Origin: Psychromonas ossibalaenae ATCC BAA-1528
Lineage (GTDB): Bacteria; Pseudomonadota; Gammaproteobacteria; Enterobacterales; Psychromonadaceae
Direction: 5' to 3'
NCBI RefSeq assembly: GCF_000381745.1
Contig: NZ_KB906982.1
Location: 1 to 64,000 of the forward strand
DNA length: 64,000 bases
In this document: one piece after another, positions 1-64,000 of the stretch
How positions within the stretch are numbered: the first letter of the stretch is position 1
Layout: each line of letters starts with the position of its first letter
The notes under the pieces: model-generated
Seen by the model: only the letters and a program-made list of their open reading frames with translations
What the model was told of the DNA's origin: nothing
The model's database searches: none
Position numbers and translations under genes: made by a program

Positions 1-1052
1 CCGCCGCCGCCAAGCATAATCTCTCCAGCATCGGACAGACGGCGAGCGATGGTAAGAATTTCTTTCTGCGCAGCTTCAACTTCACTGATACGAATAGGTC
101 CCATCGCTTCCAGATCATCCTGGAGCATTTCAGCGGCACGTTTAGACATATTCTTAAAGATTTTTTCTTTAAGCTGCTCATCGGCCCCTTTCATTGCCCG
201 CTGCAGCTGCTCGCCGGGTACTTCACGTAATAACGCCTGTGTACCGCGGTCATCAAGATCAATAAGGTTATCGAAGACAAACATCAGATCCTGAATCTGC
301 TGACTCATATCTTCATCAGTTTCTCGTAAAGAGTCCATTAACGGCCCCTCAATACCAGTATCAAGATAGTTCATGATATCCGCAGCGGCTTTCGTACCAC
401 CCATTTTAGCGGCCTGTGCACCGGCCTGACCGGCAAACTGTTTCTCCATGATCTCATTTAATTCTTGTAACGCGGCAGGCTGAACCTCTTCCAGATCGGC
501 AATACGCATCATCAGATCCAGACGGTTTTTCTCAGGGAACTGAGTTAATATCTCCGCAGACTGTTCGGGATCTAAATAAGACAAAACGATAGTCTGAATT
601 TGCGGATGCTCATTCTGAATAATCGACGCTACTTGCCGTGCATCCATCCATTTCAGTGAGTCGAGACCTTTTGAGCCGCTGCCGAGAATAATCTGATCAA
701 CCAGATTACCTGCTTTATCTTCCCCTAGCGCTTCAATTAATGACGCCCTGACAAAATCTTCACTGTCCAAGCCGATATTACTATATTTTTGAATATCTTC
801 AATAAATGCACGGTGTACACTGGTGACTTTAGTTTGTGAAGAATCTTCTAAAGCCGCCATCTGCATCCCTAATTTCTGAACCTGTTTCGGCTCTAAATTA
901 CGAAAAATCTGAGCAGCATCTTCAGGTGTCAGACTAAGCATCAGCAGTGCTGACTTTTCAACCCCCGTTAAAGAGGAAACATCAAACTCGGCAGCGACCT
1001 CGGTGCCTTTGCCCTCCGCCGCTTTAGGATCTTTTTTATTTTTATCAGCCAT
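1..1052 (-). CDS. fliG: Flagellar motor switch protein FliG (3' end cut by window edge)
   Basis: FliG is the rotor protein of the flagellar C-ring; it binds FliF in the membrane ring and contacts the stator protein MotA, so it acts in torque generation and switching. The reading frame begins at the ATG at 1052 (residues MADKNKKDPK) and 350 codons are visible before the window ends. The body matches the family: an N-terminal FliF-binding part (TGVEKSALLMLSL), the middle domain with the EHPQIQTIVLSYLDPEQSAEIL stretch split by the usual EHPQ motif, and the C-terminal charged motor domain (LIDLDDRGTQALLREVP). Only the last few residues should be missing, since the family ends shortly after the glycine-rich GEIMLGGG. 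It lies 73 bp downstream of fliF in the same direction and is probably in the fliE operon. Family identity is secure. Confidence 0.97.
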   Translation of the reverse strand, partial: MADKNKKDPKAAEGKGTEVAAEFDVSSLTGVEKSALLMLSLTPEDAAQIFRNLEPKQVQKLGMQMAALEDSSQTKVTSVHRAFIEDIQKYSNIGLDSEDFVRASLIEALGEDKAGNLVDQIILGSGSKGLDSLKWMDARQVASIIQNEHPQIQTIVLSYLDPEQSAEILTQFPEKNRLDLMMRIADLEEVQPAALQELNEIMEKQFAGQAGAQAAKMGGTKAAADIMNYLDTGIEGPLMDSLRETDEDMSQQIQDLMFVFDNLIDLDDRGTQALLREVPGEQLQRAMKGADEQLKEKIFKNMSKRAAEMLQDDLEAMGPIRISEVEAAQKEILTIARRLSDAGEIMLGGG

Positions 1053-1125
1053 TAGCTACTCTTTGATTGCTTGTACAGATACCTCGGTACCTTAGTTGTT
1101 TATCTATTGCGGATAAAGTTTATTT

Positions 1126-2847
1126 TTATCCTTCATCAGTCAATAACCACTCTTTAATTACTTGCGCAGATAACCCCGGTTCATTAGCAACTAATGCACG
1201 CACGGCTTTAAGCAGATCTTCATCTTTATGCAGATCCGGCAGTGTGATCTGCCCGTTACTGATACCAAACTCAACCCCGGTATTTTCATCATCATCAGAT
1301 AATAACTGCAGGTTGTCACTACCGACCGAACCGATTGCACCACCTAAGTCATATTCATCAACCTGCTCAATCGTTTCAGGGTAAAGCAGTTTTTTCATAA
1401 TCGGGCGAACAATTAATAACAGCGTCAGCAGTATCACTAACATACTGCCTCCGAAACGAACATAACCCTGAAAAGTTTCCGTTTTCCAGAACGCCTCTTC
1501 AGCAACAGCTGCCAGGTCGGGACGGTTAAACCTTACGCTTGCAATTTCCAGAATATCACCGCGTTCTTTATTGATACCTAAACCACCCGCCAGTAACCGC
1601 TGGATACTATCTACTTCTTCCTGCGGCCTAGGTGCATATGACACTTCACCGGCTTCGTTGGTGGTAGCTTTGTAGTCTAACGCAACGGATACAGCCAGGC
1701 GGTCTACCTTACCCACTTTATGTTTAATATGAGTAACCGTGGTATCAACTTCATAATTTCTAGTTGATTCATTATGCGATGTACCGTCAGATGAGTCTGA
1801 AAACTCACCGCCTTCTTTCAGTTCCTCAGGAGTGGCCGAGTTAGCCGGCGGCTGGTTGCTTAATGCGCCGGGAACTGAGCCTGCAACTGAACTGGATGAT
1901 TTTGTTTCAACCAGCATTTCACTTCTAACAGCCTGATTTGACGGATTAAAGGTTTTTTTCGTCTCTTCAACGATGGTGAAGTCCATTGCTAAATCAACTT
2001 CAGAGGTATAATTGGCTAAACCTAAAACAGGGATCAAAATTGCATCAATTTTAGCTTTGTACTCTTCTTCACGCTCTCTCTCTAAAGCAAACTCTTTACT
2101 TGACTGAGCAGAAAGTCCGCTCTTACTGCCGGAGTGCAGTAAACGCCCGCGCTGATCGCTGACCGTAACATTGTTAGGCGACAGTCCCTGCACAGCAGAT
2201 GCAACGATATCAACAATAGAATCAATCTCTTGAGGGGACAAGCTGTAAGAGCGGCTGGTTGTCACTACAACCGTTGCGCTTGCTTTACGCTCTTTTCTAG
2301 CGAAAACGCTCTCTTTGGGAATGGCTAATAAAACCTGCGCATTGGTAATATTTTTCATCTCTTTAATGGCCAGTGCCAGCTGACGCTCACGGCTTAACTT
2401 TAAGCGTTCTTTTTCCACCCGCTGACTAACCCCGAAGCCCATATCCTGCAGTAAAATACTATCACCGTCTTCGGTATCATCATTCACTAAACCAGCACGT
2501 GTCATCAGCAGTTTAATTTTCTGATACTGATCGGAAACCACCAGTACTGAATTGCCTTCAAGCTTGTATTGAATTTTCTGTTTGTCAAGGAAATCCAGGG
2601 TGCCGATTAATTCATCGGTCTGATAAGTGCCAAGCGGACGATAATCAGCTTCTTTTCCCCAGGACCAGATAATGACTACAATTGCCAGAACAATTAACAA
2701 ACCAATAATCATGCTGATCTGACGCAGTACATCAACATTTGAAAAAAATGAAGCTAACGCGCCTTTTTCCGGCGGAGCAAGTGTCTCATCACCTTCAAAG
2801 CTGCTGTTACTCATCAGCATATCTTGATTGTTATCTAACTCAGCCAC
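1126..2847 (-). CDS. fliF: Flagellar MS-ring protein FliF
   Basis: FliF forms the MS ring in the inner membrane, the base of the flagellar rotor and the housing of the export gate. The 573-residue product has the expected plan: a short cytoplasmic N-terminus, a first membrane helix near residues 40-62 (ISMIIGLLIVLAIVVIIWSW), a large periplasmic region with YscJ/FliF ring-building motifs (LLMTRAGL, REKQLA-like RERQLALAIKEM), a serine-rich loop around residues 310-350, a second membrane helix near residue 470, and an acidic C-terminal tail that binds FliG (PGLSAQVIKEWL). Length is normal for the family. It sits between fliE and fliG, all on the minus strand. Confidence 0.97.
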   Translation of the reverse strand: MAELDNNQDMLMSNSSFEGDETLAPPEKGALASFFSNVDVLRQISMIIGLLIVLAIVVIIWSWGKEADYRPLGTYQTDELIGTLDFLDKQKIQYKLEGNSVLVVSDQYQKIKLLMTRAGLVNDDTEDGDSILLQDMGFGVSQRVEKERLKLSRERQLALAIKEMKNITNAQVLLAIPKESVFARKERKASATVVVTTSRSYSLSPQEIDSIVDIVASAVQGLSPNNVTVSDQRGRLLHSGSKSGLSAQSSKEFALEREREEEYKAKIDAILIPVLGLANYTSEVDLAMDFTIVEETKKTFNPSNQAVRSEMLVETKSSSSVAGSVPGALSNQPPANSATPEELKEGGEFSDSSDGTSHNESTRNYEVDTTVTHIKHKVGKVDRLAVSVALDYKATTNEAGEVSYAPRPQEEVDSIQRLLAGGLGINKERGDILEIASVRFNRPDLAAVAEEAFWKTETFQGYVRFGGSMLVILLTLLLIVRPIMKKLLYPETIEQVDEYDLGGAIGSVGSDNLQLLSDDDENTGVEFGISNGQITLPDLHKDEDLLKAVRALVANEPGLSAQVIKEWLLTDEG

Positions 2848-2882
2848 TGTATTTCCCTTTAATTACTCATACTTCCAATATA

Positions 2883-3212
2883 CTAAACCGGCATGCTCAT
2901 CACTGACTTATAGGCTTCAACCACTTTATTACGTACTTGTACTGTTGCTTCAAACGCCAGACTTGATTTGTTGGCGGCAATCATCACTTCACCTAAACTA
3001 ACCTCTTTATCACCCATTTCAAAACGATTACGTAATTCCGAGGTGTTTTGCTGCAGGCCGTTCACATTATCGACAGCCTGTTTGAGCATTTTCGAAAAAT
3101 CAGAATGTGAAGAACTGACAGACTGACTGGAAATATCACTGTCTAAACTTTTAGTCTTCAGCCCCTGCATCTGCAGTTCATTAAATAAAGATGAGGTATT
3201 ATTAAGATTCAT
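2883..3212 (-). CDS. fliE: Flagellar hook-basal body protein FliE
   Basis: FliE is a small rod-proximal protein that links the MS ring to the flagellar rod. The 109-residue product shows the family's C-terminal signature (SLGEVMIAANKSSLAFEATVQVRNKVVEAYKSVMSMPV split as VMIAANKSSLAFEA and VRNKVVEAY). It is the first gene of the fliE-fliF-fliG group and starts 37 bp inside a region with a strong sigma-54 promoter match. A serine/glutamine-rich N-terminal half is usual for the family. Confidence 0.95.
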   Translation of the reverse strand: MNLNNTSSLFNELQMQGLKTKSLDSDISSQSVSSSHSDFSKMLKQAVDNVNGLQQNTSELRNRFEMGDKEVSLGEVMIAANKSSLAFEATVQVRNKVVEAYKSVMSMPV

Positions 3213-3248
3213 AATGTTTATCCGTTTATTGACACATATAGAGATTAC

Positions 3249-3264
3249 TGCAATATTTATGCCA
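3249..3264 (-). promoter_or_regulatory. Sigma-54 (RpoN) promoter for the fliE operon
   Basis: Read on the minus strand the site is TGGCATAAATATTGCA. It matches the sigma-54 consensus TGGCAC-N5-TTGCW at every conserved base except the sixth, with exact -24/-12 spacing. Transcription would begin near 3238, about 26 bases before the fliE ATG at 3212. Class II flagellar operons of polarly flagellated Vibrio-like bacteria are known to use RpoN with FlrA/FlrC-type activators; the activator here is inferred. Confidence 0.8.
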
Positions 3265-3270
3265 TAAAAA

Positions 3271-3290
3271 AGCGCTGATTATTCAGCGCT
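3271..3290 (-). terminator. Rho-independent terminator after the LPP20-like gene
   Basis: A hairpin with perfect 8-bp arms AGCGCTGA / TCAGCGCT and a 4-base loop, followed on the minus strand by six T residues. It closes the lipoprotein gene ending at 3322 and insulates it from the fliE promoter just downstream. Confidence 0.85.
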
Positions 3291-3321
3291 CTTAGATCAA
3301 AATAAATTATGAATTTTAAAA

Positions 3322-3897
3322 TTAACCTTTCAATTTCTCTAATTCTGCATCTAACTGCTGCTCGGCACGCTGAGCCTTGAACTCCTGATATAAAACATCT
3401 TGCTGCTGCGCAGACATCGGGCGTTTAGCTTCATTAATCAAACCGTCAAAGATATCTTTGGTGGAATCCTGCCCGACTGCAACCAGTACACATAAGTTGT
3501 CTTTACCTGCGATTTTAACAACATCTGTTTTGACCGGATTAGTGCCGGTAAGAGTCTGCTGCGTAACCTGTTTAGAAACACTTGAAAAGGTTGAACCGGA
3601 TTCGACACCAGATGCAACTTCAATTTTGTCGCGATAGCTTTTGTCCATCGCACTAACGCGGGTTTCAATACGCTGAGCTAAAGACGTACGCGCATTTGCA
3701 AGCGCCTGCTGCTTATCTATGGACATGTTACCCGAGAATAAAACGCACTCTGAAACAGCAATCCCATCTTCAACTTGAGGGTTTAAAATCCAGCTTGGGA
3801 TTGCACCCACTGAAGTTTCTTCTTTAGGGGTGCTAGAAGAACAAGCAGCTAAAAAAGCAATGGCAGACAGACTTAATATATTTAATTTAAATGACAT
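3322..3897 (-). CDS. LPP20-like outer-membrane lipoprotein
   Basis: The product begins at the ATG at 3897 with a lipoprotein signal peptide (MSFKLNILSLSAIAFLAAC), whose LAAC lipobox marks the acylated cysteine; the longer frame upstream adds only non-signal residues, so the internal start is preferred. The mature part, about 170 residues, resembles the LPP20 family: a conserved IPSWILNP tryptophan motif after the linker, a helix of the form ALANARTSLAQRIETRV, and a C-terminal helical tail. LPP20-type proteins include flagellar-associated lipoproteins such as FlgP in vibrios, so the position next to fliE may be meaningful, but a terminator separates the two units. Exact role unknown. Confidence 0.75.
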   Translation of the reverse strand: MSFKLNILSLSAIAFLAACSSSTPKEETSVGAIPSWILNPQVEDGIAVSECVLFSGNMSIDKQQALANARTSLAQRIETRVSAMDKSYRDKIEVASGVESGSTFSSVSKQVTQQTLTGTNPVKTDVVKIAGKDNLCVLVAVGQDSTKDIFDGLINEAKRPMSAQQQDVLYQEFKAQRAEQQLDAELEKLKG

Positions 3898-4000
3898 AAA
3901 ATTTTCCCTGAAATGAAAAGGATACGGAAGTACTGCAAAACTACCAGAGAGTATATACCCATTCTGCGGCAAGATGCTAACTCAAGGATATATCAGTGAT

Positions 4001-6829
4001 TTATTTGTTCTGCGTTTTTAAATAATCCGTCATATCCTGAGCAGGCATAGGTTTGCCGTAATAATAACCCTGAATATTAAAACAGCCGTTATCTGCCAGA
4101 AAATTGACCTGCTTAATAGTTTCGACTCCTTCTGCAATAACATCAAGGTGAAGGTTTTTTGCCAGGGAAATAACCGACATAGTAATAGCAGCATCATCCT
4201 CATTTTCAGGTAAACCTCGAACAAACGACTGATCTATTTTTAATTTATTAATGGGCAGATGTTTCAGGTAAGAGAGTGATGAATAACCGGTGCCAAAATC
4301 ATCTATCGCAAGTTCAATGCCCATTGCACTGATCTGCTTTAATATCAGAATCGCATTCTCGGGATTAATCATAATCTGCCCCTCTGTCACCTCTAATGCT
4401 AACCACTCTGGCTTACAATTTGTGTCTTTAAGCATATTGCTGAGCATTTCTATAAAATCATCCTGCTGCAGCTGCTTCATAGCAAGATTCAGCGCTAACA
4501 CTCCGGGATTCAAGCCCATTTCATACCAGGTAACTAACTGCCTCATCGCTTTGCGCATGGTCCATTGATCCAGCTTAATAATAAGACCGGTTTCCTCCGC
4601 CAGAGTCATAAATTTAGCAGGAGATACCATGCCCATAACCGGATGCATCCAGCGAATTAATGCTTCCATACCCACTAATTTTCCGCTTTTGGCATCAACT
4701 TGGGGCTGATAGTAAACAATAAACTCTTCTTTGCTGACAGCACTGCGCAGACTGCTTTCCATAACAATACGTTCAAAAGCTTTTTCGGTCATCTCTTCGG
4801 TATAAAAGCGCGAGGTATTGCGTCCTTCATCTTTGGCTTTATACATAGCGGCATCGGCATTTTTTAATAATTCATCGGCATTTTTTCCATCTTGGGGGTA
4901 AACCGCAATGCCTATGCTCAATGTACTGTATAAACTCTGCCCCGATATGCAGATAGCCTGAAGCATGGTTTTCTGCAGCTTATCAACGATATCGATCACC
5001 ATCTCAGTGTTATATAATTCACTTAATACGATGGCAAATTCGTCCCCGCCTAAACGGGCAACGGTATCCGTACTGCGAACATTGTCAGTTAAGCGTTCGG
5101 CAACTTTTTTAATCACCTGATCACCGATCTGATGACCCAGTGAATCATTAATCTCTTTAAAATGATCTAAATCTATCAATAAAATTGCTAGTGAATTTTT
5201 CGCTCTGAGTGATAACTTAATAGTCTGTTCAATCCGGTCCAGCAGCAGTGTCCGGTTAGGCAGGCTGGTCAACTGATCGTAAGATGCCTGATATTCCAGT
5301 GTTTCTTTTTGTTCCTGCACTTCACTTTTAAGACGCATGTATTGACTAATATCACGCGAAATACCCAATACGCCTAATATATGATCTGCATTTTTATACA
5401 GGGGAGATTTTGATGTACTTAACAATACACGCTGACCGTCCGGGTAAGTGACCCATTCATCATTAATAACATTACGTTTTTTAGTGAGAACACTCTTATC
5501 CTTAGCTTGAAAAAAAGCGCCCAGTTCTTCACCTAATATTTCAATATCGGTCCGCCCGACAATCTCTTTTTTTGGTTTACCAATAAACTGTTCAAAGGCT
5601 TTATTACAACCTAAATAACGACCGTCTGCATTTAAATAATCTTTATAAAAGATAAGATCTGGTGTGCCGTTTAATACTGAATTCAAAACCGCATTCTGAC
5701 TGCTCAGCTTGTCATTATTCGCCAGTTCCTCGGTAATATCCCTACTTACCTGTATCATACCCAATGACTGGTTTTCCCCCACCGGACTGAGGGAATAACG
5801 AATACTCCGCCCTTTTACTTTATCGCTGACCACCATATTAGTTAGAGAACGATGCCCTTTTACAGCTAAGCAGACGGGACATTCATCCTCTTCAAGATAA
5901 GCGGGGTGCAGGAAGTTATGATTCCCCTTACCCACAACTGCAGATGCAGGGATGCCGATAAAATGTTCAGCAGCTCTGTTAATCTGCACGATTTTTCCAT
6001 CGGCGGAAAGAATAATGACCGGAATAGGAATTGCGTTATAGCTGCTGACCCCTTTCTTCATCATTTCCAGAGGTTTTTCTAATCCCCCTTTGACTACAGC
6101 GGTAAAAATAAACCAGAAGGATAAAAATTTACTTAAGTGTCCGATAAGGTTAAAAAAACCGTCAATATCTGTATATAAGGTAAAACAAAATTCAGAAAAA
6201 ATAGTCAATAAAACAGCGGCCTGAATTTTCCAGTACAGCGAATCATTAAAGTATTTTTTTTTCCTGTAATTGACAAATAAAGTTGCGCCAAGAATCAGCA
6301 TAACCATATATTCCAGCTCGGTTTTTAACAAGCTTAATCCATCCACAGAACTATATAGGGATAACGGCCTGAATATAGAAACAACAGTAATAATCATGAC
6401 GGTAAGGCTGCAGAGAGCAATAATCACAGAGCCCTTCAGTTTATGTTCAAACAAAAATACAGCAGCAAATAAAACGGAGGCTTCAAAAAGGCGGGTAAAA
6501 ATCCAGATAGAGAGAGTGGTATTTAATGCCTGTGAAGCTATAAACGGCATACCGGGGAAGGTTAATACATGCAGTAGGTCCAAGAACGCAACAGAAAAGT
6601 ACCCCAGACCGATAAACTGCAGGTAATGATTCCGGGTAAACGGATAAGTGTAATAAACAATAACACCTAGACTTAATGCAACAAAAACAGCAAAAAACTC
6701 GGCAAAAAAATGAAACAACAGGTACTGGCCGTAAATGCCGATCAAAAACAGAATAAGCATAATCACAACAGGTATAATACTGCTGGATATAAATGTTAAA
6801 AACATGCTTTTATATTTAATTTCCGGCAT
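4001..6829 (-). CDS. Membrane sensor MASE3-PAS-PAS-GGDEF-EAL, c-di-GMP turnover protein
   Basis: A predicted inner-membrane signalling protein of 942 residues. Residues about 10-245 form a multi-helix membrane sensor with MASE3 features (YYTYPFTRN, LLHVLTFPGMPF). Two PAS domains follow at roughly 260-370 and 375-495. The GGDEF domain (about 505-675) keeps the intact active-site motif LGGDEFA and the PNRTLLLDR start, and the EAL domain (about 685-940) keeps MEALIRW, EVTEG, DDFGTGYSS and IAEGVET, so both diguanylate cyclase and phosphodiesterase activity are possible. A start at 6829 is chosen because AAGG lies at a proper distance from it, whereas the ATG at 6835 overlaps that site. Ligand and target are not visible; motility or pilus control is a reasonable guess from the neighbours. 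Confidence 0.92.
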   Translation of the reverse strand: MPEIKYKSMFLTFISSSIIPVVIMLILFLIGIYGQYLLFHFFAEFFAVFVALSLGVIVYYTYPFTRNHYLQFIGLGYFSVAFLDLLHVLTFPGMPFIASQALNTTLSIWIFTRLFEASVLFAAVFLFEHKLKGSVIIALCSLTVMIITVVSIFRPLSLYSSVDGLSLLKTELEYMVMLILGATLFVNYRKKKYFNDSLYWKIQAAVLLTIFSEFCFTLYTDIDGFFNLIGHLSKFLSFWFIFTAVVKGGLEKPLEMMKKGVSSYNAIPIPVIILSADGKIVQINRAAEHFIGIPASAVVGKGNHNFLHPAYLEEDECPVCLAVKGHRSLTNMVVSDKVKGRSIRYSLSPVGENQSLGMIQVSRDITEELANNDKLSSQNAVLNSVLNGTPDLIFYKDYLNADGRYLGCNKAFEQFIGKPKKEIVGRTDIEILGEELGAFFQAKDKSVLTKKRNVINDEWVTYPDGQRVLLSTSKSPLYKNADHILGVLGISRDISQYMRLKSEVQEQKETLEYQASYDQLTSLPNRTLLLDRIEQTIKLSLRAKNSLAILLIDLDHFKEINDSLGHQIGDQVIKKVAERLTDNVRSTDTVARLGGDEFAIVLSELYNTEMVIDIVDKLQKTMLQAICISGQSLYSTLSIGIAVYPQDGKNADELLKNADAAMYKAKDEGRNTSRFYTEEMTEKAFERIVMESSLRSAVSKEEFIVYYQPQVDAKSGKLVGMEALIRWMHPVMGMVSPAKFMTLAEETGLIIKLDQWTMRKAMRQLVTWYEMGLNPGVLALNLAMKQLQQDDFIEMLSNMLKDTNCKPEWLALEVTEGQIMINPENAILILKQISAMGIELAIDDFGTGYSSLSYLKHLPINKLKIDQSFVRGLPENEDDAAITMSVISLAKNLHLDVIAEGVETIKQVNFLADNGCFNIQGYYYGKPMPAQDMTDYLKTQNK

Positions 6830-6936
6830 CAACATCCTTATGCGCTATTTTTGTTTTACTTTTATAAATAATAGACTCTTAATAGCAAAACTGAGCTTAT
6901 CTGCAGCCTTTTTATCGCAGCTCATTAGTATAAAAA

Positions 6937-6966
6937 AGCCCCCGACTAAACCAGTAGTCAGGGGCT
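6937..6966 (-). terminator. Rho-independent terminator after amtB
   Basis: A stem AGCCCC.GACTA / TAGTC.GGGGCT with one mismatch and a 6-base loop, followed on the minus strand by a run of six T residues. It ends the glnK-amtB transcript. Confidence 0.85.
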
Positions 6967-7004
6967 GCAGAGACAGGGTTTATCTCTTTTAACCAAACAA
7001 AATA

Positions 7005-8222
7005 TTAATCAGTAAATTCCGGGTAGGCTTCTAACCCGCAGTCGTGTAGATCCATACCGGTTTGTTCCTCTTCCGCAGTAACACGAATGCCCATCACCGT
7101 CTTAATAACAGCCCAGACAATCAGTGATGCGCTAAACACAAAACCGAAGATAACTGCCGCACCGTATAACTGAGTAATGAAAGAAGCGCTGCTGTTAGTT
7201 AGAGGGACCACTAACAGACCAAACAACCCGCACACACCATGCACTGATAATGCACCAACAGGATCATCTAACTTTAATTTATCAAAAGTAATAATACTGT
7301 AAACAACGATCACCCCGGCAACAGCACCAATACCGGCGGCAAAAAGAGGAGACGGGGATAACGGATCTGCAGTAATAGCAACCAGACCGGCTAAGGCACC
7401 GTTTAAAATCATGGTTAAATCAGCTTTACCCCATTTAAACTTACTTACCAGCAGGGCAGCAATGGCACCTGTTGCTGCCGAAGCATTAGTATTAACAAAA
7501 ATAAGGCCGACAGCACTTGCATTCTCAGCATCTGAAATCATTAACTGTGAACCGCCGTTAAAACCAAACCAGCCCATCCATAAGATAAATGCCCCTAATG
7601 TTGCCAACGGCATATTAGAACCAGGGATAGGATGAACTGAACCATCTTTACCGTATTTTCCTTTACGTGCTCCCAGTAAAATAACAGCGGCTAATGCGGC
7701 TGCAGCCCCTGCCAGATGTACAATACCCGAGCCGGCGAAATCGCTAAAACCCGCTTCCGAAAGGAAACCGCCGCCCCAAGTCCAGTAACCTTCTATCGGA
7801 TAGATAAATGCAGTTAGAAACACAGTAAAGATCAAAAATGACCAAAGTTTCATACGTTCAGCCACCGCACCGGATACAATCGACATGGCCGTTGCGACAA
7901 AGACCACCTGAAAGAAGAAATCAGACTCAAGAGAGTGACTCGCACCTTCAGCCTGAGTACCGATTAACCCTCCAAATGAAGGTAACCAGCCGCCGGCGGT
8001 ATTATCCACGTACATAATGTTATAACCGACTAATAAGAACATGGTGCAGGCAATTGCATATAAAACTACGTTTTTAGTTAAAATTTCAGTGGTATTTTTT
8101 GAGCGTACTAAACCCGCTTCTAACATGGCAAATCCAGCGGCCATCCACATCACCAGCACACCAGACATTAAAAAATAAAAGGTGTCGAGAGCAAATCTAA
8201 GTTCCGTTACTGTGTTTTCCAT
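7005..8222 (-). CDS. amtB: Ammonium transporter AmtB
   Basis: AmtB is an inner-membrane trimeric channel for ammonium. The 405-residue product has about eleven hydrophobic segments and the family motifs: WMAAGFAMLEAGLVRSKN near the N-terminus, DFAGSGIVHLAGAAAALAA split by the conserved GSGIVHL with the first pore histidine, FILWMGWFGFNGGSQL, and DDPVGALSVHGVCG with the second pore histidine. It lies 32 bp after glnK, the usual pairing in which GlnK blocks the channel when nitrogen is plentiful. A terminator follows. There is no visible cleavable signal peptide. Confidence 0.97.
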   Translation of the reverse strand: MENTVTELRFALDTFYFLMSGVLVMWMAAGFAMLEAGLVRSKNTTEILTKNVVLYAIACTMFLLVGYNIMYVDNTAGGWLPSFGGLIGTQAEGASHSLESDFFFQVVFVATAMSIVSGAVAERMKLWSFLIFTVFLTAFIYPIEGYWTWGGGFLSEAGFSDFAGSGIVHLAGAAAALAAVILLGARKGKYGKDGSVHPIPGSNMPLATLGAFILWMGWFGFNGGSQLMISDAENASAVGLIFVNTNASAATGAIAALLVSKFKWGKADLTMILNGALAGLVAITADPLSPSPLFAAGIGAVAGVIVVYSIITFDKLKLDDPVGALSVHGVCGLFGLLVVPLTNSSASFITQLYGAAVIFGFVFSASLIVWAVIKTVMGIRVTAEEEQTGMDLHDCGLEAYPEFTD

Positions 8223-8254
8223 AATAAGATCCTTGTTACAAATTTATGACTGAT

Positions 8255-8755
<501 letters not shown>

Positions 8756-8762
8756 TTATGAC

Positions 8763-8777
8763 GCACCAATACAGTGC
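8763..8777. promoter_or_regulatory. NtrC-like binding site upstream of glnK
   Basis: GCACCAATACAGTGC has GCAC/GTGC arms with the 15-bp span of NtrC sites (GCAC-N7-GTGC). It is about 64 bp upstream of the candidate sigma-54 promoter, as expected for an activator site, and a further half-site TGCACC occurs at 8795. The whole 387-bp spacer 8594-8980 also must hold the dacA promoter, for which no distinct element was recognised. Confidence 0.5.
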
Positions 8778-8980
8778 GCTAATTCCCCCTTTTATGCACC
8801 GAAACAAACCAATAGATAAATATTACTTAGAACTTTTAACAAAAGATTAAGACTAATCAGAGGATTGTTTCTGATAAGCGCTGTTTGCGGATAAATACCT
8901 GCACTGCCTCTAGCAAACAAGAGGACATCTGCTATAGTGCGTATCAAAATTTTTGTTCTAATAACTCAAAGGTATCTCCC

Positions 8981-10138
8981 ATGAAAAAAATAAGCCTGTT
9001 GCTTATCACTTTCTTTTTAAGTTTCAATGTGCTTGCAGCTCCCCGAGTCATTCCGAATGCGCCTGCAATTGCGGCAAAAGGCTACCTGTTAATAGATTTT
9101 GATTCAGGAAAAGTAATTGCAGAAAATAACAGTGAGCAGTCACTGAACCCTGCGAGCCTGACGAAAATGATGACCAGTTACATCATCGGACATGAAATTA
9201 AATCCGGTAACTTAAAAACCACAGACAAAGTAACCATTTCAGAAAAAGCCTGGTCTAAGAATTTCCCTGATTCATCAAAAATGTTTATTGAAGTAGGTAA
9301 AGAGGTGAGCGTAGAAGACCTTAACCGCGGAATTATCATCCAGTCAGGCAATGATGCTTGTGTAGCAATGGCCGAGCATATTGCCGGTAGTGAAAGTGCA
9401 TTTGCTGATCTGATGAACTCATGGGCAGTGCAGCTGGGTATGGTGAATACGCATTTTGTAAACAGCCACGGCTTAACGGCAGCAGATCATTACACGACGG
9501 CACAGGATATGGCTATTCTCGCCAAAGCATTAATCCGCGATGTGCCTGAAGAATACAAAATCTACAGTGAAAAATCATTCGAGTATAACGGTATTAAGCA
9601 GTACAACCGTAACGGCCTGCTATGGGATAAAAGCTTAAATGTTGACGGAATGAAAACCGGCCATACTAAAGCGGCAGGTTACAGCCTTGTTTCATCTGCA
9701 ACCAAAGACGGTATGCGTCTGATCAGTGTTATGATGGGAACAAAATCTGAAACATCACGTAATGTTGAAAGCAAAAAACTGCTTAACTGGGGTTTCCGCT
9801 TTTTTGAAACACTGACTCCTTACAATGCCGGAGATCAGCTGGCTAACGAACGTATCTGGATGGGATCTCAGGAAAATATCCGCTTAGGTGTAGGCCAAAG
9901 CACTCCAATCACACTGCCTCGCGGTCAGGCTAAAAACCTAAAAGCTGATTTCGTTATTGAAGGCGAGCTGCGTGCCCCGGTACAGAAAGGCGATAAAGTC
10001 GGTGAAGTACATTATTCAGTTGATGATGAAACCGTTGCAACTTATGATTTAGTCGCGCTGGAAACAGTTGAAGAAGGCGGTTTATTCAGTCGTCTGATTG
10101 ATTACATCAAATTATTATTTATTGGTTGGTTTGGTTAA
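8981..10138 (+). CDS. dacA: D-alanyl-D-alanine carboxypeptidase, PBP5/DacA type
   Basis: A low-molecular-weight penicillin-binding protein that trims the terminal D-Ala of peptidoglycan pentapeptides in the periplasm. The start at 8981 gives a signal peptide ending near VLAAP. The three active-site motifs are present: SLTK at 59-62 with nucleophile Ser59, SGN at 122-124, and KTG at 225-227. The C-terminal PBP5 domain follows, and the last residues (LFSRLIDYIKLLFIGWFG) form the amphipathic membrane anchor. At 385 residues it is of normal length. The ybeD-lipB-lipA group follows, as in enteric bacteria. The open frame extends upstream but that part is not signal-like. Confidence 0.95.
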   Translation: MKKISLLLITFFLSFNVLAAPRVIPNAPAIAAKGYLLIDFDSGKVIAENNSEQSLNPASLTKMMTSYIIGHEIKSGNLKTTDKVTISEKAWSKNFPDSSKMFIEVGKEVSVEDLNRGIIIQSGNDACVAMAEHIAGSESAFADLMNSWAVQLGMVNTHFVNSHGLTAADHYTTAQDMAILAKALIRDVPEEYKIYSEKSFEYNGIKQYNRNGLLWDKSLNVDGMKTGHTKAAGYSLVSSATKDGMRLISVMMGTKSETSRNVESKKLLNWGFRFFETLTPYNAGDQLANERIWMGSQENIRLGVGQSTPITLPRGQAKNLKADFVIEGELRAPVQKGDKVGEVHYSVDDETVATYDLVALETVEEGGLFSRLIDYIKLLFIGWFG

Positions 10139-10164
10139 TTCTATCCCCATATAATGGGTGAAAT

Positions 10165-10190
10165 AAAAGTGAGGCTTTTGTCTCACTTTT
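10165..10190 (+). terminator. Rho-independent terminator after dacA
   Basis: Stem AAAAGTGAG / CTCACTTTT with an 8-base loop followed by further T residues, placed 26 bp after the dacA stop. Confidence 0.85.
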
Positions 10191-10230
10191 TTATTATTAG
10201 CGAATTCTATTATAGCCCCTGGAGTTAACC

Positions 10231-10500
10231 ATGGCATTAAACACTAAATTTGACGAACTGTTAGAGTTCCCCTGTACCTTTGCATTTAAAGTAATGGGTG
10301 TTGCTGATCCTAAAATGATGCTGGACGTAATTGCAGTTATTCAAAAACATGCACCGGGCGATTATTCGCCGAAAGTAAAGCCCAGTTCAAAAGGAACTTA
10401 TCATTCATTATCTATCCCGGTCACAGTCACCAGTAAAGAACATATTGAAGCTATCTACACGGATTTAAATGATCTTGAACTGGTTCGTTATATTCTTTAA
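10231..10500 (+). CDS. ybeD: DUF493 family protein YbeD
   Basis: An 89-residue ACT-like-fold protein of unknown function. The family pattern [11 protein letters not shown] near residues 13-23 and the C-terminal ...[11 protein letters not shown] are present. It lies between dacA and lipB, exactly as in Escherichia coli, which supports the name. An SD-like GGAG precedes the ATG. Confidence 0.92.
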
Positions 10501-10563
10501 TCCTCAACTATTGAATTAAAGAATCGAGTTAAAAAGTCATAAAGCTTGGAATATTATTCAGCG

Positions 10564-11217
10564 ATGAACGAATTAGATAAACAGCTTAAAATACGCTATC
10601 TGGGCTTGCAGGACTATCTCACCACCTGGCAGGCAATGAGTGATTTCACCAGCCAGCGTGATGCATCAACGGTTGATGAAATATGGCTGGTTGAACATCC
10701 GCCGGTATTTACTCAAGGTAGTGCAGGAAAAGCAGAGCACCTACTCCAGCAGACGGAGATTCCTGTTGTACAAAGCGATCGGGGCGGACAGATAACCTTC
10801 CATGCCCCCGGGCAGCTGATTGTTTATCTGTTAATTAATATTCGCCGTAAAGATTTTAATGTGAGAAGCTTAGTTACCATTATCGAAGAGAGTATTATTA
10901 ATTTATTAGCTGATTATAATATTCACGCGATAGCCAAAGCAGATGCACCGGGAGTTTATGTCAAAGGGAAAAAAATCGCATCGCTTGGACTGAAAATACG
11001 AAAAGGCTGTTCATTTCACGGGCTGGCATTGAATGTCGATATGGATTTATCTCCTTTCCAGCAGATTAATCCATGTGGTTACGCCGGGTTAGAAATGACT
11101 CAATGTAAAACTGAAGGCCTGAAACTTTCAGTTTCTCAATTAGCGCCGTTATTAATTGAAAAAATGAATCAACAATTAAATTATTCACAGATAGAGAGTT
11201 TTTTTCATGAGCAATAA
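10564..11217 (+). CDS. lipB: Octanoyl-[ACP]:protein N-octanoyltransferase LipB
   Basis: LipB moves octanoyl groups from acyl carrier protein to lipoyl domains, the first step of lipoate synthesis. The 217-residue product has the [12 protein letters not shown] motif, catalytic Lys137 in [10 protein letters not shown] and catalytic Cys171 in [13 protein letters not shown]. The ATG at 10564 gives a family-like start; an in-frame TTG at 10546 is the less likely alternative. The end overlaps lipA by 11 bp, so the two are translated together. Confidence 0.96.
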
Positions 11218-12175
11218 ACCAAGTCAATTAACTGCAGGCAAAAAACTGCGTGATGCCGATAAACTTTCTCATATCCCGATCAAAGTTATTCCGTCTGACA
11301 AAACCACTATGCTGAAAAAACCAGCATGGATGAAAATAAAACTTTCTACTGACAATACCCGAGTCAGTGAAATTAAAGCAGCTCTGCGTAAAAACAAACT
11401 GCACTCCGTTTGTGAAGAAGCATCATGTCCTAACCTTAATGAATGCTTTAATCACGGCACGGCCACCTTTATGATCCTGGGTGATATCTGCACCCGCCGC
11501 TGCCCGTTCTGCGATGTCGGTCATGGTAAACCACTGGCGCCGGATGCCGATGAACCAAAAAAATTAGCTGAAACCATTAAAGATATGAAGCTTAAATATG
11601 TGGTCATCACCTCGGTAGACAGAGATGATCTACGTGATGGTGGTGCACAGCATTTTGCAGACTGTATCCGCGAAATCCGTCTTCTCAATCCTTCAATCAA
11701 AATTGAAATTTTAGTGCCAGACTTTAAAGGCAGAATGGATAAAGCATTAGCCTGTTTTGCCGTTGATGTGCCGGATGTGTTCAACCACAACTTAGAAACC
11801 GCGCCGCACCTGTACAAACAGGTACGCCCTGGTGCCGATTATAACTGGTCACTGCAGCTGCTTAAAAAATTCAAAGAACAGCATCCCGAAATCCCGACAA
11901 AATCAGGGCTAATGATGGGACTGGGTGAAACTAACCAGGAGATTGAGCAGGTTATTCAAGATCTTGGCGACCATGGCGTGACAATGCTGACTTTAGGTCA
12001 ATATCTGCAGCCGAGCCTGCAGCACCTTGCTGTTGAACGCTACGTGCCGCCGGCAGAATTTGACGCGCTTGGGGAAAAAGCCAAAGCAATTGGGTTTGAC
12101 CATGCCGCATGCGGTCCCTTTGTACGCTCTTCATACCACGCAGACTTACAGGCGTCGGGTCAAGAAGTTAAATAA
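11207..12175 (+). CDS. lipA: Lipoyl synthase LipA
   Basis: A radical-SAM enzyme that inserts two sulfur atoms into the octanoyl group placed by LipB. The 322-residue product carries both iron-sulfur cluster sets: Cys69, Cys74 and Cys80 for the auxiliary cluster, and C95-x3-C99-x2-C102 for the SAM cluster. The C-terminal RSSYHAD serine that ligates the auxiliary cluster is present. It follows lipB with an 11-bp overlap and ends before a strong terminator. Confidence 0.98.
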
Positions 12176-12202
12176 GTTTAAAACTATATTTCTGATATAA
12201 AA

Positions 12203-12238
12203 AAGACCGCCTGTTATATATTCATAACAGGCGGTCTT
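12203..12238 (+). terminator. Rho-independent terminator after lipA
   Basis: A perfect 15-bp stem (AAGACCGCCTGTTAT and its complement) with a 6-base loop and a following T tract. A-runs on the other side allow it to act in both directions. Confidence 0.95.
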
Positions 12239-12253
12239 TTTGTATGTTCGCTT

Positions 12254-12415
12254 ATACCAATTCCATTAATTAGGTGCTCTATTTAGGCGTAGGAAAAATG
12301 GATGGAAGCAAGGCGTTGATTGCCGTAACTAGTTATTCTAATTACAAAATCAAGAGCGAAGCTAGCGTCCATTTTAACAAGAATCAATAAATATAAAATT
12401 TAGTAGATTTGGTAT
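12254..12415. repeat. MITE-like inverted-repeat element
   Basis: The segment is bounded by ATACCAA at 12254 and its complement TTGGTAT ending at 12415. Inside is a long imperfect inverted repeat: AAAATGGA near 12296 pairs with TCCATTTT at 12368-12375, with further partial pairing inwards to AACTAGTT near the centre. It has no reading frame of note and sits in the spacer between two convergent units. Similar hairpin repeats starting with a TATACCAATTCC-like end are, from memory, common between genes of Shewanella, Psychromonas and relatives; that is recall, not a search. Confidence 0.65.
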
Positions 12416-12424
12416 TAAACAAGC

Positions 12425-13495
12425 TTAAACTGCGTCGCCGGCCTCATTAAAAATAAGAATATTAGACTCGTTAAAACCTATCGTTAAGGGATCCCCTTTA
12501 CGGTACTTTAACTGCTTTGATGACTTTAGTTTTACATTAACAGAAGCTTCAGACAGATCGGCATAGATTAAGGTTGAATCTCCCTGTAACTCGCTCAGCG
12601 TTGCATCTGCTGTTAAGGTAAAATCATTCTCCTCATTTAATCTAAGGTGCTCAGGACGTAAACCGATAAACAGTTGCTCACCGTCAGAAAGCGCCGCATG
12701 CTCCTGTTTAAGCTGAATAGGCGCTTGTCCTGCAATACTGATCACACCACCTTTACTGTATTGTGCCGGAATAATATTAATAGTTGGTGTACCGATAAAT
12801 TCAGCCACAAAAATATTTTTAGGTGAATTATATAACTCAATCGGTGTGCCGACCTGTTCAATATTACCTTTATTCAACACCACAATACGGTCTGCCAGCG
12901 TCATAGCCTCAACCTGATCATGGGTAACATAAATCATGGTAGTATCTAACTTTTCGTGTAGCTGGCTGATTTCCTGACGCATCTGTACACGCAGTGATGC
13001 ATCAAGATTAGAAAGCGGCTCATCAAATAGAAATACTTTCGGCTGCTGGACAATAGAACGTCCGATTGCCACTCGCTGTCTTTGACCACCCGACAAGTTT
13101 TGCGGTAGTCTCTCAAGCATGGTATCAAGTTGTAGGATTTTACTCGCATTCGCAACACGCTTTTTAATTTCTTCTGCTGGTGTTTTAATATTTTTTAAAC
13201 CGAATTCAAGATTTTCTCTCACTGACATATGCGGATACAATGCATACGACTGGAAAACCATAGACAGGCCTCGACTACCGGCAGGCAGTTCAGTGACATC
13301 TTTTCCGCCAATAGAAACTGTGCCTGAAGTAATATCTTCTAGGCCGGCGATCATACGCAGCAGAGTAGACTTGCCGCAGCCGGACGGACCGACCAGTACC
13401 AAAAATTCACCTGAGTTAATGTCTAAACTCAAATCTTCAATAGTAGGCGTTTTATCGTAATATTTTTTTATGTTGCGTAATGTTAAATTGCTCAT
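12425..13495 (-). CDS. Sugar ABC transporter ATPase (MalK/UgpC/YcjV type)
   Basis: ATP-binding subunit that would power the sugar importer encoded at 16288-19271. The 356-residue protein has Walker [10 protein letters not shown] (36-44), the signature LSGGQ (134-138), Walker B VFLFDE (154-159) and a C-terminal regulatory OB-type domain with the LRPEHLRL motif of the MalK/UgpC group. It is separated from the permease genes and lies on the opposite strand, just beyond the phosphomannomutase gene, probably in one transcript with it and the regulator. Stand-alone ATPases of this class often serve several importers. Confidence 0.93.
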
Positions 13496-13522
13496 GCTAA
13501 GTAAATCCTATGATAAGTTAAA

Positions 13523-14887
13523 TTATGAATTAATAATGACTAAAAGTTCTTGTGTTTTCTGTTCAACAAGCGCTTGTGAGCCTCTCGATTCAACATTTAG
13601 ACGGATCACGGCTTCTGTGTTTGAGCTGCGCAGATTGAAACGCCAATCTGTAAACTCCATACTCAAACCATCGATATGGGTCACATTCAACGCAGCAGCC
13701 TGATACGCATCAGAAATAGCGGCAATAGTCTTTTCAGGATCACTGACTAACGTATTGATTTCACCAGAAATAGGATAAAGCTCGACACGCTGCTCAACAA
13801 GTTTTGATAATACTTCATTTTTCTTACTGATTAATTCAATTACCAGAAGCCATGGGATCATACCGCTGTCGCAGTAGCCAAAATCTCGGAAATAATGATG
13901 CGCACTCATTTCACCGCCGTAGACAGCATTCTCTTTACGCATTCTTTCTTTAATAAATGCATGTCCGGTTTTCGATTCAATTGCAGTACCAGTCAAAGAA
14001 GCAACCAGATCCTGGGTATTCCAGGTAAGCCTTGGGTCATGAATTATTTTTTCACCAGCATGCTGCAGCAGGAAAGTATTCGCCAGCAGACCAACGATAT
14101 AATAGCCTTCAATAAAGGCCGCATTTTCATCGAAAAAGAAACAGCGGTCAAAATCCCCGTCCCAGGCGATACCCAAATCAGCACCGTGACTTAAAATTGC
14201 CTTCTGTGTATCTGTTCTGTTTTCCAACAGCATCGGATTAGGGATACCGTTCGGGAAAGAGCTGTCAGGCTCATGATTAACTTTAATAAACTCAACCGCA
14301 ACACCTGTTTGTTTAAACCTTTCTTCAATCGCATCAATAGTTGGACCCGCAGCGCCGTTACCAGCGTTAACGACAATTTTCAACGGTTTTAACTGTTCAG
14401 CATTTATGTAACTCAGAAGGTGGCTGACATAAGCGTCACGGTTAGATAAAAGCTTGTACTGACCTTTATTTTCTACCGGTGCAAAATTATTTTCTTCAGC
14501 CAGCGCTTTAATAGCATTTAAGCCGGTATCACCACTGATCGGTTTAGCATCTTCACGTACCAGCTTCATACCGTTAAAATTAATCGGATTATGGCTGGCT
14601 GTCACTTCGATGCCGCCGTCTAAGTTTAATGAACGCGTCGCGTAATATATCTCTTCTGTACCAACCATACCGATATCAATAACATCACAGCCGCCGTCCA
14701 TTAAACCTTTTGCTAGTGCCTGCTTAAAAAGCTCTGAAGTCTTGCGAATATCGCCGCCTACCGCAACGGTTTTAGGTTTTAACCACTCGCAGTACGCACG
14801 CCCGATACGGTAAACGATATCTTCATTTAAATTTTCGCCTATTTCACCGCGAATATCGTAAGCTTTAAAACATGTCAAATTTGTCAT
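13523..14887 (-). CDS. Phosphomannomutase (alpha-phosphohexomutase family)
   Basis: Converts mannose 1-phosphate and mannose 6-phosphate (possibly also the glucose forms) in the cytoplasm. The 454-residue protein has the phosphoserine loop TASHNP (Ser98), the magnesium loop DGDFDR, the sugar-specificity loop GGEMSAHH and the C-terminal phosphate-binding RSSNTEA. GEMSAHH is the form seen in phosphomannomutase/phosphoglucomutase enzymes of the ManB/CpsG group. The start at 14887 ([14 protein letters not shown]) is family-like; the frame is open further upstream into the regulator gene but not conserved. Its place in this locus points to breakdown of mannose 1-phosphate rather than polysaccharide synthesis. 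Confidence 0.93.
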
Positions 14888-14903
14888 TATTTTCCTCTTA
14901 TTT

Positions 14904-15938
14904 TTAAGTTGATTCTCTAACAATAAGTTCGAAGTCAAGATCGTGATGAACAACTGACTTGTGATCCAGCAGCAGCTGGATTGCAACTTCTCCCTTTTGT
15001 TTTGGATTTTGAGATACTGTAGTTAGCGGAATAACCGGCTGAACAACGGTAATATCATCAAAACCGGTAATAGCAATATCCTGTGGAATTTTCATTCCCT
15101 GAGCCAGACAATACTCAGCGGCGCCGTAAGCAAAACGGTCCGAAAAACAAACTAATGCGGTAATATCCGGGTTATGCTTCAAAATAGCTTCTGCTGCTAA
15201 TCTGCCGTGCTCTTCATCGTGATCAATTTCATACAGACAGCAGTTTTCAAGGGAGATATCAGCTTGTGAAAAGCTCTCTAAACAACCACTGAAACGCGTC
15301 ATCATCACATCATTATCACCGCTTACCGGCTTATTTAAGGTACTCAGGCCACAGCTGTTCTGCTGCGACGGGAAAGAGATAATACCGAACTGCCTATGTC
15401 CTTTGCTGAGCAGGTGCTCACAAACGGTCTGCATCGCTTTAAAATTATCGATTGAGACACTGGAGTGCTGCTCAGTGACAAAATCGGTTGTCACAATCGG
15501 TACGCCTTTGGCAATTGCTTTTTTAATAACCATATCCTGATTGTGAGTCGCATTTAAAATATAACCGTCAACTAATGCGTTTAAGGCATTAGATTTAGAT
15601 TCCTGCTCATTTTTTAGCGGGATAAGTACAATATTGACAGTCGCTTTCTCACACTGAGAGGCAATACCAGCCATTAACTGCAGATCGTGCTGATCAGTAA
15701 ATACATAACTAAGTGAATCATTAAAAATGACACCTATTGACCCAGACTTTCCGGTTCTTAAACTGCGCCCAATATTATCGGGGCCATGGAAGTTAACTGA
15801 CTCCGCATATTCAAAAATACGTTTCTTAAGACTAACCGAGAGTTTTTCCGGGCGGTTATAAGCATTCGAAACCGTGGTATGCGTGACTCCCAAGTCTTTT
15901 GCTATCGACTTCAACGTTACCTTTTTTACTTTCGTCAT
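14904..15938 (-). CDS. LacI-family transcriptional regulator of the carbohydrate locus
   Basis: A 344-residue repressor-type protein: N-terminal helix-turn-helix ([28 protein letters not shown] broken as [14 protein letters not shown] and AYNRPEKLS) with the hinge helix, and a periplasmic-binding-protein-like sugar domain with the [13 protein letters not shown] and ITGFDD motifs. It is divergent from the binding-protein gene, and the 350-bp spacer has six near-identical palindromes with the central CG typical of LacI-family operators, so it most likely controls both sides and itself. The ATG at 15938 is preferred over the TTG at 15953. The inducer is unknown. Confidence 0.92.
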
Positions 15939-16011
15939 TTTTATATCGTCCAATATATTGATCGTAAAATTACGTTATTGTGATTAATATTTTTATAAAT
16001 ACTAACCTGGA

Positions 16012-16196
16012 GTTTATCGTTAAACACGCTGTATTACCACTTTGTTTCACGATAAACACAAAATGTGCTCATTACTATATTTAACGATAATCAAAACTGT
16101 TTTTTGTGACGTGTTTATCGTTAAACAAAATAATTCCCGCTCTCTTGTTTATCGTTAAACAAAAAGTGATTTTTTGTGACGTGTTTATCGTTAAAC
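16012..16196. promoter_or_regulatory. Cluster of six LacI-type operators
   Basis: Four exact copies of GTTTATCGTTAAAC lie at 16012-16025, 16113-16126, 16147-16160 and 16183-16196. Two weaker copies are GTTTCACGATAAAC at 16044-16057 and ATTTAACGATAATC at 16079-16092. The general form is GTTTAwCGwTAAAC. The copies at 16113 and 16183 share a preceding TTTTTTGTGACGT block, so a 70-bp unit was duplicated; TGTGA there could also be a CRP half-site. Spacings between neighbouring centres are 32, 35, 34, 34 and 36 bp, close to three helical turns. The rest of the spacer 15939-16287 must hold both promoters, which were not resolved. Confidence 0.85.
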
Positions 16197-16287
16197 AATA
16201 CTTATTTCGTGTTAGATTAAAAATAGAAAGTATGTGAGCTACCCTATATTTGTGTTTATAGATATTAAATTAAAGAGGATTACAGTC

Positions 16288-17562
16288 ATGAGACTTAGTA
16301 ATGTAAAAGTAACAATTGCCGGTTTATTTTCGTTGGCACTAGTCGCAGGGTGCGGCTCAGAAAAAGAGGAAAGCGCTTCACTGAAAATGTGGGTCGCACC
16401 TAATGCAGCACAGGAAGTATTCTGGACAGCAGTGACTAGTGAGTGGAATAGTATCCCTGGTAATAAACCCGTTGAATTCACTACCATCCCTGCCACGGGA
16501 AGTTCTGAAGAAGCGGTAATGAGCGCACTGGCATCGGGTACTGAACCAGATATTACCACTAATATATTCAGTGGTTTTGCAGCTCAACTGCACGGACTTA
16601 ACCAGATTGTTGATTTCTCTAAACTCGAAGGTTACAGCGAACTTATCGAACAACGTCAAATGCACAATATCATGACTTCCTGGGATTATGACGGTGCAAA
16701 ACCGGTTATTCCAATTTATGTTAACCCGGTAATGTACTGGTGGCGTACAGATATCCTGAAAGAAAACGGTTTTGATAAAATCCCGACCTCTTATGATGAA
16801 ATTTATGCACTTTCAGAAAAATTTACCATTCCGAATAAACAGTACGCTGTTCAAGTCGCAGCCGGCAAAAACTGGTGGGACCGCTGGTTTGATTTCGTTA
16901 CTTTCTATTACGCTCAGTCTGATGGTATGCAGTACGTTGAAAACAACCAGGCGACCTATAACAATGAAGCCGGTTTAGAAGTATTAGGCTTTATAGATAA
17001 GATGTTTGCCAACAAATGGGCAAATTATGACTTTGGTGCCAATGATCCACTGACCACTGGTGAGTTAATTGGTGCGGTAAGAGGACCTTGGGACATCTCT
17101 CGTTATGAGCAGCAGCATCCGGAAATATTAAAAACTATCAAATTAGGACCAATCCCGACTAAAGACGGTGCATCAGATAAGAAAACAGCCACTTTTGCAG
17201 ACAGCAAAGGCTTGGTTTTATTCAAGTCATCTGAGATGCAGGATGATGCCTGGAAGTTCATCAACTGGGTTTATTCTAATCCTAAGTTTGATTTAGAGTG
17301 GATAAAAGCAACCAGCCAGCCTCCAGCCCGCGGTGATTTAACCAGTAACCCGATCTTTAGTGATTATTATAAAAACAATCCGTTAGCAAAAGGTTTTGCT
17401 GAATATGTGGATGTTGCGATCCCTTCTGCTTCTACTTCTGAAACGGTTGCAGTACAGCGCAGCATGACCCAGATGCTGGAGCGCCTTATCTTTACTGACA
17501 GTGAAATTAAGAACTCAGTAGATACGTCGGTTGAAGAAGTTAACAAGCTATTAGGTAAATAA
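16288..17562 (+). CDS. Sugar ABC transporter substrate-binding lipoprotein (SBP family 1)
   Basis: Binds the sugar in the periplasm and hands it to the two permeases encoded next. The start at 16288, behind AAAGAGGA, gives a lipoprotein signal (MRLSNVKVTIAGLFSLALVAGC) with the lipobox LVAGC; the 18 codons before it in the open frame are not signal-like. The 424-residue product has the MalE/YcjN fold pattern, with KDGASDKKTATFADSKGLVLF and VYSNPKFDLEW typical of the family and many tryptophans for sugar stacking (WWRTD, NWWDRWF). It is the first gene behind the operator cluster. Confidence 0.93.
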   Translation: MRLSNVKVTIAGLFSLALVAGCGSEKEESASLKMWVAPNAAQEVFWTAVTSEWNSIPGNKPVEFTTIPATGSSEEAVMSALASGTEPDITTNIFSGFAAQLHGLNQIVDFSKLEGYSELIEQRQMHNIMTSWDYDGAKPVIPIYVNPVMYWWRTDILKENGFDKIPTSYDEIYALSEKFTIPNKQYAVQVAAGKNWWDRWFDFVTFYYAQSDGMQYVENNQATYNNEAGLEVLGFIDKMFANKWANYDFGANDPLTTGELIGAVRGPWDISRYEQQHPEILKTIKLGPIPTKDGASDKKTATFADSKGLVLFKSSEMQDDAWKFINWVYSNPKFDLEWIKATSQPPARGDLTSNPIFSDYYKNNPLAKGFAEYVDVAIPSASTSETVAVQRSMTQMLERLIFTDSEIKNSVDTSVEEVNKLLGK

Positions 17563-17563
17563 C

Positions 17564-18442
17564 ATGATTAAAGGACTCAATATAAAAGAATCAGCGCAGG
17601 GAGGGCTGATTGCCTCGACATATCTGGGTTATTCCTTAGTTTTCTGGATATTTCCTTTTGTCTGGCTGCTGATTTTAACCTTTTCCGACTGGCAGTTTAT
17701 CGGTACACCAAGCTTTAGCGGCCTGGATAACTTTTTTAATGTTATTCAGGATCCACTGTTCTGGAAATCGATGAAAAATGTATTTCGTTTCCTGATGTAC
17801 TATCTGCCGATGGTGATTTTTGCCTCCCTGTTCTTTGCTTTAGGGTTAAAGAAAATTAAATACGGCAAAAGCTTTATCGCACTCAGCTTCTTGTTAGCTA
17901 ACGTGTCATCCGGGGTAGCTTACTCAATTGTATTTTCTAAGCTGTTCAGTGATACAGGGCCGATCAATGATTTTATGAACTCTGTGTTTGGTTTTACCAT
18001 TCCCTGGTTTACCAATCCTGATTTTGCGATGTTTTCTATCGCCATTGTTATCACCTGGAAGTTTGTCGGCTATTACGGCCTGATATTCTATTCCGGTCTG
18101 GTTTCTATCCCTAAAGAGATTTATGACGCGGCAGAGCTCGATCAGACAGGTCCGGTTAAACGCCTGTTCAAAATCACACTGCCGCTGATGAATGCACAGA
18201 TAATTATGGTGGTCGTGCTGGCAATCACAGTGGCGTTCGGGATATTTACCGAACCTTATCTGATAACCGGCGGCGGTCCGTTAGAAAGTACTACGACTCC
18301 GATGGTTGTTATGTATGAAGCAGCTTTCCAGCGTATGGAACCAAGCTGGGCGGCAACCATGTCCATTTTCGTTGCGATCATCAGCTTTACCCTTATCTGG
18401 GTATTAAGAAAGCTTTTCGAAAAAAATATAGAGATTGTTTAA
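17564..18442 (+). CDS. Sugar ABC transporter permease (MalF/YcjO type)
   Basis: First inner-membrane permease of the importer. The 292-residue protein has six predicted membrane helices and the EAA loop EIYDAAELDQTGPVKRLFKITLP split around AAELDQTG, which docks on the ATPase. It starts two bases after the stop of the binding-protein gene and overlaps nothing upstream, so it is translationally coupled. Lacks the extra N-terminal helices of enteric MalF and so is closer to UgpA/YcjO. Confidence 0.93.
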   Translation: MIKGLNIKESAQGGLIASTYLGYSLVFWIFPFVWLLILTFSDWQFIGTPSFSGLDNFFNVIQDPLFWKSMKNVFRFLMYYLPMVIFASLFFALGLKKIKYGKSFIALSFLLANVSSGVAYSIVFSKLFSDTGPINDFMNSVFGFTIPWFTNPDFAMFSIAIVITWKFVGYYGLIFYSGLVSIPKEIYDAAELDQTGPVKRLFKITLPLMNAQIIMVVVLAITVAFGIFTEPYLITGGGPLESTTTPMVVMYEAAFQRMEPSWAATMSIFVAIISFTLIWVLRKLFEKNIEIV

Positions 18443-18443
18443 T

Positions 18444-19271
18444 ATGAAAAAGATGTCACTTTCGAGTATGGCTATTCATGCAGTTATGCTGCTGTTAGCC
18501 GTATCATGGTTATACCCTTACATCTGGATGGTGCTCTCTTCACTCAAAGATACTGCCGATATCTATTCGACAGGTTTATTTGAAGGCCCGTTTTCATTTG
18601 ATAATTATATCTTTCTTTTTGACGGCTCTGAACGTGTAGAAAGGCCGTTTTTAAGAACGTTATTTAATTCATTCTTTATTTCAATCACCGTTACTTTAAG
18701 CGTAACAATCAGTTCTGCTTTTATCGGTTACGCACTGGCGAAAATGAAATTCAGAGGACAGGGGCTGTTTAAAAACTTTCTGATTATTCAGATGGTTTTT
18801 CCGGCATTTATGTTCATTATTCCGCAGTTCCTGCTTATCCGGGAATTTAATTTAATCAACACCTACAGTGCTTTGATCATTCCTTTCCTAATGAGCGGCT
18901 GGGGCATATTCATGGTGTCGCAGAGTTTTAAAGGTACGCCGAATGACTATATTCACGCAGCTAAATTGGACCACGCAAATATGTGGAAAATACTAGTGCA
19001 CGTGATGATGCCGCTGAACAAATCGATTCTCGCTATTGTTGCACTATTCACCTTTACCGGTGTCTGGGACAACTTCCTATGGCCGTTAATCGTTATGCAG
19101 GAAGTAGAGAAGATGCCTTTATCAGTACTGCTGGCCAACTTCAGTAAATCATACGGTGTATATGTCGGCCCGGTTCTGGCCGGTTCAGTGGTACAGACTC
19201 TGCCGATTGTGGTCCTGTTTATTGCATTCAGAAAGTACTTCCTGCAGGGAATGTCACTCTCTTTGAAATAG
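18444..19271 (+). CDS. Sugar ABC transporter permease (MalG/YcjP type)
   Basis: Second permease of the importer, about 275 residues with six membrane segments. The EAA loop is present as YIHAAKLDHANMWKILVHVMMPL (key part AAKLDHA). The ATG at 18444 lies 1 base after the stop codon of the preceding permease; a TTG at 18435 inside that gene is a less likely start. The C-terminal YFLQGMSLSLK ending is typical of MalG-like permeases (…G...GAVKG). Works with the ATPase at 12425-13495 by inference. Confidence 0.93.
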   Translation: MKKMSLSSMAIHAVMLLLAVSWLYPYIWMVLSSLKDTADIYSTGLFEGPFSFDNYIFLFDGSERVERPFLRTLFNSFFISITVTLSVTISSAFIGYALAKMKFRGQGLFKNFLIIQMVFPAFMFIIPQFLLIREFNLINTYSALIIPFLMSGWGIFMVSQSFKGTPNDYIHAAKLDHANMWKILVHVMMPLNKSILAIVALFTFTGVWDNFLWPLIVMQEVEKMPLSVLLANFSKSYGVYVGPVLAGSVVQTLPIVVLFIAFRKYFLQGMSLSLK

Positions 19272-19280
19272 GATGGTCAT

Positions 19281-20852
19281 ATGAAACAACTACCTTGGTG
19301 GCGCAGCAGTGTTTTTTATCAGGTTTACCTGCCTTCGTTTGCAGATGGAAACGAAGACGGGACGGGTGATTTTGCCGGCCTGATTGAGCGCCTCGACCAT
19401 ATTGCATCACTCGGTGTGAAAGGGATCTGGGTAACGCCATTCTACCCTTCACCCCTGGTTGATAACGGTTATGACATCAGCAATTACTGTGATGTCGACC
19501 CGAGATTTGGGGATCTGGATTTATTCAGAAAATTTGTGGATGCCTGTCATGAACGGGGCATAAAAGTCATTATTGATCTGGTGGTCAACCATGTATCAAA
19601 ACAGCACCCGTGGTTTCAGGATGCGTTAAATAATGTCGACAGCCCTTATCGTGATTACTTTATTTTTTCTAAAAATCCGAACAACTGGCAGTCCTTTTTC
19701 TCCGGCTCTGCCTGGGAAAAAGAGGAGCACACTGACTACTTTTATTATCACAAGTTTTCAAGTGAGCAGATCGATCTTAACTGGGCAAATCCCCAGGTAG
19801 AGAAAGAGATCCTCAGTGTGATTGATTTCTGGATCGACTACGGCGTTGACGGTTTCCGTTTTGATGTCATTAATTTTCTGACAACCGATGGAATAGGTTT
19901 AGACAACCCGTTCAAAGAAGATCAGCAGGAGCACAAACACGATATAAACCAGCCGGGTGTTTTAGATGCGGTATCGCGTATTGCTCAGCATATACGTGCA
20001 AAAGGGGATTATTTTTTAGTGGGAGAAGTGGGCAGTGAAGATCTGTCCCTGCTCACTCAGTATCAGTCAGCGCAGCATTTAGATGTTGTTTTTAATTTCA
20101 ACCTCGGCAGCCAGGAGAAGTTTGATTTAGAAAAAATTTATAGCGAAATGAAAAAAATGAACAGTGATATGTCCGGTGTACCGACACTGTTTTTTTCAAG
20201 TCATGATATGCCGAGAATGATCAGTCGTTTTGGCGAATCACAACGAGATATTAAACGGGCGGCCGCAGTCTGTGCACTGCAGTTTACCGCACTGGGAGTG
20301 CCGTTTATTTATAACGGTGAAGAGATAGGCATGACCGATTTTATTCCGGAATCATTACAGGAGATTAGTGATATTCAGGGAAAAAATGCCTATAAAACAG
20401 CAAAAGACAAAGCTCATAGTGATGAGCAGGCACTGCTGACCGCAATTAAAGAAACACGCGACAACTCACGTTCGCCGATGCAATGGAACAGCAGCCAGAA
20501 TGCAGGTTTTTCATCCGCTTTACCGTGGATGAAAATAAATAAAAATTACAGGGACGTTAATGTAGAAAAACAGCTGTCTGACAGCAGCTCGATTCTAGCG
20601 GCGTATAAGAAGCTGATCTTAATTCGAAACAGTGAACCCGTGCTATGGCAGGGGGAATATGAATTCTTTGAGAAAAACGGCGAGATTATACACTTTCAAA
20701 GAAGTCTTAATAATCAGTATATAGAGGTTCTAATCAACTTTGGTGAAGCAGCTGTTAACCCGACATTTGCAGACAGCGGGCACACATTGTTCGGCACAGA
20801 CCAGCAGTATATTGAGAAAAACGAAATTTTAATTAAAAAAGGCTCAAAATGA
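19281..20852 (+). CDS. GH13 alpha-glucosidase-type enzyme
   Basis: A cytoplasmic (no signal peptide) alpha-amylase-family enzyme of 523 residues. The conserved regions are visible: DLVVNH (99-104), GFRFDVINF with nucleophile Asp195, LVGEVGSED with acid/base Glu249, and SSHDMPR with Asp309 as transition-state stabiliser. QIDLN at 163-167 stands where the oligo-1,6-glucosidase subgroup has QPDLN. Family members include oligo-1,6-glucosidases, trehalose-6-phosphate hydrolases, and sucrose-type phosphorylases; the substrate cannot be chosen by eye. It is 9 bp after the permease gene and its stop overlaps the next start, so it acts on the imported sugar. Confidence 0.9.
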   Translation: MKQLPWWRSSVFYQVYLPSFADGNEDGTGDFAGLIERLDHIASLGVKGIWVTPFYPSPLVDNGYDISNYCDVDPRFGDLDLFRKFVDACHERGIKVIIDLVVNHVSKQHPWFQDALNNVDSPYRDYFIFSKNPNNWQSFFSGSAWEKEEHTDYFYYHKFSSEQIDLNWANPQVEKEILSVIDFWIDYGVDGFRFDVINFLTTDGIGLDNPFKEDQQEHKHDINQPGVLDAVSRIAQHIRAKGDYFLVGEVGSEDLSLLTQYQSAQHLDVVFNFNLGSQEKFDLEKIYSEMKKMNSDMSGVPTLFFSSHDMPRMISRFGESQRDIKRAAAVCALQFTALGVPFIYNGEEIGMTDFIPESLQEISDIQGKNAYKTAKDKAHSDEQALLTAIKETRDNSRSPMQWNSSQNAGFSSALPWMKINKNYRDVNVEKQLSDSSSILAAYKKLILIRNSEPVLWQGEYEFFEKNGEIIHFQRSLNNQYIEVLINFGEAAVNPTFADSGHTLFGTDQQYIEKNEILIKKGSK

Positions 20853-21913
20853 AAATTACACGTTATATTAACAACCCGATTATTTCACCTAAAGATGTAA
20901 AACCTTCACAGCCCGGCTTTAAAGTTGACTGTGTATTTAATGCCGGTGTTATTAAAACAGACACTGAAGTAATACTGCTGCTGCGTATTGCTGAAAGTAT
21001 TATTTCCGACTCGAATGAGCAGATCAAAGTACCTCTTTTGATTGAAGATAACGGCCAGTGGCTGCCGCAGATTAAAATATTTGATCTCAATGATCCGCTT
21101 TACTGTTTTGATGATCCACGTGAGATCAAGCTTGTTGCCGATCCGAGTGTGGTTTTTCTAACATCAATGTCACACCTGCGTATCGCACGAAGCAGTGACG
21201 GTATTAACTTCGATATTTCCGATAGTGCGTTTATTGCACCGGACAACAAATATGAGCAGTTCGGCTGTGAAGATGCACGTATTACACAAATCGACGACCT
21301 GTATTACATCAACTACTCGGCAGTTTCTCCTTTTGGTATCACTACCGCGCTGGCTTCTACCACTGATTTTAACAGTGTGACTAAACACGGCATTTTATTC
21401 AGCCCGGATAATCGCGACGTATGCTTATTTCCTGAAAAGATAGACGGAAAATATATGGCACTGCACCGCCCTGCACCGAAACATTTTGGTAAACCTGAAA
21501 TATGGATAACCGAATCACCGGATATGGTGCATTGGGGGGCACATCAGCACCTGCTAGGCAGCTCTGAAGATGACTGGGACAGCCTTAAACTCGGCGGCGG
21601 CGCACCTATGATAAAAACAGCTAAAGGCTGGCTGCAGATTTATCACGGTGTTGATGCACAGCAGCGTTACTGCTTAGGTGCACTACTTCTTGACCTGGAG
21701 AATCCGACTAAAATATTAGCAAAATCTGCCACACCGCTGCTTGAGCCGCAGGCCCCTTACGAGCTTGAAGGTTTCTTCGGTAATGTTGTATTTACCTGTG
21801 GTGCTTATATTGATGAAAATATTTTAAATATTTATTACGGCGCGGCTGATGAGCATATGGCACTTGCACAGATCAGCGTTGATGAACTTTGGAACCACCT
21901 ACAACTTAACTAA
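20849..21913 (+). CDS. GH130 beta-mannoside phosphorylase/hydrolase family enzyme
   Basis: A 354-residue five-bladed beta-propeller of the GH130 type. Known members phosphorolyse beta-1,2- or beta-1,4-linked mannosides to mannose 1-phosphate, a few are hydrolases. Visible motifs are the catalytic CEDARIT (Asp142), MALHRP with Arg207, and KLGGGAPMIKT followed by IYHGV with His266. Arg207 and His266 are at positions that in characterised phosphorylases contact phosphate, which favours phosphorolysis. The start ATG overlaps the stop of the GH13 gene by 4 bp. There is no signal peptide, so it works in the cytoplasm. With phosphomannomutase and ManA in the same locus, mannose 1-phosphate is the likely product; the linkage attacked is unknown. 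Confidence 0.88.
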   Translation: MKITRYINNPIISPKDVKPSQPGFKVDCVFNAGVIKTDTEVILLLRIAESIISDSNEQIKVPLLIEDNGQWLPQIKIFDLNDPLYCFDDPREIKLVADPSVVFLTSMSHLRIARSSDGINFDISDSAFIAPDNKYEQFGCEDARITQIDDLYYINYSAVSPFGITTALASTTDFNSVTKHGILFSPDNRDVCLFPEKIDGKYMALHRPAPKHFGKPEIWITESPDMVHWGAHQHLLGSSEDDWDSLKLGGGAPMIKTAKGWLQIYHGVDAQQRYCLGALLLDLENPTKILAKSATPLLEPQAPYELEGFFGNVVFTCGAYIDENILNIYYGAADEHMALAQISVDELWNHLQLN

Positions 21914-21922
21914 GGCTTAGTC

Positions 21923-22855
21923 ATGTTAGCAATAAAAAAACCAGTACAAACATTATACTCTGAATTCAAAGCGACCTGCACCTCAACAGCAAAGGCGGAA
22001 AAAATTCAGTTTATCGGCGCACAGGATAATGATGTATATAACATAGCGGCTCCCTTTGAGCTGGACGGCAGGCAGATTATTGCCGGCCGTGTTGAAGCGC
22101 GAGATTCAGAACATTCAACGGTAATGTTTTTTGAACAAACAGCAGATAATCAGTTTACCCTGATCAGCGATGCACCAACATTTGAGCTGCAGGACCCCTT
22201 CTATACCTATATCAATGGTGAGTTTATTTTCGGCGGCGTTGAGATAAGCCCGGATCCTGAGAATGCAGATGCCCTTATCTGGAAAACATGCTTTTACCGC
22301 GGCCGCGATATTTATTCATTAACGCATTTTGTTGACGGCCCGGCGCGCATGAAAGATATCCGTTTATGCGCTACTGCCGATAATAAAATAATGGTCTTTA
22401 CCCGCCCGCAGGGTGAAATCGGCGGACGCGGTACTATCGGTGTGACTCAAATTGATACGCTTGAAGATCTGTCCATTGAAGTCATTAATAATGCAAAACT
22501 GCTTGATGATCACTTTGAAGAGCAGGACTGGGGAGGTGTTAATGCCGGTTATCTGCAGGCAGACGGAAAAATTGCATTATTAGCACATGTAGCCTCTTTT
22601 GATGATAACGGCGGCCGTCATTACTACCCGTCGACTTTTCTATTTGATCCTGCGGATCACAGTTATTCAAGCATGAGAATTATCGCCGAAAGAAGCCAGT
22701 TTAAGGCAGGGGAAAGTAAACGCGCCGATCTAATCGATGTCGTATTTTCCGGCGGCCTTATCCACATTAAAGATGACTTATACCGTTTATATGTAGGTAC
22801 AAGTGATTGTGAAGCTCAGTGGATTGAAATCAATCAACCTTTTTTACAACAGTAA
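21923..22855 (+). CDS. DUF1861 family protein, probable propeller-fold glycoside enzyme
   Basis: A 310-residue cytoplasmic protein that resembles the DUF1861 (MTP-1) family, a group related to five-bladed propeller glycosidases and often encoded with GH130 enzymes. Features include GRVEARDSEHSTVMFF, LQDPFYTYINGEFIFGGVEI (key QDPF), FTRPQGEIGGRGTIG and DLIDVVFSGGL, with acidic residues in propeller-like positions. It starts 9 bp after the GH130 gene. Function is not established for the family; a second mannoside-acting enzyme or a partner for GH130 is an inference from this and similar neighbourhoods. Confidence 0.75.
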   Translation: MLAIKKPVQTLYSEFKATCTSTAKAEKIQFIGAQDNDVYNIAAPFELDGRQIIAGRVEARDSEHSTVMFFEQTADNQFTLISDAPTFELQDPFYTYINGEFIFGGVEISPDPENADALIWKTCFYRGRDIYSLTHFVDGPARMKDIRLCATADNKIMVFTRPQGEIGGRGTIGVTQIDTLEDLSIEVINNAKLLDDHFEEQDWGGVNAGYLQADGKIALLAHVASFDDNGGRHYYPSTFLFDPADHSYSSMRIIAERSQFKAGESKRADLIDVVFSGGLIHIKDDLYRLYVGTSDCEAQWIEINQPFLQQ

Positions 22856-22863
22856 AAATAGAC

Positions 22864-22886
22864 CTGCAGCTGCTGTCTGCAGCTGT
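22864..22886 (+). other. Hairpin between the DUF1861 gene and the porin gene
   Basis: CAGCTGC at 22867-22873 pairs with GCAGCTG at 22879-22885 across a 5-base loop. No strong T tract follows (TGTTTAAC), so this is more likely an RNA-processing or partial attenuation element inside the operon than a full terminator. Confidence 0.45.
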
Positions 22887-22917
22887 GTTTAACAAAAACT
22901 AATAAACAGGAAAAAAC

Positions 22918-24057
22918 ATGAAAACTAAAAATATTTTATTATCTTGCTTATGTCTGTCCCTGGCGCCGACCGTGTGGGCCGAAGACTTCAGCATCAGTGA
23001 AACTGACGATCAGCTTCTTGCCAAAAATAATGTATATTCAGGAAGCCGCATTAAAGTAAAAGAGGAGAACGGAGAAGTACTTAACGCTAATTTATCAGAA
23101 GGCGTTATCAGCTTAGGTAATGATAAATACATGCGTGTCGATTATGACCAAGTGCGCATCGAGGAAGATAAGAAATTCAAGCTGCATGGCAACTGGTTAA
23201 CGGAATACAAAGTTGAGCACTTTAAAAACGAAGGCACCAGCACCAGCTCTCGCCCTGTACATGAATGGGTTTTTGCAGACGGGCGTGTTAATTTCGGCGA
23301 CAGCGGTTTTAATTTAGGTTATATCTTAAAGAAAGTTTCCTTTGAAAATGACTTAAGAGACGGCAGCGGCGATGTTAATGATTTTCGTATGAATGAAATG
23401 GAGCTTCGTCCTGCTTACGCGAAAAGCATCGGTAAACATTGGTTTATGCTTGAAGCCACCTATCTGGGTAAAACGGGTTATGAAAAGATGGGTAGTGGTA
23501 ACGACAGCTACCTGATTGGTGGTGACGGTTATGGTATCCGTCCTTATTACAGTTATCAATTCAACGATGACTTTGGTATTAATACCGATCTTAAATGGCT
23601 GACTGAAGATAAAAGTGCCGACGGCGCTGATGCGGGTAAATTTGTGTTTTACGAAGCACTGTTTAATGTCCGTTATAATATCTTAGATAACCTGACCGCC
23701 GGTGTTGAATTTTTCCATAAAGACGGGGACAACTACGATAATGACGGCGTTAAAGGTTCAAATCTTACTGAAACAGAAATTCGCCCTTGGGTATCATGGC
23801 GCTTAGATCAGCATAATCTATTCTTTAAGCTTGAACCACAGAAAAAAACGATTACCGAAGCTGACGGACGCGTTTCTTATGAGTCAGAGGCAATGAAATA
23901 TATCGTTAATTACAGCTATCCAATAACGCCTTATGTCTACTTTGTCGCAGAATATTTCTACCGCACAGAAACAGATAAAAAAGTTGACGGATCAGCATAC
24001 ACAGGTCCGGATGGTGAAACCAACTTCGGTAAAGTAGGCCTTAACTTCGTCTTCTAA
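22918..24057 (+). CDS. OmpG-like outer-membrane porin
   Basis: A 379-residue outer-membrane beta-barrel with a signal peptide ending at VWAED. The mature protein shows alternating hydrophobic strands with aromatic girdles and ends in the terminal Phe (GKVGLNFVF) needed for barrel insertion. The central and C-terminal strands (WLTEYKVEHF, HEWVFADGRVNFG, EIRPWVSWRLDQHNLFFKLEP in part) resemble the OmpG porin family, monomeric channels for oligosaccharides. In E. coli ompG lies next to a LacI/ABC/GH cluster (ycj), the same arrangement as here, which supports the role of outer-membrane entry for the imported sugar. Confidence 0.82.
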   Translation: MKTKNILLSCLCLSLAPTVWAEDFSISETDDQLLAKNNVYSGSRIKVKEENGEVLNANLSEGVISLGNDKYMRVDYDQVRIEEDKKFKLHGNWLTEYKVEHFKNEGTSTSSRPVHEWVFADGRVNFGDSGFNLGYILKKVSFENDLRDGSGDVNDFRMNEMELRPAYAKSIGKHWFMLEATYLGKTGYEKMGSGNDSYLIGGDGYGIRPYYSYQFNDDFGINTDLKWLTEDKSADGADAGKFVFYEALFNVRYNILDNLTAGVEFFHKDGDNYDNDGVKGSNLTETEIRPWVSWRLDQHNLFFKLEPQKKTITEADGRVSYESEAMKYIVNYSYPITPYVYFVAEYFYRTETDKKVDGSAYTGPDGETNFGKVGLNFVF

Positions 24058-24074
24058 TTTTTAATCAACACCAT

Positions 24075-24120
24075 GTTTAACGATAAACAAGCAATTATAA
24101 AATGCTTTTTATCGTTAAAC
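24075..24120. promoter_or_regulatory. Second operator pair of the LacI-family regulator
   Basis: GTTTAACGATAAAC at 24075-24088 and TTTTATCGTTAAAC at 24107-24120 match the six sites upstream of the binding-protein gene, one mismatch in the second. Centre spacing is 32 bp. They sit between the porin stop and the ATG at 24150, implying a separate regulated promoter for the secreted enzyme. Confidence 0.82.
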
Positions 24121-24149
24121 TGCAGTTAAAAAGACAACAGGAAATTAAT

Positions 24150-25430
24150 ATGAAAATTTTCAAAAATTTATTCGCTATAGCGGCATTAACAATCTCATTT
24201 GCGGCCAGTGCCAGCCTGGTTAACCTGCAGCACCTCGACCATTTATACGAGGAACGCACAATTGAGAGTGGAGAAAAACTCGGGCTTATTCATATCTACA
24301 GCGAATACCCTGATTATGAATGGGTAAAAGATCCCCTTGAAGGCGTATCGGCCCTTGATGATATGGCCAGAGCAATTGTGGTCTATTCTGATGCCTATCA
24401 GCAGACAAAAGAGAAAGCACATTTTGAGAAAATGACCAGCCTAATTAATTCGATTCTTTTCCTGCATTCTGATAACGGTTATTTCAATAACTTTATCTAC
24501 CCTGACAACACGGTGAATACAACTTATAAAACCAGCTTAGCAAATGCAAACTGGTGGACCTGGCGCGCAATCTGGGCGCTTTCATACACCTATGAACAAG
24601 TGCTTGCCGACAATAAAGAGTTAGCAGAGAAGATGCATACGGTATTATTTAAAAGCATTGACACTACCTACGAAGGTTTTAACTTTGAGCAGACAGTCAC
24701 TAAGCAGAACGGTTTTGATGTACCTGAATGGCTGCCAAGTAACGGTGCCGATCAGGCGTCAGTTTTGCTTTTAGGTTTGACTAAAGCTTACCAGATCGCC
24801 CCAAGTGAAAAAATTGCTAAGCTGATGAAGTCATTAGCTGACGGTATCATGCTGATGCAGGTTAAGAATGTTGAATCACCAATATACGGTGCGATGCTGA
24901 GCTGGAAAAACATCTGGCATGCTTACGGAAACAGCCAGTCTTATGCATTATTAGAAGCCGGTATGGCACTGGAAGACAGAGATATGGTTAAAGCGGCCTT
25001 TGAAGAGCTGGATCATTTCTACCCGTACCTTATTGAACAGGGTCACCTGAACTGGTTCAGTGCAGAGCAGAAAGGTAAAGAGATTAAATTCTTAGAAAAA
25101 GATCAGTTTGCCCAGATTGCTTACGGCTTCCGTCCGATGATCTTTGCTAGTTTAAGAGCTTTTGAAATTTCTCGTGACAGCCGCTATATTGATCAGGCAG
25201 TAAAACTGGCAATGTGGTTCTTTAAAGATAATGCGGGCGCTATTCAGATGTACTCACCAGAAACAGGACGCGGCTATGACGGTTTGAATTCAGCGACAGA
25301 ATATAACCGTAACTCTGGTGCAGAGTCTACTATTGAAGCTCTGCTTTCCTTAGCTGCGATTGAGAAGTCTCCTAAAGCTAAAAAATTATTACAAGAAAAA
25401 CTAAAAGCCTTAAAAGTTAAAGCAAAATAA
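24150..25430 (+). CDS. Secreted putative (alpha/alpha)-barrel carbohydrate-active protein
   Basis: A 426-residue protein with a signal peptide (MKIFKNLFAIAALTISFAASA); the ATG at 24150 follows AGGAAATTAAT and is chosen over an upstream ATG whose residues are hydrophilic. The mature part is almost all helical with repeated aromatic and acidic helices (LANANWWTWRAIWALSY, LSWKNIWHAYGNSQ, LAMWFFKDNAG) and a C-terminal motif NRNSGAESTIEALL. This pattern is that of six-hairpin ((alpha/alpha)6) glycoside hydrolase-like proteins. I do not recognise a named family. Its own pair of operators and its place after the porin suggest periplasmic trimming of the sugar before import. Confidence 0.65.
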   Translation: MKIFKNLFAIAALTISFAASASLVNLQHLDHLYEERTIESGEKLGLIHIYSEYPDYEWVKDPLEGVSALDDMARAIVVYSDAYQQTKEKAHFEKMTSLINSILFLHSDNGYFNNFIYPDNTVNTTYKTSLANANWWTWRAIWALSYTYEQVLADNKELAEKMHTVLFKSIDTTYEGFNFEQTVTKQNGFDVPEWLPSNGADQASVLLLGLTKAYQIAPSEKIAKLMKSLADGIMLMQVKNVESPIYGAMLSWKNIWHAYGNSQSYALLEAGMALEDRDMVKAAFEELDHFYPYLIEQGHLNWFSAEQKGKEIKFLEKDQFAQIAYGFRPMIFASLRAFEISRDSRYIDQAVKLAMWFFKDNAGAIQMYSPETGRGYDGLNSATEYNRNSGAESTIEALLSLAAIEKSPKAKKLLQEKLKALKVKAK

Positions 25431-25456
25431 TTTTTACCTTTCTTTGTTGTTATAAA

Positions 25457-25496
25457 AATCGGGACCGAGACAGTCAACCTGTCTTCTGTCCCGATT
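25457..25496 (+). terminator. Terminator after the secreted enzyme gene
   Basis: Outer stem AATCGGGAC / GTCCCGATT encloses an inner hairpin GACAG-TCAAC-CTGTC, followed by ATTATTAATTTT. It separates the operator-controlled genes from manA. Confidence 0.75.
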
Positions 25497-25595
25497 ATTA
25501 ATTTTAACCGTAACAAACGAGCCCCCTATAACTTTCAATGGACTGAATAAATCATTTAAGCTGAGAAACAGCCTGCTTATCAGAGACACAAGACC

Positions 25596-26786
25596 ATGAC
25601 AGACCATCTATTCAAATTAAACAATGTAATACAAAACTATGCCTGGGGAAGCGATTCATCTATCCATTCTTTATTTAATATCCCTAATCCAGATCAGCAG
25701 CCGCAGGCTGAACTATGGATGGGAGCCCATCCGAACGGCTGTTCCAAAAATCAGCAGGGAACCCTGCTTAGTCAGATTATTGATCAAGATCCGGCTGCGG
25801 TATTAGGCGCCTACACACAAAAAAGATATAGCTCTCTGCCCTTCCTGCTAAAAATACTAGCAGCAGAAAAACCATTATCAATTCAGGTTCATCCAAGCAA
25901 AACCATGGCTGAGCAGGGATTTAAATTAGAAAACTCACAAAATATTCCTGTCGATGCGCCAGATCGAAACTATAAAGATGCGAACCATAAACCAGAGCTT
26001 GTATACGCTGTCACCTTTTACCAGGCGATGAATGGTTTTCGTAAAATAGATGAAATTATCAGCCTGTTTGAACAAGCAGACTGTAACACCCTTGCAGATG
26101 CCTTAAAATGTTTGAAAGAAAATCCGGGTGAACAGCATCTTCAGAACTTCTTTGCCGTAATAATGAATCTGAATGCGTCAGATAAAGCTCAGGCCATAGA
26201 GGAGCTTATCAAGAACCTAGATACAAAAGCACAGACACATAAAGCTAAAGAAGCCTTTCAGCTCGTTGCTCAGTTTTATCAGGACTATCCGGGTGATATA
26301 GGGTTATTTTCACCGCTGATGCTGAATATCATTGAATTAGCACCGGGTGAGGCGATGTTTTTAGATGCTCAAACGCCGCATGCTTATATCCATGGTACCG
26401 GTATAGAAATTATGGCCAGCTCAGATAACGTACTTCGTGCAGGATTAACACCAAAACATATCGATGTGGATGAGTTAATTAAAAATACCAAATTCCAGCC
26501 CAGTACATTTGATGACCTGAAAATACAGGCTCAATGTTTTGACCATAAAAAAGTATTCCATGTTCCCGTTGATGACTTTAACTTTGAAGTCCACAGCGTC
26601 ACCTCCGAGGGGCATGACGAGTTTGTCAGAAGTCCGGAAATACTGCTTTGTCTAGCGGGTAATGTAACCATCTCAACAGCGCAGCAGAGTATCAAGCTGC
26701 AGCGCGGCGAATCCGTTTTTATCTGCGCAGCCGCTCACTCTTATCAGTGTCATGGCGAGGGACAATTTGTTAGAGCCTTTAATTAA
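25596..26786 (+). CDS. manA: Mannose-6-phosphate isomerase, class I
   Basis: Zinc enzyme that interconverts mannose 6-phosphate and fructose 6-phosphate. The 396-residue product has the type I motifs: VIQNYAWGSDSSI near the N-terminus, AELWMGAHPNG, LSIQVHPSK with zinc ligands, DANHKPELVYA, and FLDAQTPHAYIHGTGIEIMASSDNVLRAGLTPKHID (key part GTGIEIMASSDNVLRAGLT). Length is normal. It stands behind its own terminator-bounded spacer and completes the path from mannose 1-phosphate made by GH130 through phosphomannomutase into glycolysis. Confidence 0.97.
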   Translation: MTDHLFKLNNVIQNYAWGSDSSIHSLFNIPNPDQQPQAELWMGAHPNGCSKNQQGTLLSQIIDQDPAAVLGAYTQKRYSSLPFLLKILAAEKPLSIQVHPSKTMAEQGFKLENSQNIPVDAPDRNYKDANHKPELVYAVTFYQAMNGFRKIDEIISLFEQADCNTLADALKCLKENPGEQHLQNFFAVIMNLNASDKAQAIEELIKNLDTKAQTHKAKEAFQLVAQFYQDYPGDIGLFSPLMLNIIELAPGEAMFLDAQTPHAYIHGTGIEIMASSDNVLRAGLTPKHIDVDELIKNTKFQPSTFDDLKIQAQCFDHKKVFHVPVDDFNFEVHSVTSEGHDEFVRSPEILLCLAGNVTISTAQQSIKLQRGESVFICAAAHSYQCHGEGQFVRAFN

Positions 26787-26811
26787 TCCAGCACCGCTGT
26801 AGTTTTAAATG

Positions 26812-26833
26812 AAAAGCGCGTTTCAGCGCTTTT
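26812..26833 (+). terminator. Terminator-like hairpin between manA and the kinase gene
   Basis: AAAAGCGC / GCGCTTTT with a 6-base loop and a short T run. The next gene starts 20 bp later, so it may be only a partial terminator. Confidence 0.7.
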
Positions 26834-26853
26834 TACTTTTTCAGGAATAACCG

Positions 26854-27840
26854 ATGACAGCTAAAACACACCTTTCAGAAAACGAAATAACAACCATTCT
26901 CAGCAATTATGATTTAGGTGAATTGATAAATTCACAGCTTTTTTTAACGGGAACTGTACAGACTAATATCTTTATGCGTACGACAAAAGGCGCCTTTGTC
27001 TTAAGACATTATCAAAACCGCTCAAACGAAGCGGTACAGTTTGAAACTCACCTGTGCGCCTATCTCAGCAGCCGTCATTATCCCTGCCCGGCCCCTTTTA
27101 AAAACCACAGGGGAGAATACACCGGGCTGCACAACAAAAAGCCCTATGTTATTTTTGAGTTTATGCCCGGAGAGCATATAGAAAAACCAACTGAGAAGCA
27201 GAAAGATCAGCTCATTCAAAAAGTGGCTGAACTACAGATTATCACCAGAGACTACCAGCCCTGCGCTCTGGAGCACAGGTTCAATTACGATATTAACAGC
27301 TGTAGAGAGAAAGCAGCTGAGCAGGCGGCCGAAATCAACACCATCAATGCGGCGCTAAAATTAGAATGGTTTGAAAAAGAACTGGCTGAACTGCAGCTGC
27401 CGGACAGCTTAGCCAAAGGGATCTGTCACAATGATTTTCATTTCACCAATGTGCTTTACCATCATGGTAAATTTAATGCCCTGATTGACTTTGATGATGC
27501 TAACTACACCTATCTAGCATTTGATCTGATCTGGTTAATTGATCCTTTTAAAGCGGCTTTTAATCATGACAACTGGTATAACTGCAAAATCGACAGCAGC
27601 CAGCTGGACTTTAAAGAGGCCAGAGATACTATCGCCAAATATAAGAGCTATAGACCCTTAGATAACAGTGAAAAACAGCATCTGTTTGATTTATACAAAC
27701 TAAGTATTCTATTTGACTGTATCTGGTATTTTGCAAGGGGTGATGTGAACAGCTTTTATGAAAAGGAAAAAATAAACTTAATTAACTCACTGGGAAGAGA
27801 AGGTTTTTATCAGGCGCTGTTTACAGAAAATAAACAATAA
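26854..27840 (+). CDS. APH/choline-kinase-fold phosphotransferase, substrate unknown
   Basis: A 328-residue kinase-like protein of the aminoglycoside phosphotransferase/homoserine kinase II fold. The glycine-poor N-lobe (TGTVQTNIFMRTTKGAFVLRHY, key FVLRHY lysine/arginine strand) is followed by YVIFEFMPGEH, the catalytic loop ICHNDFHFTNVLYH with Asp in HNDFHFTN, and the metal-binding IDFDDANY. Family members phosphorylate aminoglycosides, choline, homoserine, or sugars (maltokinase, methylthioribose kinase). Because it follows manA in a mannoside locus, a hexose kinase for sugar freed by hydrolysis is a reasonable guess, but there is no direct evidence. Little else in the locus would phosphorylate free sugar. 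Confidence 0.8.
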   Translation: MTAKTHLSENEITTILSNYDLGELINSQLFLTGTVQTNIFMRTTKGAFVLRHYQNRSNEAVQFETHLCAYLSSRHYPCPAPFKNHRGEYTGLHNKKPYVIFEFMPGEHIEKPTEKQKDQLIQKVAELQIITRDYQPCALEHRFNYDINSCREKAAEQAAEINTINAALKLEWFEKELAELQLPDSLAKGICHNDFHFTNVLYHHGKFNALIDFDDANYTYLAFDLIWLIDPFKAAFNHDNWYNCKIDSSQLDFKEARDTIAKYKSYRPLDNSEKQHLFDLYKLSILFDCIWYFARGDVNSFYEKEKINLINSLGREGFYQALFTENKQ

Positions 27841-27878
27841 AAATTAAAATATTCAAGAATAGCCTCAGCAAGCAGCAG

Positions 27879-27899
27879 GGGGAGCCGAAAAAGCTCCCC
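27879..27899. terminator. Hairpin between the kinase gene and mshG
   Basis: GGGGAGC / GCTCCCC with a 7-base loop lies between convergent genes. It lacks a clear T tract on either side, so termination is plausible but not certain. Confidence 0.5.
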
Positions 27900-27907
27900 A
27901 AAATCGT

Positions 27908-29128
27908 CTAGCGCCCTTTCATAGCTCCCATCATATCCCACATCGGGGTGAATATACCCAGCGCTAAAATCAATACCATAGCAGCAACGATTGAAATTAA
28001 TATCGGCTCGATTCTGGCAGTCATATTTTTAAGTTCATAATCCACTTCACGCTCATAAAAATCAGCAGCTTCATTGAGCAGCTCGTCAACCTGACCGGTT
28101 TCCTCACCAACCGCAATCATCTGCAGAACAAGCGGAGTAAACAGATCTGCTGCAGATGCTGTTTTCAACAGGGTTTCACCCGCTTCAATACCGCCGCGCA
28201 TCGCTAACATTTTATGTTTCAAATAGTTGTTATCAACAGCAAAGGCGATTAAATACAAGGAATTATTCAAAGGTACACCGGCACTGAGCATCATCGCAAA
28301 ACTGCGTGAAAAACGCGCCAGTAATGAGCGCTCAATAACCGAGCCGACGATAGGGATCCTAAGTTTCCATTTATCCCATAACAAAGCACCGTTATCCGTA
28401 TTTAACCAGAGCTTAACAGCAACCACCACAATGATTACCGCTCCGAGCATATATGCCCAGTAATTAACAAAGAATGAAGAAGTGCCGAGCAGAACTTTAG
28501 TGGTCCACGGCAGCTCCGCATTAAATTTATTAAACATATTTGCAAAAACCGGAATCACTTTAATATTAAGAATGACCATAGCGGCGGCCAGAAACATTAA
28601 TACGAAACTTGGATAACGCATTGCCCCTTTAACACGCTTTATTGTTTCGGCTTCCTGCTCAAGATACTGCGCAAGCTGTAAAAAGATACGATCCAGCTGA
28701 CCGGTATTTTCACCCACCTGAACTAAAGAGACATATAACTGTGAAAAAACCCGCGGGTGTAAAGTCATGGCGGCAGAAAGTGAGTAACCATTGCGCATAC
28801 GATCTAATACATCATATAAAGCGTCACTTAATAGTTTTGAATGGGTTGAATCAGCCAGACCGTTTAATGCGCGCAGAATCGGAATACCCGCTTTGGTTAA
28901 TGAGTACAGCTGCCGGGTAAATACGATCAAATCCGTCAGTTTTATCTGCGAAGCAAAAACAGCAGAAAGATCAAACGCCTGCCCGGAGGAGGTTTTCTCT
29001 TTTATCTCAGAGGGTAAAATTCCTTTCTGCATCACCAAATCTACGGCACTTTCTTTAGAAACCGCTTCAAGCTCCCCTTTTACGGCAGCGCCCTGAGCGT
29101 CGCGTCCAGTGTATTTAAACAATGCCAT
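27908..29128 (-). CDS. mshG: MSHA pilus inner-membrane platform protein MshG (PilC/GspF family)
   Basis: The polytopic platform protein of type IV pilus assembly, 406 residues with two GspF domains (FTRQLYSLTKAGIPILRALNGL near residue 70 and FARSFAMMLSAGVPLNNSLYLI-type repeat near 275, key parts TKAGIPIL and LSAGVPL) and three membrane helices. GEETGQVDELL in the second domain is the usual conserved loop. The ATG overlaps the mshE stop by one base (TAATG), so the two are coupled. It is the last msh gene here; the pilin genes that usually follow are absent. Confidence 0.95.
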   Translation of the reverse strand: MALFKYTGRDAQGAAVKGELEAVSKESAVDLVMQKGILPSEIKEKTSSGQAFDLSAVFASQIKLTDLIVFTRQLYSLTKAGIPILRALNGLADSTHSKLLSDALYDVLDRMRNGYSLSAAMTLHPRVFSQLYVSLVQVGENTGQLDRIFLQLAQYLEQEAETIKRVKGAMRYPSFVLMFLAAAMVILNIKVIPVFANMFNKFNAELPWTTKVLLGTSSFFVNYWAYMLGAVIIVVVAVKLWLNTDNGALLWDKWKLRIPIVGSVIERSLLARFSRSFAMMLSAGVPLNNSLYLIAFAVDNNYLKHKMLAMRGGIEAGETLLKTASAADLFTPLVLQMIAVGEETGQVDELLNEAADFYEREVDYELKNMTARIEPILISIVAAMVLILALGIFTPMWDMMGAMKGR

Positions 29129-30969
29129 TATTCAGAAAAATCCAGTGGTGATACATTTAGCGGAGTTTTTTCTTCATCAAGCGGTGCCAGCGATAAACTA
29201 GACTGCTCAAGCTTCGCGCTTTCCGGTAAACTGACTTCAACTTCATCGTGATGTTTTTTAACTTTCTCAAAACGATCCACCAGTTTAAATACCTCCTCGA
29301 GAGAAGTGATGCCCTGCTTCGCATATTCCAGTGCGGCTAATGCTAATGGTTTGAAGTATTTAGCTTTTTTAGCAGCCTGAGAAAAGGCTTCCGGATCATC
29401 TAAACGTAATGCCGTAACCATATTGTCATCAATCTCTAATAATTCAAAGACACCGATACGGCCGCGGTAACCGGTAAACTGGCAGCGCTGACAGCCGGGG
29501 GCGGAATGAAAGGATGTGTACTGCAGATTTTCATCGCTTAACTGCTCAAGTAATACTTGTTGTGAAAAGTCTGCCGGAGCGCTGCTTTTACAGTTTTCAC
29601 ATAAACGGCGAACCAGTCTTTGTGCAATAACTGCTCTTAACGCACTGGCAACAAGATAACCGGGTGCTCCCATATCTAATAAACGCAGGGTACTGCTGAC
29701 TGCATCATTGGTATGCAGAGTGGACAACACCAGGTGCCCGGTGAGCGCCCCGCGTATACCTATTTCCATTGTTTCACTGTCACGCATCTCCCCCACCAGT
29801 AAAATATCGGGATCCTGACGCAGCGCAGTACGCAGTACACTGGAAAAATCTAAACCTATTTTGCTGTTAACCTGGACCTGATTAATACGGGGTAAGCGGT
29901 ACTCCACCGGATCTTCTACAGTAATAATTTTACTGCCCGGCGAATTCAACGTATTAAGCGATGCGTACAGGGTCGTTGTTTTACCACTACCTGTCGGTCC
30001 TGTCACCAGAACAAGTCCGTTAGGACGTTTAAGCTGCAGCTCTAAGCGTTCCTGAAGATGTGCCGGAATACCGATTTCCTCAAAAGATAAAACCCCGGAA
30101 GACTGATCCAGCAGACGCATTACCACGGATTCACCGGCCTGAATCGGCATAGTAGAAACACGAATATCAATACTGCGCCCTTTTACGTTGATATTAAAGC
30201 GTCCGTCCTGGGGTAAACGCTTCTCTGAAATATCCAGCTGCGCCATTAATTTAAGGCGCGAGACTAAGGCACTGGCAATACCGCTTTCCGGCAGCAGCGT
30301 TTCCTGTAATACACCGTCAACACGCTGCCTTAAGCGTAAAACATTTTCGTCGGGTTCAATATGAATATCCGAAGCACCGACCTGCACCGCGTCTTCAAAT
30401 AATGACTGTAATAACTTAACCACAGTCGCATCCGAACCGTCACCGCCAATATCGACAGCGGCCGCATCAAAAGCAGATGCTTCACCATGCTCTTCACTCA
30501 GTTTAACCGCAAATGAAGCAATCTCTTTGGTACGGCGATAAACACGGTCAAATGACTCAATAAGCTGATCTTCACGCGCAATCATCAGTTCAAAATTACG
30601 CCCTTTTAACAGACTGGCTAAAACGTCTAAGCTATGCAGATCAGCCGGATCCGAGACAACTAAGGTTACTGTCTTTCCATTATCATGAATGGCCAGAGCT
30701 CTTAAACGGCGGGCATGAACCTCCGGAATTAACTGCACGGCATTATGATCAATTTTAACTTTAAGCAGATCTACAATTTCAATGTTCAGCTGGCGGGACA
30801 AGAAAGTTAATATCTGATCTTCACTGATATAACCTAAGTGAATTAAAGTAGCCCCTAGTTTCAGCCCTAAATTACGCTGTTCCTGGAGCGCATTGCCTAA
30901 CTGGGCTTCACTGATTAAATGCTCTTCAACCAGTAAATCACCTAAACGCTTTTTCAGTTGCGGTTTCAT
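29128..30969 (-). CDS. mshE: MSHA pilus extension ATPase MshE
   Basis: Hexameric ATPase that drives MSHA pilus extension. The 613-residue protein has the N-terminal MshEN domain (KKRLGDLLVEEHLISEAQL, two RLGxxL..-type motifs) which in Vibrio cholerae MshE binds c-di-GMP, then the GspE core with Walker A GPTGSGKTTT, the Asp box, Walker B DPDILLVGEMRD, and a four-cysteine zinc motif (CENCK and CQRC). An acidic tail beyond the core is longer than in PilB. Position between mshN and mshG is standard. Several c-di-GMP enzymes in the window (4001-6829, and csrD as a degenerate one) make this link biologically reasonable. Confidence 0.95.
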   Translation of the reverse strand: MKPQLKKRLGDLLVEEHLISEAQLGNALQEQRNLGLKLGATLIHLGYISEDQILTFLSRQLNIEIVDLLKVKIDHNAVQLIPEVHARRLRALAIHDNGKTVTLVVSDPADLHSLDVLASLLKGRNFELMIAREDQLIESFDRVYRRTKEIASFAVKLSEEHGEASAFDAAAVDIGGDGSDATVVKLLQSLFEDAVQVGASDIHIEPDENVLRLRQRVDGVLQETLLPESGIASALVSRLKLMAQLDISEKRLPQDGRFNINVKGRSIDIRVSTMPIQAGESVVMRLLDQSSGVLSFEEIGIPAHLQERLELQLKRPNGLVLVTGPTGSGKTTTLYASLNTLNSPGSKIITVEDPVEYRLPRINQVQVNSKIGLDFSSVLRTALRQDPDILLVGEMRDSETMEIGIRGALTGHLVLSTLHTNDAVSSTLRLLDMGAPGYLVASALRAVIAQRLVRRLCENCKSSAPADFSQQVLLEQLSDENLQYTSFHSAPGCQRCQFTGYRGRIGVFELLEIDDNMVTALRLDDPEAFSQAAKKAKYFKPLALAALEYAKQGITSLEEVFKLVDRFEKVKKHHDEVEVSLPESAKLEQSSLSLAPLDEEKTPLNVSPLDFSE

Positions 30970-30977
30970 AAACTTCC

Positions 30978-32090
30978 TTACTTTTCAGCTAAATAGGTTA
31001 AACGCTGATCGATATATGCTTTAGCTTTTGAGGAGAGATCGGTTTGTAATAAAGCCGATTTATAACTACTGACAGCCAGCTCAGTTTTACCCTGTTTATC
31101 CTGTGCAATCGCCAGTGACATTCTCCAACGCCCGTTATCCGGACGCTGCGACAGTAAACTTTTAAACAGACTTTCAGACTGTTCAAACTTTTTAAACTTC
31201 TGCGCCAGAATAGCGTAGCTGACGTAATAATCTAAATTACCTTCAATTTTAGGAGGGTGCTGGTGCAGATACAGATAGGCTTTACGTTCATCCCCGGATT
31301 TTAAGGCAATACGCGACAGCATTAAATTAAAGTCAGGATAATCCGGCGATACCTGTGCACCTTTTTTAAGTAAACGAACTGCTTTGTTATTCTCTCCCTG
31401 CCCGTAGTAATAAAGTGCTGCAGATTTTCGAACTTCATTTAAATCAGGCTGCAGACTCAGTGCCTGCAGGCGCTTATCGGCGGCCGCATCCAGCTCTCCT
31501 CTCAGCTTAGCTTTCTCAGCTTCTTTAAGATGAATCTGTGCCAGCTGAGGGTTAGTTAACTGTGCTTTTTTAATCTCTAAATGAGGTATTTTTTTAACCG
31601 GATCTGCTTTTTTAAGTAATGCTTTCTCTGCTGCTGGTTTCTTTTTCTCTTTTACAGGGACTGTTTTTGCAGTCATTTCAGGCGCTTTCGCCTTCGTCTT
31701 TAAGGGACTGTCACTTTTATTTTTTTCGGCAGCTTGAAAGGAAGCCGGCGCCGGGACTTTTTCTCGTTGTGCAGCCAGCTCTTTTATAATGGTTTGTTTC
31801 GCTTCAATGACTACGGGCGTCTTTAACGGTTGTTCGGCAGCAACTTTTGGCTCAGCCGCTAAAGGAACAGTAGGAACAGGTATCTCTGCGGCCTGCACCA
31901 GCCTTTGTTCAGGCACTTTTTCTTGAATAAAGATAAGGTAAGAAAGCCCTAAAGCACTACCGAACAATAAAACGATTAAAATAAACAGCAGTGATTTCTG
32001 CGCCGTTTTTTTTGCAGGGAGCCCGGATATAACTGGTGAATCATGCCGGTTTTTCTCAAAATCCTGATGCATTTTATTAATAATACTCAT
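30978..32090 (-). CDS. mshN: MSHA biogenesis protein MshN (TPR)
   Basis: An inner-membrane protein of 370 residues: a short cytoplasmic N-terminus (MSIINKMHQDFEKNR), one membrane helix (LLFILIVLLFGSALGLSYLIF), a long Lys/Pro/Ala-rich linker (about residues 75-190) and a C-terminal TPR region of four to five repeats (AALYYYGQGENNKAVRLLKKG). The start at 32090 overlaps the mshM stop by four bases (ATGA); the open frame further upstream lies inside mshM. The TPR part probably scaffolds the assembly complex. Confidence 0.9.
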   Translation of the reverse strand: MSIINKMHQDFEKNRHDSPVISGLPAKKTAQKSLLFILIVLLFGSALGLSYLIFIQEKVPEQRLVQAAEIPVPTVPLAAEPKVAAEQPLKTPVVIEAKQTIIKELAAQREKVPAPASFQAAEKNKSDSPLKTKAKAPEMTAKTVPVKEKKKPAAEKALLKKADPVKKIPHLEIKKAQLTNPQLAQIHLKEAEKAKLRGELDAAADKRLQALSLQPDLNEVRKSAALYYYGQGENNKAVRLLKKGAQVSPDYPDFNLMLSRIALKSGDERKAYLYLHQHPPKIEGNLDYYVSYAILAQKFKKFEQSESLFKSLLSQRPDNGRWRMSLAIAQDKQGKTELAVSSYKSALLQTDLSSKAKAYIDQRLTYLAEK

Positions 32091-32992
32091 ATTAATCCTT
32101 TCCACCAGAGTAATAGGAGCACATTTAACAACACAAATGAAAACAACACAGCCCACCAGTAATTTAACTTCTGTAGCGGATAGGCATCTTCTGTATCGGC
32201 TGCCGCCTCATTCACTAATTTAACGGTAATATTACAATGCTGACTACCGTAACTGAGCATCAGTACTTTATGGCATAACACATTAATTAAACGCGGTATG
32301 CCGCGGCTTGCCCGGCTTATTCGACGACAGACGTTACGGTCAAACAGTAATGCGCCCCGATAACCAGCCTGATTTAAACGCTGTGAAATATAGTGTTCAA
32401 TCTCCGATTCAGATAATGCGCGCAGCTGGTATGAAAAGGTGATCCGCTGTCGTAACTGTCTAAGTTTAGTCTCGCTTAAACGCACATCTAATTCCGGTTG
32501 AGCGAATAAAACCACTTGTAATAGTTTTTGAGACTGTGTTTCTAAATTAGAGAACAGCCGTAATGCTTCCAGCGTTGAATCTGGTAAAGCCTGCGCTTCA
32601 TCAACCAGCACCAGCACTTTCTTGTCCTGCGCCAGCAGAGTTAGTAAACGTTCTTTAATCAGCCCGGTTAATAAAAACTCCTGTTCAAAAGTCTCTTTTT
32701 TCAATCCGATTTTATCCGCCAGCGCGCAGCGCAGTTCATGGGCGGTCAGGTAAGGGTTATCAATATTGCAGATCAGGTACTGCTCAGAAAGTTCCAGTTG
32801 CACTTTATTACATAACAAGGTTTTACCGGTCCCGACTTCACCGGTTATTTTTAAAATACTTTCTCCCAAAGAAAGCGCAGTAGTAATAACTTCTAACGCT
32901 TCCTTATGGGGAGTAAAGTCGATATAAAAGCGCGGATCCGCAGTTAATGAAAAAGGCGCGGCTTGCAATCCAAAGTGTTGTAAATATATCAT
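32087..32992 (-). CDS. mshM: MSHA biogenesis ATPase MshM (ExeA-like AAA)
   Basis: A 301-residue AAA-type ATPase similar to ExeA/GspA. The N-terminus MIYLQHFGLQAAPFSLTADPRF is family-like (FGLxxxPFxxxxDP), followed by Walker A GEVGTGKT, Walker B VLVLVDEAQ and a sensor region with LRQRITFSYQLRALSE. A single hydrophobic segment close to the C-terminus (WWAVLFSFVLLNVLLLLWW) anchors it in the inner membrane. It overlaps mshL and mshN by four bases each. Confidence 0.92.
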   Translation of the reverse strand: MIYLQHFGLQAAPFSLTADPRFYIDFTPHKEALEVITTALSLGESILKITGEVGTGKTLLCNKVQLELSEQYLICNIDNPYLTAHELRCALADKIGLKKETFEQEFLLTGLIKERLLTLLAQDKKVLVLVDEAQALPDSTLEALRLFSNLETQSQKLLQVVLFAQPELDVRLSETKLRQLRQRITFSYQLRALSESEIEHYISQRLNQAGYRGALLFDRNVCRRISRASRGIPRLINVLCHKVLMLSYGSQHCNITVKLVNEAAADTEDAYPLQKLNYWWAVLFSFVLLNVLLLLWWKGLI

Positions 32993-34653
32993 TCAGACGG
33001 GTACCATTTTTCAATTAAATCCGATGATTTTTGAATCTCCTGCTTCCAGGTGTTTTTCTTAATAACCTGCGGTTTTACTAAAATAACCAGCTCCGTTTTA
33101 TAGTTCATTTTCTGACGATTGGTAAACAGCTCACCTAACCAGGGTACATCACCAAGAAAAGGAACTTTAGAAACGATATCTTTTTCGATGCTTTTCATTA
33201 ATCCGCCGATAACAATCACATCACCGCTTTGAGATTTCACCACGGTATCCGATTCCCGCACGTCACTTTTAGCAACTGGAATAGTCAAATTACCGGTAGC
33301 AGCGCCAAAGTTGATGGTTTTAGTCTGCTCCTCAATATCAATAATTGACGGATGAATATGTAACAATACGCTGTCATCGTCATTTATTTTAGGCGTGACA
33401 TCAACAGAGATACCGGAGAAAAAAGGAGTCAGTTCGACATTTGGAGTAGAAGTTGTGGATGTGCCGGTTACCGTTGTAGTTGAAACATCAGTCACAAAAT
33501 ACTCATCGCCGCCAACCTTAATCACCGCTTTTTGATTGTTCATCGCCGTAATACGAGGTTTAGATAAGACATTAACATCACCTTGTGTTGCTAACATCGA
33601 CACAACCGCATTAAAGGAACCGTCAGAAATAGTCAATGCACCGCCGCCGCCGATAGTGCTCTGAATAACACTGTCAGCAATTTTATGAACACTGTTATAT
33701 GCCAGTGTTGTATTTTCTACAGCGTTAGTCCAGCTGACCCCCTGCTGATACTCATCGCTTAAAACAACCTCAATTAACTGAATTTCTAAAATCACCTGAC
33801 GGTTTAAATTATCCGATTCTTTTTTTAAGAACTCCCGTACTACACGAATTTCAGCAGGATAAGCACGAATGGTAATCAGGCCGGACATAGGGCTGACAAT
33901 GACATCACGATCTTTTTTATTATTTAAGAGCTTATTTATTTTCATCTCTAAATAAGCCCAATAGTTAGTGCTGGTGACTGTGGTTATTTTCGTACCGTCC
34001 TGCAGACTGTTTGATGAAAACTCTCCGTTGAACTCCTGCCCTTCGATACCTGAAGAGCCCGAAGAACGGGATGAATTCGATGAACTTGATGAACTTGAGC
34101 TATCACTGTCACTGTCGTTATTATTGTCGTCATTCTGATCGCTTAAATGGCCGGATAATACACTGGTACGCGAGCCGCCCATGCGGTTCATAAACAGGTA
34201 GTCCAGCGTAAAGCTGGCAATACGCATTCCCGCAGGGTAAATATGATAAACACGCCCTTTTAATTTAATTTCATAACCAAACATATCTTCGATAACAGAC
34301 AACGCTTCACTGAGTGTTACCTGCTTAAGAGAAAGTGTAATAGAACCTTCAACACCCGGGTGAACGGCAGCACTGTAGGCTGAATCATTAATCAGAGATG
34401 CGAAGAAGACAGAAGCATCAACATCTCTTGCTGTGATATTAAAACGTTTTTCTTCCTGTACAACCGCACTGTTTTCTTCTGATAAATCAGCATATAATTC
34501 AGCTTCAATATCCTCAGGCAGAATCAGCTCCTGCACCTGCTTATTATTATTTTCCTGCAGAGCCTCTTTCTGGTTTTCAGCCGTATTTTTTTTAGTTACC
34601 TGACAAGCTGTTAATAATAGGAGGCAGCAGCTTATAGCGAAAATTCTTTTCAT
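32989..34653 (-). CDS. mshL: MSHA outer-membrane secretin MshL
   Basis: The 554-residue secretin forms the outer-membrane exit pore of the pilus. It is a lipoprotein (MKRIFAISCCLLLLTAC, LTAC lipobox). A periplasmic STN-type domain (ITLSLKQVTLSEALSVIEDMFG) and N domains precede the secretin core, where VQNVLSKPRITAMNNQKA is represented by VLSKPRITAMNNQKAVIKVG and VPFLGDVPWLGELF gives the classic C-terminal signature. Residues about 172-202 are almost only Ser, Asp and Asn, a low-complexity insert before the secretin core. Overlaps mshM by four bases. Confidence 0.95.
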   Translation of the reverse strand: MKRIFAISCCLLLLTACQVTKKNTAENQKEALQENNNKQVQELILPEDIEAELYADLSEENSAVVQEEKRFNITARDVDASVFFASLINDSAYSAAVHPGVEGSITLSLKQVTLSEALSVIEDMFGYEIKLKGRVYHIYPAGMRIASFTLDYLFMNRMGGSRTSVLSGHLSDQNDDNNNDSDSDSSSSSSSSNSSRSSGSSGIEGQEFNGEFSSNSLQDGTKITTVTSTNYWAYLEMKINKLLNNKKDRDVIVSPMSGLITIRAYPAEIRVVREFLKKESDNLNRQVILEIQLIEVVLSDEYQQGVSWTNAVENTTLAYNSVHKIADSVIQSTIGGGGALTISDGSFNAVVSMLATQGDVNVLSKPRITAMNNQKAVIKVGGDEYFVTDVSTTTVTGTSTTSTPNVELTPFFSGISVDVTPKINDDDSVLLHIHPSIIDIEEQTKTINFGAATGNLTIPVAKSDVRESDTVVKSQSGDVIVIGGLMKSIEKDIVSKVPFLGDVPWLGELFTNRQKMNYKTELVILVKPQVIKKNTWKQEIQKSSDLIEKWYPSE

Positions 34654-34685
34654 TTTATATAGTTTCCATAAAGAAAATGAGTCAT

Positions 34686-35012
34686 TTAATTAATAAAACG
34701 TTCTTGTTCTGTGTACAGGGTTAATTTGTAAGACTTTGCCTTATAGCGTACCGACACGGAATCCTTAGCAATACGTGTTATCTGATATCCGTTTACCCGC
34801 TGCCCTGTTTTATATAATTTATTATTTAAAATAGCAGAACGGCTGTCTCCCTCAATCAGTATACTTTGTAATCTCGGTAAAGCGGCCCGAGCCGCTTTTT
34901 TTACTGATTTAGTATGATAATTTAACGGCCTGGTAGGATCCGTTAACGATTCCACACCCGCGAGCGTATTAAAACTAATTATTAGACAACATAAAAAAAT
35001 ATATTTAACCAC
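34686..35012 (-). CDS. mshK: MSHA biogenesis protein MshK (PilP-like)
   Basis: A 108-residue exported protein with a signal peptide (MVKYIFLCCLIISFNTLAG). The mature part has the pilotin/PilP-like pattern DPTRPL followed by LQSILIEGDSRSAILNNKLYKTGQRVNGYQITRIAKDSV (key LQSILI, AILNNKLYKTGQ), as in GspC/PilP homology regions that connect inner-membrane proteins to the secretin. It overlaps mshJ by eight bases. Confidence 0.88.
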   Translation of the reverse strand: MVKYIFLCCLIISFNTLAGVESLTDPTRPLNYHTKSVKKAARAALPRLQSILIEGDSRSAILNNKLYKTGQRVNGYQITRIAKDSVSVRYKAKSYKLTLYTEQERFIN

Positions 35013-35670
35013 TGACTAAATCCTGCTGACTGCTTAATGTGTAAATTTGAATTGTCACTTCAGCAAGCGGATACTTTACCACTTGATAATCCAGTGAAGA
35101 CCAGTAAAACTTTTCCTGAAGTGTTTCAAGGTTTAGCAAATAACGATAAACGGCATTGTAATTCCCGACCAGCTGAATCTCTAATGTATGCTTATAAAAG
35201 ATATTTTCAGCAGATACGCCTTCAGCACCATCAACTGCCGAGGTGAATGACTGCAGCGGTAATGATTTCAGCAGTTTTACCTTTACCCCAGGGCTTGAAG
35301 ACAAGAGCTTCGCTAATGCGGCCGGCATTTTCTGCGAATGAATAAAACGGACTAATTTTTCATCCAGCTGTTTATCTAATGCGACTAATACCTGTTTAGA
35401 AAAAGCTATCTTATTATTAACTTCCTGGAGCGGATCTTTTAATAACCGCGCTTTAATTTCGGCAATTTCATGACTTAATTCTTTTTCCTGCTGATAACCT
35501 GCCTGCAGTGCTTTATCGGCTTTTCCCTGTCTGATCATCGCAGGTTCAAACATCCAGTAATAGGTAAGCGCGGCGGTACAGATAATTAAAGCACCGAACA
35601 TAATGACACGTTCACGCATAGTCATTTGATTGAAGGCTTTTTCTAGCTCGCTAAAGTTAAGCTTTTTCAT
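35005..35670 (-). CDS. mshJ: MSHA biogenesis protein MshJ (PilO-like)
   Basis: A 221-residue bitopic inner-membrane protein: short cytoplasmic N-terminus, one membrane helix (VIMFGALIICTAALTYYWMF), a coiled-coil (about residues 50-110) and a ferredoxin-like C-terminal domain (ENIFYKHTLEIQLVGNYNAVYRYLLNLE, key LVGNYNAVYRYL). It would pair with the PilN-like protein encoded just before it, overlapping by four bases. Confidence 0.9.
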   Translation of the reverse strand: MKKLNFSELEKAFNQMTMRERVIMFGALIICTAALTYYWMFEPAMIRQGKADKALQAGYQQEKELSHEIAEIKARLLKDPLQEVNNKIAFSKQVLVALDKQLDEKLVRFIHSQKMPAALAKLLSSSPGVKVKLLKSLPLQSFTSAVDGAEGVSAENIFYKHTLEIQLVGNYNAVYRYLLNLETLQEKFYWSSLDYQVVKYPLAEVTIQIYTLSSQQDLVSG

Positions 35671-36278
35671 TCTACGCCTCCCTTAGCAGTGCTTTTTTTC
35701 TTCCCATTATTGGTTAATTGGAATGAAAAACGCCCCGCTTCACCTAATATCTGCAGCTGAGAAAATGTAATATCCGCCAGCTCGTCGGTTTCTTGAATTT
35801 TACTTAACCACAAAGGTACCGAATCACTCTGCTTCGCCACACCGGCAATATTTAAACGGCCGTTCATAACAGAAAAACTATTAATACTGACGCTATTGGT
35901 GTCAGCTAGGGATAAACCGCGCATCAACTCAGAAAAACTAACTACAACTCCGATGTCAATTCCCGCTAAGCTGCCTAACAAACGCTGTTTAGCAGCGGTT
36001 TCATCTTGTAAAGCCAGCAGTTCCCGCGTTTTATGTGCCGGTGTACGTTTCTTCTGTACCTCTGTAATTAATAAACTTAATTCACTCTGTTTTGCATCCA
36101 GTACTTTTTTATGCGCCTGCGCAGCGCTCTGTTTTTCGGCGTACTGGTCAGCTAAAAACAGATGCAGTATTAATGCCGATGACAGGCAGATTCCCAGCAG
36201 CAGCAGAAATTGTTTAAAAGTGGCTTTTTCACGTATCGGATAACAGCTTGGCTGATAAAGATTTATCTGCTTCTTCAT
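35667..36278 (-). CDS. MSHA biogenesis PilN-like protein (MshI2 type)
   Basis: A 203-residue bitopic protein with the PilN start KKQINLYQPSC (conserved INLY), a membrane helix (FLLLLGICLSSALILHLFL) and a C-terminal ferredoxin-like part. It is encoded between the PilM-like protein and MshJ with four-base overlaps on both sides. In Shewanella-type nomenclature the two mshI parts are called mshI1 and mshI2; whether that name is used in this organism is not known. INLY is the site that binds PilM. Confidence 0.88.
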   Translation of the reverse strand: MKKQINLYQPSCYPIREKATFKQFLLLLGICLSSALILHLFLADQYAEKQSAAQAHKKVLDAKQSELSLLITEVQKKRTPAHKTRELLALQDETAAKQRLLGSLAGIDIGVVVSFSELMRGLSLADTNSVSINSFSVMNGRLNIAGVAKQSDSVPLWLSKIQETDELADITFSQLQILGEAGRFSFQLTNNGKKKSTAKGGVE

Positions 36279-37153
36279 ATACCCTCAGCCTCTATTAACA
36301 ACCCGTAAGTAAGAATATTATTAAAATCATACTGTTCCGGTTCACCAAAGGGCAGCACATTACGCGCTAAATAACTGCCTAATTTTTCCGCTAATAAGTT
36401 AATATCAGGGCAGATAACGGCTAAATATAAATGTCCGATGGTGGCAATCCGCAATTGTGAATTAATATAATCAAGTGCACGCTGCAGTTCTAAACTCAAA
36501 TTATCTAATAACGGACCTTCAACTTCAGCCAGAGGCTGTCCTAATAATTCGTTAAAGCCGCGTAAACGGTGTGAAAAGTAAAGCTGCCCCTGCTTTACTA
36601 CCGTCAGCACTAATTCATTATTCTGCTGTGAAAGTAAAATATCAGCCTCTTCTTTATTGCCTAGCAAACGAGTTACAGCCATCTCTTCAATGGTTATCTC
36701 TTTTAGCGTCATTGCATGCTTTAATACCATATCGCGTATTTTGACAACGCGTTTTTTCAAAATACATACAGCAGTAATCTGTTCGCCTTTATGCTGCTGC
36801 AGGGGCATGTCGTAATAATCAACCACTAAATCAAAAATACTGTCGGCAACAAGATCTTTGATAGTGAACGGCAGGCTTGCCAGTAATTCATTTTTGTCTA
36901 CTTTCGGTTTTTCAATGTCAAAGGTTTGATAAAAATCCCGGCTTAAAACGACTGAAACCTCAGTAGCGGTTAATTTATGCTCCTGCACAAGTGAATCAAA
37001 AGTCTCTGCCCACTGTGACTCAGAATTTATCGAGGCTTTTGCAAGCAGACAGACTCGACCTTCATGCATATGACAAACAGCCATGCGGTTAATACCTAGA
37101 TACAGGCTGATCCGGGCTTTTGATTTTTTGGTAAAAATATTTTTAAAAATCAT
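36275..37153 (-). CDS. mshI: MSHA biogenesis protein MshI (PilM-like)
   Basis: A 292-residue cytoplasmic actin-like protein of the PilM group that holds the INLY motif of the PilN-like partner. Visible features are ISLYLGINRMAVCHMHEG at the N-terminus, VSVVLSRDFYQTFDIEKP and the second lobe with GFNELLGQ and LSLELQRALDYINSQL. It is the first gene of the msh operon on the minus strand; the 580-bp spacer before it separates it from csrD. Confidence 0.85.
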   Translation of the reverse strand: MIFKNIFTKKSKARISLYLGINRMAVCHMHEGRVCLLAKASINSESQWAETFDSLVQEHKLTATEVSVVLSRDFYQTFDIEKPKVDKNELLASLPFTIKDLVADSIFDLVVDYYDMPLQQHKGEQITAVCILKKRVVKIRDMVLKHAMTLKEITIEEMAVTRLLGNKEEADILLSQQNNELVLTVVKQGQLYFSHRLRGFNELLGQPLAEVEGPLLDNLSLELQRALDYINSQLRIATIGHLYLAVICPDINLLAEKLGSYLARNVLPFGEPEQYDFNNILTYGLLIEAEGI

Positions 37154-37733
37154 TAATTATTTTTTTCTCTTTTCAGCAGATATCCGATAATTTACATTGA
37201 ATAATAAGCGAATAATTCAAAGTATGTCTTTTTATTTGCAATATTTATTAAACAAGGCGGCAAAATGTCGAAATAATCACTCAAAGACCTTAAAATCAGG
37301 TTGAAAGTCTTAATCAGCCCCTCTCCTTTGGTGCGGATTCGGCATCCAATCAAGGGAGAGCATCAGGTGTGCTTTCAGTAAAAGGTACGCTCTGAACCAT
37401 AGGGGTATTTCAGGGAATAAGTAACGAAAATTAAAATTTAATTGAAGAGCAGATTCTAGGCATAAAGTTGAAGATCTAACGGGTTAAATCAAGACTTCAC
37501 AACGAATTGTTAAATGCTTGCATTTAATCAATGTCGATAGAGGAATCACGAAGTGAATCGCTCGAAAGACAACGAAGATGCTTGCCTCTCGGCTTGCCCT
37601 TCGGGGAGCACGCTCGAAAACCAGCCCTTCGTTGCAACAATCGTAAAGGGAACACCATTCACTCATATTGCGCCTTGCTCTGGTGTCCGAGCGCGCTCCT
37701 GATAAATTCATTTTGAATGGCAACGGGTATCAA
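37154..37733. other. 580-bp non-coding spacer with several inverted repeats
   Basis: No convincing gene. It contains an 18-bp perfect palindrome-like hairpin TTAAATGC-TT-GCATTTAA at 37510-37527, and a larger nested inverted repeat: AGTGAAT (37552-37558) with ATTCACT (37657-37663) outside CAACGAAG (37570-37577) with CTTCGTTG (37627-37634). The second half (about 37540-37730) is more GC-rich than the first. It must also hold the mshI promoter. The structured half looks like a repeat-family element or a structured RNA, undecided. Confidence 0.5.
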
Positions 37734-39647
37734 TTAAAACCCGGTCGGCTGCGCGGCGGCAAAGTAATGCCCCTGACCGGCATAAATTCCCAGTTTAAGT
37801 AAACAATCCCATTCGTCACTATTTTCAATACCGACAGCAATAATTTTAGTACGGCTGTTCAGGCAGCTGGCCATTAAGCTCTGCAGAGCAATTTGATTAG
37901 CAGCGCGCTGATTAACATCACGTACCAGACCCGGATGTAATTTCAAATAATCAATATTAAAATCCAGAATATATTCAGTATTAACAATCGATTTACCGAC
38001 ATTATCAACCGCTACTTTACAGCCGATTTTCTGAACGGCATTCAGCGCCGTACGCAGTGAAAAGTAATTCTGCGTTAACGCATCCTCAGAGACTTCTATC
38101 ACTAGGTTATTACGCAGATATTTGGGCTGCTGCATCAGCTCGTACATCAGCCATTTATGAGTGCTTTTGTCGGTTAAAATCCGCGCACTCAAATTAAGCG
38201 CAACGGGTATCGCCGACTGACCTCGAGAGACAAGTAAAGCAAGTGTTTTTTCTAACATCTGCAGATCAAACTTTTCGTGCAGACCGCATTTCTCAGCCAT
38301 AGGTAAAAAAGCTGCGGCGGCAATGATCTCTTGATTACTGTCTTTGATACGCGGCAGAAGTTCACAATAAAGCTCATCAATACCATCAGCGAGCACCACC
38401 TTCTGACTGTATAATAACAAACCGTTATTCTCCAGGCGGTTTTCCAACAGTGTCCGCCACCTTACCGTGCCCTTAGCCAGACTCACTGGTTTTTCCTGCT
38501 GATCCGCCAAAAACCAGCCGCTGCTTTTCTGATGCACTGCAACTAACAATGCTTGATTTAAATCATCCATGATAGAAACCGTTTTTGCACCGTAATGAAA
38601 ATTAACCACACCGATATGAAAAAACTCGTCAATTACAAAGGGCTGCGGCAGCTGCAGCTGAAAAAGCAGTTTACAAAGCTGTTTCGCGGCCACTTCAGTC
38701 TCCTGATAAGACATCTGCGGAATAATAATAACAAACTCTGAAACATCAATACGGCCGTGAAACCGATCGTCATAACGCTGTACAAATGCCGACAAAAGTT
38801 CCGTAATCTGCATCAGCATTTTCTGGTAGGTGTTTGTGCCTAACTGATGATTAAGCGTATCTAATTCACTAAATTTTATCAGCAGCAAAGCACTGGAGTA
38901 AACATTCTGCTCCATTGCGACCACATCTAAACGATTTTCAAAAGCGAGGTTATTTCCCAAACCGGTACTTTCATCTAAAAACGCCTGCCCGCGAATATGC
39001 GCATCAAAATAACTGCGTTCTTTTTTACTCTGTTCCAGCTCCATGGTAAGTACATCTAATGCTTTACTGGCGAGCTTAGGCCACTCTCCCTCATAGGGAA
39101 TTCGAGCGGTAGGATTATTCTGCAGCAGGTATTTGGCTCTTCTTTCCAGAAGCTCAGCTCCTTTAAACTGCTTTTTGATCCAGCGAATTGCAAAAATCAG
39201 CAGAGTAAGGCTAAATAAAACAGCCAGTGAAATACCAGCCAGAGGTTTCATGGAAAACTTAATCTCATCGTAGGGCTGGCGGGTATCTAAATGCAGGGAG
39301 ATCTTGGGATATTTTTCTAACTGATATTGATAGCTAAGCTGCCGGTTCTTAGGGTAATAGTGACGGCTTTCATAATAACTCTGATAAAGGACCTTGCCGG
39401 ACCGCTTTATCTGTAAACGCACCACCCCGGAAGCGTTAAGCAGATCCGGCAGCCAGACCTCAAACTCATGCTTCTCTATGCCTTTATCCAGCTGACGTTC
39501 AATAACGTTAATAATGGCATCCATACGCTGCTGATGGTATTTAAGTGATAGAGAGCGCAGCGTGAACAAACCGCCGACCAGTACTAAAGCGATACACATC
39601 AGTACAACTGATGTTGTTATATAGGTAAATTTATCCGTAAATTTCAT
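37734..39647 (-). CDS. csrD: RNase E specificity factor CsrD (MshH), degenerate GGDEF-EAL
   Basis: A 637-residue inner-membrane protein with two membrane helices (residues about 9-30 and 155-172) around a periplasmic part, a HAMP-like linker, and GGDEF and EAL domains that have lost their catalytic motifs: the GGDEF site reads GRIDVSEFV and the EAL site reads ELLPRI. These losses, the length and the position before the msh operon fit CsrD, which in E. coli promotes decay of the regulatory RNAs CsrB and CsrC. In Vibrio the same gene is called mshH. Confidence 0.9.
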   Translation of the reverse strand: MKFTDKFTYITTSVVLMCIALVLVGGLFTLRSLSLKYHQQRMDAIINVIERQLDKGIEKHEFEVWLPDLLNASGVVRLQIKRSGKVLYQSYYESRHYYPKNRQLSYQYQLEKYPKISLHLDTRQPYDEIKFSMKPLAGISLAVLFSLTLLIFAIRWIKKQFKGAELLERRAKYLLQNNPTARIPYEGEWPKLASKALDVLTMELEQSKKERSYFDAHIRGQAFLDESTGLGNNLAFENRLDVVAMEQNVYSSALLLIKFSELDTLNHQLGTNTYQKMLMQITELLSAFVQRYDDRFHGRIDVSEFVIIIPQMSYQETEVAAKQLCKLLFQLQLPQPFVIDEFFHIGVVNFHYGAKTVSIMDDLNQALLVAVHQKSSGWFLADQQEKPVSLAKGTVRWRTLLENRLENNGLLLYSQKVVLADGIDELYCELLPRIKDSNQEIIAAAAFLPMAEKCGLHEKFDLQMLEKTLALLVSRGQSAIPVALNLSARILTDKSTHKWLMYELMQQPKYLRNNLVIEVSEDALTQNYFSLRTALNAVQKIGCKVAVDNVGKSIVNTEYILDFNIDYLKLHPGLVRDVNQRAANQIALQSLMASCLNSRTKIIAVGIENSDEWDCLLKLGIYAGQGHYFAAAQPTGF

Positions 39648-39768
39648 TTAATCCCTTAATCACAACTTAATTATTAAATATTTCAGCTTAATACCCGAAA
39701 ACAATAATATAATGCTATAACAATTTCACCAGCCTGAAGGGCCGTGAATGTTAACAATAGGAAACCTA

Positions 39769-40800
39769 ATGGCATCTTACTCAAATCCAAGCCAAGTACT
39801 GCAGCGTAATGAAACGCTTTTTCATAATAAAAACATCTTAGTTGCCGGCAACATTGATGACGACTACCCGTTACATTTGCAGACCATTGCCTCATCAGCA
39901 ACATTTTGTTTTAGCGACTACCGTTATTACAGAAGCTTAAAAAACAAATTAACCTCGTCAGAAGTCCACTTTACCGACAACTACCAGGGCGACAAAAAAT
40001 TCGATCTGCTGTTGATATTTCTGCCTAAAGCCAAACAGGAAACCCAGTATTTGCTGGCGAATCTGGCCCCGCATTTACAAGACGGTGCAGCCGTTATTCT
40101 GGTCGGCGAAAAGAAATGCGGCATCAAGAGCGCAGACTCTTTATTAAAACCTTATTCATCGAATATCAATATCATTGACTCTGCCCGTCATTGTAGCATT
40201 TTATTTTGTGAGTTAAACCAGACGGTTAAAACCTTTAACCAGACAGAGTGGATAAAAACCTATACGCTTAATATCAATAATACTGAACTGCAGATCTGCT
40301 CGTTACCCGGCGTGTTCAGCTATGGTGAATTAGATAAAGGCAGTGAACTGCTGCTGCAGAATCTACCGGAAAAACTCACTGGAAGCCTGCTTGATTTCGG
40401 CTGCGGCGCCGGTGTTATTGCATGCTACATTCAAAAGAAACACCCGCACACCGAGATAGATTTAATTGATGTAAACGCATATGCCTTAGCCAGTGCCAAA
40501 CTATCACTGCAGCAGAACGGACTAAGTGGCAACGTTTACCCTTCAGACGTTTTTTCTGATGTCAACAAAAAATATAACCTACTGATTTCCAATCCGCCGT
40601 TTCACTCCGGTCAAAAAACAGATTACGTTGCGGCAGAAACATTTATTAATCAAGCACCTGCAAACCTAAAAAGCAATGGTAGGATGTCTATTGTTGCCAA
40701 TAAATTCTTGAGATATGAACCTTTAATTGAAAAAGTGTTCACTAGTTCACAAAAACCTCAAGAAAACAATAAGTTCAAAGTGTTGACATGCCTCAAGTAA
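39769..40800 (+). CDS. rsmC: 16S rRNA (guanine-1207-N2)-methyltransferase RsmC
   Basis: Methylates G1207 of 16S rRNA using S-adenosylmethionine. The 343-residue product has an N-terminal degenerate methyltransferase-like half and a C-terminal active half with LLDFGCGAGVIACY (SAM binding) and the catalytic NPPFHSG. The ATG at 39769 follows AGGAAACC at proper spacing and gives a family-like start (MASYSNPSQVLQRNE); the ATG at 39748 is less likely. Divergent from csrD. Confidence 0.93.
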   Translation: MASYSNPSQVLQRNETLFHNKNILVAGNIDDDYPLHLQTIASSATFCFSDYRYYRSLKNKLTSSEVHFTDNYQGDKKFDLLLIFLPKAKQETQYLLANLAPHLQDGAAVILVGEKKCGIKSADSLLKPYSSNINIIDSARHCSILFCELNQTVKTFNQTEWIKTYTLNINNTELQICSLPGVFSYGELDKGSELLLQNLPEKLTGSLLDFGCGAGVIACYIQKKHPHTEIDLIDVNAYALASAKLSLQQNGLSGNVYPSDVFSDVNKKYNLLISNPPFHSGQKTDYVAAETFINQAPANLKSNGRMSIVANKFLRYEPLIEKVFTSSQKPQENNKFKVLTCLK

Positions 40801-40921
40801 TAATCAAATTAGCGCTGTTAATTTTTTATGTTTTTTGATAACGTTTCCAGACTACAAAAGGACTAAGCTGCTGACTCATTTTTAAGCAGCAAATACGTTA
40901 TGTGGTAGATCATAACATTCA

Positions 40922-40936
40922 CCCCCCCTTTTTTTT
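40922..40936 (+). repeat. C7-T8 homopolymer tract in the glgC leader
   Basis: Seven C residues directly followed by eight T residues, ending 14 bp before the first glgC ATG and immediately upstream of the SD region CTGGAGA. Such tracts can change length by slippage; effect here is unknown. Confidence 0.8.
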
Positions 40937-40950
40937 ATCTGGAGACATTT

Positions 40951-42231
40951 ATGGCTGGAATACTCGCTATGATTCTTGCTGGGGGAGAAGGCTCTCGTCT
41001 TTTCCCTTTAACACAATCTCGCACCAAACCCGCAGTACCTTTCGGCGGTAATTACCGTCTTGTTGATTTTGCACTAAACAATTTTGTTAATGCAGACTTG
41101 ATGAAAATTTACGTATTAACCCAGTTTAAATCCCAGTCATTAAACATCCATTTACGTAAAGCATGGCGTTTATCAGGCGTTATGGGCAACCGTTTTATTG
41201 AAGCAGTTCCAGCACAGCAGCGAGTTAATAAAAACTGGTATTCAGGCACCGCTGACGCCATTTATCAAAATGCACGTTTTATTGAAAAAAGCGAACCGGA
41301 ACACGTTTGTATATTCGGCAGTGACCACATCTACAAAATGGATGTGCAGCAGATGGTTGAACATCATAAAGCTAAAGGCGGCTCTCTGACAGTAGCGGCA
41401 ATCCGAGTCGTTAAAGAGCAGGCTTACCATTTCGGAATTATCGAAGTCGATGAGGAAGGCCGCATGATTGGTTTTGCTGAAAAACCGGCTGTTGAAGATG
41501 CAAAAACTATTCCTGGTGATCCTGATCATGTATTAGCTTCAATGGGTAACTACATTTTTAAATCAGATGTATTACTTAAAGAACTATATGACGATGCGCC
41601 GGATAATAACTCCAGCCATGACTTCGGCAAAGACATCATCCCTAAACTCTACCCTAAAGGTGATGTATTTATTTATAAATTAAGTGATAACTATATTCCC
41701 GGCGAGCCGAAAACAGCTTACTGGCGCGATGTAGGCACCATTGATTCATACTGGGAAGCGCATATGGATCTACTGATGCATGAAACGCCGTTTTCGCTGT
41801 ATAACAAAAACTGGCCGTTACACACCTATCATCCGCCTCTGCCGCCGGCAACATTCCGTGATCACGGTGATTCAGTCAGCGATATTTCTCAATCTCTTAT
41901 CGGTGCAGGCTCTTATATTAACGGTGCAAAAATAGACAACTCTATTCTCGGTTTCCGCAGTCATGTATGTAAAAACGTACTTATAAAAGATTCTGTTTTC
42001 TTAGGAAACGCGAAAGTTGGTGCAGGCTGCCGACTAACAAAAGTAATTCTTGATAAAAATGTAGAAATCGCCCCAGGTACCATCATTGGAGAAAATCTAG
42101 AAGAAGACCGCAAACGATTTACCGTTTCCGATAATGGCGTTGTTGTGATCGCGAAAGACCGCAGAGTCGGTTTTGAAGAGCCGGCAGCGGTTATTGAAGA
42201 CGTAAAAGAATTAGCAGATTCAGTTCTTTAA
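40951..42231 (+). CDS. glgC: Glucose-1-phosphate adenylyltransferase, first copy
   Basis: Makes ADP-glucose from glucose 1-phosphate and ATP, the committed step of glycogen synthesis. The 426-residue product has MILAGGEGSRLFPLTQSRTKPAVPFGG (key GGEGSRL and KPAVPFGG), the catalytic GTADAIYQN, IFGSDHIYKMD, and FAEKPAVE, and a C-terminal left-handed beta-helix (GSYINGAKIDNSILG). It precedes a second glgC by 33 bp and then glgA. The C-terminal tail is about 20 residues longer than that of the second copy. Confidence 0.96.
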   Translation: MAGILAMILAGGEGSRLFPLTQSRTKPAVPFGGNYRLVDFALNNFVNADLMKIYVLTQFKSQSLNIHLRKAWRLSGVMGNRFIEAVPAQQRVNKNWYSGTADAIYQNARFIEKSEPEHVCIFGSDHIYKMDVQQMVEHHKAKGGSLTVAAIRVVKEQAYHFGIIEVDEEGRMIGFAEKPAVEDAKTIPGDPDHVLASMGNYIFKSDVLLKELYDDAPDNNSSHDFGKDIIPKLYPKGDVFIYKLSDNYIPGEPKTAYWRDVGTIDSYWEAHMDLLMHETPFSLYNKNWPLHTYHPPLPPATFRDHGDSVSDISQSLIGAGSYINGAKIDNSILGFRSHVCKNVLIKDSVFLGNAKVGAGCRLTKVILDKNVEIAPGTIIGENLEEDRKRFTVSDNGVVVIAKDRRVGFEEPAAVIEDVKELADSVL

Positions 42232-42264
42232 CGATTTTTTATTCTAAATATATAGGTTTCTAAC

Positions 42265-43488
42265 ATGGCAAAAGTTCTCTCTATGATTTTAGCGGGAGGT
42301 GAAGGTTCCCGTCTTTACCCGCTAACGCAGTCTCGTACTAAACCATCTGTACCATTCGGCGGCAGCTACCGTCTGGTCGATTGTGTTTTAAACAATTTTG
42401 TAAACTCATCACTGCTTCGTATTTATGTATTAACACAATTTAAGTCTCAGTCTCTTAATGAGCACCTTAACAAAGCCTGGGGATTAAATAGTATTACCGA
42501 TACCTTTATCGATGCAATTCCAGCGCAGATGCGTACCGGTAAGCACTGGTACAGCGGCACAGCTGACGCTATTTATCAGAACTTACAGTTTATCGAATCC
42601 GATGAGGCTGAAACTGTTTGTATTTTCGGCAGCGATCATATCTATAAAATGGATATCAGCCAGAAAATTGAATTCCATCACGAAAAAGATGCAGTATTAA
42701 CAGTTTCTGCTATTAGACTGCCCAAAGAACAGGCTTACCACTTCGGTATTATCGAAGTCGATGAGGAAGGCCGTATGATTGGTTTTGATGAAAAACCAGC
42801 CGTTGAAGATGCAAAAACCATCCCGGGCGATCCGGATCATGTATTAGCATCAATGGGCAATTACGTATTTAAATCAAAAGAACTGCAGGCCGAGCTGATT
42901 CGTGATGCGGCGCTAACAGAATCAAGCCATGACTTCGGTAAAGATATTATTCCGCATCTATATCCACAGGGCAAAGTCTTCGTTTATGACTTTACCCAAA
43001 ACACCATCCCGGGAGAACAGGGTGATGCATACTGGCGCGATGTAGGTACTATCGAATCATACTGGGAAGCCAATATGGATTTGATTAAGTCTGAGCCTCC
43101 AATTTCACTGTACAACCGAAAATGGCCGATGCATACACATTATCCAGCACTGCCGGCTGCACACTTTAAAAACAGTCATGAGTCTAACTGTACGATTCGT
43201 AAATCGTTAGTTTCCGACGGCTGTCATATTACCGGCGCATCGATTAAAAAATCAGTACTGGGCTTCAAGTGCTTTGTTGGTCAGGACACTGAAATTTTTG
43301 AATCTGTACTATTGGGCGACACCAAAATTGGCAAAAACTGTATTTTAACTAAAGTTATTATTGATAAAGATGTAATGATCGCTGATAACGTACAGATTGG
43401 CGTTAATTTAGAAGCAGATAAAAAACGCTTTACTGTTTCAGATGACGGTATCGTTGTTATCCCTAAAGGTGCTAAAATCGGCTTTTAA
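42265..43488 (+). CDS. glgC: Glucose-1-phosphate adenylyltransferase, second copy
   Basis: Second tandem ADP-glucose pyrophosphorylase of 407 residues with the same motifs (GGEGSRLYPLTQSRTKPSVPFGG in parts, GTADAIYQN, FGSDHIYKMD). It is clearly a paralogue and not a fragment, with complete catalytic and beta-helix domains. Vibrio-type bacteria are known to carry two glgC genes that differ in allosteric behaviour, so a heterotetramer or differently regulated enzyme is possible. The central segment (EQAYHFGIIEVDEEGRMIGF) is almost identical to the first copy. Confidence 0.95.
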   Translation: MAKVLSMILAGGEGSRLYPLTQSRTKPSVPFGGSYRLVDCVLNNFVNSSLLRIYVLTQFKSQSLNEHLNKAWGLNSITDTFIDAIPAQMRTGKHWYSGTADAIYQNLQFIESDEAETVCIFGSDHIYKMDISQKIEFHHEKDAVLTVSAIRLPKEQAYHFGIIEVDEEGRMIGFDEKPAVEDAKTIPGDPDHVLASMGNYVFKSKELQAELIRDAALTESSHDFGKDIIPHLYPQGKVFVYDFTQNTIPGEQGDAYWRDVGTIESYWEANMDLIKSEPPISLYNRKWPMHTHYPALPAAHFKNSHESNCTIRKSLVSDGCHITGASIKKSVLGFKCFVGQDTEIFESVLLGDTKIGKNCILTKVIIDKDVMIADNVQIGVNLEADKKRFTVSDDGIVVIPKGAKIGF

Positions 43489-43525
43489 GCAGTAACATTG
43501 ATATTGCAGTCAGCATAATATTTAC

Positions 43526-43547
43526 AAGCCACAGTTTTTTGTGGCTT
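43526..43547 (+). terminator. Rho-independent terminator after the glgC pair
   Basis: AAGCCACA / TGTGGCTT with a 6-base loop and a following T run. It separates the glgC genes from glgA, which therefore seems to have its own promoter in the 207 bp that follow. Confidence 0.85.
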
Positions 43548-43754
43548 TTTACTTATATCAGATGTATTAATTAAGCATGTACTACAGAGTAAAAATTAAC
43601 ATTTAGCGAATTTTGCTAACGGTTAATTTTTCGGCAGTACTTATCACACGGATAGTGCTTATTTTAATTAGCGGGACGGAGCACTTTTTGATTCGTCCAG
43701 TATTATTAAATTAACTTTTTACAGCATGGGCAGAACTGCCACAGGAGTCTTTCA

Positions 43755-45227
43755 TTGGATAATAGAAAACTAAAAATTCTTTTTGTATCGTCAGAAGTCG
43801 AAGGATTCTCAAAAACGGGAGGTTTGGCTGATGTTGCCAAAGCCCTGCCGGTCGAACTGCGTAATCTTGGTCACGAAGTTAAAATTGTTACTCCTTTTTA
43901 CCGTACCATCAAGCATCGAGAACATGCGCAGCAGCGTTTAAATTTAACACTGCATACAGATCATTCCCGTCCGAGCGTTAATTTTCAGGTGCAGGAATTA
44001 AGTTTAGACGGCATCCCTGTTCTAGCCATTGATAATACACACTATTTTGACCGTGAAGGTCTGTACGGCGAAGACAATCATGCTTATCAGGATAACGGCG
44101 AGCGTTTTGCTTTTTTCAGCCTGGCGGCACTACAGGCTTGTGATGCATTAGACTTCACACCGGATATTATTCACTGTAATGACTGGCATACAGGTTTGAT
44201 CCCTTATCTGCTTAAAACCCGCTACCATGAGCATAATCGTTTTACCCATACTAAAACCTTATTAACAACTCATAACGCTTGTTATCAGGGAATTTACGAT
44301 AAGTCGCAGCTGAACCTTATTCCAGAAGTCAGCTCATGTATGGATGAACGTGTATTAGAAAACTACAGCTATATTAATTACCTTAAAGTCGGCTTAACTT
44401 ACAGTGATAAAATCAATACAGTAAGCCCGAACTATGCCAGTGAACTGCTTACTATTCTTGGTTCTCACGGCATGTCACATCATTTTATTGAACGTATTCA
44501 AGATTTTGAAGGTATCTTAAACGGTTGTGACTACGATGACTGGAATCCTGAAAACGATTCCCACATTCCAGCTAACTACAGCGCAGACGATCTCAGCGGA
44601 AAAGAAATCTGTAAAAAAGCGCTGCAGAAAGAAGTCGGGCTGCCGGTAAATAATGATCCGGTTTTCGGTATGGTCTGCCGCCTGACAGAGCAGAAAGGCT
44701 TTGGTCTGATAGTGCCAATGTTAGAACGTTTTTTAAAGCATAATGTACAGCTGGTGATTGTCGGATCGGGTGATCCGTCCATTACAGGTCAGCTTAATGC
44801 CATTGCTAACCACTTTCCGGATAAATTTAAGTTTATTGACGCTTATAATACCGATCTCGCGCATCTGGTTGAAGCCGGTTCAGACTTCTTTGTCATGCCG
44901 TCACTCTTTGAACCTTGTGGTTTAAACCAGCTGTACAGCCTGGCCTACGGTACTCTGCCGATAGTTCGTGCGGTAGGCGGTCTTAAAGATACAGTACTGG
45001 ATTACGATCAGGACCCGGATCATGCTAACGGTTTTGTGTTCTACGATACTAACCCGAATCAGCTGCTGAATATCTTACGCCGCGTAGTACTGCTCTACAC
45101 CGAGCACCCGGAAGAGATGTATCGTCTGAAAACACAGGCAATGCGCTCACACTTTTACTGGTCTGATGCGGCTAGGCATTATGAGCGTGTATACTATAAT
45201 GCGCTGCATCATCACCATAACTGGTAA
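43755..45227 (+). CDS. glgA: Glycogen synthase GlgA
   Basis: Adds glucose from ADP-glucose to growing alpha-1,4-glucan (GT5). The 490-residue product has KILFVSSEVEGFSKTGGLADV (ADP-glucose-binding KTGGL), the acceptor region HCNDWHTGLIPYLL, and the C-terminal catalytic FVMPSLFEPCGLNQLYSLAYGTLPIVRAVGGL in parts (EPCGLNQ, TGGL-like VGGL). The start is a TTG at 43755 placed 7 bases after AGGAG; no ATG fits the family N-terminus. The product is part of glycogen storage with the two glgC genes. Confidence 0.95.
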   Translation: MDNRKLKILFVSSEVEGFSKTGGLADVAKALPVELRNLGHEVKIVTPFYRTIKHREHAQQRLNLTLHTDHSRPSVNFQVQELSLDGIPVLAIDNTHYFDREGLYGEDNHAYQDNGERFAFFSLAALQACDALDFTPDIIHCNDWHTGLIPYLLKTRYHEHNRFTHTKTLLTTHNACYQGIYDKSQLNLIPEVSSCMDERVLENYSYINYLKVGLTYSDKINTVSPNYASELLTILGSHGMSHHFIERIQDFEGILNGCDYDDWNPENDSHIPANYSADDLSGKEICKKALQKEVGLPVNNDPVFGMVCRLTEQKGFGLIVPMLERFLKHNVQLVIVGSGDPSITGQLNAIANHFPDKFKFIDAYNTDLAHLVEAGSDFFVMPSLFEPCGLNQLYSLAYGTLPIVRAVGGLKDTVLDYDQDPDHANGFVFYDTNPNQLLNILRRVVLLYTEHPEEMYRLKTQAMRSHFYWSDAARHYERVYYNALHHHHNW

Positions 45228-45254
45228 AAAGCGCTGATGTAAAGCATCCTGCAT

Positions 45255-45285
45255 AAAAACCAATTTCATTACGAAGTTGGTTTTT
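45255..45285 (+). terminator. Rho-independent terminator after glgA
   Basis: AAAAACCAATTTC / GAAGTTGGTTTTT with one mismatch, a 5-base loop and a long T run. Confidence 0.88.
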
Positions 45286-45310
45286 TTTTACAAGAAATAT
45301 AAGGTTTACG

Positions 45311-46219
45311 ATGAACAAAACTTTGCGCCGGTTAATGTATATCAGTGTTTTATTATACCCGTTATCTGCACTTGCTGATATCAGCCGGATTAGTGAAACT
45401 CAGTGCCTAAAAATGTCTGAAACAGGAGTAATGGACAAACACGCTCCAGTGCAGTGCGGACGTTTACGAAACGTCTCTTTCACGCATGTTGATTTTCAAG
45501 GTATCGAGAAAACCGGGCAGATAGTAGTACTCGATGCTGTGGCCCCCTATGTTGAAAATATTTTTACGCAGCTGCTGCACAAAAAATTTCCGATTCACCA
45601 GGCTGTCACCATCGAGCACTTTTCCGGAGATGACGATAAATCAATGCAGGCTAATAACAGTTCAGGCTTTAATTACCGCGCGATAACTGGACAACAAAGT
45701 CTGTCACTGCATGCCTATGGTGCGGCGGTTGATATTAACCCGCTGCAGAATCCATTTGTATCCTTTACCTCATGGGGAACAGCCACCTTTAAGCCGCTTA
45801 AAGGTCATCAATATTTAAACCGTATGCACAGCCGTCTGAATAAAGAAAACAGCCGCGGTTTTGCTGAGCAGGTATTAGCTGTGTTCGCACAAAACGGTTT
45901 TATCTACTGGGGAGGATACTGGGATACACCTATCGATTTTCAGCATTTTCAAACTAGTCGGGATATGGCTTATTTAATGAGTGATTTAGATGGTGCTTCT
46001 GCCGGGTTGTTTTTTAAAAATTATGTAAACTGGTATCGTCAGTGTTCCACAGGGTTAACCACACAGGCGCAGCTGTTTGCCGTAAACGATTATGCCTCAT
46101 ATCTAAAAAAACGATTAAAAACAAAATCGTTACATACAAGTCTTAAAACAGATAAACAGCAGCTGCTGAATTTAATCACACAGCAGCTTAACAGCTCCCC
46201 TGAAAATTGTTCAGGATAA
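45311..46219 (+). CDS. Exported M15-type D-Ala-D-Ala carboxypeptidase-like protein
   Basis: A 302-residue protein with a signal peptide ending near LSALAD. The central part has the M15 zinc-site pattern: SLHAYGAAVDINP (His and Asp ligands, about residues 133-145) and DFQHFQ (His ligand) after a WGG..W segment, as in extensin-like/VanY D-alanyl-D-alanine carboxypeptidases. It would cut peptidoglycan stem peptides in the periplasm. The last 70 residues are an extra helical tail without recognised motif. It faces ribB tail to tail with 12 bp between. Confidence 0.78.
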   Translation: MNKTLRRLMYISVLLYPLSALADISRISETQCLKMSETGVMDKHAPVQCGRLRNVSFTHVDFQGIEKTGQIVVLDAVAPYVENIFTQLLHKKFPIHQAVTIEHFSGDDDKSMQANNSSGFNYRAITGQQSLSLHAYGAAVDINPLQNPFVSFTSWGTATFKPLKGHQYLNRMHSRLNKENSRGFAEQVLAVFAQNGFIYWGGYWDTPIDFQHFQTSRDMAYLMSDLDGASAGLFFKNYVNWYRQCSTGLTTQAQLFAVNDYASYLKKRLKTKSLHTSLKTDKQQLLNLITQQLNSSPENCSG

Positions 46220-46231
46220 ACACATGTCAGA

Positions 46232-46885
46232 CTAACTTGCCTGTTCCTGTAACTGCGTAATGTAATTAACCAGATCATCAATACTGACCACCGGCATGCC
46301 GTGCGCTTTGGCAAATTTTACCACCTCGGGTAAACGTGCCATCGTGCCGTCCGGGTTAGTCAGCTCACAGATAACACCTGCGGCTGTTCTTCCGCCAAGT
46401 TTTGCCAGCTCAACAGCAGCTTCCGTATGACCTCGACGCGATAAAACCCCGCCTCGATGTGCCTTAAGCGGGAAAACATGGCCAGGCCGGGAGAGATCCT
46501 GCGCCTGCGCGCCAGATTTAACCGCAGCTTTAATAGTAGTCACCCTATCCTGAGCGGATACGCCCGTAGTAACTCCCGACGCAGCTTCAATACTGACCGT
46601 ATAAGCGGTGTTATTCTGACTGGTATTGCAGCCAACCATCTGCGGTAAATCAAGATGCCTGGTGGTTTGTTCCGTTAAACAAAGGCAGACAATACCGCTG
46701 CCTTCACGGATCATCATCGCCATCTGCTCAGTTGTCAGTGAATCGGCGGCAAAAATAAAGTCTCCTTCATTTTCTCTGTCCTCATCGTCAACAACTAAGA
46801 CCCCCTGGCCGTTTTTAATAGATTCAACTGCATTAATGACACGTTGTGAAACATCACCGAATTGTGTTAATAAAGACTGACTCAT
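46232..46885 (-). CDS. ribB: 3,4-dihydroxy-2-butanone 4-phosphate synthase RibB
   Basis: Converts ribulose 5-phosphate to the four-carbon precursor of riboflavin plus formate. The 217-residue product has the acidic [10 protein letters not shown] motif, [15 protein letters not shown], and the [18 protein letters not shown] segment (key RRGHTEA). No GTP cyclohydrolase II domain is fused, so it is RibB and not RibBA. An FMN riboswitch lies in its leader. Confidence 0.97.
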
Positions 46886-46992
46886 GGTAGTTCCTTAATA
46901 ATTAATAGTTACCAGAATCAGGGCATAGGGAAGTGCGTTTTCTGTATCTTTCGATTTAGAATACGTAAAAGCAGCGAACAAAAGTCCGCTTT

Positions 46993-47134
46993 ATTCTCTT
47001 CCATCCGGACTCTAACCGTCGGCTCTGGAGTTACACCAGATCTGCTGACCTCAATATGTAAGAAAACATAAAGAGCGCTCGCGGGCTTGCCAAAGGCTTA
47101 CCGCCGGTGGGGAATTTCACCCCGCCCTGAGAAT
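46993..47134 (-). promoter_or_regulatory. FMN riboswitch (RFN element) of ribB
   Basis: On the minus strand the conserved RFN blocks occur in order: TCTCAGGGCGGGGTGAAATT, CCCCACCGGCGGTAAG, AGCCCGCGAGCG, GAGGTCAGCAGATCTGGTG, TCCAGAGCCGACGGTTAGAG and TCCGGATGGAAGAGAA. An alternative pairing AGTCCG (47011-47006) with CGGACT (46988-46983) just after the aptamer is followed by TTTTG and could be part of the switching hairpin. The 108 bp between aptamer and ribB show no other clear element. Confidence 0.96.
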
Positions 47135-47192
47135 TGCTAAGTTAATTTAGCGGGAACATATTAACGTTTAATCAGTCACTTGGGAAACAAAA

Positions 47193-47220
47193 AAGCCGAT
47201 CTGCTTAAGCAGATCGGCTT
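47193..47220 (-). terminator. Rho-independent terminator after the RND pump operon
   Basis: A perfect 28-bp palindrome AAGCCGATCTGC-TTAA-GCAGATCGGCTT lies 34 bp after the pump gene stop, with six T residues following on the minus strand. Confidence 0.93.
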
Positions 47221-47254
47221 TGATAAAAGGTTAATCTCTAAAAAAGGTATGCCC

Positions 47255-50200
47255 CTAAGGGTGAGCCACCCGAATTTTGACATCCTTCTTAAGCTCTTCC
47301 TCTAAGAGATCTTCCACATAACCCGGTGAATGGGTTGCACTGGAAATTAAACGGTACATTGCCGGGATCACCAGCAGCGTTACCAGCGACGCAAAAGCCA
47401 TGCCGAAGAATACCACGGTACCCACAGCAATACGGCTTTCAGATCCGGCTCCGGTTGACAAAATCAAAGGAACAGCGCCGGCAAGCGTAGTAAATGCGGT
47501 CATTAAGATCGGACGTAAACGCCGAGCCGATGCGTCAATAATCGCCTGCTCAAACTCAATGCCCCGATCCCGAAGCTGATTAGCAAACTCAACAATTAAT
47601 ATGCCGTTTTTGGTCACCATACCAATCAGCATAATCATACCAATCTGACTGTAGATATTGAGCCCCTGATTCATAAAGTATAAACCTAAGAAACCACCTA
47701 ATACGCCCATAGGCACGGTCAGCATCACCACCAGCGGATTAATAAAGCTTTCAAACTGAGCGGCCAGTACTAAATAGGCCACCAGCAGCGCCAGCGCAAA
47801 AACAACCAGCACACTGCTTTGATTTTCTTTATAATCTTTCGATTCACCACTGTAATTCACTGAAATATCACTTGGCAGCAGCTGTACCGCTTGAGCATCT
47901 AAAAAGTCCAGTGCTTCTCCAAGTGTATAACCCGGCGCAACACTGCCGCTCAAGGTAATAGATTTCTGCTTATTATTATGCGATAAGCGCTGCGCCGATG
48001 CGACTTCTTCGATATGCGTAATGGTATCAAGGGTAACCAGCTCACCGCTTGCGCTGCGCATATAAATCTGGCTTAAATCCGCCACGTTATTAAAGCGGTT
48101 CTCATCCCCGCGCAGATAAACATCATACTCTTCACCACGATCGATATAGGTCGTTTCGCTGCGTCCGCCAAGCATTATCTCTAATGTAGTTGAAACTTCA
48201 TTAACGCTGATGCCAAGTTCAGCTGAACGTTCTTTATCAATACTAACTACCAGCTCAGGTGTCTTTTCTGAATAATCAAGGTCACCTGAGACCAAGATCC
48301 CGGCATCCTCCGCTTCCTGACGCAGCAGCTCTGCCCATTTCTGCAGCTCACTGTAGTCCGAACCGCCCAGCACATACTGTACAGGATCACTGGATCCCCC
48401 TCTGAATCCCGGCGTTAGAGGACGGACCATTACATCGGGAATATCCTTTAACGCCTCACTTACCATGCCCAATGCCTGCTGTGCATTAACAGTACGGTTT
48501 GCCCAGTCTTCCAGCACCATAATAACAAACCCGGTCTGATCGCCGGCCATGCCGCCGAATGCAGGTGCCTGCGTACTGAAAGATTTAATAACCCCCTGAC
48601 CAACCAGCGGCAGAATACGTTCTTCCACTATATCCATATTGGCATTCATACGGTTATAACTGGTACCTTCTGCCCCTTTTATAAAGGCAAAAATTACCCC
48701 GCGATCTTCTTTAGGAGCCAACTGAGAAGGTACCATCTGCATCAGCCAGAAACTGCCGGCAATACAGGCTAATATAATAACCGGCGCGGCTAATCTAAAT
48801 TTAACAGCTTTAACCAGCAGACGTCGATAAGCCGCCTCTAAACGTAAAAACAGGGACTCCATCGCGCGGTTAAAACGATTAGGTTTGACATTTGCCTTTA
48901 AGATCTTACTGCCCAGTACAGGTGTCAGTGTTAATGCAATAATGGATGAAAAAATCACCGACATGGCGAGCAGCACCGAAAACTCCGTGAATAACAATCC
49001 GACCATACCGTCCATAAATGAAATAGGTAAAAATACCATCACTAATACCAGCGTGGTTGCAACAACCGCAAAACCTACTTCACGCGTTCCTTTATAAGCA
49101 GCCAGTAACGGTTTTTCTCCTTTTTCTATATGGTGGAATATATTCTCCACCACCACGATTGCATCATCAACCACCAGACCAATCGACAGAATCAGCGCCA
49201 TTAAGGTAATTAAGTTGATTGAAAAACCAAAGTAATAAGCGGCTATAAATGAAGAAATCAACGATACAGGTACCGTCACAGCAGGAATAATGGTAGCTCG
49301 AACTTGACCGATAAAAATATATAAGACTAGTACGACTAAAGCACCGGTGATAAACAGCGTGCTGTATACTTCGCTGATCGAGCGGTCGATAAATACCGTT
49401 GAGTCATAATCAACCGCTAGACGCGCTCCTTTCGGCAGGAACTGCTGAATATTTTCTACTTCTTTATGTACGGCACCAGCCACCTCTAAAGGATTAGCAT
49501 CGGACTGAGTAATAACACCCAGGCTTAAGTTAACCACCCCGTCACTTTTAAAGGATGAATTCTCATTCTCTGCACCAACATACACTTTAGCAACATCTTT
49601 TAAGTAAACAGGTGTGCCGTCACTGGCAGTTCGCACCACCAGGTATTCAAAATCCTGCGGCTGCGCATATAAACGCGCGGTGCGCACTGACATAACCGTC
49701 GTATCATTACGTACTTCACCACCGGGATTTTCTACATTCTCCTCATTTAAAGCGGCCACAATATCATTGGTGGTCACCGCCCTGCCCGCCATTAAATCCG
49801 GGTAAAGTTTGACATACATAACCTGATATAAACCACCGGAAAGACTCACTGAGCTGACACCGGAAATAAGGCTGAAACGATCTTCTAATACACGCTGTGC
49901 ATAATCGGTCAGCTGCGTGCGGTCCATTTCAGTGGAGCTAAGGTTAATATAAAGCGACGGCTCACCCGTACCGTTATCTTTTGCAACGACAGGATCGTCA
50001 GCCTGCTCCGGCAGGGAGCGCTGCGCCTTAGCAACCGCATCACGCACATCGCTGACTCCTTCGGTTAGATCCCAGCCAAGATCAAAGGTAACAGTGATAC
50101 GAGACATTCCATTACGAGTTACTGAAGAAATTTCATCAATACCGCTGATGCCGGTGATCTGCTCCTCGATAATAGTAGTAACCTGGCTTTCCATAATAGA

Positions 50201-50368
50201 AGCTGAAGCACCGTCATAGATAGTCATAACCGTAACAACCGGACTTTCAACATCCGGCATTTCCCGAATAGATAGTTTGTTGAAAGAAACCGCACCAAAA
50301 ACACACAGCAATAAACTTAAAACAATTGCAACAACGGGACGTTTAACCGAAGTATCGGAGAGCCACAT
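47255..50368 (-). CDS. RND-family efflux pump inner-membrane transporter
   Basis: A 1037-residue inner-membrane proton antiporter of the HAE1 RND type. The two-repeat layout with twelve membrane segments is clear: MWLSDTSVKRPVVAIVLSLLL at the N-terminus, GLVVDDAIVVVENIFHHIEKG in TM4 with the two proton-relay Asp residues, and the second repeat with LIGMVTKNGILIVEFANQLRDRG in TM10 (Lys present). Large periplasmic loops follow TM1 and TM7. It is preceded by its membrane fusion protein with a one-base stop/start overlap (TAATG). No outer-membrane TolC-like gene or regulator is in the locus. Substrate unknown. Confidence 0.95.
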   Translation of the reverse strand: MWLSDTSVKRPVVAIVLSLLLCVFGAVSFNKLSIREMPDVESPVVTVMTIYDGASASIMESQVTTIIEEQITGISGIDEISSVTRNGMSRITVTFDLGWDLTEGVSDVRDAVAKAQRSLPEQADDPVVAKDNGTGEPSLYINLSSTEMDRTQLTDYAQRVLEDRFSLISGVSSVSLSGGLYQVMYVKLYPDLMAGRAVTTNDIVAALNEENVENPGGEVRNDTTVMSVRTARLYAQPQDFEYLVVRTASDGTPVYLKDVAKVYVGAENENSSFKSDGVVNLSLGVITQSDANPLEVAGAVHKEVENIQQFLPKGARLAVDYDSTVFIDRSISEVYSTLFITGALVVLVLYIFIGQVRATIIPAVTVPVSLISSFIAAYYFGFSINLITLMALILSIGLVVDDAIVVVENIFHHIEKGEKPLLAAYKGTREVGFAVVATTLVLVMVFLPISFMDGMVGLLFTEFSVLLAMSVIFSSIIALTLTPVLGSKILKANVKPNRFNRAMESLFLRLEAAYRRLLVKAVKFRLAAPVIILACIAGSFWLMQMVPSQLAPKEDRGVIFAFIKGAEGTSYNRMNANMDIVEERILPLVGQGVIKSFSTQAPAFGGMAGDQTGFVIMVLEDWANRTVNAQQALGMVSEALKDIPDVMVRPLTPGFRGGSSDPVQYVLGGSDYSELQKWAELLRQEAEDAGILVSGDLDYSEKTPELVVSIDKERSAELGISVNEVSTTLEIMLGGRSETTYIDRGEEYDVYLRGDENRFNNVADLSQIYMRSASGELVTLDTITHIEEVASAQRLSHNNKQKSITLSGSVAPGYTLGEALDFLDAQAVQLLPSDISVNYSGESKDYKENQSSVLVVFALALLVAYLVLAAQFESFINPLVVMLTVPMGVLGGFLGLYFMNQGLNIYSQIGMIMLIGMVTKNGILIVEFANQLRDRGIEFEQAIIDASARRLRPILMTAFTTLAGAVPLILSTGAGSESRIAVGTVVFFGMAFASLVTLLVIPAMYRLISSATHSPGYVEDLLEEELKKDVKIRVAHP

Positions 50369-51435
50369 TAGTTAAGCTCCTTATCTGCTTTAGTACCGTC
50401 AGCAAGATCTTTCACTTTTAATCCGTCTTTCATATTCACCAGTCCCTGCACAACAATTCTGTCGCCGACCTCAACACCTTCTTCAATCAGAACCTGATTA
50501 ACGATACGCGCGCCTAGAAGCACCTCGGTACGTTTAACAAAACCCGACTCGTTGATAACATATACAAAACGTTTGGTGCCGGAATACTCTAATGCCTGCA
50601 CTGGAATAATCGGTTCATTAATTGCAGGAAAAGTCATGGTTGCCGACATCATCATGCCCGGTTTTAATCTATTATGCGGATTATTAAACTGTACTCTGAC
50701 ACGAAGGTTAAGTGTTTCGGCATTGATTCTGGAATCAATAGCAATGACTTCCCCATGAAAAACAGTGCCCGGCCATGCACTGCTGGAGGCAGTTACTTTC
50801 AGACCTTCGGATAACATCGACAGATAAGATTCAGGCACCTGAAGATCCAGCTGCATAACAGACAGATCGTCCAGAGTCAGCAGCTCAGTGCCCACAGAAA
50901 CCATCTTGCCGCGGCTAAAATCAATCAGACCGATAGTACCGGAAAATGGCGCCGTTAAATGATGATCATCTACTTCAGCTTGAGCCGCCAGTAAACGTGC
51001 TTCAGCAATCTCAACAAAAGCATACTGGGCATCAAGCAGCGTCTGAGTGACGGCACCTTTTTTTACCAGACTTACATATTCATTCAGTTTGCGCTGCTCA
51101 TCAAGCAGATAAGCAGAAGCTTCAAGTAAAACAGCCTGAGCTTTAGAATCATCTAACTGCAGCAGCGGCTGCCCCGCTTGTACTTTTTGATTAGCCTTTA
51201 CATTAATGGAATTTACCTTGCCCGCTACCTCAGGGGCAATACTGACAAACTGATCCGACTGCAGTTTACCGATCAGCGAAATAGACTGTGAGACTTCATG
51301 ATATTCAACCTGTTCGCTGTAAACAGCAACGGCCCGCTCAGACATCTGGGAAGATTTAGCGCTAAGCACTGAGCTGTAACCGGATATACTTAAGATCATG
51401 CTAGCTAATAGTGTCAGGGAAACACGTTTATTCAT
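50368..51435 (-). CDS. RND efflux periplasmic adaptor (membrane fusion protein)
   Basis: A 355-residue periplasmic adaptor with a signal peptide (MNKRVSLTLLASMILSISGYS). The split lipoyl domain is visible (VSINV-type GKVNSINVKANQKVQAGQPLLQLDD and HHLTAPFSGTIGLIDFSRG, key APFSG), a short helical hairpin lies between them, and the beta-barrel and membrane-proximal parts follow (RLKPGMMMSATM). It joins the RND protein to an outer-membrane channel. The first gene of the operon. Confidence 0.93.
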   Translation of the reverse strand: MNKRVSLTLLASMILSISGYSSVLSAKSSQMSERAVAVYSEQVEYHEVSQSISLIGKLQSDQFVSIAPEVAGKVNSINVKANQKVQAGQPLLQLDDSKAQAVLLEASAYLLDEQRKLNEYVSLVKKGAVTQTLLDAQYAFVEIAEARLLAAQAEVDDHHLTAPFSGTIGLIDFSRGKMVSVGTELLTLDDLSVMQLDLQVPESYLSMLSEGLKVTASSSAWPGTVFHGEVIAIDSRINAETLNLRVRVQFNNPHNRLKPGMMMSATMTFPAINEPIIPVQALEYSGTKRFVYVINESGFVKRTEVLLGARIVNQVLIEEGVEVGDRIVVQGLVNMKDGLKVKDLADGTKADKELN

Positions 51436-51831
51436 TTTTTATTCCATATGTTGAGATTGAGATTTACATCCGCTTCTAGTCAAAATGTATTTATCGGCAT
51501 CTTGAATGATAACGGGTATATTATATTCAAACTTTGCCTCTTATTTCTTCAACACTAAGTAAAGCAGTGTAAAGTAATGTAAGGTCTGCAGCAGGCGATT
51601 ATAACGATCTTAAAAAATACAATTGTCAAATATTTATTACTGACATTAGTGTTCTTAAGACTAGGGTTAAGAGACAGGTAAAAAGACTAAACGTTCACTG
51701 CGGTTGTGGTTTTAAATAAGGTAATTTATGGTATTGAACAGGGTAGAGAGTGTACGGAATAATAACAGGTTACAAGGAATACAAATTTATAGACACAAAA
51801 ATTATTGACAGTAAAAATACGGCCTGAAAAA
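51436..51831. other. 396-bp spacer upstream of the RND operon
   Basis: No gene recognised; short frames only. It must hold the promoter of the pump operon. Related short repeats of the type TGTAAAG/TGTAAGG lie near 51555-51586 (GTGTAAAGTAATGTAAGG), possibly a regulator site, but nothing firm. Confidence 0.5.
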
Positions 51832-52224
51832 TCAGTCTGAAAGTAAAGGTATCATCCATGTTTCGGCATCCGTTACATTATTAAAAAACTGAAAAGTTTC
51901 ATCCGCTTTAACACATAGATCTGCAAGGTGGCGCTTACCCAGCTCTGGTGAGTTGGATTCTGTTAAAATAAAAGCAGTGGCCGTACGACCGTGTGTTTTT
52001 TCATATTTAATCTGCTCAATAAGCAGCTCAGCGGCATCAGGCGTATGCACAGGTTCACCATACATAATCGCAATGATCCCCCACTTTCCCCTTTTCTTAA
52101 GCTGCAGCATCATCTTTGCATTAGCAAATGAAATTTTCAGGGCCTCTTCATTCCATGGACCACGCCCTTCCACAATTAAGATATTATTTTCTAAAGCTAA
52201 GTTAAAAACGCCATGATCCTTCAT
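51832..52224 (-). CDS. Small STAS-like protein of unknown function, copy 1
   Basis: A 130-residue soluble protein that I do not recognise by name. It has HGVFNLALENNILIVEGRGPWNEEAL at the N-terminus (key GPWNEE), a central WGIIAIMYGEPVHTPDAAELL and a C-terminal FFNNVTDAETWM. The alternation of strands and helices (short strand, long helix, WGII strand, helix) resembles SpoIIAA/STAS-like domains, and related hypothetical proteins occur, from memory, in Shewanella and Vibrio. It is about 80 percent identical to the protein at 52484-52870, and part of a third copy lies at 59562-59675. No operon partner; function unknown. Confidence 0.75.
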   Translation of the reverse strand: MKDHGVFNLALENNILIVEGRGPWNEEALKISFANAKMMLQLKKRGKWGIIAIMYGEPVHTPDAAELLIEQIKYEKTHGRTATAFILTESNSPELGKRHLADLCVKADETFQFFNNVTDAETWMIPLLSD

Positions 52225-52483
52225 GTCACTCTAATTCCTTTTTACAAACAGGGATAAAGCTTACCATGCAGAAAACTGCCCGGCACCTATAGCTGCTCAG
52301 TCAATGGGAGTTATGTAACATATGTCACTTTTATTATAAGTAAATAATGAAAAGGATAAGTAACTTCTCAAACCAAAGCATCTCTACATCATATTCACTT
52401 CTGAAGCAGCAGCGAGCATTTATTGAACTTACAAATTAAAAAGTGAAATGTTAAGAGGATAGATACCGCTGATTATTATACAG

Positions 52484-52870
52484 TCACTCTGAAAGCAGAG
52501 ATTTCATCCATATTTCGGCGTCTATAACACGATTAAAAAACTGAAAGGTTTCATCAGCTTTAGAACATAGGTCAGAAAGATGGCGCTTACCCAGTTCTGG
52601 CGAAATGGAGTTAGTTAAAATAAACGCGGTGGCTGTACGACCGTGTGTTTTTTCATATTTTATCCGCTCAATAAGCATCTCAGCAGCATCAGGTGTATAC
52701 ACAGGTTCGCCATACATAACAGCAATGATCCCCCATTTCTCTTTTTTATTAAGCATCATCTTCGCATTATCAAAAGAAATTTTCAGCGCTTCTTTATTCC
52801 ATGGTCCGCGACCTTCCACAATTAAAATGTTATTTTCTAGAGCTAACTTAAAAACGCCATGATCCTTCAT
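52484..52870 (-). CDS. Small STAS-like protein of unknown function, copy 2
   Basis: A 128-residue tandem paralogue of copy 1, with the same motifs (GRGPWNKEAL, WGIIAVMYGEPVYTPDAAE, FFNRVIDAEIWM) and a two-residue deletion in the Lys-rich segment near residue 45. The upstream regions of the two copies are also alike for about 110 bp (shared TTACCATGCAG and GGGAGTTATGTAACA / AGGAGTTACGTAACA blocks), so gene and promoter were duplicated together. Both copies keep open frames and similar sequences, suggesting both are used. Confidence 0.75.
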   Translation of the reverse strand: MKDHGVFKLALENNILIVEGRGPWNKEALKISFDNAKMMLNKKEKWGIIAVMYGEPVYTPDAAEMLIERIKYEKTHGRTATAFILTNSISPELGKRHLSDLCSKADETFQFFNRVIDAEIWMKSLLSE

Positions 52871-53106
52871 CTCAATCCGAATTCCTTTTCCAATCAGAAA
52901 GACAGTTTACCATGCAGGAATCAACCCGACATCTATGGCAGATCAATCAATAGGAGTTACGTAACAGATAGTACTCTTAATTATGCTCAATAATTAAGAG
53001 TGATAGAGGTAAAATCAAAAGATAATGTCATAGGCAGCAGTATAACGCGACTACAGATCAGGTAATTTAGTAAGCATGGATGAGTATAAAAGTTACAATA
53101 TAATTT

Positions 53107-55434
53107 TTAGTCAACTTTAAACTGATCCACAAGCAGTTTCAGATCACCAGCCAGTTCAGCAAGTTTTTCACTGGCAGCCGTTGTCTGCACAGCCCCCTCT
53201 GATGTCTGCTCCGCCATATCATTAATACTGACAATACTACGATTAATATCTTCATTAACAGCATTCTGCTCTTCCGCTGCACTAGCTATCTGCGTACTCA
53301 TATCATTAATACGCGCTACGGCACTGGCAATCACTGTTAATGAGTTGCCGGCCTGATTAGCCTGATCAACAACCGCAAGTGCTTTAGTACTGCTGACATC
53401 CATTGCTTCAACCGCTTTAAGCGAACCAGACTGGAGCTTCTCAATCACCTGCTGAATTTCTTCAGTAGACTGCTGGGTGCGCCCGGCCAGTGTGCGCACT
53501 TCATCGGCGACAACTGCAAACCCCCGTCCCTGCTCTCCCGCACGGGCCGCTTCTATGGCCGCATTCAGCGCTAACAGATTGGTCTGCTCTGCAACACCTC
53601 TAATAACATCCATTACCGTACTTATATTTTCACTGTCTTTTTCAAGCTGGTGAATCACACCGGCTGCATTTTCAATAAAATCAGAAAGCTCCTGAATATC
53701 CGCAACCGTTTGATTCACCATCTGGCTGCCGGCTACCGTTTCATCATTTGCTTCACCAGCGGCTTCAGCTGTCTTGGTTATATTTACGCTGACTTCCTGC
53801 ACAGTAGCATTCATCTCATTAATCGCGGTGGCAACCTGCTCGGTCTGGTTCTTCTGCTCAAAAATAATCTGCCCGGTTTGACTGGTTACCGCCGAAGTTT
53901 GTTCCGATGCACTGGCAATATCAAGAGAGGCACGAGAGACCTGTAGAATACCGGTGTGAAACTTTTCCATCATAAGATTCAATGATTCGGCAGCCATACC
54001 AATTTCATCATTCGATTTAATGTCAATTCTTTTGGTCAGATCCGAGTTTTTCTCAATCTCATTAATCATCTGACTAAGTTTAATAATCGGTTTGGTAGTA
54101 GCAACTGCAAAAGCAATGCCAATACCCAGGCCTACGGCGACCAGCAGCACTGTAATGGTGACTGACAACATAAATATGCTTTTAGTAAGCACATAAGCCG
54201 GGGCAAATGCTTCCGCCTCATCAATTTCACTCATAATAATCCAGTTCAGCCCTTCAATTTGAACCGGCGCATAACTTGAAAGTACCGGCACATTCCGGTA
54301 GTCGGGGTAAATATCAAAACCGGAATTTCCAGACAGTGCCTTAGTCACTCCGGGAGTAGCGGCAGGCTGTAATCCGATACTAGTCCCCTTAGTTGAAATA
54401 GCATCAAGCGTGCTCTGTGCTACACCGGATTCAGATAATGCCTTAACATATCCCGCTTTATCTTCAATTAAAAAACGGCTCATTGAGCGTAATGTTTTAT
54501 CCTGCGCAACCAGATAGGTTTCACCTGATTCTCCTAAACCACTTTCAGCCCACTTTTGATGATGAGTCATAATATTATTGATATTATCAATGGGCATCTG
54601 AAAGATTAATACACCGCTTTTGACACCGTCATTAAATATTGGAGAGGCGATAAAAGAAGCAGGATCCTGATAAGAAGGCGGGTAAGATGCAAAATCAGCA
54701 ATCGCAACAAAATCACTGGACGTCGCCTGATTAGCTTTGCGGAATACTTCACCAATCGCACTATCCGCATAGCTGCCGTTTTTCAAAGAGGTCGTATAAT
54801 CAAGCTCTTTAAATACAGAATAAATAATATCCCCGGAATCGGAATCAACCAGAAATACATCGTAATAACCGAATTTCTGCAGAAAATAATTAAAAACAGG
54901 GTGATATTTTTTATGAGCCTGATTATAGGAAGAGTTATCTCCCATATCGTTAAGATTGTTTTTTTCTCCTAGCTGACTCGGATTCGCTTTTATCATTTTA
55001 TACTGCAGGACAAGCGAATCATCATCTAGTTTTGCCAGCCAGGAAGAGACATCCGGGCGTTGATTATTATTACGTTTTTTATATTCGTTCGAAAAGTCGT
55101 TCTGATAATAAGCCGATAACTGTTTTTTAAAGTCAGACAGATCCACAGGGACTTCATATTTATAATTAACAAAGCCTTCTTTGAATGACTGCATCGCATC
55201 AATAGTCATCCCATTATTGGACAGTGTTTGTACCTGTTTGCGAATGGTACTGAAATAATCTTCGATACGCCCTTTAGTCAGATCCCGAACAGCAACAAGC
55301 TGTTCCTGCGCAGCCTCTTTTAAAGCATCTTCACTATTATTCGATGCAGTAATACCAATCGTAACACAGGCAATAATCACCGGAACTGCCGCCAATGTGC
55401 CGGCACCAATGATCACCTTTTGTTTAAGTTTCAT
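53107..55434 (-). CDS. Methyl-accepting chemotaxis protein, dCache-HAMP type
   Basis: A 775-residue chemoreceptor. Layout: membrane helix at residues about 8-30, a large periplasmic region (about 35-420) with dCache features ([54 protein letters not shown]-like [16 protein letters not shown]), a second membrane helix near 430-455, HAMP ([19 protein letters not shown]), and the signalling domain with the conserved hairpin tip [35 protein letters not shown] in parts ([31 protein letters not shown]). No C-terminal CheR pentapeptide. The ATG at 55434 is chosen for its AAGGA spacing. Ligand unknown. Confidence 0.96.
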
Positions 55435-55863
55435 GAGCATTATCCTTCAATTGTACGTATCTGTAAATGTAGGATAATGCTGAGACATTGTTAGTGAATT
55501 GTTAAAAACACCTAGAGTAATACGTAAAATAATTGCTCCTTACCCACAACTACTCTTTAACTCTTCTTTAAGATTTAATAATTAAGCTTTAAAATCAAAC
55601 ACTTTTAGTTATGTAAATCAAAAGTCAAGTTTTTGTATAAATTCAGACATGAGCAGCTGTTCGCCGTAACAGTGAATTTTTATATTAACTTTATCCGGCA
55701 GGCATGATTGTTTTTAAGGTACTTGATTCATCAATGAATGTGATTTTACAGAAGCAGGAAACAGCTGGATTATTATTTGTTTGTCTTATTAGCATATATT
55801 GGTTGATAATGTTCCATATTGGTTAAAAACCGAGGAAAGTTAATATGTTTTTATTGAGCCGGA
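55435..55863. other. Spacer between chemoreceptor and protease gene
   Basis: AT-rich, no gene except the short leader frame at 55845. Near 55794-55826 the sequence CATATATTGGTT recurs as CATATTGGTT about 20 bp apart, a possible binding site in front of the protease gene. Nothing else recognised. Confidence 0.5.
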
Positions 55864-55883
55864 ATGAATTTGAGAAGAGTTAA
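55845..55883 (+). CDS. Possible 12-codon leader peptide before the protease gene
   Basis: ATG at 55845 behind a strong GAGGAAAG site encodes MFLLSRNEFEKS and stops at 55883, one base before the protease ATG at 55885. The arrangement would couple translation of the two frames. Codon content is not special and no attenuator hairpin is seen, so it may also be chance. Confidence 0.35.
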   Translation: MFLLSRNEFEKS

Positions 55884-55884
55884 A

Positions 55885-56973
55885 ATGCCCCAGCGTATTG
55901 TATCAGCCTTATTAATATTGATTTCTTTATACACAGTAAGCAGCCATGCTGAAATATACCGCTATCAAGATGGACAAGGTAAATGGCATTTTACAGACGT
56001 GCCTCCCGGCAAAGATAAAAATGCTGAACAGCTTGACGTTGACCAGGCAGAAACAACTGCTGTGTCGAGCAGAAAAAAAACAGCTCAAGATCTACTGGTT
56101 CATTTAAGCGATTTAATTAAGCCGAATAATGATATCGAAAAAGCAACCCTTTCCGTTGTGAAAATAGAAACGCTGACAGGATCAGGCTCTGGATTTTTCA
56201 TCAGCGAGCAGGGTCATATTATTACTAACAAACATGTTGTACGTATTACTGCGACAAAATACTGGAAGTTAGAACAGAAAAATATAAAATCCGATGAGCA
56301 GAGAATAGAAGAAGCCGGGAAATACTTAAAACAAAAAAAATTAGAAATGCAAAACTACAAAAAAAAGCTGGATGATTACAAAGAACGCATTGCCGGGGCA
56401 CATAAAACAGATAAAGCTGATATGCACGAAACATACAATTATTATTTAAAACGTTACCATGATCAGGAAAAAGAACAGAATAAAATTACTGATGACTATA
56501 CCAAAGCCAAAAAAGCATTATCGAAGCAGAAAAGTAATATCAGACAGTCGAGAGCAGCCAGTACCTTTAAAGTTATTCTCAAAGACAATACCGAGCTGCA
56601 GGCTAAGCTGATCAAGCTAAGCCCTGAATTTGATTTAGCGCTGCTTCAGTTAACCGGAAACTACAAGACCCCGTTTCTTAAAAATTCGGATAGCTACACT
56701 CAAGGGATGGACGTTTATGCAATCGGCAGCCCGCTGGGTTTTAAAGACTATGTCAGTAAAGGAATAATCATGGGCCGGGAAAGTGGAAATATTGTCACTG
56801 ATACCCAGATACTCCCAGGAAACAGCGGAGGCCCGTTAATTACGCCCAAAGGCGATGTGGTCGGTATTAATACTGCAGTTTATCGCGCAGGTAGTACGCT
56901 CGGATCTGAAGTATTTGGTTATGCTATTCCGGTATCAATTGTCGAGAGTGAATTTGCTGATGAGGTGAATTAA
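55885..56973 (+). CDS. Exported DUF4124 and trypsin-like (S1C) protease with coiled-coil insert
   Basis: A 362-residue periplasmic protein. After the signal peptide (ending at SSHAE) comes a DUF4124 segment (IYRYQDGQGKWHFTDVPP, residues about 24-41), then an HtrA/Do-like protease. The catalytic triad is visible: His117 in TNKHVV, Asp250 in EFDLALLQL and Ser314 in PGNSGGPL. Between His and Asp lies an insertion of about 100 residues (126-223) rich in Lys, Glu and Gln with heptad character, so it should form a long coiled coil; normal HtrA has only about 30 residues between them. No PDZ domain follows. The ATG at 55885 is preferred over that at 55864 because AGAAGAG precedes it. Substrate unknown. 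Confidence 0.82.
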   Translation: MPQRIVSALLILISLYTVSSHAEIYRYQDGQGKWHFTDVPPGKDKNAEQLDVDQAETTAVSSRKKTAQDLLVHLSDLIKPNNDIEKATLSVVKIETLTGSGSGFFISEQGHIITNKHVVRITATKYWKLEQKNIKSDEQRIEEAGKYLKQKKLEMQNYKKKLDDYKERIAGAHKTDKADMHETYNYYLKRYHDQEKEQNKITDDYTKAKKALSKQKSNIRQSRAASTFKVILKDNTELQAKLIKLSPEFDLALLQLTGNYKTPFLKNSDSYTQGMDVYAIGSPLGFKDYVSKGIIMGRESGNIVTDTQILPGNSGGPLITPKGDVVGINTAVYRAGSTLGSEVFGYAIPVSIVESEFADEVN

Positions 56974-57550
56974 AGTAAAAAGCTAATGTATCACCTACAA
57001 GATAACCCGGGAAAGAGGCTATTAAACAGATAAATTTATCAAACTGCACATACAAAAAACTGCAAAATCAAGTTATTAATGCATAGCGCCCGAGGGCGGA
57101 CTTGAACCGTCACTTCCGAAGAAAAGCGATTTTGAATCCCAATGCCGCTGGTTATACCGCTAGTGTTGTATACTTAATACATTGTTTCAGTTGGCTTTGG
57201 TTATTTTGATTTTAATACGATTTAGGCAGGTTTACGCCCCCCCCATTAATACCTCAACGATAAAAATCAGGCTGAATTTAGTACGCTCCTTTTAAGGTCA
57301 GAAGTATATTAGAAATAACGTTTCCACTGGTTCATAGCATTACTCGTTTTCGATAGAAAAGAAATATGGCGACAGCTAAAATGTTCACTATCAGAGTCCC
57401 CTGATATACATCAGCATATCTCTTATGGGGTTTAATTAATTTTTTCGTTAATTCTGGTCTCGGCGTGAGCCCGGCATTTTTTGCAAAGGCACTACTCTCA
57501 TTGAGGGTGTTACACGACCAAAGATTGGTACGGGTTTAATGCTTGAAGCG
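56974..57550. other. Non-coding stretch at the left end of the tRNA-bounded island
   Basis: Apart from the partial tRNA-Leu copy at 57088-57139 no gene is seen. It contains a C8 run at 57237-57244 and broken short frames. Composition is AT-rich and unlike the neighbouring core genes. Confidence 0.5.
57088..57139 (-). pseudogene. Partial tRNA-Leu 3' half, probable att site of an integrated element
   Basis: 52 bases match the 3' half (anticodon arm to acceptor end) of the complete tRNA-Leu at 60252-60336 with three or four mismatches and in the same orientation. The 5' half is not a tRNA, and the T-stem change makes a functional tRNA unlikely. This is the layout of an attachment site left by an element that integrated into a tRNA 3' end. 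Confidence 0.8.
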
Positions 57551-58180
57551 TTAGTGATTAAGTGTAGCGTCAAAATTTGTTAGCGTGACAACGTCACCGG
57601 CAATCATGCTATCGATATGGATGTCACCAATTCGAACTCTTACCAGTCTTAATGTAGCAAAGCCCACAGCAGCCGTCATTTTTCTTATCTGACGGTTTTT
57701 CCCTTCACAGAGAGTGATAGATATCCAGCTAGTAGGGCCATGTCTCGGATCGCGGATTTTACGGCCACGAGTGGGGAGTTGAGGCTCACAGTCTAGCTTG
57801 ACTACTTTACAAGGCTGGGTTAGATAATTCGTGCCATTAAGACCAATCTCAACACCATTTTGCAGCAGTGACATTGCGGCCGCAGTGATCAATCCATCAA
57901 CTTGCACGTAGTACTCTTTTTCTATACCTTTACTTCTGACTTTGTAGCTCATCATACCGTCTGTAGTGAGTAACAATAACCCTTCGGAATCATGATCTAA
58001 CCGCCCAATCGCCATGGTTTTATCGGGGAAATTAAATAGCTCACCTAGTAGATGTTTCTTCTTTCGTGTTTCAGGTAAAAACTGACTTAAAAAACCATAT
58101 GGCTTAAATATTTTGAAGTGCTGGTGAGTTTGCCTTGGCTCAACGAGTTCTGTTAAACAGGTTTGGTTAGTGGTTGGCAT
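57551..58180 (-). CDS. RluE/RsuA-family pseudouridine synthase
   Basis: A 209-residue RNA-modifying enzyme of the RsuA/RluB/E/F group without the N-terminal S4 domain. The catalytic motif GRLDHDSEGLLLLT has its Asp, and KVRSKGIEKEYYVQV, EGKNRQIRKMTAAVGFATLRLVRVRIG in parts (GKNRQIRKM, LRLVR) complete the family pattern. RluE, which modifies U2457 of 23S rRNA, is closest by size, but the gene lies in an island-like region, so it could be an acquired paralogue. A 9-bp hairpin (GACTAACCG / CGGTTAGTC, 58207-58231) lies just upstream. Confidence 0.85.
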   Translation of the reverse strand: MPTTNQTCLTELVEPRQTHQHFKIFKPYGFLSQFLPETRKKKHLLGELFNFPDKTMAIGRLDHDSEGLLLLTTDGMMSYKVRSKGIEKEYYVQVDGLITAAAMSLLQNGVEIGLNGTNYLTQPCKVVKLDCEPQLPTRGRKIRDPRHGPTSWISITLCEGKNRQIRKMTAAVGFATLRLVRVRIGDIHIDSMIAGDVVTLTNFDATLNH

Positions 58181-58206
58181 TAAACATGACCTTAATCGTA
58201 AAATAT

Positions 58207-58231
58207 GACTAACCGCATTATACGGTTAGTC
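58207..58231. other. Perfect 9-bp hairpin in the pseudouridine synthase leader
   Basis: GACTAACCG-CATTATA-CGGTTAGTC, 27 bp upstream of the gene start. No T tract on either side, so probably not a terminator; an operator or RNA structure. The rest of 58232-58620 shows no gene. Confidence 0.5.
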
Positions 58232-58620
58232 TGGGCTAGATGCACTGAGTCTGCTAACCTGCTAAGTGCAGTGACACAGAATTCGACTGCTTGATTTGCG
58301 GTCGTTTGCCAGTTTATTTACTGCCCGCCAGCTTAGCTGGGAATCTTGTGATTAAGTAATTTTCGCTTATAAACCTCAATGCGGCACAAAATGATGTTAA
58401 AGTATTTACTCTCATGTCATCCCGTAATTTATCTGGCTTGCATCACTCATTCTCTAATGCAGCGGTCAAAAATATTTCTACTCATGCTAACCACAGTTCC
58501 AGACAGGTATTAAAAAGACCATTCTTAGGTAGTCTTCAAAATGCAGATAAAACGCTTCCGTAATTTTTATCCAAGTTTTACTTTCAAATAAACGTAAAAA
58601 AACATCCCTCATATTTAAGA

Positions 58621-59370
58621 CTAGCGATAACGAGCATAAATGCTCTCAATGGAGCCATCTTTTAAAAGTTTTTTAATCGCTTTATTGAATCGAGGAAGTG
58701 CACTCTTCTTTGCCGGGTGAAAGCGAATCATCTGCTCGACCACACTAGTCGATTCTCCGACAACCAGTTGTTCTGTATAGTTTTGTGTTTTTATTTGATA
58801 CTGGACAAAATCTTTATTGATAAACGCTTGATCTAAACGCTCGGCAAGTAATAACTGAATAAGCTTATTTTCACTGCTAAGCCGATTAGCCTTGATACGC
58901 CCGTCTGCAAAATAAGGTTCATATATGGGGTAATAATATCCCTTAATCACACCTATTGTTTTCCCTAACAAATCCTCTGGAGAATGAACTGCAATATACT
59001 GTTCTTGGCGAAATAATATAACCTCTTCAGACACAGAAAATGGAACACTATAACTCCCCGGTACCGATGAAGATTTCCGCCAAACGGGATTCGTCATTGG
59101 CTCAATATCAATTTTCCCGGTTTCAAACAGACGAAGAGATCGTTTAAAGGGGGCTCGTATATATTCAACTGAGTCTCCTGTTTCTTGGGTAATTGCAGTA
59201 AAAATATCACGAATGGTTCCCGTCCTTGAGTCTCCTTCTTTAAAAAAATATGGAGGAAAAGCCCCAGTGTGGAGCATTACCCGAAAAGTCTCTGCTGAGC
59301 TTATATGCGTAAAAAATGAGAGAACCATAAAAATGACAGCAGTAAGCCTGTACGTATGATGTTTGATCAT
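58621..59370 (-). CDS. Orphan periplasmic solute-binding protein (SBP family 3)
   Basis: A 249-residue exported protein with a signal peptide ending near ISSAE. It has the amino-acid-binding family 3 pattern: FRVMLHTGAFPPYFFKEGDSRTGTIRDIFTAI near the N-terminus (key PPYFF), DIEPMTNPVWR in the middle and LLGKTIGVIKGYYYPIYEPYF in lobe two. There is no permease or ATPase next to it, so it may serve as a sensor partner or be an isolated passenger of the island. Family members without transporters are common in Shewanella and Vibrio. Confidence 0.78.
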   Translation of the reverse strand: MIKHHTYRLTAVIFMVLSFFTHISSAETFRVMLHTGAFPPYFFKEGDSRTGTIRDIFTAITQETGDSVEYIRAPFKRSLRLFETGKIDIEPMTNPVWRKSSSVPGSYSVPFSVSEEVILFRQEQYIAVHSPEDLLGKTIGVIKGYYYPIYEPYFADGRIKANRLSSENKLIQLLLAERLDQAFINKDFVQYQIKTQNYTEQLVVGESTSVVEQMIRFHPAKKSALPRFNKAIKKLLKDGSIESIYARYR

Positions 59371-59561
59371 TTGTTACCTCATTATCTCCTAAAAAATAAC
59401 TCACGATATTTAAGAAATTTATCTTAATTGAAGCACTCATATTACATCTATGGAATGATTATTTAATTAAGAATATTATATTTCAGAAGCATCTAACTCC
59501 CAGTCATCCAGAAAAATAATATGTGCCCGTCGCTATGGAATGCTTTTCTCTATTCGTACTT

Positions 59562-59675
59562 TTAATTCTTTAGAAAAACGAAAGCAGTTTCTTCATTCCA
59601 TGAACCATATAACTTCGCGTATAGAATATTATTGTACACCCCAAGCTTAAATTCACCATGCAGGATCCCTTTTAC
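59562..59675 (-). pseudogene. Truncated third copy of the small STAS-like family
   Basis: About 37 codons (ILHGEFKLGVYNNILYAK and LYGSWNEETAFVF) align with the N-terminus of the proteins at 51832 and 52484 (HGVFNLALENNILIVEGRGPWNEEAL), then a stop. The start Met of the family is missing (Gly-Ile-Leu before His-Gly). Only the first third remains. Confidence 0.65.
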
Positions 59676-59990
59676 CGGATTGTAACCTATATCAAATTCA
59701 TTGGAGAAATAACGATACAAAGATCCCAAAGCGGCTTTATATCTAATACCATTCCGCATAATTAAATGGTCTGAATTTACGAAGGAAAAATTAATGATAG
59801 TAAGGCATTTGATTGAGCATAAGTTGGCTATTGGGATTGAAAACAACGAAGCTATCGTTAATTTTATCCAGTAAGACTGAGCAGATATTTATGCGGATTG
59901 GTATAATAACTGTGGCGGAGACTTTATCCCTGGAGAGTTGTTCAGGTCAACCCCAACAGACACTTTTCTAAAGGAATTTTCATATTAAAT

Positions 59991-60113
59991 TGGCGACTAA
60001 TCAGTATTAGCCGAATGCAACCACAACAATTCTTCCATTCGCTAAAAGTTGAAGCTATCCAATATGAACCGGTTATGGCTAAAGGAATGATGCGACAAAC
60101 GGTATTTGAATAA
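59991..60113 (+). pseudogene. IS3-type transposase (OrfB) fragment
   Basis: The frame reads MQPQQFFHSLKVEAIQYEPV and MAKGMMRQTVFE before a stop, similar to the C-terminal integrase-core end of IS3-family OrfB (FFHSLK..., ...RQTVFEYIE). About 35 codons remain; no inverted repeats or OrfA were found. The element is dead. Confidence 0.65.
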
Positions 60114-60251
60114 TTTGTTGTACTGCTTGGGATCTTGTTGCGCACAGAATCTGCACGTGAAGAACCGGATATGGACAGGAGGCAATTATAAAAAAGGAAT
60201 TTACTAAGCAGTGGATACAAAAAATCCCTGCATAAGCAAGGATTTAAAGTA

Positions 60252-60336
60252 TGGTGCCCGAGGACGGACTTGAACCGTCACTTCCGAAGAAAACGGATTT
60301 TGAATCCGTCGTGTCTACCAATTCCACCACTCGGGC
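60252..60336 (-). tRNA. tRNA-Leu (anticodon CAA)
   Basis: Minus-strand sequence starts GCCCGAGTGGTGGAATTGGT and ends with encoded CCA. The acceptor stem GCCCGAG / CTCGGGC, D arm, anticodon stem ACGGA / TCCGT around loop TTCAAAA (anticodon CAA), long class II variable arm and T arm GACGG-TTCAAGT-CCGTC all fit. Its 3' half is repeated at 57088-57139. Confidence 0.95.
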
Positions 60337-60582
60337 ATCGAGTAATTTGCAGTGATTTAAAACAGACTGCTGATAAGACAAAATGATTATACCTAGGCAT
60401 TTATTTCAAACAAGAGATTTCCTACACTAATTTGGTAACTGCTTAAAAAGCCGACAAAAAACACCCGTTCACTGTTAAACACCTCACACTATTCTCGACT
60501 TCGTACAAGCATCTTAATATAAAATGACTGCCAAGTGATTTTGCATTTGTTACACTGAGTTTTCACTCTTTAAGGAATTATT

Positions 60583-61137
60583 ATGGCCAAACGTAATCAG
60601 AAAAAGGTAACTAAACCAACCTTGCAGGAACAATATCAAAGCTGTCCCCGTGCTAATTTTTTTAAGCGTTTAGGCGCCTATACTTATGACCTGTTTGCAC
60701 TGGCTGCGTTACTGATGCTGGCGGTTGTGTTTGCAATTGTAGCCACTATTATCGCTAATAAAGTGGGTTTGATTAACCTTGATGCTTATAAAGATACTGC
60801 AGAATACTTAAGCCACAGCGGCGTCTTTGCTGCTTACTTAGCGCTGGTTATCGTGGGTTTTTACGGTTACTTCTGGAGTAAAGGCGGGCAGACCATCGGC
60901 ATGAAAGCATGGCGCCTGCGAGTACAAAATAGTGACGGCAGTAACATCAGCTTTACTCAGGCACTAATTCGCCTGGCAACTTCAGCATTTGGCTTAGGTA
61001 ATATTATGGCTTTTTTCGAAAATCGTAATGCATTTCAGGATTTATGGGCAGAATGCGAAGTGGTTGTATTAACACAAGAATTAAGTAACTGGAAAGGATT
61101 CAAAGGCATGGCCTTTATGGATCAGGATAAAAAATAA
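60583..61137 (+). CDS. RDD family membrane protein
   Basis: A 184-residue inner-membrane protein with an RDD domain: FFKRLGAYTYDLFALAALLML (the RDD motif region, here R..AYTYD), a second membrane segment around residues 85-105 (FAAYLALVIVGFYGYFWSKGGQTIGMKAWRLRV; key GGQTIGMKAWRLRV) and a third weak one. A charged Lys-rich N-terminus precedes it. Function of the family is largely unknown. It is convergent with lptG across a shared terminator. Confidence 0.88.
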   Translation: MAKRNQKKVTKPTLQEQYQSCPRANFFKRLGAYTYDLFALAALLMLAVVFAIVATIIANKVGLINLDAYKDTAEYLSHSGVFAAYLALVIVGFYGYFWSKGGQTIGMKAWRLRVQNSDGSNISFTQALIRLATSAFGLGNIMAFFENRNAFQDLWAECEVVVLTQELSNWKGFKGMAFMDQDKK

Positions 61138-61153
61138 TCCCTGCTGATAAATA

Positions 61154-61194
61154 AAAATGCCGCCTCAACTTGTAGAAAGTTCAGGCGGCATTTT
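61154..61194. terminator. Bidirectional terminator between the RDD gene and lptG
   Basis: AAAATGCCGCCT / AGGCGGCATTTT with an extended lower-fidelity inner stem; A and T runs on both sides allow it to work for both convergent genes. Confidence 0.9.
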
Positions 61195-61209
61195 ATTATC
61201 TGCTGGATC

Positions 61210-62274
61210 TTAACTTTGCCGTTTCAGTAAATACATGGCAATCGTTAGGACCAGAATACTCGGCAGCAGTGCTCCAATTAACGGAGGCAGGTTAAATACC
61301 AGACTAAACGGCCCGAATAACTCACCAGATACGTGGAAAGCAAAACCACTGGCGATACCAAAAATCAGACGGGTTCCCATACTTACCGAACGTAATCCCC
61401 CGAATATAAATGAGACGGATAGAAGCATCATTACAATAACAGTAAAGGGCAGTACCGCTTTACGCCAGAGCACCAGCCAGTAACTTTTTGCATCCTGTTC
61501 ATTAGTTTCAAGATACTGGATGTAATTATAGATATCGCGCATCGACATTTTATCGGGCTCACTTAATATCACCTCTAATTTTTTCGGGGTAAGATCCGTT
61601 TGCCAGACAAACTCAGGGAGCTGCTCTATCTCCGTTTTATCACTTAAAAAACGAGTACGGCTGATCTGCTCTAATAACCATGAGCCCTGCTGATAAACTC
61701 CTTTTTGTGCAACAACCGCATTATCAAGTTTCATTTCATCATCAAAAAAATACAATTGAACATTAAACAGCTCTGACTGGCTGTTCATACGCCCGATACT
61801 GATAAAAGACTTAGCATCTTTTACCCATACACCGTATTTATTGCTCACCTTTTCCTGCCCGCTGCGCGCCTGATCACGCATCGAATAAGCTTCTTTATCC
61901 GTCTGCGGCGCAACGAACTCTCCCAGTACCATCACCATCAACACCATAGGGATCGCGGTTTTAAGCACTGCACCGGCAATACGCAGTTTAGACATGCCGG
62001 CAGCCTGCATCACCACCAGTTCACTGCTGCTTGCCAGACTGCCTAACCCGATTAATGCTCCGATTAAGGCGGCCATAGGAAAAAACACTGCAATTTCAAC
62101 CGGCATTTTCAGAACCACAAAATATGCAGCAGCCAGTGCATCATAAGTGCCCTGCCCCACGTTTCGCATCTGCTCAACAAATTTAATGATGCTGCTTAAG
62201 CCGATTAATACAAACAAACTTAAAAAAGTGGCTGCAAAAATAGTTTTACCAATGTAACGATCTAAAATACCCAT
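61210..62274 (-). CDS. lptG: LPS export system permease LptG
   Basis: One of the two permeases of the LptB2FG transporter that extracts lipopolysaccharide from the inner membrane. The 354-residue protein has the YjgP/YjgQ layout: three membrane helices, a periplasmic beta-jellyroll (about residues 130-265) and three further helices. LDRYIGKTIFAATFLSLFVL at the start and the ...SELVVMQAAGMS loop are family-like. It follows lptF by 27 bp. Confidence 0.96.
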   Translation of the reverse strand: MGILDRYIGKTIFAATFLSLFVLIGLSSIIKFVEQMRNVGQGTYDALAAAYFVVLKMPVEIAVFFPMAALIGALIGLGSLASSSELVVMQAAGMSKLRIAGAVLKTAIPMVLMVMVLGEFVAPQTDKEAYSMRDQARSGQEKVSNKYGVWVKDAKSFISIGRMNSQSELFNVQLYFFDDEMKLDNAVVAQKGVYQQGSWLLEQISRTRFLSDKTEIEQLPEFVWQTDLTPKKLEVILSEPDKMSMRDIYNYIQYLETNEQDAKSYWLVLWRKAVLPFTVIVMMLLSVSFIFGGLRSVSMGTRLIFGIASGFAFHVSGELFGPFSLVFNLPPLIGALLPSILVLTIAMYLLKRQS

Positions 62275-62301
62275 GATACTAATTCCGTTTTTATAACCAA
62301 G

Positions 62302-63381
62302 TTACTTGGATTGACTAACTTTAGTGAACTTACCTAAACTCTGTAGATGCAGAATAAGACCGACTATAAAGAATAAAATCTGCACCCCCCACATACTTAA
62401 GGCGGGTATAACACCTTCTTCAATAAGACTTTTTGATGTGCTTAATAATAAGAAAAAGGTTAAATACAAGGCTAGCGCAGGTAATAGCTTAGAGTAACGC
62501 CCCTGACGCGGATTTACTTTAGCAAGCGGTACAGCCATAAACGTCAACAGTAATATTGACAGAGGAATAGCGATACGCCACTGCAGCTCAGCCTGATAGC
62601 TAAGATCTGCGACACCAATCAGCTGCTGAGTCGGCAGTGCCTCTGCCCCGCGTGCCCTGTTCTTTACTTCACGGTTAGCAATATGCACTTCGTAAGAGTC
62701 AAAACCGGTATTATCAAACTCATTCTGACCAACAATACCCGCGTAGCGTTGTCCATCCTCAAGTGTTAACCACACGCCGTCGCTTTTATCTTCCACCTTA
62801 CCAGTTAATGAAGATAATACTGAAGGCGACTTACCCGCCTCTTTAGGCCAGTGGGCTGCAAAAACTTTTTCTAATTCATTACCGTTTTTATATCTTTCAA
62901 TATAAACCACCCCGCCGTTATTAGAGGTTTTATGGAAACGTCCCTCTATCAGCATCGCGGTACCAGCATCTGATTCTGCGTTTTCAATAACACTCACCAT
63001 CTTATCTTCAGCAGCAGGCGCTAGATACAAGCTGTTAAAAGAAGCAAAAGAAAAGGTTAAAAATGATAACAGCAGCGTTGCTTTAAGCACTTTATTCGGA
63101 CTGTATCCGCATGAAGTCATCGCCACCATTTCACTTTCGCTGTGCAGGCGCCCGTGAGCAAAAAGAACCGCCAGAAAGAAGCTGATCGGCAGCATTAATG
63201 TACCCAATGTCGGCAGATTTAAATACAGAATGGTCATAACCAGATCCGGCGGAATAACCCCTTTAATGGCCTGAGCAAGTATGGAAATGAATTTTTGGCT
63301 GACAAAAATAAGAAGTAGAACAAACAGAATTCCAATCTGGCTTTTAAATGTTTCCAGCATTAGATAACGAAGAAGTATCAC
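62302..63381 (-). CDS. lptF: LPS export system permease LptF
   Basis: Partner permease of LptG, 359 residues, same fold. MILLRYLMLETFKSQIGILFVLLLIFV begins TM1, the SESEMVAMTSCGYSPNKVLKA loop (key SEMVAMTSCG) contacts LptB, and RGRYSKLLPALALYLTFFLLL-type TM helices end the protein. It is divergent from pepA, the arrangement common in gammaproteobacteria. Confidence 0.96.
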   Translation of the reverse strand: MILLRYLMLETFKSQIGILFVLLLIFVSQKFISILAQAIKGVIPPDLVMTILYLNLPTLGTLMLPISFFLAVLFAHGRLHSESEMVAMTSCGYSPNKVLKATLLLSFLTFSFASFNSLYLAPAAEDKMVSVIENAESDAGTAMLIEGRFHKTSNNGGVVYIERYKNGNELEKVFAAHWPKEAGKSPSVLSSLTGKVEDKSDGVWLTLEDGQRYAGIVGQNEFDNTGFDSYEVHIANREVKNRARGAEALPTQQLIGVADLSYQAELQWRIAIPLSILLLTFMAVPLAKVNPRQGRYSKLLPALALYLTFFLLLSTSKSLIEEGVIPALSMWGVQILFFIVGLILHLQSLGKFTKVSQSK

Positions 63382-63572
63382 CCTGTTCTCCAGTGTAAAA
63401 TAAGATTCTATGAAAGATGGTAAAATAGTGGATTAAGCAAGTAAATACGGTAAAATTGCTATTTTTGTATATTTAGAAGAGTTATCAAGATCCACATACC
63501 TCTATAATAACTGCATTTTCAGAAAAATAGCACAGTTAATCGTAATATAATCTATTCGACTTAAGGATACAT

Positions 63573-64000
63573 ATGGAATTTCTAGTTAAAAGCGGCAACC
63601 CGGAAAAACAGCGCAGTGCTTGTATTGTCGTTGGTGTATTCGAACCTCGCCGTTTATCACAAGCCGGTGAACAGCTTGATGAGATAAGTGAAGGCTACTT
63701 AAGCACCCTGCTGCGCCGTGGTGATATCGAAGGTAAAGTCGGCCAGGTTTTATTCCTGCATCATGTGCCTAACGTATTAAGCGAACGTGTTTTATTAGTG
63801 GGTTGTGGTAAAGAACGTGAATTAACTGAAACACAATACAAACAGATCATTGCTAAAACCATTGCTACATTAAATGACACAGGTTCACTGGAATCCATCT
63901 GTTTCCTTTCTGAGCTGCATATCAAAGGGCGCGACACATACTGGGCCGTACGACAGGCTGTTGAAGCAGCAAAGGATTCTTTGTATAACTTTGATCAGTT
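63573..64000 (+). CDS. pepA: Leucyl aminopeptidase PepA (cut by window edge)
   Basis: The first 142 codons of a cytosol aminopeptidase (M17): [29 protein letters not shown] in parts ([21 protein letters not shown]), then [22 protein letters not shown] and [15 protein letters not shown], all from the N-terminal macro-like domain that in E. coli PepA also helps DNA binding at Xer sites. The metal-binding catalytic domain lies outside the window. Start at 63573 follows AAGGA. The divergent lptF promoter shares the 191-bp spacer. Confidence 0.96.

Follow-up and report, generated by a model that had tools for sequence, protein, structure and literature searches.

Gene content and predicted function of an acquired, probably β-1,2-manno-oligosaccharide-degrading island in Psychromonas ossibalaenae

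The question raised by this locus is which sugar is served by the block of genes lying between lipA and a msh pilus gene in Psychromonas ossibalaenae ATCC BAA-1528. It was addressed using the first 64,000 nucleotides of contig NZ_KB906982.1 (referred to as the window). The sequence-only reading had proposed mannoside import and phosphorolysis under LacI control, and this outline is supported by homology and by predicted operator-like sites. The block is best explained, with good probability, as a LacI-controlled acquired island that serves to take up β-1,2-manno-oligosaccharides and phosphorolyse them in the cytosol. Its features are as follows.

12176..27907, no strand: acquired island, between lipA (end 12175) and an mshG-like msh pilus gene (27908-29128)
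12425..13495, minus strand: ABC ATPase, MalK/UgpC type (PF00005 and PF17912; NCBIfam UgpC subfamily, 459 bits vs. cut-off 432)
13523..14887, minus strand: phosphomannomutase/phosphoglucomutase (PF02878/02879/02880/00408; nearest solved structure phosphoglucomutase 5kl0/5bmn, E 1.4e-159)
14904..15953, minus strand: LacI-family regulator (PF00356, 27.6 bits vs. cut-off 27; PF13377)
16011..16197, no strand: six LacI-type operator-like sites (16 bp, TGTTTATCGTTAAACA; at 16011, 16043, 16078, 16112, 16146 and 16182)
16288..17562, plus strand: sugar-binding lipoprotein of ABC importer (PF01547; nearest solved structure 4gqo, Lmo0859, E 2.1e-56)
17564..18442, plus strand: ABC permease 1 (PF00528)
18435..19271, plus strand: ABC permease 2 (PF00528)
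19281..20852, plus strand: GH13, oligo-1,6-glucosidase-like, optional accessory enzyme (PF00128, 422 bits; nearest solved structure 5do8, Lmo0184)
20849..21913, plus strand: GH130, predicted β-1,2-mannobiose phosphorylase (PF04041, 200 bits; nearest solved structure 5b0p, Lin0857, E 1.1e-105)
21923..22855, plus strand: DUF1861/GT108-type enzyme, predicted β-1,2-oligomannan phosphorylase (PF08950, 377 bits vs. cut-off 28)
22918..24057, plus strand: outer-membrane β-barrel, CymA/OmpG-like fold (14 predicted strands, low-confidence model)
24074..24121, no strand: two further operator-like sites (at 24074 and 24106, directly 5' of the exported-protein gene)
24150..25430, plus strand: exported (α/α)-barrel protein, 7tem/YPO2471 family, predicted extracytoplasmic mannan-active enzyme (7tem, E 1.2e-154)
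25596..26786, plus strand: ManA, locus-specific paralogue (TIGR00218, 314 bits vs. cut-off 116)
26854..27840, plus strand: APH-family kinase, candidate for phosphorylating the free mannose that remains after phosphorolysis (PF01636, 102.7 bits)

Every gene named in the sequence-only reading was found, with family support from Pfam and NCBIfam profiles, and the lipoprotein anchor claimed for the binding protein agrees with a lipobox (LVAGC) recognised by eye. The genes span 15.4 kb rather than the 14 kb first given, and both the DUF1861 protein, a predicted second mannan enzyme, and the exported protein had been overlooked. The phosphohexomutase ORF was listed to 14986, with a start near 14887 likely by eye; the binding-protein ORF opens at 16234 and has an ATG at 16288; and the exported-protein ORF covers 24102-25430, a start at 24150 being likely because an operator-like site occupies 24106-24121. 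The gene order recurs in loci of Psychromonas aquimarina, Yersinia and Serratia and is thus not due to chance. No RNA elements were detected in the island at E 0.1.

The GH130 protein was nearest to 5b0p, which ranked first among 18 distinct solved sequences; this enzyme, Lin0857, is a characterised β-1,2-mannobiose phosphorylase (PMC8950772). Residues D142 (the putative catalytic Asp) and N31 were each conserved in 67 of 67 aligned sequences, window included. Against the NCBIfam mannobiose phosphorylase model the protein scored 477 bits, below the cut-off of 550, and so could not be named as that equivalog. Candidate phosphate-binding residues, guessed rather than mapped to a phosphate-bound structure, were K/R189 (52 K and 15 R of 67), R207 (67/67) and H266 (66/67). 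A lysine has been linked to β-1,2 specificity in GH130 (PMC4599007); the window protein has R at 189, where 52 of the 67 have K.

PF08950 (DUF1861) is the family of the Leishmania GT108 enzymes acting on β-1,2-mannan (PMC8950772), and the island protein matched the MPT-1/-2/-4 structures at E 1.7e-45 to 4.1e-44. Its D91, conserved in 74 of 74 sequences including the window, aligns opposite the residue changed in MPT-2 D94N (entry 6q4z), the catalytic role of D94 being taken from the name of that mutant entry. Residues R161 and R169 were common to MPT-4 and absent from MPT-1/-2 in alignments with few Leishmania sequences; structure 2b4w has R161 and, at 169, K. The phosphorylases listed among the Leishmania enzymes are MTP3, 4, 6 and 7, that list not including 1 and 2, and the characterised GT108 enzymes listed in the same 2022 review are all from Leishmania mexicana (PMC8950772).

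The neighbourhood of DUF1861 was surveyed in the best-scoring 80 of 246 named loci. A GH130 gene co-occurred in 77 of these (within 400 bp in 72) and was missing from three; since these were the best-scoring loci, pairing may be less frequent among distant relatives. GH13 was present in 42 loci and not found in 38. The core of the cassette is therefore the pair of GH130 and GT108, probably for β-1,2-manno-oligosaccharides. Bacterial homologues of GT108 had already been noted earlier.

A substrate containing both α-glucose and β-mannose, on which GH13 and GH130 act in turn, overlaps with the preferred explanation and is rather unlikely. GH13 does sit between the permeases and GH130 here and is also present in the Listeria locus discussed below, and its catalytic D195, E249 and D309 columns were invariant in all 42 aligned sequences, window included. 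However, the enzyme was not found in any of the 10 Sphingomonas-type loci, which retain DUF1861 and GH130, or in one Yersinia similis locus in which the remaining genes of the order are intact. That the sugar must be mixed was not borne out, and as the main reading a mixed sugar was set aside because GH13 is optional among the loci. The best NCBIfam match of GH13, TreC, was below cut-off (478 vs. 799). It is also conceivable, though improbable, that the GH130 protein is a hydrolase or acts on some other mannoside (e.g., a mannosylated compatible solute), DUF1861 having drifted to the same substrate. Some GH130 members are hydrolases lacking the phosphate-binding residues and are described as secreted, and a Glu beside the catalytic Asp marks the GH130_NC group, which is tied to hydrolases (PMC4599007). 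Such a Glu (E141, 67/67) adjoins the putative catalytic Asp here, and the second-nearest solved enzyme is Uhgb_MS, of mixed linkage (PMC8950772). The nearest kin, the phosphorylase Lin0857, nevertheless has the same Glu; the BT3780 hydrolase model gave 72 bits, as against 477 for mannobiose phosphorylase; no signal peptide was seen on the GH130 protein by eye; and a phosphohexomutase is encoded in the same island.

Least probable is a bacterial mannogen cycle, in which GT108 would use mannose 1-phosphate or GDP-mannose to lay down a store of β-1,2-mannan, GH130 would return it, and the importer would be a side feature. Both transferase and phosphorylase activities are known among the Leishmania relatives (PMC8950772) and phosphorylases are reversible (PMC4264767), but the LacI-type operator-like sites, importer, porin and exported protein point to catabolism, and R161 with R169 places the DUF1861 protein with MPT-4 rather than MPT-1/-2, few Leishmania sequences having been compared.

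For the preferred β-1,2-manno-oligosaccharide route, entry would be through the outer-membrane barrel. Its model (mean pLDDT 64) had 14 strands of at least 10 residues, and CymA held ranks 1-8 and OmpG entries fell among ranks 9-14 of its structural neighbours; no Pfam family exceeded its cut-off (best DUF2490, E 0.039; KdgM, E 0.75), and homologues occurred in 6 of the 80 loci. The OmpG-like porin of the sequence-only reading is thus upheld for the fold, on a low-confidence model, and not for a Pfam porin family. The exported (α/α)-barrel protein probably cuts or trims the glycan outside the cytoplasm. No Pfam family exceeded its cut-off for this protein; its model (pLDDT 89) matched 7tem at TM 0.93, followed by epimerases, GH76 and GH127 at TM of only about 0.5-0.6, and assignment to any of these was rejected. 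Entry 7tem is titled merely as a putative exported protein. All 20 Pseudomonadota-type loci carried the gene, as did 2 of the 60 others.

Oligomers would then enter via the ABC importer, which has a MalK-type ATPase of its own; the gene for this ATPase was found in 19 of the 20 Pseudomonadota-type loci. Phosphorolysis by the GT108-type and GH130 enzymes would yield α-mannose 1-phosphate, most likely with the longer chains falling to GT108 and mannobiose to GH130; in Thermoanaerobacter, DP≥3 and DP2 are split between two phosphorylases (PMC4264767). Conversion to fructose 6-phosphate would fall to phosphomannomutase and ManA, and the APH-type kinase may add phosphate to the free mannose that remains at the end. 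The nearest named kin of the kinase were homoserine kinases, below cut-offs (129.5 vs. 271), and 2ppq. This route is supported by the phosphohexomutase and locus-specific ManA in one locus, the proximity of GH130 to Lin0857, the GT108 membership of DUF1861 with its putative catalytic D91 and its MPT-4-like arginines, the frequent pairing, the Thermoanaerobacter division of labour and the recurrent operator-like sites. Against it stand the GH130 score, R189 and E141 beside the putative catalytic Asp, the K at 169 of 2b4w, the three loci without GH130, the homoserine kinase kinship, the weak porin model and the lack of any operator before manA or the kinase gene (16-mer scan of the window, ≤3 mismatches).

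That scan gave 14 strand matches at 8 places, whereas shuffles gave a mean of 1.05 and at most 5. Six copies precede the binding-protein gene and two the exported-protein gene, and operator-like sites also precede the latter in P. aquimarina; no such palindrome was seen in the porin-exported spacers of Yersinia and Serratia. Related palindromes occur in the LacI spacer of other species, sharing with the eight predicted sites a central CG and a position before putative target genes. Of the 13 genomic occurrences of the core TTTAWCGWTAAA, six belong to the island locus; five others were of the TTTATCGTTAAA type, differing from the 16-mer at 1, 2, 3, 3 and >3 positions, and two more were TTTATCGATAAA. 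A genome-wide regulon was rejected. The regulon looks local because, judged from ORF lists, no sugar locus was recognised next to the outside sites; a possible further member is the one-mismatch site (L090). Lone sites with three mismatches carry little weight, since such words also fall within genes of relatives, e.g., a permease gene in five Yersinia/Serratia loci. Yersinia, Serratia and Listeria are unmentioned in the main text of a LacI regulon survey (PMC4052901), GH130 was absent among the matches listed for literature on LacI regulons in Yersinia/Serratia, and a literature search returned no paper on two or more of Listeria lmo0859, lmo0860, lmo0862, lmo0863 and lmo0864.

The block is a horizontally acquired island. 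It occupies the lipA-mshG junction, which is without the cassette in seven related species: three of them have 276, 115 and 774 bp between the two genes (<0.8 kb), a further three have 2.3-2.4 kb, and the last has 6.6 kb; the comparison covered 10 cassette-free related species with a close mshG, lipA lying outside the stretch examined in three. DUF1861 was present in 2 of 24 Psychromonas genomes. The manA and kinase genes fall within the island. ManA had some match in 8 of the 24 genomes, the single other one above 51% being 87% identical and in the other island-bearing species; two further paralogues in the same genome were 47-48% identical. The kinase had an 81% identical counterpart in the second species with the island, a single further match (23%) across the 24 genomes, and a 51% homologue near the cassette of locus L045. 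Recent transfer from Bacillota was rejected, as the DUF1861 tree (74 ORFs, drawn from the window and from 71 of the 80 loci, nine being omitted where the ORF caller gave no DUF1861 ORF in the cluster) joined the window protein to Yersiniaceae (97/82) and kept it separate from the main block of Bacillota sequences. Two diverged second copies branch apart in this tree.

A wider proposal is offered tentatively and is itself doubtful: that bacterial GT108, GH130 and the exported (α/α)-barrel form a complete β-1,2-mannan catabolic system, that the exported 7tem-family protein founds a new β-1,2-mannan-cleaving family, and that the Leishmania mannogen enzymes descended from a phosphorylase that belonged to a bacterial feeding cassette of this kind. 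With GT108 nearly always beside a predicted β-1,2-mannobiose phosphorylase in the 80 loci, a direct and safe means of testing its ancestral activity is available; the 7tem family gains a candidate substrate class, the operator-like sites offer a test of the inducer, and natural β-1,2-mannan sources for soil, plant and marine bacteria become an approachable question.

The E. coli ycj/ompG cluster comprises a LacI regulator, an ABC importer, GH13, GH65 and dehydrogenases. The resemblance drawn to it earlier holds in general make-up, namely LacI regulator, ABC importer, 14-strand porin and GH13, but not for GH65, β-phosphoglucomutase or dehydrogenases, whose Pfam families are absent among the 13 island proteins. 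The suggested Listeria resemblance was supported by a Lin0857-type cassette (L009) with LacI, binding protein, two permeases, GH13, DUF1861, GH130 and a phosphosugar mutase. These core genes are alike (GH130 46.6%, DUF1861 45.6% and GH13 44% identical), whereas DUF1861 and GH130 are in reversed order and the ATPase gene, porin, exported protein and ManA are absent within the stretch examined. Yersinia and Serratia loci (L011-L015) share the order from the ATPase to the exported-protein gene (L012 without GH13), with proteins 48-74% identical, and their LacI spacer contains three operator-like palindromes; they differ in the operator core, ATTTTAACGTTAAAAT, and no ManA or kinase of the Psychromonas island type was found in them. 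The Leishmania GT108 mannosyltransferase/phosphorylases (6q4w, 6q4x, 6q50) share PF08950, about 285 aligned residues and the putative catalytic Asp, but serve eukaryotic reserve metabolism, whereas the bacterial gene adjoins GH130 in an import operon. The Thermoanaerobacter Teth514_1788/1789 cluster differs in that both of its enzymes are GH130 and that its authors proposed it to feed GDP-mannose synthesis; like the predicted island system, it combines an ABC importer with two β-1,2-mannoside phosphorylases (PMC4264767).

The window is contig 16 of the 5.2-Mb genome. ORF listing of the window placed 13 genes within the mannoside interval, and these were assigned by family searches as follows:

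Minus strand: MalK/UgpC-type ATPase
Minus strand: phosphohexomutase
Minus strand: LacI regulator
Plus strand: binding protein
Plus strand: two permeases
19281-20852, plus strand: GH13 enzyme
20849-21913, plus strand: GH130 enzyme
21923-22855, plus strand: DUF1861 protein
22918-24057, plus strand: outer-membrane barrel
24150-25430, plus strand: exported protein
Plus strand: ManA
Plus strand: APH-type kinase

The genes listed in the sequence-only reading were recovered; the DUF1861 and exported proteins were absent from its list. The closest named relative was Psychromonas aquimarina, with 13 syntenic proteins 82-99% identical to those of the window. Elsewhere in the window an FMN riboswitch was located at 46989-47138 (minus strand, 118.6 bits).

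Named genomes were scanned with six DUF1861 proteins, which gave 246 loci with a relative; the best 80 of 246 were retained, and homologues in them were accepted at coverage of at least 0.45 and E of at most 1e-8. DUF1861 was present in 80 of these best 80, GH130 in 77, the permeases in 78 and 75, the binding protein in 68, GH13 in 42, LacI in 39, the ATPase in 27, GH2 in 24 and the exported protein in 22; the window-type phosphomutase (7), porin (6), kinase (2) and window-type ManA (1) were scarcer. DUF1861 and GH130 were separated by no more than 400 bp in 72 loci and by a greater distance in 5, GH130 not being found at these thresholds in 3 of the best 80. Two of the 77 GH130 matches were weaker (30% in L043, 43% in L072). 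DUF1861 occurred in this genome only among 398 sampled Pseudomonadota genomes. GH130 matches of some kind were obtained in 36 genomes of an equal-sized Pseudomonadota sample drawn likewise, with none above 44% identity outside this genome among the matches listed. Given these counts, the GH130 and DUF1861 pair is rare in the phylum and moves as a unit.

Twenty loci were sorted by hand as Pseudomonadota-type, ten of them Sphingomonas-type (L050 included despite its title). The L050 record, titled Bacillus sp. 2B10, holds a Sphingomonas-type cassette, and the assembly is possibly mislabelled or contaminated. GH13 was found in 0/10 Sphingomonas-type, 9/10 other Pseudomonadota-type and 33/60 remaining loci. 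In Yersinia similis (L012) GH13 alone was missing, with the permease and GH130 matches 115 bp apart; this loss is a natural deletion. The empty site lies at L012:8777-8893, and the four other Yersinia/Serratia loci examined retain GH13.

The DUF1861 protein matched PF08950 at 377 bits. Five solved sequences matched it (MPT-1, MPT-2, MPT-2 D94N, MPT-4 and 2b4w; E 1.7e-45 to 7.3e-44), 2b4w being a Leishmania protein as well. Structure-sequence alignment placed D91 opposite the residue altered in the D94N entry (6q4z), and D91 was conserved in 74/74 aligned ORFs (the window and 71 of the 80 loci, including second copies in L026 and L067). These second copies are strongly diverged and adjoin the first. 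In passages of a review (PMC8950772) the Leishmania enzymes, whose substrate is the beta-1,2-mannan mannogen, belong to GT108 and share with GH130 a five-bladed propeller fold and an inverting mechanism. By pairwise alignment, R161 and R169 were common to the window protein and MPT-4; MPT-1 and MPT-2 match at neither position, and 2b4w has R161 with K at 169. In those passages of the review MTP3, 4, 6 and 7 are tabulated as phosphorylases, without 1 or 2. Together, the shared arginines and this table favour phosphorolysis for the window protein, few sequences having been compared.

The nearest solved enzyme to the window GH130 was Lin0857 (E 1.1e-105), followed by Uhgb_MS. Residues N31, R46, E141, D142, R207 and D334 were kept in 66 or 67 of 67 sequences (the window and 66 of the 80 loci), and the protein scored 477 bits, under the NCBIfam equivalog cut-off of 550. 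In an excerpt of PMC4599007, a Glu adjoining the catalytic Asp marks the GH130_NC group, which includes hydrolases; Lin0857 also has this Glu, so it does not discriminate between a GH130_NC hydrolase and a phosphorylase. A second GH130 gene of the same genome (L095:4838-5770, minus strand, contig 32) shows about 41% identity within the aligned region and has a different setting.

The palindrome-like 16-bp word TGTTTATCGTTAAACA was located at eight places in the window at up to 3 mismatches, six in the spacer that separates the LacI and binding-protein genes, the other two directly upstream of the exported-protein gene. Strand matches numbered 14, vs a mean of 1.05 and a maximum of 5 in 100 shuffles. 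At the same tolerance the word was present in the LacI spacers of 10 Sphingomonas-type loci and of L038, L042 and L062 (Gamma- and Alphaproteobacteria MAGs), with a related palindrome in that of L018. The Yersinia/Serratia spacers carried ATTTTAACGTTAAAAT and variants of 1-2 bases, three per locus in five loci; in Yersinia L011 the first two sites are 32 bp apart. Since relatives' genes also contain the TGTTTATCGTTAAACA word at 3 mismatches, the evidence is the clustering in spacers, not the individual sites. Steps between sites were near-constant at 32-36 bp (window 16011-16197 and 24074-24121), and such predicted operator arrays perhaps bind cooperatively.

A close mshG (at least 69%) was found in 12 of 24 Psychromonas genomes, two of which carry the island; the remaining 12 gave mshG matches of 31% or less. 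In seven of the ten cassette-free genomes (the other three having a stretch without lipA), lipA neighbours mshG: three of the gaps measure 276, 115 and 774 bp, another three 2.3-2.4 kb and the last 6.6 kb, with no cassette genes in those seven gaps at E 1e-10. The corresponding distance is 15.7 kb in this genome and 15.5 kb in the second island-bearing species. The ManA and kinase genes lie within the island, and among the 24 genomes exceeded 80% identity only in its two carriers; they came, or are retained, with the cassette, though no operator-like site was found upstream of either in the 64-kb window at up to 3 mismatches. Another type of ManA occurred in 14, and a ROK kinase in 17, of the best 80 of 246 loci, which fits a need to process free mannose and mannose 6-phosphate. 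The role of the APH-type kinase here is a guess, because its nearest named relatives are homoserine kinases, under their cut-offs.

Alongside the observed genes and homologies, conserved catalytic Asp, operator-like sites, insertion site and conserved pairing, a route is proposed in which beta-1,2-manno-oligosaccharides would be imported and phosphorolysed to mannose 1-phosphate, which the phosphomutase and then ManA would convert to fructose 6-phosphate, while the kinase may phosphorylate the last mannose. The GT108-type enzyme may take chains and GH130 mannobiose, by analogy with Thermoanaerobacter, for which an excerpt of PMC4264767 describes separate enzymes for DP of at least 3 and DP2.

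A signal peptide was recognized by eye at the N-terminus of the exported protein and of most homologues. No Pfam family over cut-off was obtained for it or for the two homologues searched. Its predicted model (mean pLDDT 89) aligned with YPO2471 (7tem) at 55% identity and TM 0.93, and remotely with cellobiose 2-epimerases, GH76 and GH127 (TM about 0.5-0.6). Residues D70, D71, R74, W135, W136, H257 and E392 were invariant in 21 sequences. The gene was present in 20/20 Pseudomonadota-type and 2/60 other loci of the best 80, was the first gene downstream of the operator-like site in Sphingomonas-type loci, and occurred in 3 of 394 sampled genomes of the order, both island-bearing Psychromonas among them. 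Most naturally, the protein would be an extracytoplasmic enzyme for the same glycan. In two Bacillota (L059:5550-7313 and L068:5551-7314) the homologue is 587 aa long with an additional C-terminal stretch, and its gene is opposite in strand to GH130-DUF1861.

The porin model had 14 strands (mean pLDDT 64, the first 97 residues unreliable), and its nearest solved folds were CymA of Klebsiella oxytoca, a cyclodextrin channel, and then OmpG. In Sphingomonas hankookensis (L007) a second cassette-type operator-like site (L007:1187-1200) precedes a TonB-dependent receptor gene by about 70 bp; this receptor may stand in for the porin as another outer-membrane route.

Bacterial homologues of GT108 were reportedly noted already by Sernee in 2019, in work on Leishmania. 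None of the matches listed in the open literature described a bacterial GT108 that had been characterised, most subscription journals being outside that scope. DUF1861 appeared in one paper there, and combinations of GT108-related terms from 2019 on returned the review PMC8950772 only. The system is ordinary in outline; one enzyme and one exported family merit assays.
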